The position numbers and the translations under genes are program-made. Below are positions 1 through 64,000 of a DNA stretch of 64,000 bases, in pieces; the stretch's first letter is position 1; each line of letters starts with the position of its first letter. This stretch comes from Meloidogyne chitwoodi (taxonomy: Eukaryota > Nematoda > Chromadorea > Rhabditida > Meloidogynidae): positions 496,001 through 560,000 of the forward strand of contig JACZZP010000004.1 of the NCBI GenBank assembly GCA_015183035.1, written 5' to 3'. The notes under the pieces were generated by a model. That model worked only from the letters and a program-made list of their open reading frames with translations. It was not told the origin of the DNA and ran no database searches.

Positions 1-204
1 TTTTTTTAGTTATTTTATATCGTTATTATATTTTATAGGAAAAACTTAATATACGATTATTTTATTACATAAATTAATTTCCCCCATTGCTTTCTTTTGA
101 CTTTCTTCTCTTTTATTCTTTATTTATTTCTCTTTTCTTGTAAGGGAAGAAAAGAAATACTATAAGGAATGATTTACCTATAATTAAATTGGTTAATCGT
201 CAAA

Positions 205-300
205 TACAAGTATGGTTAGGTGGTTAGTGTGTTAGTTTATTGTCTTGCCATACGTTGGTTCGATTCCTATTAATTTTCGAAATCCCTAGAGGCCATTAAT
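205..300 (+). repeat. tRNA-derived SINE-like head
   Basis: The stretch contains an A-box-like GGTTAGGTGGTTAGTGTG and, about 45 bases later, a good B box (GGTTCGATTCC), the internal Pol III promoter arrangement of a tRNA or tRNA-derived SINE. No acceptor stem pairs around it, so it is not a functional tRNA. A second copy of the A-box part (GAGTGGTTAGGGTGTTAGTC) runs off the right edge of the window. Confidence 0.45.
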
Positions 301-1745
301 TATTGTTAAATCTTTCTTTATTTTGTTCGTTTTAAATTTTTAATATAGAAGAAAAATTAAATTCATATATTTTTGATTGTGGCGCTAAAAAAGGCTATTT
401 TTGGCAACTAGAGCGCAATAATTTTTCAAAATTTTCGCCTGCGGCGCTAAAAAGGTTAAATTTTTGGTAACTAGTGAAATAAAACTCAAAATTTTTCGCC
501 TACGGCGCTGAAAGTGTGAATTTTTGATAGATAGGGAGCAGGGTTGCCGCCCGAAACCCGGCCTTTTTTCTTACCCGATACCTGAAATAAAAATATTCCA
601 ACCCGAAACCCATACCCAAATTTTTTTGCACCCGCGGCAACTCTGCTAGAGAACAGTGGCGCCGAGAAATCTGAAAAATTTTCAAAATTTATCTGTCCCG
701 AAAAATCGACCCGACACTTACCTATATTGTATATCGCATTTTTTTCGGATTTTATATCGTATCGTATATCGTATCGCATAAAACCAAACGATATGCATCC
801 CTGGTACTTTCCTTTATGAGCACACATGTCCGCAAGTTTTATCCGCAAGTAATATTTTTCTCAAAGAGATTATTAAAAAAATATATATATTTACTAAGAG
901 AATATTTTCCACAACGATTATAAAGGATTATAATACATTTTTTGGTATGAAAAAATCAAATTTTACCAAAATGAGTTTTAATTTCAAAAAATTACTAAAA
1001 TCCCTGATGAAACCCATCGTTGTGGACAAGTTAATAAGAAAGGACCATTCGTATGTATGTACTTATAATTAAATTGTTGTCTTATATTTTAAATTTATCT
1101 ACCTATTTTTCTTTTTTCAAGGAATTTTCAATTTAATTTTTTTAAATTACTCTATCCTTTTTTCTATTAAACTAATTTTAAAAATGAATATTTATTTAAA
1201 ATTAATTTAAAAATTGTGGAAATATTTATTTGAAATTTTTATAAACATGATTGTGTTAAAATAGTTCGAATTTAAATGGTTATAAGAGGATGCTCATAGA
1301 AAAAGTTGGTGCTCATATCCTTTGGTATGTTCTTTAGTGCTGTGTATAAAATATATAATATTTATAATAGAGTAATATAATCGCTAATAAATAAAGCTCT
1401 TTTTGATGATTAAAAAATGAAAATATTGGAAACTTTTTTATAGGAGGTAAAACAATTACGAATATATTTTTAAATAATTTATGGGTACAACTCAACTGAG
1501 CCACGATTAGTTCAAATTCAATTAACTTCGTTTATTTTCATCTCATTCAACTCAGCTCGAAAGCTCTTTCAAATGAGCTATCATTTGTATTTTTATATAA
1601 TTCGTATCTAGGAAAAAACTTAAGTTAAACTTTAAAACGATGACTCCGTTGAACCAGACTCAGTTGAATTGCTCCCATAATTTATAGATCAGGACATCAA
1701 TCTTCGCATTTTTACGAATATATATCGTTTAGAATAATATATATT
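301..1745. other. Non-coding repeat region
   Basis: No exon-like sequence seen. Three degenerate copies of a block containing CCTGCGGCGCTAAAAAGG occur at about 365-510; relatives lie at 3900 and 63720-63765. Positions 537-651 are a small inverted-repeat element (GCAGGGTTGCCGC ... GCGGCAACTCTGC) filled with repeats of ACCCGAAACCC. Positions 1486-1680 are a copy, in opposite orientation, of the repeat at 4985-5235. Positions 1380-1480 belong to the 3' flanking module shared by the A-D family. A long open frame on the minus strand at 486-848 lies across the repeats and is not credible. Confidence 0.6.
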
Positions 1746-2543
1746 CTATGGGGAAAACGCTGGTGGAGGAGATGGAACATCAATTTCATCAAAACCATTA
1801 TTATTGCGAACTTGAACATCAGGAGACTGTTCAGGAGTTGTTTCAGAATAATACACAACACTATTTTCACTTCTAACGCTTCCATTCTCTGATTCATCAG
1901 GGGAATGTTCTGGGGTTGTTTCAGAATAGTAGACAACACTAGTATTACTGTTAGCGTTAAAACTTTCATTCTCTGATTGATAATGAGAATCTGTAAAAAT
2001 ATTATAATTATTAAAATACAATTTTAGTTAATTTTAATAGTTAACGAAACAGATTTAACTCTTTAAAAAATTAAAAAACCATGTCCAGCTTCTGCTACTA
2101 TATTATGACCAAGAGGATTATGAGCATTATTGTCATTTTCTTAAAAGAAAGAAACGTTCTTTTAATTTAATAATGCTGAAAATATAAAAAAGTGTCACAC
2201 CATTATTATTTCCCACATTTTGACCACCTTGATGTCCCCCTGAAAAATAAAACAGATAAAATTAAATACAAAAAGGTATATATCACTTTGTTGATGTAAA
2301 CCTCCTTGATCGTTATGTGGATGAGATCGTTCTTGTTGTCGATGATGGTTACCCCTAAGTTGACCTCTACGATGAATACTTGGACGAACACTGTCACGAT
2401 TCCTTCTATGATTAGAGCATGAAAACCCTGATCCTATAAAAATAATTCAAAATTAAATAAAAATTAATATTACCAGCATTACAAATATAGAAGACAAAAG
2501 ACAAAATAAAAAGAATAAATAAATTGTTTTTAGTTTTGATCAT
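1746..2543 (-). CDS. Paralogue A: secreted modular protein
   Basis: Reconstructed as five exons: 2543-2474, 2433-2302, 2239-2201, 2139-2080 and 1990-1746; about 181 residues. I do not recognise the family. Exon 1 encodes a strong signal peptide (MIKTKNNLFILFILSFVFYI, cleavage near CNA-G), so the product should be secreted. Exon 2 is rich in Arg, His, Asn and Gln; later parts are Gly/Asn/His-rich. The last exon repeats the segment SVVYYSETTPE-SPD twice, then ends acidic and Pro-rich. Every intron is phase 1, splitting after a G. An acceptor-like TTTAG lies directly before the start codon, consistent with trans-splicing. By context (tandem paralogues, secretion, low complexity) it could be a gland effector or a cuticle/egg-coat component; this is inference. 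Confidence 0.75.
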
Positions 2544-2960
2544 TTTTTCTAAATTATTTAATTTAGCTTTTTTTTAATTTTAAGTATTTTTATTATTTAA
2601 TTTAAAAAATTTTTTAAAAAAAATTTTTTAAAGGAAGATGAACATACCCGATAATTCAACTGTTAATTATAAAATTTAATTTTTAAATAAATGATTTAAA
2701 ATAAAAATTTAAAATTAATTTAAATGAAAAATTGAATCGATGAGAAAAATATATATTGACTATTTAAAATCCACATTTCCCTTAAAAAATTAAAAAAAAA
2801 TCAAAACACAAAAGCAATTAAAAATTAAAGCACCTCTCTATAATGCTCTATTCTTTTATATGGTGATTGATTTTTAATTTTTTATTTATTGCAATTATTA
2901 AAAAAATTTTTTAAAGTTTTAAGTTTGACAATTATCGAAGACATAAGAAATGGAAATAAA
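2544..2960 (-). promoter_or_regulatory. Conserved upstream module of the A-D family
   Basis: The region upstream of A shares blocks with the regions upstream of B (6133-6600), C (9337-9850) and D (12877-13260). The shared blocks include AATCCACATTTC, a CTCTC-containing stretch, and GGTGATTGATTTTT, all in the same order. B and C are nearly identical over about 200 bases. Because the four coding regions have diverged strongly after exon 1, this similarity suggests either recent duplication or a retained promoter. Not tested experimentally. Confidence 0.5.
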
Positions 2961-3304
2961 TTTCACTATCCTTAACTTTTCTAGGGTTTATATCCGTTTT
3001 ACTCGTTTCTCTCCGAAAAAGCATAAGTAGAAAATATGTCAGTGAAGAAACAGTACATAAAATCGTAAGAAAAACCAAAACACATTAAAACAAAAATACA
3101 TGAAAATTTCAGAGAAAATCGGTGCTCAGCTTAACTATTGGCAGTTAATGTAATTTGCAAGTTTTTTAGTGTTGTGAAGATTGTACTCTTTCTTAGATAC
3201 AACACTAGCTATTAATTTGCAAACCCACAAAAGATAATTTTTGATTTTTTTTATTAAAATAGTAATTCAGTAGTTTTGATTTTTTAAATAGGTAGTTCTG
3301 GGTA

Positions 3305-3540
3305 TGGGTAAAGGTGGAGTGTTATTATGTATATAAGCCGGAAGGTTATATATATAAAAGCCCGTTTATCAGTTAGTCAAGCGGGCAAATACTAGGACCT
3401 GGCGCCTATTCCCTCGTCGTTATCACAAGACCAGTGACCGAAGTCCTTTCCTTCGCTACCATTGTTACTATCAACCTTTATGATAAAGATGTTGCTAGCT
3501 CTTTTAGTGAACCTTTAGGTTACAATTAGATTCTCTTTCC
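3305..3540 (+). mobile_element. Solo LTR-like repeat
   Basis: From about 3309 (GTAAAGGTGGAGTGTTA) this matches the reverse complement of about 63170-63400 over some 220 bases. Shared segments include AGTTAGTCAAGCGGGCA, ACTAGGACCTGG, ACCAGTGACCGA and CTTTCCTTCGCTACCATTG. A TATATAAGCC box near its start suggests a retroelement LTR, but no coding interior or flanking duplication is visible in either copy. It lies between paralogues A and B. Confidence 0.45.
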
Positions 3541-3808
3541 AATAATCTAGTGACAATTGAAATGTGCTCAATTATATATTTATAGTTTCTATGTAAAATA
3601 TTTTCAAAAATAATAAAAAGATTGAGAATAAATTTATACTAATTTAATTTACTTTGTATAAAATATAACTTTGTTCTTTAAATAATAAATTCATTTTGAT
3701 AATTAATAAAAAATGAAAATATTGGGAGCTTTTTTGGAGGTAGATAGTTAAACAATTTACGAATATTTTTTAAATTTTAGAATATAAGGGCATCCATCTC
3801 TTTTGTTT

Positions 3809-4223
3809 ATGGGTGAATCCTGAAGATAAAATTAACCTATAGAATAAAAATTTTGACAATTATTGTTAAAAATGTGACATTTTGGCTACTATAGTTAAAA
3901 TTTTTCTTCTGCGGCGATGAAAAGGAGAATTATCACTAACAAAAGTGAAATTTAATATGATTTGTCTTGCAGATAATTTTACAAAATGATTATTTCCAAT
4001 AATAAATTGTTAGTTAATATCGAAAAATATGAACATTAATAAAAAAATTTCTAGCTGATTTTTGCCTACAACTCAGGATTTGTTCCGATTAACATGCGAA
4101 TTTTTTTCATCTGAGTACACTTATTATACCATTCAATTCGAGTAGATGATGGACAATAATTGTTTTTTATTATTTTTATGAATTTGATCTATAGGGTAAT
4201 TTTATCTTCAGGGTAGACTCATT
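3809..4223. mobile_element. MITE with about 30-bp terminal inverted repeats
   Basis: The left end reads CCTGAAGATAAAATTAACCT after GGGTGAAT, and the right end is its reverse complement (CTATAGGGTAATTTTATCTT then CAGGG). The interior of about 350 bases has no open frame. It sits downstream of paralogue B. Confidence 0.6.
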
Positions 4224-4984
4224 TTACGATTATATATTGTTTTTAAATACTATATAATTTTTAAGGGGAAGTTTCTGGAGAAGTTGGTAAAGAATACATA
4301 TAAGCATCATCAAGATTATCAGCACTAGGGTCATCTGTGCCAGCATCATATTCTGAAAAAATATTTTAATTTTTTAAATAGCCTTTATTTATTTTAATCG
4401 TGACGTTAAATTTAAATAAAAAATAAATTTAAAAAAACAGGTCCAATTTACATATAAAAAACCTTGAGCAAGAGGTAACGGAAATTCTACACCATGAGGA
4501 ACTGGAAATTCTACTGAATAAAAAAATAAAATAAAAAATAATTTTTGTAAAAAAACCTGGCTCATGAGGAGGAGGCATTCCAAAACCTACTACATGATTA
4601 ATTCCATTATTATAGGCATTTTGATCTCCTAAAAATAATAAAAAAATAAAATTAAATAAAAAAGATTGCCAGTTCCTTGATGCAAACCTTGGTTATGATG
4701 AGGTAAATGTTGTCGACGACGATGAGCATTATTCCCTCGATTACCACGATTATTAGCTTGATGAGGATTGTTTTGATAAGAGATTGAGAGTCCTGTACCT
4801 CCTACTAGTAAACCAGCAAAATGACCATGAACGGGATATCCACTATAATGACTTTGATGTCCATCTCCATGAACTGGTCGTCCAATTGGTATACCAGCTC
4901 TTTGACCATTATCTCTATTACCTTAAAATTTTCAATGTTCCATCCTACACAAAAGCCAGTATTAAATATTTTTTCTAAAATAAC

Positions 4985-5235
4985 TGGAGCAGTTCAACTT
5001 CAACTGAGTCTGGCACGACTGAGTCTGGTTCAACTGAGTCACCGTTTTAAAGTTTAACTTAAGCTTTTTCCTAGATACGGTTTATAAAAAAATACAAATG
5101 ATAGCTCATTTGAAGGAGCTCTTCGAGCTGAGTCGAATGAGATGAAAATAAACTAATTTAGTTTAATTTGAACTAAGCGTGACTCATTTGAGCTAGGCTC
5201 AGTCGTGCAGACTCATTGTCAGTTGAGGTGTACCC
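4985..5235. repeat. Dispersed repeat in intron 3 of paralogue B
   Basis: Contains repeated CAACTGAGTCTGG words and an AATGATAGCTCATTTGA segment. It is the reverse complement of the copy at 1486-1680. Related words (GAAAGAGCTC, GAGCTGAGTCGAA) occur in the larger palindromic elements at 6712-7912 and 34757-35413. Confidence 0.55.
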
Positions 5236-5679
5236 AAAATAAATTGATCCTTTTAATATCGCCGTAAAATAACAATTTTCTTATGTAACAATTTTTATTC
5301 TATCCACAAATAATAAAATAATACCTCTTGGAAATGGTTGTCTTATTGCAATACCATTTATTTGATCACCAGGTCCATTAATAACTCGAATTATTTCATT
5401 TCCATGATGTAAAACTGTTCCTTCTGCTGGTATACCATCAACCTGACCATAATATGGAGATCCCATTGCAATATTATCATGACTTTGATGTCCATATCCA
5501 TAAAATGGTTGTCCAATTGGTATACCATCTACATGACCATTATGTCCATTACCTTAAATGTTCAATATTTCATTCTAAAATAAAAGTCGATATTATATAT
5601 TTTTATAAAATAATTTATCATTTTTAATACTGTTAGCCATTCAGAAAAAAGATCTATTTACAAATAATACCTCCTTGAA

Positions 5680-5898
5680 GGGGTCCCGGAATTTTGGTCT
5701 CTGTAATGTTGGGCTCCACGCTTTTTTGAAAATTTCCAACTTTTTGTAATTTTGGGCTCCAGAGGAAATTTGGGCTCATAGACCTAAAAGAAAGAAGTAA
5801 TTATTCACTTAGAGCCAAAATTTCCTTTGGAGCCTAAAATTCCAAAAAGTTGGAAAAACTTTCCAAAAAAGCTTGGAGATCAAAATTCCGGACACCCC
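5680..5898. mobile_element. Palindromic MITE inside an exon of paralogue B
   Basis: Two arms of about 95-100 bases are inverted copies of each other. Left arm: GGGGTCCCGGAATTTTGGTC to about 5785. Right arm: from about 5805, ending GATCAAAATTCCGGACACCC. Both carry GGGCTCC / GGAGCC and AACTTTTTG blocks. The joined element would fold into a long hairpin. No coding capacity. Confidence 0.75.
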
Positions 5899-6711
5899 TG
5901 GAAGTGGTTGTCCTTTTGACATACCAATGTTTTGACCAGAAGGTCTATAAACAGGAAGGCTTCCATTTCCAGGTCGACGACGACGAGCATTATTCCTATG
6001 ATTAGACCTTGATGGTACTTGTCCTTAAAAATAATCCAAAATTAAATAAAAATTAATATTACCAGCATTACAAATACTGAAGACAAAAGTCAAAATAAAA
6101 AGAATAAATAAATTGTTTTTAGTTTTGATCATTTTTTCTAAATTATTTAATTAATTTAGCTTTTTTTTGATTAAAAAAAAAATTTTCTTATGAATTAAAG
6201 AATCTCCCTTTAATTTAATGTTTGAATTTTGAATATTTTAGGTAAAAATAAGAAAGGAGAGAAAAAAATAAATTGCAATTCAATTTTGTTAAATGAATTT
6301 AAAGTAAAAAAATAATATTTAAATGATACGATTAGAAAAAAATAAATTGGCTATATTTAAAATCCACATTTCAATTAAGAAATTAAAAAATAAAATGGCA
6401 AATAAAAATAAAAGTCCAATCTCTCATAAAAAGCTATAATCTTTTTTTTTGGTGATTGATTTTTGATAATTGTTTACTATTAACTAATAATTTTTATTTA
6501 CTATTAATTTTTAATTAATTAAAATTTAAAAATAGATGAAATTCAAAGGTATTAAATTAAAAAAGTTGGGGGTGGCGGTATATTATAAAAGGTACACGCA
6601 GCCAATCTTCGTGTCGTTGTTTACTAAAATTTGATTCTTTAAAAGAATTTAAATTAAAAATTTTAATATTAAATTAAATTGATGGATAAATTGGAAGAGA
6701 AGTTATTTTGG

Positions 6712-7912
6712 ATATAGTATAGCTGACGCCCGACTCAGAAATTAATAATTGGATATACCATTCGATGTAGCTCGTCGAGCTAAGTCAAACGGTAGTACTC
6801 TTATGGTGCGGAAATTTCTATGAACCGAGATACAGGTCCCTGAAACTTGAAAAACCATAGAGGGGAGTAAGCACATTTTGGGGTAAAAAATTCGAATATG
6901 AGTATGATAGCTTATTCGAAGAGCTCTTCGAGACCTATCGAATGAGACCAAAATTGTCGAGATTGGAAGATTTTGAACAGTTATGAAAGATAGAATTCTG
7001 CTGGAAGCACGTCAAACTTGGACCTATTGGGAGTGTTTTATCGGTAAATAACCAGTTGGTGTCCTACCTGTCCGCAAAGAGAATTCGCTCTTTTCTTTTC
7101 TTCTCTTGCATATTTGGCGTTAGGAGAAGTGCACTCTTATTTTTCCTCTACACTGTAAAATGCCTTTTGGCACTTTGAAAGAAAGGATAAAATAATTAAA
7201 ATTAATAAATAATAATAATGTGAAAATATATTTAAGATTAAGATTCAGAATTGTCCGTCAGATGAGACATATTACAGAAACTGAATACCTAAATATTTGT
7301 CCTTTTACTGGTTTTTATCCCTTCATTATAATCCCATAAAAGGTTGTTATCCACCTGATCTTCTAGATATATTTAAGAATGTTGTCCCAAATTTATAATC
7401 TTTGATCATTTATAAAATAAACATTTTTTCACATTATTATTAGTAATTAATTTTAATTATTTTATCCCTTTCTTTCTCTGTGCCAAAAGGCCATATTACA
7501 GTGTAGAGGAAAAATAAGCGTGCACTTCTCCTAACGCCAAATATGCAAGAGAAGAAAAGAAAAGAGCGAATTCTCTTTGCGGACAGGTAGGACACCAACT
7601 GGTTATTTACCGTTTTATCACTTCTTCATTTGGGCGCCAATGGCTGGTTGGCTTTTGGTACGTGTGTTAATCTACGGCACAAATTACAACAAAACAATTA
7701 ATTAAACGAAAAAAATTTAAGAGCAGCCGCGGTAATCACATAAAGTGGCTTACTCCCTCCCCTCTACAGTTTTTCCAATTTCGGGGGCCTATATTTCGGT
7801 TCAAAGACATTTCCGCCCATGAAAGTAGTACCGTTCGACTCAGCTCGACGAGCTACATCGAATGGTAGATCCTATTATTAATTTCTGAGTGGGGCGTCAG
7901 CTATACTACACC
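6712..7912. mobile_element. Nested palindromic MITEs
   Basis: The outer element has arms at about 6712-6960 and 7735-7912. They share GCTGACGCCC, AATTAATAAT, CATTCGATGTAGCTC and the GGGGAGTAAGC block of the palindromic family also found at 34757-35413. Inside it sits a second, better conserved element with arms of about 190 bases at 7035-7230 and 7430-7615 (GGTAAATAACCAGTTGGTGT at both tips, inverted). The inner arms are close to identical and the outer ones more diverged, so the inner insertion looks younger. Fills most of the gap between B and C. Confidence 0.7.
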
Positions 7913-8365
7913 GTTATTTTTTATATTTTGCGAATGGATCTTCATCTTATACGAGTATTGGTACTTATTATTTTGATCTCACTGGGAAAGTTTTATATCC
8001 CGTTGCCTAACTACTATAAAAAGGTGAGTTGCGTTCATTTGAAAATTAATTCTACATCCTTTTGCTGCTCTATAATACAAACCTTTTATTGTAAAATATC
8101 AAAATATTTTTTGCTAATACATTTTTAAAAATAAAAATTAGATTGAAAAAGAATTTATACTAATTTAAATTTAATTTGTAATAAAATAATAATATTTGTA
8201 ATAATATAATATTTAAATAATAAATAAAGCTCCTTTAATGATTAATAAAAATGAATATATTGGAGCTTTATTTGAGGTAACACAGTTACGAATATATTTT
8301 TTAGTCAAAATAATTTATATATCAGCTTATCAATCTTCGTTTTTTACGTTTTTTTATATTCATGA

Positions 8366-9336
8366 TCAATTTTCTATATCAGAATCATCATATATTGTAA
8401 CACCAGCAAGAGGATTCTCAACATTTTCATTACCATAATCTGTTAAATGGTAAGTTTCTGCAATAAATATTTAAAATTTTTAAAATACGCTTATTTGTTT
8501 GATTTGTGCATGAAACATTAAAAAATAAAAAACCTTGTTCATCATATACAGCCTGTCCTCGTGATATATTGATATGTGCAAAGTGATTATTTAGAGCAAC
8601 ATCTCCGTATTCTAAAAAGCAATTGAAAGTTATAAAATGTTTATTTGGTTTAATAATTCTGAAAATATTTAAGATATTTAAGTATCTAAACGTGTAGGTG
8701 ACCTCTTATAATTTGAAATAAATAAAAAATGAAATTTTAAAATTTTTCAAATAAAACAAATACGTCCTAGAACTGTTTCTCCGGCTGGTATACCAACTGC
8801 TTGACCATAAAATTCAATTGGTTGTCCAACTGGTATTCCATGATCTTTATTTTCATCTCCTAGAAATACTTGTCCTGTTGATATACCATCTACATGAACA
8901 AGACTTCGTCCTTGTTGAACTCGTTGTCTTATTCTTGTATGATGACCATGATTTCCCGAAGGATTGTTATTTCCTTGATGTAAAACTTCTTCATGATTAG
9001 AATTGCTTTGCGAATGTCTATGAGCATTGCCCCGAATTCGATTTCTACGAGGACGATTATCTTGATGACCACTTTCATTATTTGGATGGGAACTTGATGA
9101 TCCTTCTTCAGAGTGTCGTCCTTCAAAAATAAAAATAATCCAAAGTAAAAAATATAAAAATTAATTATACCAGGCATATAGTGATTAAGTAAGCCTCTTC
9201 TTGTATCATCATCATTTCCTCGTCCAGCTAATGCTCTTCTCCATGAAAAATCGTTTGGTGGTGTTGAAGCATTACAAATATAGAAGACAAAAATCAAAAT
9301 AAAAAGAATAAATAAATTGTTTTTAGTTTTAATCAT
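8366..9336 (-). CDS. Paralogue C: secreted modular protein
   Basis: Four exons: 9336-9171, 9120-8764, 8611-8534 and 8457-8366, all joined in phase 1; about 230 residues. Signal peptide MIKTKNNLFILFILIFVFYI ending CNA, followed by STPPNDFSWRRALAGRGND, which is almost identical in D but absent from A and B. The large second exon has an Arg/Asn/His/Ser-rich part (RPRRNRIRGNAHRHSQ) and then a repeat-like part with HVDGISTGQ, GIPVGQP and GIPAGETVLG, recalling the GIPIGQP modules of B. The tail is acidic (YDDSDIEN). No family recognised; presumably secreted and largely disordered. It is the most compact and apparently intact member of the array. Confidence 0.8.
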
Positions 9337-10017
9337 TTTTTCTAAATTTTTTTTGAATTCATTTTAGATATTTAAATATTTATTAGTTTAATTTATTTTA
9401 TATTAAAACATTTTATATGTATAATTTTACTTAGTTAACTTAATTAAATTATTACTATTTTAGGTAAAAAGGTATCGAAAAAAAATATATAAAAAATATA
9501 TAAAAAGCAATCTAAATTTTTTAATGAATTTCATATAAAAAATTTTAATATTTAAATAATAAGAAAATTCGATGAGAAAAAAACAAAACCTATTGTCTAT
9601 TAAAATCCACATTTCAATTAATATTTAAAAAAAATAAATTAAAATGGCAAATAAAAATTAAAGTTCAATCTCTCATATAAGGTAATAATCTTTTTTTTGG
9701 TGATTGATTTTTGATAATTGTTTACTATTTATTAATAATTTTTATTTACTATTTTTAATAATTAAAACATTTGTTTAATAATTATTAATTAAATTTATTA
9801 ATTAATTAAAATTTAAAAATAGATGAAATTCAAAGGTCTTAAATTAAAAAATTAGGTCTATTAGAAATACATATGAATGGTTATTTAGTCTATTAGTTTT
9901 AATTAGTCTAAATCAATGGAGGTTTATATTAGTGCAATAAAATATTATAAATGTCAGCAGATATCCGCGATTTATCGAAACCTCAAAGTTGGGCTAAACG
10001 CTCAAACATGCATAAAT

Positions 10018-10130
10018 CAGTGTTTTCGTGACCGGGTTTCGGTGTCATGACCAAAAATGACCTGACCTGACCGAAAGTTCCGGTCAGGCAGGTCATTTTT
10101 ATGACCGGGAAAAGGCCGGTCACGCAAACA
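10018..10130. repeat. Word-repeat inverted element (GACCGG type)
   Basis: Starts GTGTTTTCGTGACCGGG and ends GGCCGGTCACGCAAACAC, a near-inverted end pair. The interior is built from variants of TGACCTG and CGGTCAGG. It belongs to the group of short elements filled with a private degenerate word (see findings). Confidence 0.5.
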
Positions 10131-11189
10131 CACACTAAATGTATATTTTAATTTGTTTGGGAAGGATTTTCTATTGAGAAAAATATATAAAAATAACGAA
10201 ATTTAGAAAAATGAGAATATATATAAAATTAAACACCCTATTTATTCGCAAAAATATGGTGACCGATCTGAATAGTTCTTTTATTAATCGAAAGAATCCG
10301 AAAATCGGATAAATTTAACCAATTGGACCGATCCAATCGGATCACTCAACAAAAAGTTACAGCTCGATAAAAGTGGAAAATCTTGATTTTCGTGTTTTTC
10401 GGACGTAACATTTTTTTAAATTAACTGATCTGATCGATCAAACTAATGAAAAGACTCTAATTTAGAGCTCTTTCGAATGACATAAAAATTATTTGAAAAG
10501 GTTTAAAATGAAAAGAGTTATACGAGCTACTCTGAATCGGCCAACTCTGAATCGTCCTTTACCGCAAAAATATTTTATTTTTCAATAAATTTTCTATCAT
10601 TTTCTATGTTTTAATAATTTTATTTTTTGGTTTGCTAATAGATGGGACATTCACCTAAAGAACAAGTTCTGGTACATCTTTTTTATTTTACTCCTAACAC
10701 TGAGAAACAGTGATTAGAAGGTCATACCAAAATCATACTCATACTTCAGTATAAGATGAGTATGAGTATGAGCAAAATTGAAAATTCCAATCACTGCTGA
10801 GAAAGAGTCAGATCGTTTCTTAACCCATAGGTATTTTTTAATAATTAATAGAAAAGCTTTGATTTTTTTTCAAATATCTAAGTTAGTATTTGCTAATACC
10901 TTTTTTTAAAAATTAATGAAAATTATATTGAAAAATAATTTATACTAATCTCGAAATTTAATTTGTAATAAAATAATAATATTTGTAATAATATAATATT
11001 TAAATAATAAATAAAGCTCTTTTAATGATTAATAAAAATGAATATATAATTGAGCTTCATTTGAGGAAGTACAACTATCTTAAAGAATTTTTTGTTAAAA
11101 TAATTTATATATCACTTATAATAAATCATCGTTTTTTCGATTATATAAATTGTTTTTAAATAATATATTCTATTTTGAACGTTCTGGAG

Positions 11190-12876
11190 ATTAATCAGAA
11201 GTGTCATCAAAATTAAAAACTGGATAATTTGTTTCAACGTAAGATTCTACAAAAAAAAAAGATATTTTATTAAATTTTTAAAATATGTTTATTATATAAA
11301 TTATTGAAAAACAGATAAAAAATGAAAATAAATTAAAAACCTTGTCTAACAACACTTCCTGATGTATTGGCATGTTCAGAATTATCTTGGCCGTATCCTA
11401 AAACAATAATAATAAAAATAAATGAATCAAAGGTTAATAGAACTTTCTTAATCTGGGGATCCACCCTACTTAATCGTAAGAAAATTTTTCTTAACAAAAA
11501 AATTTATCTTAAATTCATTTTTGGTTGACGATATTTACTTGCGAATAAATTGGATGGATAGTTTTACTAGGACATTTTCCAATTTAATAATGCTAAAATT
11601 ATAAAAAAGAGGACTGAAAGTAACTGAACGGTTGGAGACCACTATGATTTTTAAATTAAAAAAAAACAAAATTTAAAAAAAAACCTTGAACATGAGAATT
11701 TTGGTTACGTTGTGGCCTTGCTAAAAACATAATTATACATATATTTTAAAAATTTTTTTGTCGTAAATATAACAGAAAATATAAATAAATTCACAGGGAC
11801 AGAACTGACAACAGTTCCGAGAATAAGGACCTTAAACGATCCATTTTTTACATAATTAAAGAATATATATTATTTAGTTAATAATTGTCCGAAAAAAAAG
11901 TCACCGGAAAATATCAATTTTTGTGTGCCAATTTTTTAGTATTTTCACAAATAATAAAATAATACCTCCTGAAAATGGTCGTCTTACTGCCATACCATTT
12001 ATTTTCTCATCAGGTCCAACACTTACAAAATTGTTTCCAGCAATTTGAGTATATTGATATTCTAAAAAAATAAATGAATTTTTATCAGCTTCAAAAATAA
12101 ATAAATATTTATTATAAAAATAATATATTAACACAATTGATTAAATTTGGTAATTATGTCCATTATTTTATTTTTCAAATTTTAATTTTACATTAATATT
12201 AAATATTTTTTGTTTAAAATAACTTTTGTTATTTTTAATAATGTAAACCAGGGCTGAGCAAAATTGGAAAATAAAATACGAAATCCGAAATTTACGAAAC
12301 CTAAATAAAAACCGAAATACGACACCCGAAATAAAAATGCTCAAAAAACCCGAACAATCCGAAATCCGAAACTTGCCCAGCCCTGATGTAAACCATTAAA
12401 ACTTTCTTTTTATACTTTTCATAAATAAAAATACCTGCTGGTTGTTCTATTGGTATACCAAAACCATTACCATTATGTCCATAAAATGGAAGGTTGTATT
12501 GTTGATGTAAAATAACCTCTTGGCTAAAATTGTTTGGTGAATGATGTAATTCTTGTTGTTGACGATTACCCCGATTTCTACCTTGATTGTTACGATTATT
12601 TCTTTGACGATTATTTTGATTATTTCGAGTATTGTTTTCATTAGAATTTGAAGGGCTTTGGCCTTAAAAAATAAAAATATTTCAAAATTAAATATAAAAA
12701 TTAATTTTACCAGGCATATAGTGTCTAAGGAAGGCTCTACCAATATCATCATCATTTCCTCGTCCAGCTAATGCTCTTCTCCATGAAAAATCGTTTGGTG
12801 GTGTTGAAGCATTACAAATATAGAAAACAAAAATCAAAATAAATAGGATAAATAAATTGTTTTTAGCTTTAATCAT
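11190..12876 (-). CDS. Paralogue D: secreted modular protein
   Basis: Six exons: 12876-12711, 12662-12435, 12061-11966, 11720-11685, 11397-11341 and 11246-11190, all phase 1; about 212 residues. Exon 1 is nearly identical to that of C (MIKAKNNLFILFILIFVFYI, then the STPPND...WRRALAGRG block). Exon 2 is extremely Asn/Arg/Gln-rich (NNRQRNNRNNQGRNRGNR) and ends in a GIPIEQP motif. Exon 3 ends INGMAVRRPFSGG, homologous to the end of exon 3 in B. The last exon is short and acidic (NFDDTSD). A short word-repeat element (12249-12385) lies in intron 2. Function unknown. The exon mosaic between B and D suggests exon shuffling or unequal exchange in the array. Confidence 0.75.
12249..12385. mobile_element. 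Small inverted element (CCGAAAT type)
   Basis: Tips are CAGGGCTGAGCAAAATTGG and its approximate complement ending CTTGCCCAGCCCTG. The interior repeats variants of CCGAAATACGA. It lies in intron 2 of paralogue D. Confidence 0.6.
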
Positions 12877-13899
12877 TTTTTCTAAATTATTTAATTAATT
12901 AATTTTTTTATTCTATTAATTTTAAATATTTATTAATTAAAATATTTATATTTAAATTAAGAATAAATTAAAAAAATATTTTATTTTGAAAAGAGTAAAT
13001 AAAAAATATAATTAAATGGTAAATTAAAATTTTTCTTTTTTAAATTAATAAAAATTATATAAATTGTTAATATAAATTGAAGGCTAAATTAAAAAGAAAA
13101 TATTGATTTAGTAAAATCGACATCTTAATTAAAAATTAAAAAATTAATACATTAAAATACATGGCAATTAAAACTGAATATTTTTTTGGTCTTTGATTTT
13201 TAAATAAAATTATTAATTAATTAAAGTTTGAAGAAAAATAAAATTTTAAGGTCCTAAATTTGACAATGATTTCTGACACATACATATGAATAGCTAGAAA
13301 TTTTACTAAGCTTAACCTCCACTTATTTTTCTTTATCTTTTATTATTTTTAAATTAACACAAAAAAACTTTTGATTTTTTTAGAATTTATTTCCTCATCT
13401 TTCATCATAATTTTATTTTAATTAAAAAAAATTAAAATTGTATATTTTATTTTAGAAAATTTATTTTTATAAAAAAATCTTTAAAAATAATCAAACTACT
13501 ATATTTATTTATTTATTTTAATTTTGGAATAATAAATTGTTTCCAATTTTGGAAAATATGTATTTAATAGCCATATATTTAATGCAAAATATAATAATTA
13601 GTTTTGTGTTATTTCAGCTTTAATATTTTTTAAAAAAGGAAAAGGCTGCTGTTTTTGATAAAAATATTTTATTATATGTAATTGGAATTTTATGTGTTTT
13701 ATATTTTGTCAAAAATAAATAATATTATATATTTTTTATTTGAATATTTTTTGATTTTTATTTTCCAAATTAAAGATTAATTTTTTCTGTTTTGTGTGTT
13801 GAGTTTTTAATTAATTTTTTATATTTATCTTTTTTAATAAAATTACATATTTAATTAATATTAATAAAATTAATTTTTAATTATATAATTTAAAAAATT

Positions 13900-14580
13900 G
13901 AAAAATATGAAAAATTTAATTTTTAATTATTTAATTGCTATAGTCTTTGTTATTCTACGACATAGGCCCTGTATTACCATTCTGTATTATTTTTGTAAGC
14001 CAATTTTGTTTTGGCTAATTTAATTTAATAAATATTTTGTTTGTTTACTTTTTTAAGAGATAATAATTTATTTTAATTAATTAAATATATCTATTGCTTA
14101 AATTAAATCTTTCTAATTTTATTAAATAAATTAATTAAAATTAAAAATTATTTTAAAAATTTAAAAATATTAAAAATTTCATTTACTAATTATTTAATAA
14201 ATATTTGTCTTTCTAGATAGTTATGTTCTTCGTGTCTTTTCAGATTATTATTTTTGCAAGTCAAACTTATTTTGACTAATTTAACATAATATTTTAGGAT
14301 AAATATCATTATCAATAGTGTACTTTTAAGATAAAAATTTTTTTTTAATATTTAATAAAAAATGTTTACCACAAAAATAAAATCCTTTTCTTAATAAAAC
14401 TAATTTTAATTAAAAAGTTAAAAAAAGTTTTGAAACTTATGAAATATTTCATTTAATAATTATTATTTAATTGATGTATTTCTAGATAATTATGTTCTTC
14501 TCTTTTCCTAAGACCTATTCCAGCACATTATTTTTGCAAGCCAATGTTGTTTTGGCTAATTTAATTTAAAATTTATTATG
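13900..14580 (+). repeat. Sm-site/hairpin elements, three + strand copies
   Basis: Copies at 13988-14020, 14249-14280 and 14529-14560 just upstream of the receptor gene. Each has an AT-rich upstream block with AATTATTTAAT, a spacer that differs in each copy, then TATTTTTG(T/C)AAG and a short hairpin (GCCAA...TTGGC; GTCAAA...TTTGAC; GCCAA...TTGGC) followed by TAATTTAA. The change GCCAA/TTGGC to GTCAA/TTGAC is compensatory. The T-rich motif resembles an Sm-protein binding site placed before a 3' terminal stem, as in snRNA, SL RNA and SmY RNA. Whether these are transcribed is unknown. Confidence 0.5.
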
Positions 14581-14626
14581 AATTATGAAAATATTTTTTT
14601 TTAGAATTTCAAATATATTTTAATAA

Positions 14627-17449
14627 ATGGAAAAACTGTTGGGAATATCAAAAGTATTTTTGTCAATTATAGGCATTTTATTAAATTCAAGTGTTATTTA
14701 TATTACTATTAGAGCTAAATGGTTACATTTGCCTTGTAATTTACTTTTGGTTTGTTTTAATTTTTGTAATTTAATTTTATTGAATTTATATAAGGCTTAT
14801 AGTACATTAAGAGGAGAGATTATTTTTGATAATATAATTTTGAAAAAAAGATTTTTTTAAAAGAACTCAGATAAATAAGTCTAATGTCCATCTCCTGACC
14901 TATCAGGCCAGATTTTTTTGTGTCCTTGTCTCTGCACTCCTTGTTTTTTTAGTTATCTTGAGTTTAATTCTTGACCGAATTAACACTGTAAAATCAGGCA
15001 GAATCCGGTTAGGTTCTACCAACAAAATCAAGTAAATCCGAAAAAAATTAATTTCTGGGCACTAAAAACAATTATTATCCTAGACAATTCATCATCCAAA
15101 TAAGCCAAATATAACCAAAATGTTACTATTAAGACTAATATTTTGAGAATCATTTCCTTAAATTTAAAAATTTATCAATTATTTTATTTAAATTAAAAAA
15201 AATATTTTTTTAGGCAGCATATGAATTCTGTATTCTTTCATTTGGAATTAATCGTTTATTTGTGGCCAGAAATTTAATATTAGGACATCAATTAATGTCT
15301 ATGTTTGAATGTTTTTGTTTTACTGCACCTTTTCTCATACTTTTTGTTTCTTCTTTTGTTTTAATGACAGCAATTGCTATAGACAGACTTATTTCTGTTC
15401 TTATACCTTTAATGTAATTAAATATATTTTTTAATAAATTTTTACACACCAAAATTAATAAGTGAATATTTAAAATAATTATAATGAAGGTTTAACAAAA
15501 CATGCACAAACATGCACGAACAAAATGTTAACTAACCATAACTGACCACTGTCTCTCCGAAGGTTTACTTAATCTCTCGTTTGTAAGAGACGTAGAAAAG
15601 TAGAGGCAGTAGAGAAAAATTTACAATTCCTTTTGTAAAATTCCTTTTCATTTTATACAATTTTTTCTCTACTGCCCACTACTTTTCTCTATCTCTTACA
15701 AACGAGAGATTAAGTTAAGTTATGGTTAGTTAATAATTGTTCGTGCATGTTTTGTTAAACCTTAATTATAAGGCATATAATTTCCTTTCAGCCTAGTTAA
15801 TAAATGATAAGGAAAAGCCTTGATCACGGTAGATCGCACTCAATCTTTTATTATTTAAACCTTCAGAATTATTTTTTCAATGAAAAAATAATTTTATTTT
15901 TAATTTTTAAGCTATAATCATTTAAACAAAAAAGTTTACTTTTCACTTGTTTCAATTTTTTTAATTACAAATGCTTTGTTTCACACTTTTATTGCTTGGA
16001 AAGAAGTTGATGATGTATCAGGCAATACAACGTTATTTTATATTATTTTAAAAAAATTTAAATTTTACTTTATTTTTTAGTTTTAAAGTAAAATGTAATG
16101 GAATAACTTCAACTTTACATCAAAATGCTATTTATTTTATGTGTATTACTCTGTTTTTTGAACTTTTGAGTGCAGCTATTTATATTAAAATTTGGTTTTT
16201 GTTGCGGCATGGTCTCAGGGATAATTGTAAATAAATTTATTTAGCTTAGAAAAACTAAGCTTGCAAAAATAACAGATTCGATTCAAATTGGTTCAACTAA
16301 TATTTTAGAAAAAATAAATACATTTAAAATTAATTAATTAAAATATTTTATATTATTTTAAAAAATATACCTATATGTAAATATCAAAGATTTATATCAT
16401 TATTGTAAAAAACCGACAGATATGCATTTAGTAAATATTTTGATAGTTGCCGATTACATTGCTAATATTACATAATTAGAAAATTTTTTATTTTTAGCTT
16501 AGAAAATCTAAGCTTACAAAAATACACAACGACACTATAGCAGCCCGCAGCCCATAATTATATCAAAAATAAATACATTTAAAATTAATTAAAATATTTT
16601 ATATTAAATTATTTTAAAGGATAAAATTTAACTTGATCCTTTTTTCACTAATTTTGTCACACATTAATTAAAAAATATACAAGAAATTTTCTATAATTAT
16701 TTTGTATTAATTCCTTAATTAATTAGATATAAGGTTTTTAAAAAATACAATGTAAAGAACGTATTTAATAATACGAGTATCCAAAATATAATCTAAATTA
16801 CGAGCATTCAATTTAAAAATTAAATAAATAGTCTTTTCTGTTATGCAAAAAAAGTCCGCAAGATTTATCCGCAAACTTAATATTTTTTCTCATAAAAGAT
16901 ATATATTTTTATATTTTACTCAACTTTTATACAATTAAAATAACACAACTTAAAAAGAAAATAATTTCTTGCGAATAAATAGGTTGTGTACCTAAACATG
17001 AAAAGTTCCTTATACAAATTCCAAATTTTTCATAAAATAAAATTATTTAAAATTTAAATATTTATTTTATTTATTTAGTAGCTACAAGGCGTTTATTTAA
17101 ATCTTTATCATGTATTTTACTCATTTCATTATTTGGTTTTACATTTTATACAAATTATTATTTATTTGCCAAAATTGCTGGAATTCCAAATTTTTGGGAG
17201 CCAAAAGAAACAGCATTAACTTATATAGCATTTCAATTAGCTAATTATTTTGCTTTAATTGCTTGTTGTGCAAATGCTCTTATTTTATTTAAATTTAGGT
17301 TATTTTAATTTATTTTAATATTTCTTTTTTAATTATTTTTTAGTGTTGAATATAGACGTGCATTTCTTCGTTATATTCCTTTTCTTAGACGTTTTGCTAA
17401 AAATTTGTCAAATAAAAATAGAAGAAACCAACAAATTAAGGTAAAATAA
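14627..17449 (+). CDS. Serpentine chemoreceptor, srsx-like 7TM GPCR
   Basis: Six exons: 14627-14749, 15214-15413, 15912-16031, 16081-16226, 17079-17298 and 17344-17449; about 304 residues. All phases agree. Exon 1 has TM1; the join at a GTTTGT donor makes a normal TM2 (CNLLL+AAYEFCILSFGINRL). Exon 2 carries TM3 and IDRLISVLIPL, the DR-x-x-S-V-x-x-P signature of srsx/rhodopsin-like nematode receptors. TM4 is in exon 3, TM5 in exon 4, TM6-TM7 in exon 5. The cytoplasmic tail is basic (FLRRFAKNLSNKNRRNQQIK). Expected to act at the plasma membrane of sensory neurons; ligand unknown. An acceptor-like TTTTTTTAG precedes the start by about 20 bases. Intron 2 holds a MITE (15486-15763). An alternative last exon after a CAG at about 18134 is possible. 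Receptor fold is fairly certain; the subfamily is less so. Confidence 0.8.
15486..15763. mobile_element. Palindromic MITE in receptor intron 2
   Basis: Long inverted arms begin AAGGTTTAACAAAACATGCA and include GTCTCTCCGAAGG (left arm), CTCTCGTTTGTAAGAG and CTCTACTGCC. The related element at 54927-55222 shares these internal words but has the tip CAGGGTTGTCCAAAACAT. No open reading frame. Confidence 0.65.
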
Positions 17450-18020
17450 AAGCCTTTAATTTATTTAATAAATTGTAAATAATATTTGTCCAATAATGTG
17501 ATATTCTGATACATATTTTATTTAAAAATAAAATCAATTACTTATAAACAGTGCTTGGAAATTTTGATTTTGCTCGTACTCGTACCTCGTAGTACGAGTA
17601 TTTTTTCCCCTCGTACTCGTACTTGACTTCATAGTACGAGTACGAATTTTGGTACGAGCTTCCAAGCACTGCTTATAAAGACATAACTTGAGTATTAAAA
17701 GATAAAAAATATTGAAAATACCTAATTTAGTGAAAATACGAAATTTCAGTTTTTTAATTAAAAAAAACAATTGTTATAGGTGGGGATAATTTATAAAAAA
17801 TATATCGGTCCGTTATTTCGAATAACGTTAATATATGTATATATCTGATCAGTCCATTTTCTATTTACTCAATTAATTTTTCTCTTTCTCTTTCTATAAT
17901 TATCTGCTTAATATTAATTAATAAAGTTTTGTTTTATTAAAAATTGAGAATTTAAAAAATTAATTAAAAAGAATGGGGTCCATATTATATTTTTGTAAGC
18001 TAAATTATCATTTAGCTAAA
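16241..18020. repeat. Sm-site/hairpin elements, three copies
   Basis: Minus-strand copies at 16241-16272 and 16495-16526 lie in intron 4 of the receptor (stem AGCTTAG...CTAAGCT after TTTTTG(T/C)AAGC). A plus-strand copy at 17988-18020 lies downstream of the gene (AGCTAAAT...ATTTAGCT). Same architecture as the other copies. Confidence 0.5.
17552..17675. repeat. Word-repeat inverted element (CTCGTACTCGTA type)
   Basis: Tips CAGTGCTTGGAA and TTCCAAGCACTG are exact inverses. The interior is repeated variants of CTCGTACTCGTA / TAGTACGAG. An open frame on the minus strand here is an artefact of the repeat. Confidence 0.6.
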
Positions 18021-21000
18021 TTATCATCCTTTGTAGAAACACGGACTTGAACGTCTATCGATATTTTTCGAAATATCTCGATCCAATTTTTAATTAAAAA
18101 TAAATTTAATTTTTTTTTATTTTTTTATTTCAGCCAATTAAACAAATAATAGGTTTATTTTTTTTAATAATTATATTTTTTAGTTCCAAAAAATATTGTT
18201 TGTGTTGCCAATAATTTAATAAAAAATGACCTAATAGCAATAAATGGAAGCAATAAAATAATTTTTAGAAGAAATAATAGTGATCCATAAAAATTTTTAA
18301 ATTTTAAGCTGTTCGAAATTTTCCAAATTTCGATTTTTTTTCGTTTTTTAATTTTAATATTAATTTTGTTTTTCAACACAGATCTCTCTAAAAGCTACAA
18401 TTATTTAATAATTTTATTTTGTTATTAATAAATTTAATTTTTTCCCTAAAATTATAAGGTCACTCACATCTATAAATTTTAAACTTTTTAAAAATTAAAA
18501 AAAAAAATCTAATAAATTTATAACATTTAGTATTAATAAAAATAAATAAAAAAAGTTAATTCAAAAATATTTAAAAAAATTTTTGTATAAAAAAATAAAT
18601 AAAAACTATAATTTTTAAACATTAAATTTATTTATTAAAAATTTAAAAACATTTATATAATTTATTATTTTTTTTTATTCTTTTTAAATTTATTTTTATT
18701 TATTTCTACACTTTTTTTAAAATTATTATAAAAAAAATTTGTCCTTCCTTAATAATAGGTAACTCCAATCGCATTAATCTTATTAAATATATTTGCGCAA
18801 ATAAGGACGAGAATAGGTAAATAAAATTAAAAAAATAAAAGATCTTTTTCAATGATAAAATAACTTTTATTTATTTTTTATTTATTAAATTTAAAAAAAA
18901 TATTTTTTTAATTTAAAGGCAAAAATAATTTATAAACCTATTAATTGAAATTTATGACTTTTATTTTTAAATTATCGATAAATATTCTAACTAAAATATT
19001 AATTCAAATTGAATAAATTATAGGGTTGAACGAAACTAAAAGAATATTATAAATTTTAAAAATTAATATTTTCCAAGCAAATAATGCGCTTATTTTGAAC
19101 TTTAAAAATTAAATATCTTGTTGTTTCGTATTCTTGTCTTTCATTTATTTGTATTTAAAATTCCCGATGACTGTTTTATCAAAATTCCTATCTAAAACAT
19201 TAAAAAATATATTTTCGAAAATTGAAAACAATTAAAGGTACAATTTGGCCATACTTTTGGCACTCCCAATAATATTAAAATAATTTAAAAAGCTTAAAAT
19301 ATTAAAAAATAAAAAAGAAGTAAATAAATAATTTTTATATTTAAATAAATTGCGCAGTCAAAAACCGGTCTATCTCTCTTTCTTTAAAGAAAAAAAATAT
19401 TGCCTAGAATAAAAAATTTAGAAGAATTACTTTTAGTCAAAATATTCTTTTTATAAAAAAGAAAACAAAAGGACGGAACGAATAAAACGAACGAATGAAC
19501 GATTTTTGTTGTTTGTAAAAGTATAGAAAAGTGTTTTTAGTTTTTTGTTCCATACAAAGCGAAAAAAGGAGTGTTTTTGTTGTTCTGTTATTTTTTTATA
19601 AAATGTCCTTTTCAATCATTAATTTTTTCTTAATTTTTTATGATAAAAAAAGTTAAATTTACGTTGCTAGGCAATTTTGTTTTTATTTATTATTTTTATA
19701 TTGATTAGTATTTTTAAATTTTATTTAAATTTTTGGTAAATTTAAATTTAAATTTATTTTAAATAAATATTTGTTTTAACAGTAAAATGAAATAGACAAA
19801 AATTAAAATATTAACAAAAAACATCAACAAAATAAGAACATTAACAAATTGATACAAGTTTTAAGTTTAAGATTAATTCCAACATAATTTTTAAATATTA
19901 TGTTAGTTAGTAAAGTTTTAAGTTCAAGCTTTAATTTAAATTTTATTTCCAAGTTTTAATTTCAAGCTTTATTTAACTTTTCTTTTCAAGTTTTAAGTTC
20001 AAGCTTAAATAAGGAAATCATATTATAAAAGCTCACTTTTCTATAAAAATCGAAGACATCACTTCTCAATTTTATTTATTTATATGATAGCGGCTTTTTT
20101 TCGCAATTTTTCATTTTCTTAAAAATAAATAAATCTAATTATATTTAAGTTTCTTTTTTTATTTTTTATAACATTCCTTTAAAAGCTTTTTATTTTTTGT
20201 ACAATCAATTAACTACAATTCTTCTATTCAAAGAAATATGTAAGCAATTAATTTGCTGCGCAACATTAATTTGCTTTACATTCTCTCGATCATAAATTAT
20301 TTTATTAAATAAATTTGTACATTTATTTATTTTTTAATTTTTAATTTGGGTTTTATTTTCATTCCATTTATTTATTTATTTACATATTTAGAATTTACAT
20401 ATGTACAAATAAATAAATATATAAATTATTTATTTATATCTATTTTCTCGTATCTTCAATGTCCACTTTTTTCCTTTTAAAAATTTCCATCTGCCAACAA
20501 CTACATAGCGGCGACCTTTCGTCCCACATTTATAATTTTCACTCAATTCTTTCTTATTAATTTGTTTTCCTTTTTACTAATGGCCAACTGCAAATAAATA
20601 ATACACACATTTTAGATAAATAAATATTATTTCCAGACAATATTTGATTGATTAATTTTTTGAAAAAAATTAACTTGGTCAGTTTTCCATAGCAAAAAAT
20701 ATTTCCTATTTTTTAAATTATTTAAATAATAAAAGTTGTAAAATTGTTTCCCAGATATGAATTACAATTACGTATTTATTTATAATTTTTTTACTAAAAA
20801 AAATTAAAATTTAATATTTATTTTGTATCAAAAAAATCTAAATTTTAATAATTCACAATTTAATTTGTTTAATCCATTTATTCACAAAGTTTATCTATTT
20901 AAAATTATTTATTATTTACCTTTTACCCTTATAAAAATTCTAAAAATAAAAATTTTGAATTATTTTTGTCCAATTATTTAAAGCTTTAATTTCCTCAATG

Positions 21001-23724
21001 TTCACATAATTGCACTTTTTTCTTTGAAAATCAAAAAAATATGAGAATAATTTTTTTTTATTACCCCACTTTAATGTTCATTGAATTTTTGGGAAAATTC
21101 CTGGATTAAATTGCAAGGTCACTCGCCAACCACTTGTCACATCCTTCCTTACTCCGGCCTTTAATTTTTAAGTGTGTTGTGTATGTCTATCCTTTTTCTT
21201 TTTTAAATAAACCTTTCAAGCGCAAATGTCCACCCAACAAATACATTTTTATTCGCCTTGGTCAATTTTCTCACATTTGCTGGGCAAAACAATCCATTTT
21301 ACTATTTTTTTATTATTTTTATAATAAAAATAAATTTCCAAACCCTTTAATTGTTTGGAATAATTATTTTAAAATTTAAATAAATTCTAAAAATAATTAT
21401 AGCCTTGAAAATATTTATTTTATGTTTTTCTTTAGTATATGGGATACGAGATCGAAACATTTAATTTATACCATTCGATTCCCTTCGTTATAATATATAA
21501 GAATTTCTTGCGGAGGTTAAAAATAGGCAAAATTGAAAAACAATAGGGGGGAGTAAGCTCATTTTTAAGTGTGAAATTCAAAAATTTTTTTTTAACTTTA
21601 TTATTTTATTCAAAAATTAAAATTTTATTATTTCTTTATTTTTATTAAATTTCTTGAATTTATAATATTTTTTCTTTACTTTTCCGCTTTTTATTTTTAA
21701 ATAGCGTTTCCTGTTTTGCGTTTATTATGGGGGCATAAATTATTTTTATTTTCACTTTTTATTAATTTTTATTTAAATTGGATTTTTTAAAATTAATTAT
21801 ACAAACATTAAATGGTTTACTCATAATGTTAAAAATTTGTAAAAAAAACTTTAACAAATTTTATATAAATATTTAAGTATTTAGAGTCAACTTCCCAATA
21901 AAATAGTAGAAATATTAACAAATTAAACGTAAACTCTACTTTTTAAGATTAAACTTTACTTTACTTTTAAGTTTAAGCATTTACTCTTTTTCAATTTTTA
22001 AGTGTATAAGAATAATTCCAAGTTTAAATATTAAACTTGAATCAACTTTTTAAATTCAAGCATTTATTTAAGTTTATTTTCAAGTTTTAAGTTTAATCTT
22101 TTATTATCAAGTTTTAAGATCAAACTCAAGTCTCAACTTTTAAGAAATTAATTATTTTAATTCAAAGAAAGTTTATTTTAAGATTAAGTAATTTCAAGCT
22201 GCAAAAACTATAAAAGGCAGTCAAACTTAAAAAACATTTATCACTCAACAAATTTAAAATATTTAAGAAAATTAAATTTAAATATTTTTATGTTCAAAAA
22301 TTGTATTAAATTATTTAAAAAATATTGTTTACTTTAATTTACCAAAAATGGCAAGAAAACTGCGCGTTCAACGAAACGATCTCTCAAGCATTAATAAAAA
22401 TAAATGTATTAAATCCATTTTCCATTTACAATTTTTTTGTTGTAATATTATTTAAATAGTTATTTTAGTAACCAGTCACTAGCTACTCTATCCATCTTTA
22501 TTTATTTTTTGATCAAAAAAATAATTCTTATTTGACAATGAAGGATTGGGGGCATAAAACAACGATATTTTTATCGAAAGAAAAAGAAAAAATGGTTTTG
22601 CTCTCTCGTACAAAATTATAAATATATTTTTTGAACGGGGGGTTTTTCTTTTCCATTTTTTAAATTCATCGCCGCAAAACCTAAAAAATTTTTTCTTGCA
22701 TTTTTATAAATTTAGTAAATGATTTATGAACTTTTTTATAAAATCCAAATTTTATTTTTATTTTTTTTTGGTAAATTTAATAATTTTATTAGCTTAATTA
22801 TTCAATAAATGTTCTCATAAAATTGTTCAGAAAAATAAAATAATACAATTGTATTACTTTAAGTTATAAATTAAACCCCCATGTTAATTAATTCTCTTTA
22901 AATAAATTTCCCTCCTATGGAGAATGTTTGAAAAATAAAACGCCGTTAAATAGAACTTAGAATTCACAAAAGTAAGCCTCTATAGTCTAAAAAAAGTTTA
23001 AAAAAAGTTAAAAAACGAAGATTTTAAGAATAATACTAGTAGCATTTAATAGTCATTTTATACCCAATTTTAAATTTAAATCTCCACTTTATCCTTTAAT
23101 AATTTAAAGACCACTGAAATTGTAAGTATATGTATCTAGTTTAAAACTCTTTCACTAAATATTCAATTAAACTTTAAAAATTCTAAAAAAGTCTTTAATC
23201 TATTTTATCAAAAAAATAATGTCTTCTAAAATATCCTCACATTTTAAAAATATTTAAAAATAATTAAATTATTTTAAAGAATCCGGACATTATCAGTCAT
23301 TTAATTTTTTTACCCATTTTCTTCTTCATTTATTTATATTTTTTTAATTTTCCACTCCATTTACTTCTCTCGACTGTTGATTTATATTTATGCTAAAAAT
23401 GGCGATGTTTAGAGTTAAATGGTTAACAATTTAATAATTAATATATTAACACAAAATTAACTAAATATTTTTTTATTTTTTGAAAATTACTCTTTTTTAA
23501 ATATATCATTTTATAGTCAAATATTTGTTTAATTTTTTAAAATTATTTTTCCAAAAAAATTCAAATATTTTAAAACTTAAGTAGGTAAATACCCCAATTT
23601 GATAAAAAGTAAGTATTTTGTTTTAACATTGAATAAATTTATCAAATTATCAAGATCTTCAAAATATTTAATAAAAATTTTAAAAGTTAAATTCTTTTAA
23701 ATATTGTCTAAATTTTGTAGAAAA

Positions 23725-24515
23725 ATTTTTTAGCCTAGGCAAAACTAAGCTCCCAAAAAATTAAACTGTTGTTGGTAGTACGTGAATAAAAATTAATTAT
23801 TATATTTAATTATATAATTACCTGATTTAAATAATACATACTTTTTAATTTAAATAATTCTGAATAGTTAAATACAAAAAACTCAAAATTTAATAATCCG
23901 TAATTACCGACACTAAATTCAAAAATTACTATAATTTAACCTTTTTCTCAATAATAAAATTGCTTTATTACTAGAGAAGATGTGCTAAAAATAATTTATA
24001 AATAATTTAAATTCTTTTTTTGTCTTTTCTAAATTTATTAAAAAAAATTTTAGCTAAATTACCAAATATATCATTAACTAGATTTAGCTCATGAGTAGTG
24101 TGCAAAATAAAATTATTATTATGTTTATGCCAAAAAAAATCCATGAAAAACTCCAATCCTTCTAATTCTTAAAAAAACTCTTAGCTTAGATAAACCTAAG
24201 CTCCCAAAAATATTTTTTTAAAAAGAAAGCACACATTCAAACAAAAAATTTTTAATTTTATATATAATTATCTAATTGAAATAATATATACTTTTCATTT
24301 AATTGTGAAATCTAACCAATTCCTAATTTATCAACCCATAAAAATGAGGGACACTAATCAAAAAAGACGTGCCTCTAAATTAAAATGTTCTTTCTAAAAT
24401 TGCGTTTATTAAAAAGATGTTGCATAAAATCGAGAATTTAGAATAATTTTAATTTTTTTTAATTCTCTAAAAAATTTTAGCTTATGTTAGAAAAACTAAG
24501 CCCCCAAAAATACAC
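23725..24515 (-). repeat. Sm-site/hairpin elements, three - strand copies
   Basis: At 23729-23759, 24180-24212 and 24477-24512. Read on the minus strand, each shows TATTATTTNAAT..TAATTATATA upstream, a copy-specific stretch, a run of T ending GGGAGCTTAG or GGGGGCTTAG, and a pairing partner (CCTAGGC, TCTAAGC, CATAAGC). The first keeps a G-U pair. The conserved upstream TAATTATATA is shared with the copies at 44.4-46.0 kb. Confidence 0.45.
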
Positions 24516-25954
24516 TAAGAACCGCTAGTAACCAATAGGACCGAGTAAATTATATGTACATATACCTATATAATTATTTTATTGAAATAATATTTATTTT
24601 TCATTTTTGTTTTATTTCAGATAAAGTAATTTGTAGGTATATGGCAGGGATGGGCAAGTTTCGGGTTTCGGATTGTTCGGGTTTTTTAGACATTTTTATT
24701 TCGGATATCGTATTTCGGATTTTATTTTTTTACATTTTTATTTCGGATTTCGGATTTTATTTTCCAATTTTGCCTATCGCTGGTATAAGGGTAGAATGAA
24801 ACTTCCAACGCCCACAAAAGCTTAAAAAGAAATTAGTTTATCTCCCTTTTTAAAGGACCAATTGGTACAATAATTTATTTAATAACTTTGTATCATGGTA
24901 CTAAATCTATATCCAAGTATTGGACCAGAAGTTTGAGTCCAGAAGCGTTGGTCCGGAAGTTTCGATTTGCCGTATGATGTTCTAGTTTAAACTAGAAGAT
25001 TTAATTAAACACTCAATTTAATCTCAAAATATTAAATAAATAAAATTATTAAAACATTGAAAATGATAAAAAATTAATTGAAGACCAAAATATTTGTTGA
25101 GGAATAAATGGGATGTTTTAACTTAAATATATTTACAAATTCTAATTTTTAATTGGGTTATATGTAGAATATTTTATTTAAAAAAATTTATTTTTCGGTC
25201 AATTTAAGAATATGGTGAATTTAAAAATTGGCTCATAAGAAACATCAAAAAATTATTTTATTTTTTCCAAGGCTATAATACTTTTCTGGGGTCTGTATTT
25301 TATACTTTTCCCGTTCAGACTTTTTTTTTTAATATTTTTTATTTAATAATTAAAGCATTATATTTATATATTTTTTAGATTGGATCAATAGCGCGAGAAT
25401 AATTAAAAGAATTATATTATTTTAATAAAGTGTATTATATACTAATATTTATATTGGTTTTGGGTGTGGGCATTAGTATATTTTTGCAAAAATTAACTGC
25501 TACTTTTTTTTTGGTTTTTGGGTCATTCATGAAAAGAAATAAATAAATATATTTTATTTGTTGAGTGTTTTTTGTCTGCCACATATTTATTGTTATTTTT
25601 ATTAAAGAAGAAGATGTTTTTGAAACCATTCAAATATACACAAATCTCAAAAAAGAGAGTAAAACAGACCTTTTTTATTTTAATTATTTTACAAAAAAAT
25701 ATTTATTTATAAGCTGTGTGATTTGTTTAATTTGTGTACTTTTTTAGTTATTTCTAAGCTTCTTTTTAATTAATCAGTCTAAAAGCACTCAAAATATAAT
25801 TAAATAAATATTGTCTATTATCATTATCAATTGATTTAATTATTTTTTAAAAATGTTAGAAAATTTTGAATTTTAATTTTAAAAAAAATTAAAATTTTTT
25901 AAGTAAAGGTGAGGCTTGTAATTAATAAAAACACCTTAAAGTGTAGAAGCTGTC

Positions 25955-26240
25955 CATATCGTGCGCCGACATTTGCGGCTGAGACATTTGCGGACCCGAC
26001 AGTTGCGGACGGGACATTGATAACAAAAAATTACCAATACCCGATACATAATGATCATGGGCCTTCAAAAAGATCAAATTATTTCCATTCAGAGATTCAT
26101 AAAGATTTTTCAGAATTTTATGTTAATTTTTTTTATTTTTGTAGAAATTTTTTTACAGTCATTGGTCCGCATGTGTCGGATCCGCAAAAGTCGGGTCCGC
26201 AAATGTCCCGTCCGCAAATGTCGGGTAGCCGTCCATATCT
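25955..26240. repeat. Inverted word-repeat element (TTTGCGGA type)
   Basis: The left part repeats GACATTTGCGG / GACAGTTGCGGACGGGAC and the right part repeats CCGCAAATGTC as its complement. It ends about 230 bases upstream of the tetraspanin start codon. Overlapping open frames at 25909-26286 arise from the repeat. Confidence 0.55.
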
Positions 26241-26375
26241 ATATTCTCGTTTTTTGAAATCTTTTATTTTCTTTTTCATTTTTTAAAATTCAATATTTGG
26301 CACACTCCTTGTAGACAAATATGTCAATATATTATTATTATCTATATTCCCTTTTTTATTAATTAGAATTTTATT

Positions 26376-26469
26376 TTATTTTCAGATCGAATAAAAAACA
26401 TTTATTGTATAAAATATATAAATAAATGTAGATATATTTAAATATTATTTAATGTAATTAATTATTTAA
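26376..26469 (+). promoter_or_regulatory. Possible trans-splice acceptor and 5' UTR of the tetraspanin gene
   Basis: TTTTATTTTCAG at about 26374-26385 is the strongest acceptor-like site before the start codon and would leave an 85-base leader. Spliced-leader addition is usual in nematodes; here it is inferred. Confidence 0.35.
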
Positions 26470-29400
26470 ATGACTCAACAATCTTCATCTGAACAAAATT
26501 TAAAAAGAAATGGAATTAATACACAACAAATAAAATATTCAATTGATAAAAGCAAAAATAACAAAACATCAAAATTTAAAAGTAAAGAACGGCAAACAGC
26601 AATACATTTAAATGTTGGAAATTTGTCAAGAGAGAGACAACATTTAGGTAAATATTTTTAATTAAATTGTCACTAAAAGAGATAAAATTGACATTTTGCC
26701 AATTAACAAAAATGGTAATAATAAGAGAATATTTAAAATCTTGAAGAACTATTTTTTCCGTTTCTGATTTTTTCAGAGGAGATGACCGTTTTGTAAAATT
26801 GGCAAAATGTCAATATTTTATTTTTTGATGAAAAATTAGATTTTTTTGTTAAATTTAGACATTTTAATTTATTAATTAAGCTGAAAAGAGACGGCCAAAA
26901 ATTGTTAGAATAGAAAAGCCTAGACAGGAAATTTGTGCTCCTCTTAAATGGCTATGCTTTATTATCAACTTTTGCATTTTTGTAAGAAAATAATTTTATT
27001 AAAATTTAAAAAAATTAAAAAGTGGTTAATTCTATTTTTATATTCTTATTTAAAAAAATTTTTTTAGAAGATTTTTAAATATTTTCTATAAAGTTGCAAA
27101 AATTTAATTAGTGCATTTACTCCTAAAAAGCTTCCATTTTTTCCAATAAAAATATTTATTTATTTATTTTCCTTACCAACAATTTTAAATATATCATTTT
27201 AGTCACTTAAACAAATTAAGAACATCTGCATTTAATAATGTATTTTTCGCTACCCCCAATATTTTAATAAAATATTATTTAAATTCGTTTGCTCAATTTC
27301 ACCATTAAATGACCTTGGGAAGCTTTTTAAAAAATAAAATATTAAGACGAAGAGGAATTCTTTACCATTATATTTTTAAATTTTTATCGTCTTAAAAAGA
27401 GCAAAATGAAAATAAAATGATGAATTAAATTAAAAAAAAATAAATTTAATTCAAAATAAATTTAATATGGTCTAACTAAATACCCAAGATATGGGTATAA
27501 ATTTTAGAATATTAACAAAATACATTTTCTATCAAACTATATACCATTCGAAAGAGCTTAACGAGTTTAGTTGAAAGACATCAAAATTTCGATTGTGACG
27601 CATATCTGAGCCGAGCTACAATATTCTGAAAATCGAAAAACCATAGGGGGGACCAAGCTCATTTAGGTGATTACCGCGGCTGCTCCACTGCTGTATATAT
27701 GCGGAAAAATGTTTTTGCCGTTGCAGAAAATTCCAGGCATCTCCATTGAAATTAAATCATATCTGTTTAGTATTCAGAATTTTTCCCAAAATATAAAAGT
27801 AAAAAAATAAAATAATAAAATTTATTTCTAATTTATTTTCTAATTTTAAATATTTTTAAAGTTAGTCTCGGTTGCCTGTCTCGCATTGGGTCTTTATTTA
27901 TTTGTAAATGCTCCTCGTTCAATAACAGAACCAGCAGATGTATTGTTAAATCCAGCAGTACTTCTTGCCTCTATTGGCCTTTGTTCAGGTGTTGTTTCAC
28001 TTTTTGGAATGTTTGGAGCACTCAGGGACAATGTTATTTTACTTAAATTGGTAAACTTATTCTAACTAATTTATTTATTATTTATTTAATTATTCTATTT
28101 CCTATTATTTTCAAAATTTATTTATAATTATTTAATTATTTTTTATAGTTTTCCTTATGTGTTTTCTTTGCTTATTTATCGTTGGTTGTAAGCACATGTC
28201 TTCTATTTCTATTGGTATGCTTAATATATATTTTTGAGTTATCTTAGGGTTTTAACAAAAAATTCTCAAAATTGTTTGTTCCTCGGTGATACCAGTTCAA
28301 ATATTTTTGCAAAATTTCCCTTTTTTGGAAATTTAATAGAAGAAAGGTGTTACGATCTTAAGTGTCCTACTTAGAGTGACAAGTGTTCGAGATTAACTGA
28401 AGAGTAGACGAGCAACAAGCAAATAGTTTATCACAAAGTAAAGACAATGAAGGTAGAGAATAGGTTGAAATGTAGATGTAGACGAGGGTTGACTCAGGTT
28501 GTGATCTGGGAGTCGGATCCTTCTGGTTATTTACTGGTGCTTATATAGTATGTTTACTAGACCGTTAAAGGTGTCTATAAATGACCACCACTCATATACA
28601 ACAAAAGGTTTTACAGTGCTTTATATTCCTGTATATATAATATATATTTTTAAGTTAACTTATGGTTTTATTTAACACAAAATCATCAAATATGTTTTTT
28701 ATGAGTAAGGTCAAATATTTTTGTAAAATTTCCTCTTTTTGGAAATTTAATAAAAAACTTAAATAAAATTTTCGAATGTTGCACTAAAAAGGTTTACTCT
28801 TTTTACTAGAAAATTCTAAATTTGTGGTTCTGATATTTTTAATTTTATTTCAACAGGGAACAATTAAAAAAACTTAAATAAATATTTTTATTTAATTATT
28901 TTAAGTTTTATTCTGATGTTAGTGGAGATTCTTCAACTTTAATTTCTATTCAATCTGTTCTTCTTCATTCAATCGCTCGATATCATTCCAATAAAAATTA
29001 TGCTGATTTTATAGATTATCTTCAAGAACAAGTAAATTAATTTTATTTAATTAAAAATAATTTAAAAAGCTTGAATGTTGTGGAAGTACAACATTCCATG
29101 ATTGGCAATTTAGTGAACAATTTAAGTGTAATTCGTCTAATCCATATCCTGAACGGTTTATAATTATTTTTTTTAATTATTTAAAAAAAATATATAATTT
29201 TTAATTATTAAAAAAAAAATAATTTTTTAGTTGTGGAGTGCCATATTCTTGTTGTAGAAAATCTGTTGTTTCTAGAGCAGGTGCTGGAGAAGTCCAAAAC
29301 CCTCTTACACCTGCAATTCGCTCAATTCAATGTTGGCAAAATGCTCAAAAGAAACGTGAACAGGAACTTGATTCTGTACTTTTTTTTAAATTTTTATTTG

Positions 29401-31624
29401 GAGTACAAGGCGTTTGCATTAAGAGTATTGCAGCAAATCGATTCTCAAAAATATGAACTTCCCGATTAAAAAATTTTTTGAAAATTTTCTCGAAATTTGC
29501 TAATAAAAAATTTGCAAAATTCTCAATTTTAAAAAACGAAAATTATAAAATTTTGACCCAAATTTATTATCTATTCGTGGATATCCAATGTTATATCCGT
29601 TTTTTCAAGATATAGTCAATTTGATAAAATTTTAATTATTTTTATTTAAATAAAATCTTTCCCAAAAACAGAAGCAAACTAAAAAAACAAAATTAAATTT
29701 TTAAAGGATATTTATGTCCTTGGATGTCTACAACCTTTACGTACTTTATTTGACTCACATGCTTTACATATTGGAATGATTGTTCTTTCAATTATATTCC
29801 CAGTGGTTGGTTGTTTTTAATTATTTAGAAGGATTTTCATAAAAAAGCTTAAAAGATGAGAAAAATTGAAATAAAATTTTTGAAATTTTTGTTCCAAAAT
29901 TTTTTTTTCAATTTGTAAAATCAAGAAAATTTTTGTTTGGTCATTTAATCCATTAATTATAATTTATTTTAATATTTAAAGTGTGTAACTGTATGCCTCT
30001 CGCAATGTTTGGCAAGACAAATAGATTACCAACATTTTTTGCTTAGAAGAGAGCAAAGACGAATAGCTAGAAATGAAAGAAGAGAAAGAAGATATTTGGA
30101 ACAAAAAGGAGAATTTAAAATTGTAAAAAATAAGGAAAGAGCTCTAATTAAAGCACGTGTGATTTTATTTTTAAATTCTTAAGAAAATAGTTGAAAAATC
30201 AAAAATCCTAAAAATTATTAGAGAATTTTAGGAAAAACTCTCTTGCAAAAATAAATAGGGCCAATAAAAAAGGAAGGAAAGAGGAACATATTTGCAGAAT
30301 TTAATACACATAAATTAATGGAAAATTATAATTTTGTATATTAAGTAGTTTCTCTAAAAATTTATTTTTCAACTTTTCTAATAATTTTTGGATATTCTAT
30401 TGGAAATGGTGCTTCTATTAGAGCATTTATATATTAAAATTTTAATTAAAAAATTATTTAAGGGAGAACAAAACAAAAAATCAGTAAAACAAAATGTACA
30501 ACAAACAAAAGAAAAAGAAGAAAAAGAAAATAATAATAATATTGATGTTGTTATTCCTCTTAGTAATAAAAGAAGAATTTCTCCTCCAAAAGTTAAGCCA
30601 CCACCTACACCAAAGTTTTAATAACAAATTAATTTAATTTATTTATTTATTTTAAAGAAATGATGATGAAGCAGCTCATTTAGGAACAGCAATTAAAGCA
30701 GGAAAAATTGAATGGAAGGTAAAGTTGTTTTTTATCTGTTCCTACCTTTCTGCTTATTTTCTCTTACATATCCTTTATTTATATGTTAAGACAAAAAAGA
30801 AAAGTAAATAATAATAAAGTATGTATAATAAATAGTTTACCTAAAATCAAATATTATTAATAAATATTAGCAAAAGTAAACTTCTGCTTACAAAAATACA
30901 TTGGAAATGGCTCTAGTTCCTAAGACAAACAACCAATAGATGGGATAAAACAAGTTTATAAATTTCATATAATTTGTGTTAATTAATATTAAGTATTTTA
31001 AACAAAAAAAATATTTCTAAAAAAAATTATGCGAATAAATATATACAATATTAATTAATACAATTTATTTAACAAATATGTATAGGTAGCATTTGAATTG
31101 TTAATGTTACGGTTTTACTTTAATTCTTCTCTTCATTTATATTTTTGTAAGCGGAGTTTTTACTTCTGCTAATATTAAAATAATTAAAAATTTCAAATTA
31201 TTTTAAAAAATTTCCAAAAATTGCATAAAATATTTTATTTAAAAAATTAAATTTAATTAATTAATTAATTTAATTTTAGATAGCAAAAGTTGGAACAAAG
31301 TCAAAATGTGAATCAAGAGCTGCTAGTTTCTCTCCTCTTCGTAATATATTTATTAAAAAAGATAATAATGAAAACAACAAAAATTTTGAAGGAAAACGTA
31401 AATCAATGACTCTTGATAATTGTCCAAATAATAAAAAAAATAAAAAACGGGTAATAGAAAATAATAAAAAATTTGAAAAACAAAAACAACAATTAAAGCA
31501 GAAAAGCCATAAAAATGATATTTTTAATTTTGAAAAATTAAAAAATTGTAAAAATAATTTTCCTGAGCCAACTGCACCACCAATGTATTTTACTATGCAA
31601 TTACAGCAACATCATTTTAATTAA
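26470..31624 (+). CDS. Tetraspanin with a long basic cytoplasmic tail
   Basis: Twelve exons: 26470-26647, 26881-26981, 27862-28050, 28149-28214, 28906-29031, 29070-29155, 29231-29375, 29707-29805, 29982-30158, 30463-30614, 30658-30718 and 31280-31624; about 574 residues with consistent phases. After a 70-residue basic N-terminus comes TM1 (LKWLCFIINFCIF), then TM2 (LLASIGLCSGVVSLFGMFGA), TM3 (CVFFAYLSLVVSTCLLFLL), a large extracellular loop with the hallmark CCG (LECCGSTTFHDW), PYSCC and GC, and TM4 (IGMIVLSIIFPV). The tail after TM4 is about 280 residues, Lys/Asn/Gln-rich with a proline-rich PPKVKPPPTPK segment. Most tetraspanins are 220-300 residues with short tails. It should organise membrane microdomains; the tail could bind cytoskeletal or signalling partners, which is inference. 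The least certain junctions are the donors after exons 7 (CT/GTACTT) and 8 (GTG/GTTGGT). Confidence 0.8.
27535..27690. repeat. Fragment of the palindromic MITE family in tetraspanin intron 2
   Basis: Contains CATTCGAAAGAGCT, CTGAGCCGAG, an A-rich CGAAAAACCATAGGGGGGA and TTACCGCGGCTGCT, all shared with the element at 34757-35413. Only one arm is visible. Confidence 0.55.
28365..28625. repeat. Unclassified GC-richer insertion in tetraspanin intron 4
   Basis: A block of clearly higher GC than the intron around it (TGATCTGGGAGTCGGATCC, TTACTGGTGCTTATATAGT). Looks like a transposon or LTR fragment but matches no other copy in the window convincingly. Confidence 0.35.
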
Positions 31625-34225
31625 TTTTATTTTATTTTTTTGTTTGTATAAATGTATTTATTTTTAAATTTTAAAAATAAAATTGCGTGTTTTTTATTTA
31701 GTCACTTCAATAATTTTTTTATTTTTTCATCTAGATTTTCTGGCATTTTGTTATCTTTCAGTTATTTTTGTGTTATTCAAGGTATATTCTTCTGCAATGT
31801 CTTTATATTACAGTATTCTCAATAATAAGTTTAAGTTCTTTCTTAGATTGGAAATTTTAGAATGAGGATAAGTTGTTCTTTTTTAGTTTATTCTTTAGCT
31901 TATTTTATTGTCTTTCTTACATAGAAAATGTTTTAAAAAAGTTTAAAAAATTGAACTAAGAAAAGAATCAAAAATTTAATGAAACTACTTAATAGGCCAA
32001 ATTACAATATTTTCTTTAATTTAAATTTAATAAATTAATGCTAATTGTCTTTTGCCTTCATTTTGATATATTATTTTTGTAAGGGAGTTAAAAGCTCTCT
32101 AATCTTGTTTATCTCCAGTAAATTGCTTTAATATTTTTTAATTTTAGGTCTGTCAGTAGCTGAGGAGATATGAACGAAATAACGTTCTTTGTATAAATTT
32201 TAATTAAATATTATTTAATTTAAAAAATAAAAATTATAAAGCATCTGGTTAGCTTTTCTTGCTTTATAAAAAACTTAATTTTTTCTCAAGTCTTCAAATA
32301 TAAAAACCAAAATATTGTTATATCAATAATATTAATTTTAAAGCATTACCAAAATTTATTATTTAAAAAAGTTTTCTTAAGATATTCTCAAAATATACTA
32401 AATTATTCTTTTCTTTTTTATTGAGAAAAAAGTATATCACAGAAATATAGTCAATAAATAATTTACAAATTCAAAAATTAGTAAATAAATAAATATTAGC
32501 AGAAGTAAACTTCTGCTTACAAAAATACAACATGGGAAACTGAACTTCAGATATTGACCGACAACATTAATAGTAAATCATGTACTATATTAATTTCATA
32601 TAAATTGTATTAATTAATATTAAATATTTTATAAAAAAATTTAGTACAAAAAACAATTTTATGGGAATAAATATACCTAAACAATTAATATTAATTAAAT
32701 TTATTTAACAAATATATATTTAGCATTTGAATTGTTAATTCGTTTGTTAAAAAGTTGATGTATATCCTTATATTTTTGTAAGCAGCATTTTTACTTCTGC
32801 TAATATAATTAAAATATTTAAAAAAAATTTCAAATTATTTTAAAAAATTTCCAAAAATTGCATAAAAATATTATTTAAAAATTAAATTTATTTAATTTTT
32901 AAATTGAATAATTTAAGTAAAAATAGAATATATAATTGGCTTTTTCTATTGTTCAATTTTCCATCTTTTTTATTTTTTTGGTTTTAAAAAATATTGCATT
33001 TAGTTACCCAGAAAATGTTTTAAAAAAGTTTAAAAAATTAAAATATGAAAAAAATCAAATTTAGTGAAATTACTTAATATGCAAAATTACAATCTTCTTT
33101 TTATTATATTGTATTTATTTACTAAACATATTTTAGGAATGCACTTGTGAATATTTAATTTTTGCAAGGGAGTTTGTTTTAAACTCTCTAATTTTGTTTA
33201 ATTCCTCTCCATTTATTTAAAAATGTTTTGGCATCAGATGGAATTATTTGCGTAATATATCTGTGTGAAACAACGTTTGTGGTTATTTATACTATTATTT
33301 AAAGAATTATTAAAAAATATAAAGGAAAATTAAAAATTATTTGTTTAGCTTCCACTATTTTAGAAAAAATTTAATATTTTTTCTAAATTCTGAAGAAATT
33401 GTGACTAGTGCTAGTTTTATTTTAAATTATTTAAATAATATAAACTATTTTTATTTAATTATTTTAAATGTAGCAATTATTTTGATATTATTTTTAGAGG
33501 CCAGTAGATGTCGTTATTTTATTTTTGGGAGCTAAATATGCTTTAGCTAAAATTTATTTTAAGTAAATGTATGCTTAAATACTTTAAGGAGTAAAAAGGT
33601 TTTTGCTTTAAGGGTTAATGATAAACTTAAAAATTAAAAGTAAAAAATCTGAGATTTAAATAAAATTAATTCAAAACAAAAAAATTTAATTTTAACTGTA
33701 TACCCCTGACAGTGTTGGCAAATAGATTACCAACATTTTTTACTTAGAAGAGATATTTTCAGATATCCTTTGACCTTATAAGTGTGAAAAATTTAATGAG
33801 ATCACGCAAAAGTGCAATAAATAATTTTTAAAATAAAATACTATTAAACTTAGCAGAAGTAATACTTCTACTTACAAAAATAATATGGAAACGGAGCTTC
33901 ACCAAGGATCGACAACGAATAGAATAATAGTAAACCATCTATGTATATAAATTTAATTTTGTGTTAATTAATATTAAATATTTAATAAAGAAAAAGTCGT
34001 GTCCGGTGATCCATTACCTTTCTAAAATTAAAAAAAATAAAGTATAAAAATAAGATTTTGTTTCTTGAATTTATTTTATTTAATTCTCTAAATTTTTTGG
34101 TTAAAAGGTCATCATTATATCTTTTCAAAGAAGAGAAAAATTTTTATACTCTTGATAGAATATTTAGTAATAAAATGTGAATAAACTTTAGCTAAAATAT
34201 AATTTAGCTTACAAAAATACAATCA
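30860..34225. repeat. Sm-site/hairpin element cluster, nine copies
   Basis: Minus copies at 30867-30899, 32495-32528, 33848-33882 and 34188-34219; plus copies at 31139-31173, 32082-32105, 32770-32804, 33157-33192 and 33519-33552. The pairs 30867(-)/31139(+) and 32495(-)/32770(+) are head to head about 240 bases apart and share an AT-rich centre with TGTATTAATTAATATTAA-like sequence. Stems include AGCAGAAG...CTTCTGCT, AGGGAGTTT...AAACTCTCT and AGCTAAA...TTTAGCT. Copies at 32082, 33157 and 36625 share longer flanks (TACTTAATA upstream). The first pair lies in the last intron of the tetraspanin gene; the rest are downstream of it. Confidence 0.5.
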
Positions 34226-34756
34226 TAATGCAAAAATATCCACTAATAATATCAAAATAATTGCTAAATTTAAAGTAATAGAATAAAAATAATTTATATT
34301 ATTTAAATAATTTAAAATGAAAAGAAAAAAAATAAGCTTTTAGTCCTAGGTAGAATTGTTTATAAGTTTTTTTTAATTTTGAAAATAAAATTGAATGTTT
34401 TTTTATTATTTGGGTCTGTTTTCCGCGTTTGTTATTGTAAAATAATTTAAAAATTGACATCCAAAATAAATAAAAAATTAAAAAATGAGGATATAATGTT
34501 TATCAAAATTTATAATCAAAAATAATTTTAAAAAATGTTATTGTTTATGATAAATATTATCAATAATAAAGCTAAAACGCTCAAATCTCACTTTTGTTTA
34601 AAAATTGATTTCTTAAAAAATTTCACAAATTTCAGGAGGAAAATACATCGTTGGTAGATGGAACGAAACATGAATACATGGAAGATATGGATATTTTAAT
34701 TGTTTATGATATTGATTAAAATAATGTTGCGAAACTGTACGATCATTTGTATATGA

Positions 34757-35413
34757 AGATCCGGATCTGGTGAAGTATAGGTGGTTTTTTTATAGCGGTT
34801 CAATTTACACAAGTGAGGTGTTATTCGAAAGAGCTCGGCGAGCTGAGTCGAACTAGCCCTGAACGAAGTCGAACCAACTACTCTGAGCCGAGATACAGAC
34901 CCCCGAAAATTGAAAAACCATAGGGGGGAGTAAGCTCTTATTAGTGATTACCGCGGCTGCTACTAAATTATTTTCACTGAATTATTTTGTTGTAATTTGC
35001 GCCGTAGAATAACGCATGTACCAAAAAGCCAACCAGGGATGGGCTCTCACACGAAGAAGTGATAAAACACTCTCTGTAGGTTCAAGTTTGGCGTGTTTCC
35101 AGCAAACTTCGATCTTTCATAACTTTGTTCAAAATCGTTCAATCTCGACAATTTTGGTCTCATTCGATAGGTCTCAAAGAGACCTATCGAATGAGCTATC
35201 ATACTCATATTCGACTTTTCCACCCCAAAACTGAGTTTACTCCCCCCTATGGTTTTTCGATTTTCGGGGGTCTGTATCTCGGCTCAGAGTAGTTGGTTCG
35301 ACTTCGTTCAGGGCTAGTTCGACTCAGCTCGCCGAGCTCTTTCGAATAACACCTTACTTGTGTAAATTGAACCGCTACAAAAAAACCACCTATACTTAAC
35401 CAGATTCGAAGAT
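34757..35413. mobile_element. Palindromic MITE, full-length copy
   Basis: Left arm from GATCCGGATCTGGTGAAGTA to about 34970 and right arm from about 35220 to 35413 are inverted copies. Both carry GAGCTCGGCGAGCTGAGTCG, CTGAGCCGAGATACAG and the GGGGGGAGTAAGCTC block. The centre (34980-35215) contains AATAACGCATGTACCAAAAA and a short open frame with no resemblance to a transposase, so this is non-autonomous. Confidence 0.7.
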
Positions 35414-35764
35414 CCTTTGGCTTTGAATTTAAATCTAAATAAGAAATTAAAATTTAAGAAATTTCTAGAATTGATCTATGAGACTAGACCGTCCTTATCC
35501 TTGAAATTCAATCAAATATAAAAGTGGGAAGATAATTTCGTTTATGCGGGAAAATGTTCGCTAGTTTTGTCCGCATTAATTTATTTAAAGGAATAAAAAT
35601 AGGTTTTATTTTTAAAATGCATCAATTTCTCTTCTTTTCACATCTTTCCTACATATAAATTAACAAAGATAACATTTAATCAAAAAAATGCACTTGAGAA
35701 AGTTAATTATATTACTTGCGGACATCTGTCCGCATATCCGGAAGTAATGGTTGGAAGCTTAAAT

Positions 35765-36134
35765 CCTATTTATAAAAAATAAGAACTAACTTTTGTGTTT
35801 GCGCAGATAGACGAGTAACACCAATAACTTGATATGTTTTTCCTCTCTGTCCAAAATTAGTTAATCGAATAGTAACTCCATTAAACGCATTTACTAATTT
35901 ATTGTGTTGTTTATCAGTAATATTAATATTATTGTCAAGTCGTTTTAATGGTAATTCCAAAATGTCAGCAATAAGATTAATTGCAGGCATTTTATTAAAG
36001 TTTTTTGCAAGTTCCAAATCATAATCTTTTATAATTGCACAAAAACGGCGATTAGTTTTTTGAATAAGAATTAATTTATAAAAGTCAAGAAATTTGAATA
36101 TATCAAGTAATGTTTCATTAGGTAGTTGTTTCAT
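35765..36134 (-). CDS. F-box / PAZ-fragment chimera
   Basis: About 122 residues if read as one exon. Residues 1-45 look like a nematode F-box (MKQLPNETLLDIFKFLDFY, then QKTNRRF), the Skp1-binding motif of SCF ubiquitin ligases. From about residue 50 the sequence instead resembles the linker and start of an Argonaute PAZ domain: MPAINLIADIL, then ITDKQHNKLVNAFNGVTIRL and GKTYQVIGVTRLSAQTQ, matching the order of the human AGO2 region with its KYRVCNVTRRPA segment. The rest of PAZ, the MID domain and the PIWI domain are missing. The frame stops after LVLIFYK, though AAAA/GTTAGT could be a donor; no downstream exon is apparent before transposon-like sequence. TTTCAG sits directly before AAACAATG, so it is either trans-spliced or has upstream exons. 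Could be a new fusion gene or a retained fragment of one. Confidence 0.6.
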
Positions 36135-36619
36135 TGTTTCTGAAATTTTTAAAAAGGATTTTCAAGTATAAAAGACCCATTAAACTTAAGTTATATATTG
36201 ACTGATTATTTACTTAATATAATTTATTAAATTTAAATTTAAATAAAGGCATAATTGGTAAATATAAAATGATAGAATACGTCGTTTGAATGAATTATTT
36301 TTGGATGTCAATGTTTGAATTGACAAATATACAACCCTGTCCTATTTTGTTTTTAAATTATGAAAACAAAAAAATAAGAATGTAGAAAATAATAATATGA
36401 CTAAAATATAGCCTTAAATAGTAAAAATTGTTTATTTAAACAAAACGCCAAAAGTAAATTTTGAATAAAAGAAAATTGATCCCATATATAAGAGTAAGTT
36501 AGAGAAGCCAAAGAAAAAAAATTAAAAAATTAGTAAAACTACTTAATAAGCAAAATTACACTTTACTTTAGCTTAGTAGAATAAATAGCGGATGTTTGCT
36601 GACTTCCTTCGTCTTTTCG

Positions 36620-38470
36620 ATTATGTATTTTTGCAAGGAAGTTGCTTATAACTTTCTAATCTTGTTTAAATTAAATTCTTTGATTTAATAAGTTTTTTAG
36701 ATTCATGTCGAGCAGTAGCAGAGCTGACTTGTGCGAAACGACCTCACGGTATAAATTTTATTTATTTAATATTATTTTATTTAAAAAATTAATAAAGAAA
36801 AATATAAAAATCAGGAATTGTAAATTATTTGTTTAGCTACTCTTATTAAATAGAAAATTCGTAATTTTTCTCAATTCTAAAGAAATTGTGCATGTTAAAA
36901 AATTTAAAAACCAAAATAATTTTATTTTTTTAAGGCATTATCAAAATTATATTTAAAAAAAATTTCATCAAGATATTCTCAAGTATAAATTAAATATTTA
37001 TATTTTTTTATTAAGAAAAAATTTGTATCTCAGAAAAATATATTTGGCTTTTTCCATTTTTAGAAAAATTTTATTAATATTTTCCATTTGAAGAGATATA
37101 TTTTTATTAAATTTATTTTTAAGGAAATTGTTTTGTTCTAATTCTGGCACAAAAAGGTGTAATTTCACTGAAAATATAAATTTAAAAAATTAATTAATTT
37201 AATACCTTGCTCCATTTTTACTAAAACATTCACATACTTCAGCAAATCTTTCTTTTAAATTCATTTGTTGTTCACATTTTTCCATTATTTCACTAACTCC
37301 AAATTCATTAACATACAAACCACACCTTAAAATTAAATACAAAATAATTATTTTAATTTTTAAAAATATAATAGAATTTTAAAAAGAATTTAAAAATATA
37401 AAAATTTAATTTTTGGAAGAATTCTTAGAATTTTCCTTCTGTATTTTTTTTGGTAACATTAAAAGATAAATAAATTTTAGCCAAATCGTAATTTAGCTCA
37501 CAAAAATAAAATCAACAATCAGTAGAAGTCATTCAATAATATAAAAATAATTTCTAAATATTTAAATAATATAAATTAAAATAATTTATATTATTCAAAA
37601 TAAAAAGGGAAAAAAATAAAGCCTAATTCTAGGTAAATTTTTTGTTCAGAATTACGACCTCTCTGAACTTTAAAATTTTACCTTAACTGATCAAGACGAT
37701 GTTAAAATTATTTTAATTTTTGAAAAATAAAATATTAAATTATTAAAAAAAAATTAATTTTTATTAGAATTTTTCTTATAGAGTCGGAGATTTAATTTAA
37801 TTTAGCAGATATTTATTTATTTTTACCCAGGGATTGGCTATTTTTTGTTTTCTTTTAATTTTAAATTATTTAAATAATATTAATTATTTTTATTTTTTAT
37901 TATTTTAAATTTATTAATTTAATATTATTTTTGTCTTCTTATCGCAAGTTTGTGGCCTATTATTTTTGTGAGCTAAATTATGCTTTGGCTAAAATTTATT
38001 TTATTTTATTTACCAAATACATTAAAAAAGGAAAAGAGTTTTTTCTCTTCTTTTGGGATTTAATGGAATTATCTGATAAATAAAATTAATTTAAAATAAA
38101 TAATTTTAATTTCTACACTTAATTTTATTTTATTTTTAATTTAAAAATTATATGGATCAAAATATTCTGATAGAGGAAATATTCCGAATTTTCTAAATTC
38201 AATTTATTTAAAAAATTAAAAATAATTTTTTAAATATTTTATTATTTATTTATTTCGTTTCTAACATTTTTTAATAAAAAATCATGTGCCTAGAAAATTT
38301 AGAATATTTCGCCAATCAGAATATTTTTATTTTTAAATTGAAAAAATAAAATTAAACATTTCAAGAAGAGAAAAAATTCTTTTTTCCTTTTACTGATTAT
38401 TTGGTAATATCTTTAAAAAATAAATAAATTTTTTAGCTAAAGCATAATTTAGCTCACAAAAATAAATCAG
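36620..38470. repeat. Sm-site/hairpin elements, four copies
   Basis: Plus copies at 36625-36660 and 37960-37994, minus copies at 37476-37509 and 38431-38465. The pair 37476(-)/37960(+) is head to head. Its upstream blocks read alike (AATTATTTAAATAATAT, then TATTATTTTAAATTTA in the plus copy), but the stretches before TATTTTTG are unrelated. Stems: AGGAAGTT...AACTTTCT, AGCTAAA...TTTGGCT. The last three lie inside introns of the Cys-rich gene on the other or same strand. Confidence 0.5.
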
Positions 38471-40141
38471 CGGAAAAATATATAGAATACCTTTGTCAAA
38501 TTAATTTCTAAATTTAAAATAATAAAAAAATAAAAATAATTAATATTATTTAAATAATTATTTAAAATAATAAGAGGAAAAATAGAGCCTAGATTTATTT
38601 AAATTTTTTATTAAAATTCAACTTTTTTTAAATCTTTAAAAGTTTAATTTATAATTTAACCTTAGTTTACTAAGACATTGTAAATTTTTTAGTTTTTTTG
38701 TTCCACATTCCCTTGAACATTTTTCTATTGAAATTAAACGTCGAACATAAGAAAGATCAAGTCCACTTGAAAGTACTTTTTTTAAAATTAAATAAATTAA
38801 ATAAATTATATAAAATTATATAAATTTACTTTCTAAATGTTTAAATTCTCTTTCAGCTATTGGCTGAATATTCCGAAGAAAAATTGCATCAAAATCACGA
38901 AAATCAACTTTTTGGTTTTCGCTTGTCCATGCACAACTAAAAATTAAAGATTTTATTTTTTTTAAATAAATAAAGAAAATTTTTTTTTTTTCAAAAATAT
39001 TAACACATCCAAAAATTATAAAATTAAATTTTAAGAGAAATTAAAAATAAAAAATTTAATTTACGCCATCCTTTAATTAATTTTAGGTTCTTTTTACAAA
39101 ATGTTCGCAATTCTTTGCAATTATTTGAGAAAAAAATATTATTACACTTGCGGATAAAAATTTGCGGACAATTGCTCGCATAATTAAAAAGTAATTTTCC
39201 ATGGTAAATGCTTAGATAAAACAACATTTTTTGATTTTTAAATTTATATTGTTTTTCATTAATACTTTTAATTTGAAAAATAAAAAAAAAATTTTTTATT
39301 TTCGTTTTTGAATTAATTCAATTTAAAATTCCCTAAATTACTACCTCAAAAACACTAAAAATAAATTAATTTTTAAATTAAAATAAATATAAATTAAAAA
39401 TAATATTTATTTAATAACCTCTGATTCATACTAGTTTCACTATGAATACAGCTATAATAACTATAAAGTATTCTTTTACGCATAGGTAAACAAGAAGCTT
39501 CATTTACTACCTTTAAATTAAATTAAATTAAATTAAATTAATTTAAATTAAATTTAAATTAAATTTAAATTAAATTTAAATTAAATTAAATTAAATTTAA
39601 TTTAAATTAAATTTAAATTAAATTTAAATTAAATTTAAATTAAATTTAAATTAAATTTAAATTAAATTTAAATTAAATTTAAATTAAATTAAATTAAATA
39701 AAAAACTTGTTCAGTTCCAGCTCTATCAATACATTCATCAAAACATTCACCAACATCTTCTTTCATACTATCAAAACAATTATATTGTTCAACACATGAA
39801 CACTTTTTAAAAAAAAAATAAAATAATAAATTCTTTTATTTTTTAATTTAAATGTTTTAATACTATTAAAGATTGGAATTTTGAAAAAAACAAGCCAGGA
39901 ATTTCTGTTCCTTTTTTTTCCCGTTATTTACAAAAAAGACTGAAAAAGTGACCCGAAAATTGGACAGGGATATTTTCCCCGTTCAGTGCTTTATAAAGGA
40001 TTGCTTTTTCATTTAAATTTTATAAAAATTAATTTTATAAAATTTTAAATAATTTTTAACCTTTCTGATTTTTTCCAAGCCAAAAGCAAATTTAAAAATG
40101 CATAAAAATATAATTAAAAATAATAAAATTAATTTTAACAT
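37119..40141 (-). CDS. Secreted Cys-rich protein, CPG4-like
   Basis: Seven exons: 40141-40061, 39802-39707, 39510-39419, 38936-38830, 38775-38661, 37325-37206 and 37167-37119; exactly 219 residues with consistent phases. Residues 1-22 form a signal peptide (MLKLILLLFLIIFLCIFKFA), so the product enters the secretory pathway. The mature part has about 14 cysteines in pairs and singles (CSC, NCFDSMKEDVGECFDEC, EKCSRECG, EVCECF), suggesting a compact all-helical disulphide fold. The spacing recalls nematode chondroitin proteoglycan 4 (CPG4) domain proteins, but I cannot confirm this without a profile search. No Ser-Gly repeats for glycosaminoglycan attachment are visible. Intron 2 contains a tandem AAATTAAATTT array (39510-39695). 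Confidence 0.75.
39515..39695. repeat. Tandem AAATTAAATTT array
   Basis: About 16 near-perfect units of AAATTAAATTT or AAATTAAATTA, nearly self-complementary, lying within an intron of the Cys-rich gene. Likely unstable in length. Confidence 0.8.
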
Positions 40142-43100
40142 TTTTTAAAATAAATTGACTAAAATAAATTTAATTTTAATTATTTTTATCAAAAATAAAA
40201 ATAATTAAAAATAAAATTTTTGTGTTAATTTTATTGACAATAAAATAATTAAAAAAATTTAAAGTGCGCAACATTCAATCATTTAATAAATATAAATATA
40301 TTTTTTAATTTATTTTTTTACCCTTTATTTATCTAAAAATTAAATTATATAAATATTTACTTAAATTTTAATTTTTTTTAATTTAATCTAAATAACGATC
40401 ATAACACATTAAAAATTGGGAAAAAATAAATAATATTTACTTTAAAATAAATTAATTAAAAAAAAAATATTTTTATTTAAAATAATGGGTACAACACTTT
40501 TTTAATTTTATAGTATAAACACATTTCATCCGATCGGTTGATTGTACGCAAAGTTAGAAAAACGCGCGTTTTTATGGGATTTTTTACATTTTCGTCAATA
40601 ACTATAGACCTACCGAAACAAAAAATTTCAAATTTTGGATTCTTTTAGAAAACATCTAAATAAATATATATAAAAAATTTCAGACCTCTAGGTTCTAATT
40701 TGGCAATTTTATAAATAAATGAAAAAAGCAACACTAATTATGGCAAGACCTAATATATAATTTAATTTTCACAAATTTATTTAAATTTACAAAATATATT
40801 ATTTTTGAAATATTAAATTATATATTTATTAATTAATTTTTATAAACTGATTGTGTTGCATGTGGACGTAGTATTATATTTTTGTAAGCCAGCAATGCTG
40901 GTTAATTTTAACTTTTTCTTATAAAATAAATGTTCGGGGTTAAATAAAATTCTTAAATATATTAATTAAAATTTCCTATTTAAAAAATTATTTTTTTTTT
41001 CATTTCCTTAAACATTTGCACAAATTAATAAATTTTTATATTAGGCTAAAATTTACGAGAATCACAATAATAAATTATTAAAACTTAAAAAAATTATTAT
41101 TTTAAAATATATCTATATTTTAATAAATCTTTATTTTAAATAAATATTGACCTTAAATAAATAAAATATTATTAAATATTTACTCTTTTATTAATGTGTT
41201 TTTAAGAAGAAAAAAAAACGGAATTTAATTGCGCGACAAAAATTAAAAAATATAAAAATGAGGACACTGCCTTATTTATTTAAGTTTATTTATTTATTTA
41301 AGTTTTGTGGCTCTTCTTTGATTTATGAGAAATATTAAGTTTAAAGTGCAGACAAAAAAAGTAAAAAAAAAGTTTAATTTTATTTTAACCAAACAATAAT
41401 AAAAATAAGTAATTAAAATAAATAAATAATACATTTAATAATGGGGGTGAATAAATATTTTATTATTTAAAAAAGATTTTAAATGAGAAAATAAAAAATA
41501 AATAAATTAATTAATTATTTAATATTTATTGATTATTAAAAATATTAATAAAATTAATAAAAATAAAATATTTTTATTAATTTTTTAAAATTTGACTCGA
41601 AAATTGGTGTAAGAAACATAATACATTATAAAAATAAATTAAATAATTAGCTATAACAAAGTTTAGCTTACAAAAATACAACATGATGGAAGCGAAGAGG
41701 TAGTTTAATAAAAATGTTTTATTTATTATTAATGTGAAAAATTTGATTTTTCACATTAAACAAAATTTTTAAAATTTTGTTTTTACGAAATTGTAAGAAT
41801 ATTTATTATGTATTTGGAAAAAAATTTTTTCCATAAATCAACGAATAGGCCAAAATAAAAATGGCAGACCGAAATTTGCGGTCAAAATCTTCTGGACTAA
41901 AACTAATTGTCCAAAACTTGAAATATAGAATTAATACAAAATTTTAAATAAATTATTTTACCCTTTGGATTTTTGAAAAGGCTGAAAAACTATTTTTTAT
42001 TTTTTTGTAAATTTTAGTGAGCGTCCGCAAAGTTTAGTCCGCAAGTTTTGTTATACCAAAAGATAAATAAATATAAAGTAAGTATTATAATTAAACAGAC
42101 TTACATCCTCTTTTTACTTATATTAAAACAAATTTGTAAATTTTACTTTCCTCAATCCAAATTAAATTTTAATTAATTTTTTAATTTTTTTTTTAAATTT
42201 ATTTATTTAATTTTGAAAATATTAAATAAATTTAATATTTTTATTTAAAAATCAATTTATTATTATTTGACTTTTAAGAAAAAGCAACTGTTAAATTAAT
42301 AAAAATATAACAATTATTTAACAAAATATTATAAACTTAAACTTTTGTTTAAAATAATAAATAAAATAATTTTATTTTATTTAAAAATTTATTAAAAAAA
42401 CATAATTTTTAGATTTTAATTTTTAATTTTTGTCTATTTAATTTTTAAAAATAACTATTTAGTAGATTTAATTAAATTAAATTTTTTATATAAGTATATA
42501 TAACCTATATATGACAGTTATTGAAAATCTTTTTGGTATTTTATTATTTTTGTAAGCCAAACATGTTTTAATGTTTAGGCTATTAATCTTTATTATTATA
42601 ATTTTATTTAATTTGAGATGTAATTTTTTAATTTTTTTTTTAAATTTATTTTAAACTTTAATAAAATTAATATCTTGCTTTTAAAATTAATCAATCTGCG
42701 TTAATTAAAAATCAAACAAAAATTAAGTTATTTTTATTGGAGGAATATATTGTAAGACGGACAAGTTTACTTCCAGCCTAGCTAATAAATGAAAAAGGAA
42801 ATCCTTTACTCAGCGGTTGGATGGTTAAGTGGATTACAGCCCTGCTTCGGAGAGCTCTCTTTACTATATCTCAACTATTTTAAATTTTCAAAAAAAAAAT
42901 ATAAATTTGTATATTCATTTTCAATAAGCATTTTATACCTTTATAAAATAAACTTTCAAATTTATTTTATTAAATTATAAAATTTAATTAATAATATAAT
43001 TAATTTAATTTAGTAATTGTCATATAGATTAATTATTAATTGTTTGAAGCTTTTTTATGATCTTGTTTTATTCCTTTTATTTTTGTAAGCCTAACACTTT

Positions 43101-43226
43101 GTTAAGGCTAATATATTTACATTTATTAATTTCTATTTGAGAAAAAAAAGAAAATAAATAACAAACTTAAATTAAAAATTTTTTAAATTAAATTTAAGAT
43201 AATCTCTTTTTAAATTAATTTAAAAA
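40142..43226. other. Intergenic, with Sm-site/hairpin elements
   Basis: Between the Cys-rich gene (-) and the MIF4G gene (+). Elements at 40876-40909 (+), 41646-41679 (-), 42544-42583 (+) and 43078-43112 (+); the last two have bulged stems AGCC-AAACAT...ATGTTTAGGCT and AGCCTAACA...TGTTAAGGCT. A GC-richer patch at 40525-40700 may be a transposon remnant. At 42770-42860 there is a SINE-like tRNA-derived head (GGTTGGATGGTTAAGTGG), preceded by CAGCCTAGCTAATAAATGA, which also occurs near 15790. No exon seen; the open frame at 42789 crosses the SINE. Confidence 0.55.
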
Positions 43227-45842
43227 ATGAATATAATAAAAAGTTCATCACATTCTCCACGTTTAGAGACAGGAATATATCAAAGTAACTTAAAAAAGCA
43301 TCAAAAACAACAAAAAGATGAAGAGGAACGTTTATGTAATTTATTATCTTCAATTGGTCATCTTTCAGAATATGGAGAAATTCCAGGTAGTTTTTTTATT
43401 AAATTAAAAATTATATTTTGCTTTTTAAATGGTGGCATTTTGTCCTATAATAAATTAAAATTAAAAATGTGATTTTTTAATAAGAAATTGAGTGGAAACA
43501 AATACTTAGATTATTCCCCCTTTTTATTTTTCTTGTAAAGAAAATTTCAAAATATTGTTTTATTAAGTACGTTAGCAAGGATAAAATGGTGAAACAATAA
43601 AAAATAAGAGGAAAATTTAAAAAATAAAAAAGGGAAGAATAAACAAGTATTACCGGCTGATAATTTTGGATAAAACTTCAAAGTAAAAGATCTTTCGGTG
43701 CTGGAGTTAAGTGTGGTACTGAAATGGCTTGTTTAAATGAATTTTTTAAACATTATTTTTTAGTTTATGCATTCTCAACATTAATAAGCACAGCACCGCC
43801 ACAAGCAATTGCAGAACATTTACATCAACGTTGGTTATCTGACCAAAACTTTTCTTTAATTGCTCCAAAAATTGTTTATCAAATGAGTGATGTTAGTTTT
43901 TCGAGTTTTTCGATTTAATATAAGTTTAAGACAAATTATATTTATTTTTTGAAACGTCTAAACGATTTAGATACATTACTATAAATTATTCTTCCCTTAT
44001 TAATTAACGAGTAACACATAGTGCCTTGAAGTGAATAAATACTAAATACAATACAAGACTTAAATCCGGTTAAGTTTGTAAGTTTGTAATAGCCACTTTT
44101 ATACAAAATTGTAATCTTACAAAACAATTAAATGAAAATATACATTATTTCAATTATATATAATTTAATCTTTTTTTATTTGTTGTTTGATAGGGTGCTA
44201 GGTTGGCCATTGTAGTTATTTTTGTAAGCTTAGGTTTGCCCTAAGCTAAAAACCTTTTTAAAGCATTTGGCAGATTAAACAATTTATAAATAAAATACTT
44301 TTAAATAAAAGAGTGTATTATTTGTATATCTACTTTCTTAATATATATTATTTAAATTAGATAATTATATATATATATTAATTTGCTTTTTTAATTGCTA
44401 TTCAGTTTGCCATTTTAGCCATTTTAATTTTTGTGAGCTTAGGTTTGCCCTAAGCTAAAAAAACTTAATAATAAATTTAAACAAAAAATCTTTTTTTAAT
44501 TAAAGAATGTAACAGTTTGTTCGCAAGTACTTTCATTTGCATTGCGTGATTTTAATACAAGAAATGAAATTCGAAAACAAAGTCGTAAAATGTTTAGAAA
44601 TTTTGTTTGTACTCTTGTTGAGCTTTACCCTGTTTATAGGTTATTTTTTTTAATTTTAATTTTTAATATTTTATTTAGAAAAATAGATAAATGTCTCAGT
44701 GCTTGTTTAATTGACCCAATATTTCGCTGTTTAAAAATGTTAGTTTCAGAAGAACCAGATGACAGAGATTTGAATGTTAATTTTTATTTTTATAAATATT
44801 TTTTAATTTTTATTAAAGAGTTTAGCAAATATAATTATAAATTCTGGGCAACAATTATGCTTATTAAATACTTCAGAATGTGAAAATCTTGTAATGTCAT
44901 GTCGTCGTTGGTTATGTTCCAATCTTATTAATATTGAAGAAGAGACTAAAAGGCTTTTAATGATTGTAGGTTATTAATTTATGATTGACAGTCAGGATAT
45001 ACTGGGATAATTCTATCCGACAACCTTTGTAATTAAATAATTTTAAATTAATTCAGTTAGTGTTTTTAAAGTTAAGGAGAGCTATAGATCCCAAATTAAA
45101 AACAAATTTTATTAAGAGACTAAAATATTATGTTATAATCTAAAAGAAGTTTTGTGATCATAAGGCCTGATTAATTAACTAAAAAATATATTAATATTTT
45201 TATGAATAAAAATCTTGTATTGAAAACAAATAACAACAATAATTAAGGACGGTTGCTTTTTAAGATTGCTAATTGTTTTATATTAAGTGCCTTAATATTA
45301 AGCAATTACTCTCACTTAATAATTAAATAAAAAATATGTAATAATTCAATTAGATAATTATATATTTTTTAATTTTATTTTCTATTTTTGAACGGATTAT
45401 TGGATACACATCGTATTATTTTTGTAAGCTTTGTTTACCAAAGCTAAAAAACTCTATAAAATTAAAAAAATATATTTTTAAGGTAATAGACCTTTGGACA
45501 TACTCTTGGGATAGAAATTTATTCCCAGATTGTTTATCTAGATTTTACAAACAATTAAAAGAAGAAGAAAATGAAAAAACAACAAAATTAAAAACAATAA
45601 AAGAATATTCACAACAACAAACAAAACAATTAAATGATAATATTTCAATAAATAAAACATTTAAAAATAAAAAAGAACAAAAAATAATTTGTAAACAATT
45701 TAGAGGATCAAATGAAACATTGTTACCTAAATGTTCTTCTTCTTCTGTTGAAAATAATAATGAAAAATTAATTTTTAAAGAAAATTTAATTAATATAGAG
45801 GAAGATAATGATAATAAAAATGAAAAAGAATCGACAATTTAA
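43227..45842 (+). CDS. MIF4G-domain protein (MIF4GD/SLIP1/CTIF-like)
   Basis: Six exons: 43227-43386, 43764-43891, 44506-44639, 44679-44775, 44819-44965 and 45483-45842; 341 residues, phases consistent. Residues about 55-240 have the shape of a small MIF4G HEAT-repeat domain: APPQAIAEHLHQRW, a helix with RKQSRKMFRNFVCTLVELYP, then IDPIFRCLKMLV, LANIIINSGQQL and LLMIVIDLWTYSW. The order matches human MIF4GD (LQGWVCYVTF, NPVYDCLFRL, LLLEIIEFRAAGW). Such proteins connect mRNA 3'-end or cap-binding factors with eIF4 and control translation of particular mRNAs, including histone mRNAs for SLIP1. The last 90 residues are Lys/Asn/Gln-rich and low in complexity, beyond the length of human MIF4GD. Assignment rests on remembered family pattern, so moderate confidence. 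Sm/hairpin copies lie in its introns. Confidence 0.6.
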
Positions 45843-46430
45843 ATTTAAATTCTAAATTATTTTTAAAGAAAATAACTTTAACTTCTAAATAATATTTTTA
45901 ACCAAAAAAAGTATATATTAATTCAATTAGTTAATTATATTTATTTTTTATATATTAGTGTATAACGAAGATATGGGAGGCGTGTTGCTTTAAATTTTTG
46001 TGAGCTTAGTTTTGCCTAAGCTAAAAACTAATAAAATCGAATTAATGGAGTAAGATTGAGAAAAAATAAATCTTTTTTGATATTTAAGACATAATCATTC
46101 CTTATAGTCTTTAACTCTATTATAGTAGGTTTAAGTCCAACAAATTTTCTGTTATTTTTATGAAAGTGAGAGATAACTTGGCGTAACAAAAATAAATAGA
46201 TAAAGTAGTAAGAATGAGGTAAACATTAGAAAATATTTATTAGAATATTTATCAAGTAAAATGATCTTGTTATGTAAGGTTCTATTTGCCAAAATTTATT
46301 CAAAGTTACAAAATATATTATTTTTGAAATATTAAATAATATATATATATAAATTAATTATTTAATTATTGTTTGAAGTAATAAATTCTATTATATTTTT
46401 GTAAGCTAGCAATGCTAGCTAATTTTAGCT
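44210..46430 (+). repeat. Sm-site/hairpin elements, five + strand copies
   Basis: At 44216-44250, 44426-44460, 45416-45449, 45992-46026 and 46392-46424. Stems: AGCTTAGG/CCTAAGCT twice, AGCTTTG/CAAAGCT, AGCTTAG/CTAAGCT and AGCTAGC/GCTAGCT, all perfectly paired and all followed by TAA. Upstream, four copies share AATTAGATAATTATAT-like sequence. The first three are in introns of the MIF4G gene, on its strand. The copy at 46392 has long homology to the copy at 40876. Confidence 0.55.
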
Positions 46431-46439
46431 TTATTTTTA

Positions 46440-47602
46440 ATTATTTAGGGCGTTAAATTAATTTTATCAGATGACAAAAACATTGACAATAACACTTTTG
46501 TCTTGCAAAGTAATTATTAATTAAAAAAAATCACAAAAAGTCCGTTATACAAATAAGTATATTAATATTTATTTATTTCAACATTTTACATTATATATAA
46601 TAATTCAGAATTTTTTATTTTTACACATAATATTGCCTGCGACCGATTATGTTTTTAATGTTCTCTTTGTATTATTCACAGTTATTAGCTTATTATTTAT
46701 TGATACACTATTTAAATTGTAATAGTGCACTCTGCCCTTACAACCTTTTCTTTCTCTAATCTTTTTTTGCAAACATTTATATATTAATGTTTGTTACAAC
46801 GCCCCTTTTATTAACAATAAATGGAGAATAAATAATAAATAGAAAAGCTACTATGAAGGAAGGAAGTAGAATTAAAAAAATAATATAAAAAAAATTTATT
46901 TTAGAAATTTTTTACGCCACTATTTAAAAAAAAAATTTTCCGAATTTTTAATTTTTTTATTAATTTTTATTTTTTTCTGATTTTTTAAGTGGAAAAAATT
47001 TTAATTATTTGAATTTTTATGTAAAAAATTAAATGTATCAGCCTAAAATAACAAAAATTCTTTAGTCACTCCCCTCTTTTATTCTCTCCATCTGGGACTG
47101 GACTTCTCCTTTCCTTTCTTCCTCGCATCTTCCGAATTGCAAAAAAAGCGAATTTACTTTGTCCTTCTTTTTGCAAATTTTTTTTAACGTAATATTTATT
47201 TGTTTTCACTTTTTTATAATATTAATTCACATGTTTATTTAAAGTTTAAAATTTTGTAAGAAAATTTATATTTATTTTTTTAATATTTTATTTTTCAATT
47301 TATAACGATATATGCCTTTGTAACCTACCTCAAGCTAATGTCTAATTTTACATTTATCTTTAATCATTTAAAAAATTTATAAAAAATTTGGGAAGGATTG
47401 ACCTTAAATATTTTCATAAAAAATTAATTCCATTTAAATATTGAAGGTTTTTTGATAATAAATTTTTTCCAAAAATTTCAAAAAATTTTTTATTTTTCTA
47501 CAAATTCTTTTTTTAATTAACTATTTATTTAATTTTTAATTTTATAGAGAACCATTAATTTTTATTTTTTTATTCAAATTTTAAAAAATAATAGAAGAAA
47601 AG
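46440..47602. other. Intergenic, probable promoter region of the peroxidase gene
   Basis: No exon seen. A pyrimidine-rich patch at 47065-47170 (CACTCCCCTCTTTTATTCTC) and an acceptor-like TTTTATAG at about 47540 precede the first peroxidase exon. Confidence 0.35.
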
Positions 47603-47638
47603 TTGTTTATAATCTTTTACTTCCAGTTCACTAAATTA

Positions 47639-50600
47639 ATGATTATTCCTCCTTATAATTATTTTCTTTCGTATTTATTTACTTTCAAAGATGAAGATGA
47701 GACGGTGATTAAAACTACTAATACTACTACAATTATTTGCAAAACAAAAATGACTATTATAAATAATACAACTACAAATAATCTTTTAAGACATAATGGT
47801 CAACAAACTAAAAAATCGCCAGAAAGCAAAAATTACAGTTGGTTTTACAATACTACAAATTTCTCAGTTAATTGCAGCATTCCTAAATTATTTCCATCAT
47901 TATTTCTAACAATGTTTATTTTATTTGTTGGTTTAGAATGTAAGCTTTTAAATTGTTTTTAAAATTAAATTATTATTTATTTTTCAAGTTTTACAATTTC
48001 TGTATTTTTCAAGTTTTACAATTTCTGTATTTTTCTTGTTTTACAATCATTTGATATTTTTCAAGTTTTACAATTTTCTGATATTTTTCAAGTTTTACAA
48101 TTTTCTGATATTTTTCAAGTTTTACAATTTCTGTATTTTTCATGTTTTACAATCTTCTGATATTTTTCAAGTTTTACAATTTTCTTATATTTTTCATGTT
48201 TTACAATTTTTCTTTTATTTTCCGTTGAATAATTCTCTTTTCAGTTTGTTTTAAAATTTTATCTTTAAATTGTATTTATTGCATAACTGTATTATTTAAA
48301 TTTTGATTTAGCTAATTGTAAGTAGTTTTATATTGAATCTGTTAAGAATTCTTCAAGTTGCTATTTCTAACCGCTTTAATTTTAAATTATTTAAATAATA
48401 TAAATTATTTTTATTTTTTATTATTTTAAATTTAGCAATCATATTGGTATTATTGTTCTGGCTTTTAACGCGCGTCTTTGTTATTTTTGGGAGCTAAATT
48501 ATTTTAGCTAAAATTTATTTAACTTTATTTCTAAATACTTTAGGATAAAAAAGGCTTTTCTTTACAGGTTCAAATAATTTAAAAATAATGGGTTGAAAAA
48601 AAATTACATAAGATTAATTTAAGGACATTTTTTTCAATTTTTCTTCCATTTTCAAAACGATATGTGCGGCATCAAATATTTTTTATTTTTATGTGAAAAT
48701 TATTGCTTTAAATATTCAATAACTAGCTTTTTGCTATTTTGAAAAGTAAATGGCAGACAGAAGACGCGCGCCATTGACCTCGACGGGGGGTATAAAGTTG
48801 TAGGGGCCGTCACAGCTTGTTGGAACCGAAATGGAATGAAGTAAAAAAAGGGGGAAAAGAGAAAGTAATGAATATATTTATTTATAAGTTAAAGAAAATA
48901 CAAAAACTTGTTTTTGTATTTGCGCGTCAGATGTTTGTAAAATAAATTGATAAAAAAAAAGAAAAATGAGTTAGTTGATTTATTTGGTATTTATTTATAT
49001 GTTTATATATTTGTATGTGTTTGGATTAATTGATAATTAATGGGGGATTAATCGAAAATAAGAAAAATGATAAAAATTGTTAACAATAAATTTTAAAAAT
49101 ATTTATTTTTTATTTTTAAATGAAAAAAAATTTAAAAAATTTTCCTTAAATATATTTAAATTATTTTTATTTAATTGCCAATATTTTTTTTCAATTTTAC
49201 ATTTTTGGTTATGTTCTCCCCTTCTAAACATCATTTAAAATTATTTGAAGTAAAAATATAAATAAATTTTAGCTAAAGATTATTTAGCTCCCAAAAATAA
49301 ACGAACATACAAGGCACCTCGCCTGATAATATCAAAATAATTGCTAAATTTAAAATAATAAAATAAAAATAATTTATATTATAAAGAATTGTGGATATCA
49401 TTTAACCTCATATTTCATACCTACTTTTTACTCTTCCCTTATTTTATTTATGCATTTGTATCGGATTGATAGAAATTGCCGGATTGGGTAAATTTTCATA
49501 AATTTGAGGCTTCAAGTTTTCATAATATATAAAAGCCGACGTTTATGCTCAACCCGAACTTGATCTGAGGCATTTTAGATAGACCCGACAGAATCAATTA
49601 AAGGAGGAAGATTAAAAAGTAGGTATGAAATATGAGGTTAAATGATATCCACAATTCTTTATAATATATAAATTATTTTTATTTTATTATTTTAAATTTA
49701 AAAATTATTTTGATATTATCAGTTTAGATGGTTTGTGTGTTTATTTATTTTTGGGAGCTAAAAATCTTTAGCTAAAATTTATTTATACTATTTATTATTT
49801 TAAATACTGTTTAATTGATAAATTACAAAAATTTAAAATTAAAAAAAAAATCTGGAAATTAGAAAAAATTAATTTTTTTCTAATTTCACCTAAAATGTAT
49901 TTTTTTATTTCTATTTTCTTAATGTAATTTTTTTTAATTTTATTCTTTTTATTTTTTAAATTAATTTAAGACAATTTTCTTTGTTTTAATTTTTTAACGG
50001 CTTTTTTGCCTTTTAAGTGTCTTCTTTGTCTTTTAAGACTATTCTGTTTTGAACATTGTGTTTATAAATGATCTTTTTATGATGAAACTTAATTGTTTAG
50101 ACGGGAAAATAATTTATTAGATTAGATGGGGAGAAAGCGGAAATGTAACTTTTTAACTCGAAAATGGGGATTTTTTTGTAAAATTTTAAAAATCTCAATT
50201 CTGTCTCTCATCTCTCTTTCTCTAATTTAATCAGTGTTTATTTCTTACAATTTTTTATATTGTCAAAAATCATATGTATAAATCTGATTTTACATTATTA
50301 TTAAAAATAACCTTATTAATGAAAAATAAATTTATAATTTTTTGGTTTTTTTGTTATATTTTTGGAGCCTATTTGTTGGGCCATTTTATTACTAAACTAT
50401 TTTTATTTAATTTTTCTGAATTATTTTTCATTTTTTAGGTATTTTTGCAGCTAAAAATGACGTGGACAATGATATTGAAGAAGGAGAATTTTTTCATTCA
50501 TTTTTTAAATCTGACGATGATGAAAAACATCAAATTGAATTAAATGAAAAACAGCATTTTGATGAAGAAGAAATGCCTACTCCGCCAACTCTAATACCTT

Positions 50601-53600
50601 CATTATTGACTGACATAGAGTTATCTTCAAATTCAAAAGAAAGGTATAGGGAAAATTTATTTAAGCGTAGGAAATTACAAACTTAAGTGTGTAAATTATT
50701 TTATATTTTTTAATTATCTTATTTTATATATTTGGTCAATTAGTTTATTCAAATTAAATTCTAGTCTTATTCATTTACAATTGTAAAATTCAAAATAATT
50801 GTTTTACAATTGTAGTAAAACAGAATTAACAACTTTAACTACTACAAAAAAGAAATCTACAATTACCTCAACAACAAAAACATCTACTACAATTACAACT
50901 ACTGAAAAAACAAAAATAATAGACAAAGAACAACAAATGTTAAAATCTGCTGAACGTTCGTCCTTACTTAGTAGAAAGCCTACAAGAAAAAGAATTCCTG
51001 GAGAATGCAATGATTTACATGGTTTGGATAATTTTTTATAAAAATTTTTAACTTTTTTTTGCTCTCAATCAATAAAACCACTTTTTGGAAAATATCAAAT
51101 ATTTGATTAAAATAATTTTTTAATTAATTTATTTATAAATTGTCTGCTTTTTGTAAGGATTCTTCTTTATATTTTTGGAAGTTAAGTAATTTTCTTAACA
51201 AAATATTTTAAACTCGTATTAATTAATACATCGTTTTTAACGAGTTGACCTCTTATAATATTTTTTTAATTTATTCAATATTTAACCATATATTTATTTT
51301 TAGATCTCTGCAAATTTTGGACTTCAATTGATGAATGTAAAAATAATAAAGATTGGATGCGTGATCATTGTCCTGTCAGTTGTGATGTTTGTACTAATGG
51401 TAATTTTAGAGGAAGAAATTGTGTTTAATTAAAGAAAATTAAAGAATTTAAAAATGACAACAATTTTTAAATCTCAAAAAATTTCTTTTATTTATCAATT
51501 TTAGGTTCAACAGTTTGTGTTGATCGTCATCGTCTTTGTGATTTTTGGGCATCAATGAAAGAATGTGAAACTAATGCTGTTTGGATGTTAGTAAATTGTC
51601 CTCGTTCTTGTAAGGTGAGAAAGAATAACTTTATTTTTTAAATTATTTTTCCCATTTTCTAAATGTAATTTAATATTATTAAAAAAATTGTCACTAAAAA
51701 ATTGTCACTAAAATTATAAAGTTCATTAAATATTTAAATATAGCTATGTAAAGGAGAATCCGCTCGTCGGGCAGAATTGGGAATATTTTTGGAATCAGAT
51801 TGTACTTTTGTTTCAACACATGAAGGTCAAATAATTAATAATAACAATATTAAATTTAATTAAATATATAATTTTAACAGATACTACAATTCGTCGTACA
51901 GTTTCTACATCAGATGTCCGTGTCAGTAATAATGCTTTTGGATGTTCTCCTAAATTGACTAAACCAAATTGTAATAAAAATCTCTGCTACCATTTAAAGT
52001 TTCGAACACTTGATGGTTTGTTTTTATATTTTAATAAATTATTTTGAAAATATTTTAATAAAATATCTTATTTTAACTTTAATTATATATTTTTTTATAA
52101 TATTCCTAAATTTAGGAACTTGTAATAATTTGGATAAGCCTTTGTTTGGTGCGGCATTTATGCCGTTGGCAAGGTAAATTGTTTTATTTTTTTAATTTTA
52201 TATTTTAAATATTTATTTTTTTCCAAGACTAAAGGAACCAATCTATGACGATAAATTAGCAGCACCAGTTGGTAGGATTTTTAAAATATTATAATAATTT
52301 TATTTAATAAAAGTTAAATTTTTAATAAATTTTAAAACAGTTCAATTAAATAATAAATTAATTTTATTTAGCATCAATTAATCACTTAAAACCCTCTTCA
52401 AGAGAAGCTAGTCGATTGGTTTGTTTTATTTACTAATTTAATTAATTATACAATTTTTGGTGTTATTAAGATGCTCAGTTCAACAGCAGAAATTCCAACT
52501 AAATGGAATGCTCTTCTAATGCAATGGGGACAATTTATTGCGCATGATGTTTCAAAGACAACAATGTTAAATAATCAAGTAATTTTAATACTTAATAAAA
52601 AGTTTTGAATCTGATACATATTTTTACAATTGTATTTATTTTTTGTATTTTACATAGTTCACAATTACATATATTCTGTATTTTAGTTGAATAGTTTTAC
52701 AAATTATTTTTTTAGTTTTTTACAATTTTTTCAGCTTGATTAAATTTTAAACATTTGTACAGTTTTTTAATTTCTAAATTTGATTTTTATTTTTTTTATT
52801 TTAAATTATTTAAGTTGATTAAGTTTGTAATTTTTGTACATGTTTTTACAAATTATTCAAGTTGATTAAGTTTGTAATTTTTGTACATGTTTTTACATTT
52901 ATTCAGTTGATTAAGTTTGTAATTTTTGTACTTGTTTTTACAAATTATTCAATTAATTAAGTTTGTAATTTTTGTACATGTTTTTACATTTATTCAAGTT
53001 GATTAAGATTGTAATTTTTGTACATGTTTTACAAATTATTCAATTAAGTTTAAGTTTTTTAATTTAGATACCAATACACAATTAACAAATGAATCAAATC
53101 AATTTAAAATTTCTTTTACAAATATTTTGCAGATCTGTGCAAGTTGTCTTCCAGAAGGAGGTACATGCATTCCTGTTATGCTTAGTCGAATGGACCCAAC
53201 GTATATAATTTTTTTTAAATTTAACAAAAATATTAAGAATTAAAAAATTTAAAATTTTTCTAATTTTGTATTAAACTTTAAGATTTGGCCGATTTCTTTG
53301 TCTTCCAGTTGCTCGTTCCTCTCCTGTCTGTTTTTAAAATAAATCTAAATAATTATTAAAATAAAATTTTTTTTTAACTTTTATTTATTTTTAACTTTAA
53401 TTTACTAATTTATTTTTTAGGTATGCGGAACAGGAGAATCTGATAATGTTCGTCAACAATATAATGAAAATACAGCATTCATTGATGGTTCAATGGTTTT
53501 CTTATTTTTTTAAATTTAATTTCAAAAAAATTTTTTAATTAAATTTTTATTATTTTTTATACTAATAAATATATAATTAAAAAGGTTTATGGAAGTAGTC

Positions 53601-56600
53601 ATCGTGATCAATTTGTTTTTCGTCAAGGTGGATTTATGAAAACAAATGTACTTCGTTCTCGTGTTTTCCCCCCAGTAGATAATAATCAGAATATTATTGC
53701 TGGGGACGATAGAGCAAATATATTTGTTGGTTTAGCTGCTTTACATACACTTTTTGTAAGAGAACATAATCGGTAATTAATTTAATTTTTATTAAAAAAA
53801 CACAAAAACATACTTTACAAATAAAACCTAAAAACATGTTTTTACGGTTAGAGATAAACAAGTTTTAAAATTATAGAAAAAACATTTTAATAAACTTAGT
53901 TTTACTTAATAGTATTGCCTTACTTCTTCAAAAAACAAATCCTCATTGGGATCAAGATAGAATTTATTTGGAAACTAGAAGAATTGTTGGTGCTGTTATT
54001 CAAGTTTGTAATAATTTATTTTAATTAAATTTTAAAAAATTGAAATAAATATTATTTATTATTTTTAAAGAAAATAACTTATGAGGACTATTTGCCTAGA
54101 CTTTTTGGAAAAAAATTTGATGAACTTATTGGAAAATATTCTGGTTATAATCCAAATGTTGATCCTTCTATTTTTGTGAGTTTTATTTAATTAAATTTTA
54201 AATTTATTATCAAATCTCATATATTTTATAATTTCTTTAAAAACACAATTTTAAAAATTTTGCTAATACAAATTCCTATAAAAAAAATTATAATTCTTTT
54301 TCATCATTAATCAACTCAATTTATTTAATTTTAATGGATAAGCTGACATTTTGTTAGATATTTTTAACTTATTAATTTAATTTTTATTTATTTATTTTTT
54401 CTATGTGTTTTGATATTTTTTATATCATTTATTAATTTCATCCCAAATAAATATTTATTTATAGTCATAATTTATAAAAAAATTTTTTAACAAATTTTTT
54501 GTTTAATAATGAAAAATATTTTTTTTTTATTATTAATACTCAATACGAATTTCCTTATTGAATTTTCCGGCCCTAACTCAGTAATATTTTTGTGAGCTAA
54601 GCTATTTGCTTTAGCTAAATTAATTAATTAATTTATTTTTGTTTGTTTTTTAAAAAAGAATTCGAATAAATAAAAAACAAATTATTCTTAATTACTATTT
54701 ACCTAGAGTTCTTTTTAAAAATTAATTTTTAATTTTTTTTTTGCTTAATAAGAAAAATATATTTTTTCATTGTTAATCAATTGGAAATTTATTATTACGA
54801 TTAGCGTTGTATGCCCGTCACAAGAGAGTATTTTTGTAAGCTAAACTTTGTTTTAGCTAATTTATTAATTTTATTATTCTTTATTTTTTTGATTTTTTAA
54901 AATAAAATAAAATTAGAAGAATTATTATCAGGGTTGTCCAAAACATCACGAACAAATTGTTATTTGACCATAACTTACCACTGTCTCTCCGAAGGTTAAC
55001 TTAATCTCTCGTTTGTAAGAGTGGAAGAAAAGTAGTGGTCAGAGAGAAAATTGTATAAAATGAAAAGGAATTAATTGTACAAAAAGAATTTTAAATATTT
55101 TCTCTGCTGACCACTTCTTTTCTACGTCTCTTACAAACGAGAGATTAAGTTAACCTTCGGAGAGACAGTGGTAAGTTATGGTCAAATAACAATTTGTTCG
55201 TGCATGTTTTGGGCAACCCTGATTATTATATTTAATTTACAAAATATATTTAAAAATAAATATATTTTTTAATTTTTCTTTTCATAAAATGCAAATTTAA
55301 AAATTAAAACAATTTTTAAATTTGCTTATTATGAAAAATTAATTTTTCTATTCATTATTTATCAATTCGTAAATTAAACTCTTGTTGGTGATTATTTTCT
55401 TTTCTTTATTTTTGTAAGCTAAGTTTTGTCTTAGCTAATATATAATTTATTTTTTATTAATTTTATTATTGTCTCTTTTTTAATAGAAATAATTTAAAAA
55501 TAAATTATTATTTTTTCGAATAAATATATATTTTTAATAAATACTAATATTTATCTATACTTTCTTTAAAAATAATAATACAATTTTAAAAATTTTGTTT
55601 AAATAAATTTTTGTTTAATATCAAAAATTAATTTTTTCATTTTATTAATTAATTTAATTTTAAATTTTTTATTGACCCCTTTTGACATTCCTTATATTTT
55701 TGCAAGCTAAGGATTCCTTTAGCTATAGTACTTATTATTTAATTTATATTTTATTATTTTAATAATTCTCTATTTTATTTATTTTTTAAATAAACATTTC
55801 TTTTAATTAATATATCTACAATCTCTATAATTTGTCTACAAAATTTAAAAAATTATTTAATTAATTAATTATATACAATTTATCTTACCTTCTCTTATTT
55901 TTATTAAATTTTCTAAATTTTCTTTTTTAAAAAATTCTTTTTTTTAGAATGAATTTACAAGTTGTGCTTTCCGTTTTGGTCATGGAATGATTCAAGTATT
56001 TATTTATTTTTAATTTTTTTCTTAATTTAAAAAATTTATTTTTTAAGGAATTTTATCCTTTCTTTAATCAAGATTTTGCTCAGATTGGTAAAATTAAAAT
56101 AATTTATTTTTTATTTTAATTTTTGTTAAGGTGGAATACCTTTTAATGAAGGAATGTTTAAGTCTGTCCATATATTGTAAATTTTAAAAAATTAATTAAA
56201 AAAATATTTTTTAATTTTAGAAATAATGGAATTGATCCTTTAATAAGAGGTTTATTTTTAAAAAATTAAAAAAAAATATTTATTTTATATTATTATTTAA
56301 GGTTTAATGTCATTACCCGCAAGATTACCTCAAAGATTAACAATTTCTGTTACTGAAAAGATTTTTGGAAATTCTGATTTGGGGTAAAGTTTAAAATAAA
56401 AAAGTTTATATAAACATTGTTTATGCTTAATATATTAAAATATATATTTATGCTTATTTATCAATTAAAATATTTTTTATTATATGTCTTTAGTCCTATG
56501 CCAATAATTATTTTTGTAAGCTAAACTCTGCTTTAGCTAAAAATTTAAATTTTTTTACACAATTTAAAAATAAAATACAGATAATCTCATATATTTATAT

Positions 56601-58744
56601 CTTTATTTTGCTTAATATATAAAAGATTTATTTTATTCCTTTATTTATCAATTAAAATATTCCTGCTAAATTGGTTTTGATATAATGTCTTGTTATTTTT
56701 GTAAGCTAATCTCTGCTTTAGCTATTTAATTCTTTATTTTATTTTTAAATAATCTTTGGAAATACTACTAATTTAGAGAGTAATTTTAGAAAAATAATAT
56801 TTTTAATAAACATATTAATATATATACATATTTTCAGTATTTCTTTGCGTATTTTTAAGCATTTTTTGTTTTTTTTTAGCTCGATGCTTTTTTAGTATTT
56901 TGATTTTTGTTGTTTTTTTTTTAATTTTTTAAATGTCGACAATTTTTATTAAAAATGTTGGTTTTTGGTAAATATATTAAATTAAACTTTCAAAATATTT
57001 ACTTGCTGCGCTAAAAAGGTTTTGCATATTTTAATTTTTTTATCTCCGAGAACCCTGGTTTTCCTTAATATTTAGAAAAATTTATATTTATTTTTTATTT
57101 ATTTATTTAAATTTTTTTTTGTTTGAAAAGAGCCAACTTCTGAAGTGTTATTTTTGGAAGCTAAAATATTCTTTTAGTTATTTATTTTTGTTAAATTTAT
57201 TTAGAAAATATTATTTTTGTCAACTCAATTATTTTTTGCTTAAAATATAAAATTTAATTATTTTTTGATTAATTAAAAAAAAATTTTTTTCATCTTGTAA
57301 AAAATTGTTATATTTATTTTTTTGAAAGCTAAACAAACGCTTTACAATTAAATAATTTAGTATTTTCTTCTATGATTAAAAAAAAACTTTTTTGATTATT
57401 ATTATCTTTATTTTGCTTGATATTAAGAATTTATTTATTCTTAATTTATTAGTTTAATATTTTTTGTTCAATTGTTTTCTTCTATAGACTTCTTATTATT
57501 TTTGGAAGCTAAACTCATTGCTTTAGCAAATTATTTTATTTTTTAAATTAATTTGAAAATATTTTTCTAAGTTAACAACTTTAGTTAATAAATTAATATA
57601 TATATGCTTTATATTAAAAATCTAATTTATTCTTTATTTATATATTCAAAAATATTTTAATTTAATTGTTTGTAATTCCATCAGTTCGATTATTTTTTGG
57701 AAGCTAAAAACTTTGATTTAGCTAATATTTTTTAATTTAAATAATTTTTATTTTGTTTAATTTTAGAAAAATAAATTATTGCTAAATTCAATTAATATAT
57801 TTTGCTTAATATTAAAAAATAATTTACTTTTTATTTTTTCATTCAAAAATTATTTTTAATTTTATTGAAGAATGTAGTCCTTACTGTTTATTTTTGGAAG
57901 CTAATCCTAGAGTTTAGCTATCTAATTTTTTTATTTATATAAAAATTAACAAAATAATTTTTAAATACTTTAATTTATATTTAATAAATAAATTAATTAA
58001 TTTTAAGTTCAATAAATATTCAACGTGGAAGAGATCATGGAATTCCAGGATATATTGCTTGGCGTAATTTATGTAAATTACCTAAAGTTAGAGACTTTAA
58101 AGATTTAAATACAACTATTAGTAATGAAATTGTGAGGGAAAATTTGAAAACTTTATATAAAAGAGTTGAATTAATTGATATGTATGTTGGTGCTTTATTA
58201 GAAGATCCTATTGAAGGAGCTCTTATTGGTTGGGTATTTTTTAATTAATTTAAATAATTTGTGATATTATAATATTTTTAAATTAAATTATTTTATTATT
58301 TAAATTAAATTATAATTAAATTATTAATTTAGGTCCAACATTAGCATGTGTTGTTTCTAAGCAGTTCAAAGCTTTAAGAGATGGTGATCGGTAATAAATT
58401 AATTTTTTATTTTTAATAAAATTTTTTATTAAATAAATTTAATTTTTTAAAAAAGATTTTTTTATGAAAACAATGAAATACTTTCTAATGAACAAATTAA
58501 ACAAATAAAACGCGCAACTCTGTCAAGAATACTTTGTGATTCTGGTGATTCAATGAAAAAAGTTTGTTTTTAATTATTAAAAATTTAAAAAAACTAAAAA
58601 TTTTATTTTTTATAAATTTATTAAAAATATTGTTAGGTACCTAGACAAGCATTTAATCAAGCTAAGGCTGATGATCTTGTTGCTTGTGATCATATTGATT
58701 CACCCAATTATTTTAAATGGAAAGAGGATCCACTTAGTTTTTAA
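47639..58744 (+). CDS. ShKT-domain heme peroxidase (SKPO/MLT-7 type)
   Basis: About 26 exons over 11 kb; the first are 47639-47939 (or from an upstream ATG at 47603), 50439-50643, 50816-51021 and 51304-51399, the last ends at 58744. Order: N-terminal region with one hydrophobic stretch ([13 protein letters not shown]), acidic and Thr/Lys-rich linkers, two ShKT six-Cys domains ([14 protein letters not shown]...SCDVC and [14 protein letters not shown]...CPRSC), then an animal heme peroxidase domain. Hallmarks: [37 protein letters not shown] (distal His), [30 protein letters not shown] and EHNR (distal Arg), AFRFGHGMI (proximal His) and [14 protein letters not shown]. In nematodes such enzymes use hydrogen peroxide, often from a dual oxidase, to cross-link cuticle tyrosines or limit oxidative damage. 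The two acids that ester-link heme in mammalian peroxidases appear replaced (see findings). Two introns are packed with Sm/hairpin elements. Confidence 0.85.
47970..48215 (+). repeat. Minisatellite of about 27 bp in peroxidase intron 1
   Basis: Around nine imperfect units of the form TTTTTCAAGTTTTACAATTT(TCTGATA). The repeated open frame here (YNFLIFFKF) is not coding because it lies in an intron with no splice support. Confidence 0.75.
48745..48860. other. GC-richer island in peroxidase intron 1
   Basis: Contains GACGCGCGCCATTGACCTCG, a run of seven G and GGGCCGTCACAGC in otherwise AT-rich intron. Could be an enhancer, an alternative promoter or a transposon fragment; no open frame or repeat partner seen. 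Confidence 0.25.
49380..49668. mobile_element. MITE with about 50-bp inverted ends inside a head-to-head Sm/hairpin pair
   Basis: The left end carries AAGAATTGTGGATATCATTT, AACCTCATATTTCATACC and TACTTTTTA; the right end is the inverse. The 190-base interior has no open frame. It splits the shared AT-rich centre between the elements at 49269 and 49745. Confidence 0.7.
52830..53050. repeat. Minisatellite of about 45-50 bp in a peroxidase intron
   Basis: Five imperfect units built from AAGTTGATTAAGTTTGTAAT followed by TTTTGTACATGTTTTTACA. Lies in the intron between the exon with the distal His motif and the next exon. Confidence 0.7.
54480..55760 (+). repeat. Tandem Sm-site/hairpin elements in a peroxidase intron (four copies)
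   Basis: At 54584-54619, 54829-54860, 55407-55439 and 55694-55725, all on the gene strand and spaced 250-580 bases. Each unit has an upstream block (TTTGCTTAATA..GAAAAAT, then TTTTTCATT and TATCAATT), a copy-specific spacer, TATTTTTG(T/C)(A/G)AGCTAA and a partner TTAGCTA. A palindromic MITE (54927-55222) separates the second and third copies. Confidence 0.55.
54927..55222. mobile_element. Palindromic MITE in a peroxidase intron
   Basis: Tips CAGGGTTGTCCAAAACAT and ATGTTTTGGGCAACCCTG. Arms of about 120 bases share GACCATAACTTACCACTGTC, TCTCCGAAGGTTAACTTAAT and CTCTCGTTTGTAAGAG. Related internally to the element at 15486-15763. Confidence 0.75.
56410..57925 (+). repeat. Tandem Sm-site/hairpin elements in a peroxidase intron (seven copies)
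   Basis: At 56509-56540, 56693-56724, 57149-57180, 57315-57344 (weak), 57496-57528, 57690-57724 and 57889-57920, spaced roughly 170-450 bases, all on the gene strand. They fill a single 1.6-kb intron just before the exon with [10 protein letters not shown]. Each has TTGCTTAATATTAAAAA-like sequence upstream, a private spacer, and TATTTTTG(T/G)AAGCTAA with a pairing TTTAGCTA. The array suggests local amplification of one unit. Confidence 0.55.
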
Positions 58745-58860
58745 ATATATTGACTTACCCATTTATCCACAACGAATAATCTAAAATAGTATTATTTTTA
58801 ATTATTTTATTTTTTATAAAAATTTTAAGTAGGAGATAAAATAATTTATATTTTGAAAAG

Positions 58861-59522
58861 TTATAACTAGAGATCGGATTTTTAGGTGACAAAAACCTTA
58901 AAATAGGTACCTAAATAGGTTGGAAAAAAGACCAAAATAGGTTACAAAAACTTCAAAATAGGTTAAAAATTTTTTTTATTCTATTCATTATTTTGGCGAT
59001 TTTTACAAAAATTATAGGCAAAAATAACAAAAAATAACGAATTCGATAAAAAAAAGGTCAAAAACGCATTATAGTAGCAAATTTATCGTAAAAATGATAT
59101 TGTGTCACTTTTTATTAGTGACATTTTGTCACTTTTTTATGTGACATTTTGTCAATTTTTTATTAGTGACATTTTGTCACTTTTTTATATTGACATTTTG
59201 TCACTTTTTTATTAGTGACATTTTGTCACTTTTTTATTAGTGATATTTTTAAGTAATTACTCGGGTTTTAATTGAATTTTTGCATTTTATTTTAAAATTT
59301 TCTTAAATTTTGTCTAAATATATACGAATTTAAAATTTTATAAATTTTGACGAAAATATACAAAAAAGGTTACAAAACGCCAAAATAGGTTTTGGGACAT
59401 GCCAATAGGTCACGTCTAAACACATAATTTTTCAAAAATAACTACAGATTTGAGCTTGATTCATCAAGACTGATTTGTGAAAAAAATAGGTTATAACCTA
59501 AAAATCCGATCTCTAGTTATAA
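58861..59522. mobile_element. MITE with CTAGAGATCGGATTTTTAGG ends
   Basis: Left tip ATAACTAGAGATCGGATTTT and right tip AAAATCCGATCTCTAGTTAT are exact inverses. The interior repeats AAAATAGGTT-type words and, at 59095-59250, a tandem of TGACATTTTGTCACTTTTTT. Non-coding; lies 120 bases after the peroxidase stop codon. Confidence 0.7.
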
Positions 59523-60049
59523 CTAATGTCTCTCCTTTCTGAAAGATTAAAAAATTCTGATATTTATTTCTTGTAATAATTTAATATTAAATTATTTTTT
59601 ACAAACATTTAATTAAAAAAAAAAAAGATTGGAATTGTTTTTTAAATAAACAAAATTAACTCAAAATTATTAATTTTACAAGAAATATTTGATATCATAA
59701 TTAATAATAAATATACCTATGTATATCCAAAACTTTAATATTTTATAATTATTATTTTATATATATTCTCGTATTTGCTCAAAATTATATAAATTAATGT
59801 AAAGAATAAATATTTATTTAAAAAAACAGAAAATAATTTTAAAAAATACAAAATTCAGAATATTTAAAAAATAAATTATTATTATATCCCGGTTCTAATA
59901 TTATTTAAGATTTTACTTAAACTCTCAAATTAATGAGGATATTTATTTATATTTAAAAAGTCAGTTCAAAATATGACAATTATAGGTGAAAGTTAAAGCC
60001 TATTTATGTGGAAGGAAAAGGGCGGGAATAAGTTATTAAGTTAAAATAG

Positions 60050-60470
60050 GAAAGTTTGATAAAGGAAATGATTTACAATGATAGGGAAGGTTTAGAAAGA
60101 AATTATTTAAAAGGATGCTTAAAGAAATACTTTAAATACATAAGGGAAATTGATAACAAAGTTTTTATGAATATATTTAAAATAGAGTTGAGCGCTTTTC
60201 TGTATTCCGTGATTACATATTTCTCTTTAGAGCGCCTGTGATAAAGGCCACTCTCTCATGTGATAAAGACGCAGAAATTGTGTACAGTTCTGGAAAAGAG
60301 CAGGTCATTTGACGTTTCTCTGACCTCAACTATCCAATGGTCAGTTTTCTGCGTCTTTATCAGACGAGAGAGTGGTCTTTATCACAGGCGCTCTGAAGAG
60401 AAATATGTAATCCCGGAATACAGAAAAGCGCTCAACTCTAATTTAAAACTTAAAGAAGGGCAAACTTAAG
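60050..60470. mobile_element. Palindromic MITE at 60181-60440 and flanks
   Basis: The arms contain AGAGTTGAGCGCTTTTCTGT, ATTACATATTTCTCTT, AGAGCGCCTGTGATAAAG and their inverses. Two open frames (60056-60241 and 60260-60469) come from the arms and their border and show no protein family resemblance, so I do not annotate them as genes. Confidence 0.6.
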
Positions 60471-61049
60471 ATAGAAACAATGGTTGTAAATATTCAAATT
60501 TTAAGTATATTTCTAAATTTTCTTGGTGAACCGTGTAGCCAGGGATGGGCGTAGTTCGTGTTTTTAGACTAATTTTATTTCGTATTTTTGGACTAAATAC
60601 GAAATTTTTTTAAATTTTCTGGTAGTTTTGAACCGACCAATTGTCAATGTTAATTTTTGGCATTCTGTCCACGCGTTTCTACCTATCGTCTCTTGTTCGG
60701 AACGGGCCTGCAAATATTAATATTTATGGGCTGAAATATTGATAAAAAGCCAAAATATGGACAAATATTGAAAATATGGACAGAACGCCAAAATATGGAA
60801 AAACATGGAAAATATTGATTGATAACTTGAATACTATTAACTAACACATGAAAAAAACATGTTTTTTTTGGACGTTTTAGAGCCTACAGAGTCCAGGAAA
60901 AAATATGGAAATCCATATAAATCCGGTCCCTAGACATGACTCTTTTTTATTAAAATTTATTTAAAAAAGTTTATTTTTAAAGGCAAAAGAACCAAAAAAT
61001 AAATTTTGTTATTTTAAATTATTTTACAAAAAAAATATATAGTAAATTT

Positions 61050-62575
61050 AAATGGCAATCTTGAACAATCTGGGCGCCACCCCAAATAATCGCAGATGCA
61101 TAGTAAAAACGTGTTTTTAGGGGTTATCGAAGGCGCTGATTACAAATCTGGGTACTTGTACCCCTATCTTCCCCCCACCCTTTTTCAATGCCGCGCCTTT
61201 TTTTTATGCGCCGAAAAAATATTCTGGACTGCCTTGCTTGAAAGTGCCCCAAGAAAACTTTGATGTGTAAAGGTGTGTGTATTTATAAAAATAAATAAAA
61301 GAACAGAAATTAAAAAGGAGGCATAAATGTGAACCATTCCAAAAATTTTCTTAATCCCGCAGATCCTGATATTCACACACAAAACATTGAGCAACTTTGG
61401 AGATCAGCCAAAAGAAGAAACAAAATACAATGCGGGACCCATCACCATCATCTTCGTGGATATATTGATGAATTTTTGTTCCGTCGCTCGTCCAATATCA
61501 ACAACAATTCTGTTTTTGATGATATTTTGAATGGGATTAACAATTTTATGCCTCCTTTTTAATTTCTGTTGTTTTGTTTTCTTTTTTTTATTAATTTATA
61601 AATGTATACATATTTACACATCAAAATTTTCTTGGGGCACTTTCAAGCAAGGCAGTCCAGAATATTTTTTCGGCGCATAAAAAAAAAGCGCGGCATTGAA
61701 AAAGGGTGGGGGGAAGATAGGGGTACAAGTACCCAAATCTGATATCAGTTTTTTCTTATCACTAATTTTAAAAATCACAGATTTTATCAAGGTTTTCGCT
61801 CATTTGCTGATTACATTGGGCATAGTGGGTGTACAGACCGTAAAATGTTAAGTTGTTGCAAAAAATGAATAGCAGATTCTTTTGTATTAATAAGCTGAGT
61901 AATTTGGAAAATATCTATGATAAAATCTGTGATTTTTAATATTAGTGATAAAATGATAAGTAGGGTTGCAGATTTTAGTTGCTAAAAAATGCAAAATAGT
62001 GACTAAAATAGTTACTAAAAAAGTGTCAAATAGTTGGTAAAAATGGAAAAAAGTCCAAAATAGTTGCAAAAATAGTTGCTAAAAATTTAATTTTTTGGCT
62101 TATTTAACTAACGACAAAATGTCACTAAGGGAAAACAGACAAAACGTCAATGAGAAATTTTTTAAGATTTTCCATTCATATAATTTTCTGCCATGAACCA
62201 TTTTTTACCTTTTTTCAATATTTAAGATATTTTTTGTCTGAAATTTAGCAAAAAATGCCAAAGTAGTTACTAAAATCCCTAAAAATCCCGAAATAGTTCA
62301 AAATAGTTTAAAAGGCCAAAATAGGTAAAAATAGTTAAAATAGTTGCCAATAGTTGCGTTCAAATCAACAAATTATTGCTCAATTATACGTTTTTTGTGC
62401 ATATCTCGACTTGTACATTCAGCAAAAAAAATAGTTAAAAAGCTAAAATCTGCAACCCTAATGATAAGGATTAGTGATAAGATCAGATTCGTAATCAGCG
62501 CCCTCGATAACCCCTAAAAACACGTTTTTACTATGCCCAGATTGTTCAAGATTGCCATTTAAATATTTTAAACAT
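61050..62575. mobile_element. Nested DNA transposons with a Merlin-type core
   Basis: The outer ends GGCAATCTTGAACAATCTGG (about 61053) and CCAGATTGTTCAAGATTGCC (about 62538) are inverses, each next to CCCTAAAAACACGTTTTTAC. Inside lies a second element with about 120-bp inverted repeats (61149-61270 and 61618-61737; tips GGGTACTTGTACCCC and GGGGTACAAGTACCC) enclosing a transposase remnant. Between 61964 and 62462 sits a third inverted element with AGGGTTGCAGATTTTAG tips, filled with AAAATAGTTGC-type words. Confidence 0.7.
61329..61562 (+). pseudogene. ISXO2/Merlin-type transposase C-terminal remnant
   Basis: About 77 residues. HTQNIEQLWRSAKRRNKIQC followed by LRGYIDEFLFRRSS resembles the end of DDE transposases of the IS1595/ISXO2 (Merlin) group, where H-T/S-x-x-I-E-x-x-W precedes the final catalytic acid, here IE, and a Y-x-x-E-F-x-x-R motif follows. 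The N-terminal half with the first catalytic residues is absent, so the element cannot move by itself. Its position between matching inverted repeats supports the call. Confidence 0.65.
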
Positions 62576-62827
62576 TTTTATTTATTAACATATACCTATT
62601 TATTATAATTTCAAATAAAATTTAAAAAATAAAGTAATACTTTTATTACCAAAATTTTCCCACAAAATTAATTAAAAATAAAATTTAAATTGTTTACAAT
62701 TATTTTAATTATAGTTTGTATTTAATATAGTTAAAAAATCCCACAGACTAATATAAGTATATTTAATTTTAATTAAATGTTTTAAAATATTAAAAAAATT
62801 AAATTAATTAATTAAATATTTAATTAA

Positions 62828-64000
62828 ATGTCTAATTCAAATTTTTCTGAATGGGTTAAATTAGGAGGTCCTTCCTTAAATGTAAGTATATAATTAAATT
62901 ATTAAAAAAATATAATTTTTTTAATTAAGCCAACTTATTTGTCATATAAAGATGCTGGTATTAATTCATTATTTGTAGTACCAGCTTTAATACGATCATT
63001 TATGGGAGTCTTAGCTATTTTACTAAATTTAAGTGTTTGTTATATAATAATTAAATATAGGTAAATTTATAGGCTCTATTTTAGGAAATACGTCCCATTA
63101 AAGTATGTACATATATGTATCAAAGAATAACTAAATACTATTATAAATTACTAATATAATTGTTTTATTCGTAGAATAACAATAAGGCTAGCGACAGCGC
63201 TTTATCACAAATGTAGATAGTAACAATGGTAGCGAAGGAAAGGTCCTCGGTCACTGGTCTTTGTGCTGATGACGGGGGACAGGGACTAGGCCAGGTCCTA
63301 GTATGTGCCCGCTTGACTAACTGTTAGACTGGCTTTTATACTATCATAAGCCTGACGGCTTATATAGTAACACTCCACCTTTACACATATCCAACAATAA
63401 TATTCTCCAAAAATTTAAAGAAAATAAATAAATATTTTATTCAACAAATAAATGATTTATTGGAAAAATAAAGAACGATTGTTTTTATGTGTATGCATAT
63501 CAGGGCTGGACGCAATTGCGGATTGCGCAAATTGCGCGTAATTTTGCAGTTGCGCATTGCGGATTGCGTTTGCGTAAAATTTTTTGAAAATTGCGTATTG
63601 CGCTTGCGGATTTTTATGAATTTTCGCAATTTTTGCGCAATTTTTATATTAAAATTAATTGAATTACATAATTGAAAGGGTGTAAAAAATTTTCACCTAT
63701 GTCAATAAAAAAGGTGAATTTTTGGCGCTAAAAAATCATTAAAATTTTTGCCTGCGGCGTAGTGATGCGTCGTAATCACGGTTACGGTTACGGAACCGTA
63801 AAAAATTACGGTTATTTTTTATTACGGTTACGGTCACGGACTACGGCATCAATTACGGCAAAACCGTAAAAAATTTACACCCCATAAAATGACATTTTTG
63901 AGAAAAAAAATTTTACTGGAAAAGACTTATTTATAATTAAATGTTTCCTTCTAGAATGAGTAATGGTTGAGTGGTTAGGGTGTTAGTCTAGTGTAAAATT
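62828..64000 (+). CDS. Serpentine receptor, 5' exons only (continues off the window)
   Basis: Two exons are visible: 62828-62881 (MSNSNFSEWVKLGGPSLN) and 62930-63060 (PTYLSYKDAGINSLFVVPAL, then IRSFMGVLAILLNLSVCYII and IKYR), phases consistent. An extracellular N-terminus with a glycosylation site (NFS) is followed by TM1 containing LLNLS, similar to TM1 of the receptor at 14.6 kb (IIGILLNSSVIYITIRAK). The intron after exon 2 holds a solo-LTR-like repeat and two word-repeat elements and reaches the window edge. Probably the same receptor family. Only TM1 is seen, so this is provisional. Confidence 0.55.
63170..63400 (-). mobile_element. Solo LTR-like repeat, second copy
   Basis: Reverse-complement match to 3305-3540, with a TATATAAGCC-like box (GCTTATATAG on the plus strand). 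See that entry for shared segments. Lies in the receptor intron. Confidence 0.45.
63500..63900. repeat. Two word-repeat elements (TTGCGCAA and CGGTTACGG types)
   Basis: At 63503-63625, CAGGGCTGGACGCAATTGCG is followed by many variants of ATTGCGCAATTTGCGGA. At 63756-63880, GTGATGCGTCGTAATCACGG is followed by repeats of TACGGTTACGGTAA. Overlapping short open frames on both strands are repeat artefacts. Confidence 0.6.

Follow-up and report, generated by a model that had tools for sequence, protein, structure and literature searches.

A possible large family of Sm-class-like RNA genes in Meloidogyne chitwoodi: repeated units whose 5′ tips are hypervariable, clustered like 21U-RNA genes

U7 snRNA is an RNA of about 60 nt made of a short free antisense 5′ end, an Sm site and a 3′ terminal hairpin; its single conserved 5′ end serves histone pre-mRNA and its Sm site is a special one. 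Spliced leader (SL) RNA also has the Sm-class layout, with a short 5′ part followed by an Sm site. The consensus of Sm sites is RAU(3-6)GR. In SmY RNA (RF01844), the first stem-loop precedes the Sm site and is conserved, as described in an excerpt of PMC11229312. Nematode piRNA loci, in an excerpt of PMC6436959, are clustered, with a box about 40 nt 5′ of a unique, piRNA-sized segment and a high-to-low GC step at the end of this segment, and their promoters derive from those of snRNAs, from which 21U genes are thought to stem. Strongyloides, which also belongs to clade IV, has 21-22U RNAs that are clustered on the X, and the Ruby core of 21U promoters is quoted as CTGTTTCA (both from an excerpt of PMC9203780).

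Here, we analysed a stretch of 64,000 nt of M. chitwoodi (contig JACZZP010000004.1, hereafter the window) and read the units repeated in it as genes for Sm-class-like RNAs that form a large family, are clustered as 21U genes are and have hypervariable 5′ tips. Each copy would be a tiny independent gene for a U7-like Sm RNA with its own guide tip, in a family of several hundred genes; we give this reading a probability of roughly 0.55. Titles and abstract openings of the open-licence literature yielded no description of such a family in Meloidogyne, which is not proof of absence.

Copies were collected in the window by scanning for ATTTTTGNNAG (at most one mismatch) followed by a stem. This gave 55 rows, compared with 7-27 in each of ten order-2 Markov simulations. 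Six rows were discarded by eye as chance (24475, 26713, 37409, 56119, 57561 and 63744) and a bulged copy at 42453-42591 was added, giving about 50 copies, 36 on the + and 14 on the − strand, that extend over 13896-57924. A whole-unit model, R1, recovers 35 of the 50 at E<0.01, and the bulged copy at E=0.17. The first-pass annotation had counted about 46 copies in 13900..57925, a figure that is thus upheld and exceeded, the more so with the copies found genome-wide; the seven stems that it quoted all exist, six in the scan and the seventh as the bulged stem. The sole additional R1 match, at 7408-7538 (E 0.056), is devoid of TATTTTTG and was dropped. The features are as follows.

13898..13923, + strand, copy 1, upstream promoter-like box (EM motif)
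13960..13984, + strand, copy 1, unique GC-rich segment ACATAGGCCCTGTATTACCATTCTG, 5′ end placed by the GC step at box+62
13988..13995, + strand, copy 1, Sm-like TATTTTTG
13998..14018, + strand, copy 1, hairpin AGCCAA..TTGGCT plus AA (motif and stem scan)
13896..14026, + strand, copy 1, whole unit, R1 63.0 bits
14158..14287, + strand, copy, R1 52.5 bits
14447..14567, + strand, copy, R1 50.5 bits
16233..16362, − strand, copy, R1 68.0 bits
16486..16613, − strand, copy, R1 75.9 bits
17902..18027, + strand, copy, R1 56.3 bits
23722..23850, − strand, copy, R1 67.1 bits
24173..24300, − strand, copy, R1 69.0 bits
24469..24606, − strand, copy, R1 58.1 bits
28215..28344, + strand, copy, stem AAATTTCC/GGAAATTT, R1 36.0 bits
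28617..28752, + strand, copy, stem AAATTTCC/GGAAATTT, motif and stem scan, no R1 listing, ends approximate
30210..30350, − strand, copy, R1 47.2 bits
30859..30988, − strand, copy, R1 51.4 bits
31039..31180, + strand, copy, R1 48.4 bits
31983..32110, + strand, copy, R1 51.9 bits
32488..32629, − strand, copy, R1 58.1 bits
32675..32811, + strand, copy, R1 39.9 bits
33068..33199, + strand, copy, R1 50.0 bits
33429..33558, + strand, copy, R1 61.0 bits
33842..33983, − strand, copy, R1 45.9 bits
34180..34308, − strand, copy, R1 53.8 bits
36208..36335, + strand, copy, stem TGTCAAT/ATTGACA, R1 39.6 bits
36537..36667, + strand, copy, R1 49.3 bits
37469..37600, − strand, copy, R1 61.7 bits
37868..38000, + strand, copy, R1 58.6 bits
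38425..38555, − strand, copy, R1 55.3 bits
40785..40913, + strand, copy, R1 64.7 bits
41643..41777, − strand, copy, motif and stem scan, no R1 listing, ends approximate
42453..42591, + strand, copy, bulged stem AGCC-AAACAT/ATGTTTAGGCT, R1 E=0.17
42985..43119, + strand, copy, R1 40.6 bits
44129..44257, + strand, copy, R1 72.4 bits
44332..44466, + strand, copy, top match of the window, R1 77.7 bits
45325..45455, + strand, copy, R1 71.4 bits
45902..46032, + strand, copy, R1 70.8 bits
46304..46430, + strand, copy, R1 59.3 bits
48389..48519, + strand, copy, R1 58.1 bits
49261..49388, − strand, copy, R1 59.1 bits
49657..49783, + strand, copy, R1 41.7 bits
51071..51205, + strand, copy, stem GTTAAG/CTTAAC, motif and stem scan, no R1 listing, ends approximate
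54486..54622, + strand, 54-58 kb subfamily copy, upstream TTG(C/T)TTAATA-like, motif and stem scan, no R1 listing, ends approximate
54730..54865, + strand, 54-58 kb subfamily copy, motif and stem scan, ends approximate
55308..55443, + strand, 54-58 kb subfamily copy, motif and stem scan, ends approximate
55596..55730, + strand, 54-58 kb subfamily copy, motif and stem scan, ends approximate
56410..56545, + strand, 54-58 kb subfamily copy, motif and stem scan, ends approximate
56595..56730, + strand, 54-58 kb subfamily copy, motif and stem scan, ends approximate
57050..57185, + strand, 54-58 kb subfamily copy, motif and stem scan, ends approximate
57218..57355, + strand, 54-58 kb subfamily copy, degenerate hairpin, motif and stem scan, weak
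57398..57532, + strand, 54-58 kb subfamily copy, motif and stem scan, ends approximate
57593..57728, + strand, 54-58 kb subfamily copy, motif and stem scan, ends approximate
57790..57924, + strand, last 54-58 kb subfamily copy, motif and stem scan, ends approximate

The upstream box, the unique segment 5′ of TATTTTTG and the genome-wide clusters are all absent from the first-pass annotation, the unique segment being the most telling feature of the units.

The hairpin varies in sequence and keeps its pairing, as had been proposed from the quoted stems. Indeed, in 95 rows, selected for having a stem, both sides are changed at 7 of the 8 pairs, with 92.6% of paired cells (68.7% after shuffling), 195 cells changed on both sides (56 after shuffling) and a covariation score of 0.646 versus 0.205; none of 500 shuffles was as high on both the share of paired cells and the number of cells changed on both sides. 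A held-out test selects sites without regard to the stem, by the upstream box, learnt on other stretches, and TATTTTTG only, with swapped arms as control. A stem of at least 6 lies directly 3′ of the Sm-like site in 105 of 118 box-bearing sites (78/89 and 27/29; control, 24% and 25%). With a box learnt on hairpin-bearing rows, low-scoring sites have a stem in 75 of 262 cases, close to the control rate; real copies of the 54-58 kb type are among them. Mispairs within stems are more often G-U (56) than A-C (25; p 0.0008), which points to an RNA of this strand, a bias that may also be common to related copies through descent. Altogether, the covarying hairpin, the fixed order of parts, the upstream box and the excess of G-U over A-C support an RNA gene family. 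Predicted folds leave most of the Sm-like site unpaired in no more than 79 of 118 copies, and the openness of the tip is 0.60, versus 0.59 for shuffled tips.

The box is a promoter-like EM motif of 26 nt that contains TATTTcAATT, whose C is present in only 34% of rows, and it starts 82-97 bp 5′ of the A of ATTTTTG in 129 of 144 rows. Between box and hairpin, directly before TATTTTTG, lies a tip of about 23 nt that is unrelated from copy to copy. Among 118 units, 318 pairs picked by their hairpin alone are above chance identity in the box (+0.12) and in the next 12 bases (+0.12 to +0.19), and 166 pairs picked by their box alone are above chance in the hairpin (+0.20 to +0.27), whereas from −25 to −5 before the site the excess is −0.02 to +0.03 in both sets. 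With gaps allowed, tip identity stays under 0.60 in 33 of the 35 closest pairs (random tips average 0.46, with a 95% point of 0.60). The tip is also GC-enriched, at 0.36 compared with 0.11 just upstream and 0.20-0.22 beyond (p 2e-15), and 21 hand-picked units outside the training stretches behave alike (0.34 vs 0.08, p 3e-5). GC rises at box+62/63 and falls at −4/−3 before the site. Excess identity declines from box+38 onwards and has vanished by roughly box+50 to +56, before the putative tip start, so that this start is placed by composition, with no conservation edge. At the putative 5′ end, the initiator YRNT gives no clear peak. One tip, searched genome-wide with up to 3 mismatches, matched only itself; in a blastn-short search of the 118 tips against the fetched sequence, the best among 39 of the 5562 non-self matches spanned 17 nt and had a single mismatch (E 0.049). 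A query of 40 joined tips gave zero matches in the genome, own loci included, and is too insensitive to count.

We propose that the box serves as an snRNA-type promoter starting about 62 bp 5′ of the RNA start, which we place at the GC step. The transcript would be about 60 nt long, with the unique tip of about 23 nt first, UAUUUUUG next as an Sm-like site to be occupied by Sm proteins, and last a terminal hairpin that closes with UAA and would protect the 3′ end. The free 5′ tip would pair with a target in the manner of a U7-type antisense snRNA. Several hundred genes, mostly on two chromosomes, would thus provide as many tips, that is to say a repertoire of guide RNAs.

The order of parts and the total of about 60 nt predicted for the units are those of U7 snRNA and of the viral HSURs, but the units have hundreds of unrelated 5′ ends and no conserved histone-pairing 5′ sequence. 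With SmY, which has one match above cut-off in this genome, they share an Sm-like site followed by a 3′ stem; unlike SmY, they have no conserved 5′ stem-loop, identity 5′ of the site being that of chance. The short 5′ part and the Sm-class-like layout recall SL RNA, but no conserved leader (about 22 nt followed by GU) is found in the units: no GT is conserved after the tip, and of 174 rows just 26% have a G two bases 5′ of the A. Concerning the Sm-class layout that had been claimed, one part stands, namely a T-rich site and then a stem, as at the ends of U1 and SmY in this genome. The other part is less secure: 3′ of ATTTTTG, a motif that itself belonged to the site-selection criteria, 94 of 118 copies have a pyrimidine, whereas U1, U2 and SmY of this genome have a purine there, a point against the Sm reading.

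The units also resemble type I 21U-RNA clusters, as many tiny separate units in few chromosome domains, with a box at near-constant distance from a unique segment of about 21-28 nt followed by AT-rich sequence. A rather unlikely alternative is that the box drives short Pol II transcripts, that the tip corresponds to the mature small RNA or to the bulk of a precursor of about 28 nt, and that TATTTTTG and the hairpin are a pausing or termination signal outside any stable RNA. As the genus is reported to be devoid of PIWI, a worm-specific Argonaute would carry such guides; this genome has 38 Piwi-domain matches overall. Clustering, the box about 40 nt 5′ of a piRNA-sized unique segment, the GC step at its end and the X-clustered RNAs of Strongyloides all favour this view. 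The box TATTTcAATT, for all the rarity of its C, is close to the Ruby core, but takes the place of CTGTTTCA itself. Against it, the units carry a conserved T-rich site and a hairpin 3′ of the tip whose covariation and G-U bias indicate that it acts as RNA, beyond the need of an AT-rich pause. Nor do the units follow a 5′ U rule: T at the putative start (0.38 at box+62) is no higher than overall (0.40), and box+62..+65 has no T peak, with 0.58 at box+60 and 0.53 at box+67. The J2 stage is without a mature germ line. With that reservation on J2, two studies, in excerpts, also speak against this view: a PRG-1/PIWI was found neither in M. incognita nor in M. hapla (PMC5934874), and M. incognita J2 gave no piRNA-like reads (PMC4524723).

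It is quite improbable that the units are a non-autonomous transposon or repeat, with a subterminal hairpin acting as a DNA structure for a transposase or a chromosome-pairing protein and a tip of host sequence or neutral filler. Copies are indeed many and in both orientations (64 + and 54 − among 118), and they are grouped in chromosome domains as pairing-centre motifs are. However, a transposon whose copies diverge evenly over their whole length, the rival considered in the first-pass annotation, fits poorly because box and hairpin are inherited together, at near-constant distance, while the sequence between them is at chance identity. Moreover, neutral filler would not have a GC content so far above its surroundings, and a DNA palindrome predicts as many A-C as G-U mispairs. 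Finally, that duplication has spread an ordinary Sm RNA (SmY, U1 or SL RNA), with the units as its relics or additional copies, is hardly credible despite a tail like that of SmY and U1 in this genome, as Rfam places no family at the units, these three included (whole window at gathering score; 13800-58100 at E≤1), no sequence 5′ of the site is common to them, and decay would not preserve a hairpin through paired changes.

Genome-wide, a strict unit pattern has 259 matches, versus 0 for its reversed control, and 70 of the 80 matches of a narrower pattern are on C25 and C26. At C25:648970-651550, 5/5 units are identical to C16 across all 935 bases, so that this allelic comparison is uninformative on divergence. 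If the RNA gene reading is true, an snRNA-like tail joined to a piRNA-like unique segment in clusters would be either a link between both kinds of genes or a separate guide system. More speculatively, and with the odds somewhat against it, snRNA-type genes in a PIWI-less nematode lineage might have given rise to several hundred Sm-RNP guide RNAs, hard-wired in the genome and hypervariable at their 5′ tips, which would take the place of piRNAs or act on pre-mRNAs or foreign RNA. Such a family makes the way in which nematodes that lost PIWI guard their genomes testable with small-RNA libraries, as the sequence, strand and approximate length of every predicted tip are given.

As for known snRNA genes, the whole-unit model has no match at 20 U1/U2/SmY loci, and the box, learnt on hairpin-bearing rows, scores under the background 95% point at 11 of 14 U1/U2/SmY promoters, despite the larger number of start positions scanned there. 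AGCGA..TTTCAATTT in one of the two U6 promoters resembles AGCGATTATTTCAAATT in one C1 unit copy, and both have TTTCAA near −50, resemblances that were picked after the fact. The position of the box agrees with that of a SNAPc/PSE promoter as shared by snRNA genes, and one U6 gene has TTTCAATT in common with the units.

The element reported by the first-pass annotation in about 46 copies, an Sm-like site followed by a hairpin, stands out from chance in the window and in the whole genome. Indeed, a pattern scan for ATTTTTGNNAG plus a stem returned 55 rows in the window against 7-27 in ten Markov simulations; six rows were removed by eye and one bulged copy was added, leaving 50 (36 on the + strand, 14 on the - strand). 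Three patterns run over the genome (47.5 Mb, 30 contigs) gave 215, 80 and 259 matches, against 7, 0 and 0 in reversed controls. C25, whose positions 496001-560000 form the window, carries 49 of the 80 matches (at 0.20-0.97 Mb), C26 carries 21 (1.7-2.6 Mb) and C8 one; the remaining 9 are on two small contigs, C16 and C17. Among the 100 listed of the 259, 77 lie on C25, beginning at 0.12 Mb, 11 on C16, 10 on C17 and 1 each on C1 and C12. Since all 26 strict-pattern matches of the window coincide with its 50 copies, the genome-wide total of units may be near 500, duplicates counted in. C16 duplicates C25 around 0.6-0.65 Mb, in reverse, as the five C16 units compared, at five places, are identical to those of C25; C17, likewise reversed, is probably another such duplicate.

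A whole-unit model trained on 95 copies recovers 35 of the 50 window copies at E<0.01. At E<=0.05 it gave 155 matches across 53 sources totalling 359 kb, every count being bound to the stretches sampled (of the 20 stretches on C25, 16 had been chosen for pattern matches inside or adjoining). Four lie within 3 kb on a C1 stretch (L002), with differing, GC-richer stems. At this threshold, the model had no match at the 20 loci around U1, U2 and SmY genes (L031-L050), nor in stretches L001, L003-L006, L023, L025, L026 and L028; it does overlook members, as L023 supplied a training row, and even at E<=1 its matches cover all but 14 of the 50 copies in the window. A match at window 7408-7538 (E 0.056), without TATTTTTG, falls outside the family and was taken as chance.

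The covariation that had been read in the hairpin is borne out. In 95 aligned units, 7 of 8 stem pairs have changed on both sides, and shifting the partner by one column lowers pairing from 92.6% to 35-47%. Of 148 sites selected on the upstream box plus TATTTTTGNRA, 130 can form a stem of at least 6; when the arms are taken from different copies, the rate is 23%. With a box trained on window sequence and applied to L009-L028, stretches elsewhere in the genome, a stem was present in 78/89 cases (24% in the control), and the reverse training gave 27/29 (25%). Mispairs are more often G-U (56) than A-C (25; p 0.0008, at 139 of the 148 sites, with G-U and A-C treated alike and related copies not independent). 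Because a DNA palindrome predicts equal numbers, this favours a hairpin acting as RNA of the stated strand. On folding, the hairpin formed in 112 of the 118 units kept on box distance and stem, and the T-rich site was mostly free in 79; the tips of these 118 units were no more open than shuffled tips.

The most remarkable trait of the family, missed by the first-pass annotation, is a unique 5′ segment, the tip. When 174 rows are aligned on the A of ATTTTTG, positions -25 to -5 have no consensus and a GC of 0.31-0.38, against 0.06-0.22 at -36 to -83. A motif search (144 rows) yielded a 26-nt upstream box, TTacatAATATatAaTATTTcAATTa, starting 82-97 before that A in 129/144 rows. Anchored on the box (120 rows), GC steps from 0.22 at +61 to 0.31 at +62 and 0.38 at +63; from this step to -5, the tip measures 23.4 nt on average (sd 3.1, 118 units). 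On the L020 stretch (~3478-3538, - strand), a degenerate GGGTTTCGGGTATCGGG-like tandem lies directly upstream of one unit, at the expected box place.

Both sides of the tip are shared among related units. In pairs picked on the hairpin alone (n=318), identity over chance is +0.12 in the box, then +0.19 and +0.12 across the 12 bases that follow it, declining to +0.02 by box+56 to +61; in pairs picked on the box alone (n=166), the hairpin shows +0.27 and +0.20, and +0.11 persists as far as site+39. At -25 to -5, the excess is -0.02 to +0.03 in both sets; with gapless anchoring the register drifts with distance, and these bases adjoin the site anchor. In a gapped comparison of 35 pairs with mean flank identity >0.85, neighbours ~300 bp apart included, tip identity is <0.60 in 33 (random tips: mean 0.46, 95% point 0.60). 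A neutral tip would match the GC of its surroundings, whereas tip GC is 0.36 against 0.11, 0.20 and 0.22; in 21 hand-picked, hairpin-bearing units from loci outside the training stretches, it is 0.34 against 0.08. The sequence is thus free to vary while its composition is not, which suggests that each tip carries its own information. Recent duplicates exist, since the tips at L022:682 and L023:8775, a pair outside the 35, differ at one base in 29. The unit at L022:629, 53 bp from L022:682, has the last 18 of these 29 bases in common.

The Sm-like layout proposed initially, a T-rich site then a stem, does resemble that of the genome's own U1 and SmY. U1 has AAATTTTTGAG ahead of its last stem, U2 has CAATTTTTGGA at the corresponding site, and SmY (structure after passages of PMC11229312) has ACATTTTTTGGAG, then TCCCAC..GTGGGA; the units mostly read TATTTTTG(T/G/C)(A/G)AGC..GCTAA. 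They differ from the U1/U2/SmY sites in the base after the G, which is T or C in 94/118. The box scored under the background 95% point at 11/14 U1/U2/SmY promoters, although more positions were scanned there. Of the two U6 genes, one carries AGCGACACTTTTCTTTCAATTT, and a C1 unit carries AGCGATTATTTCAAATT; TTTCAA lies at -51 in the former and at -50 in the latter (examples chosen after being seen). The genome has three occurrences of TTTGCATAATAGCGATTATTT when up to 2 mismatches are allowed, each of them at a unit of C1 or C12. A snRNA-type promoter upstream of the units is plausible.

An RNA-gene family with a hypervariable 5′ segment is likely when two readings are taken jointly. We favour Sm-class RNAs with a guide function (probability about 0.55), whose transcription, exact ends, Sm binding and targets we infer from sequence. 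More tentatively, and with clearly lower probability, the units could be 21U-like small-RNA genes with a terminator hairpin. Passages of PMC6436959 describe nematode piRNA loci with an upstream motif of snRNA-promoter origin, precursors of ~28 nt, a low-melting stretch 3′ of the RNA and clustering in C. elegans, an organisation that the units closely match as described there. They are unlike 21U genes in having another box, no visible 5′ T rule, and a conserved site and hairpin. Neither M. incognita nor M. hapla yielded PIWI/PRG-1 (PMC5934874), M. incognita J2 gave no piRNA-like reads (PMC4524723), 21U-RNAs are reported absent from clade IV and others (PMC4323106), and in Strongyloides (clade IV) 21-22U RNAs are clustered but lack an upstream motif (PMC9203780). 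A DNA-level element or a transposon, the latter being the rival named in the first-pass annotation, is improbable.

As tested, the family lacks a defining feature of each of SmY, U7, 21U and spliced-leader RNA; it is a candidate member of the Sm class.

The window also holds the following features:
4629-12767: family of repeated ORFs containing GIPIGQP-like segments
15479-15771: long fold-back repeat; arm lengths 34 nt (94%) and 43 nt (88%), with 69 nt between the inner pair
17521-17699: CTCGTACTCGTAC-rich repeat, flanked by an inverted repeat containing AGTGCTTGGAA
35769-36128, - strand: F-box ORF
39512-39703: array of TTTAAATTAAA, 17 copies
47978-48210: tandem array, 27 bp units
52803-53043: tandem array, 46 bp units
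59095-59249: tandem array, 25 bp units, TGACATTTTGTCACTTTTTTATTAG

The F-box ORF had only two matches, proteins of Meloidogyne graminicola (83% identity) and M. hapla (55%); both relatives are named PAZ-domain proteins, and one bears both Pfam domains. The fold-back repeat, which has a sub-threshold MIR8643 match, is probably a fold-back transposon. In the GIPIGQP-like family, parts near 9282 and 12822 on the - strand are identical across 75 bases, and stretches similar to the CTCGTACTCGTAC-rich repeat occur in two of the other genome stretches (L008 and L029).
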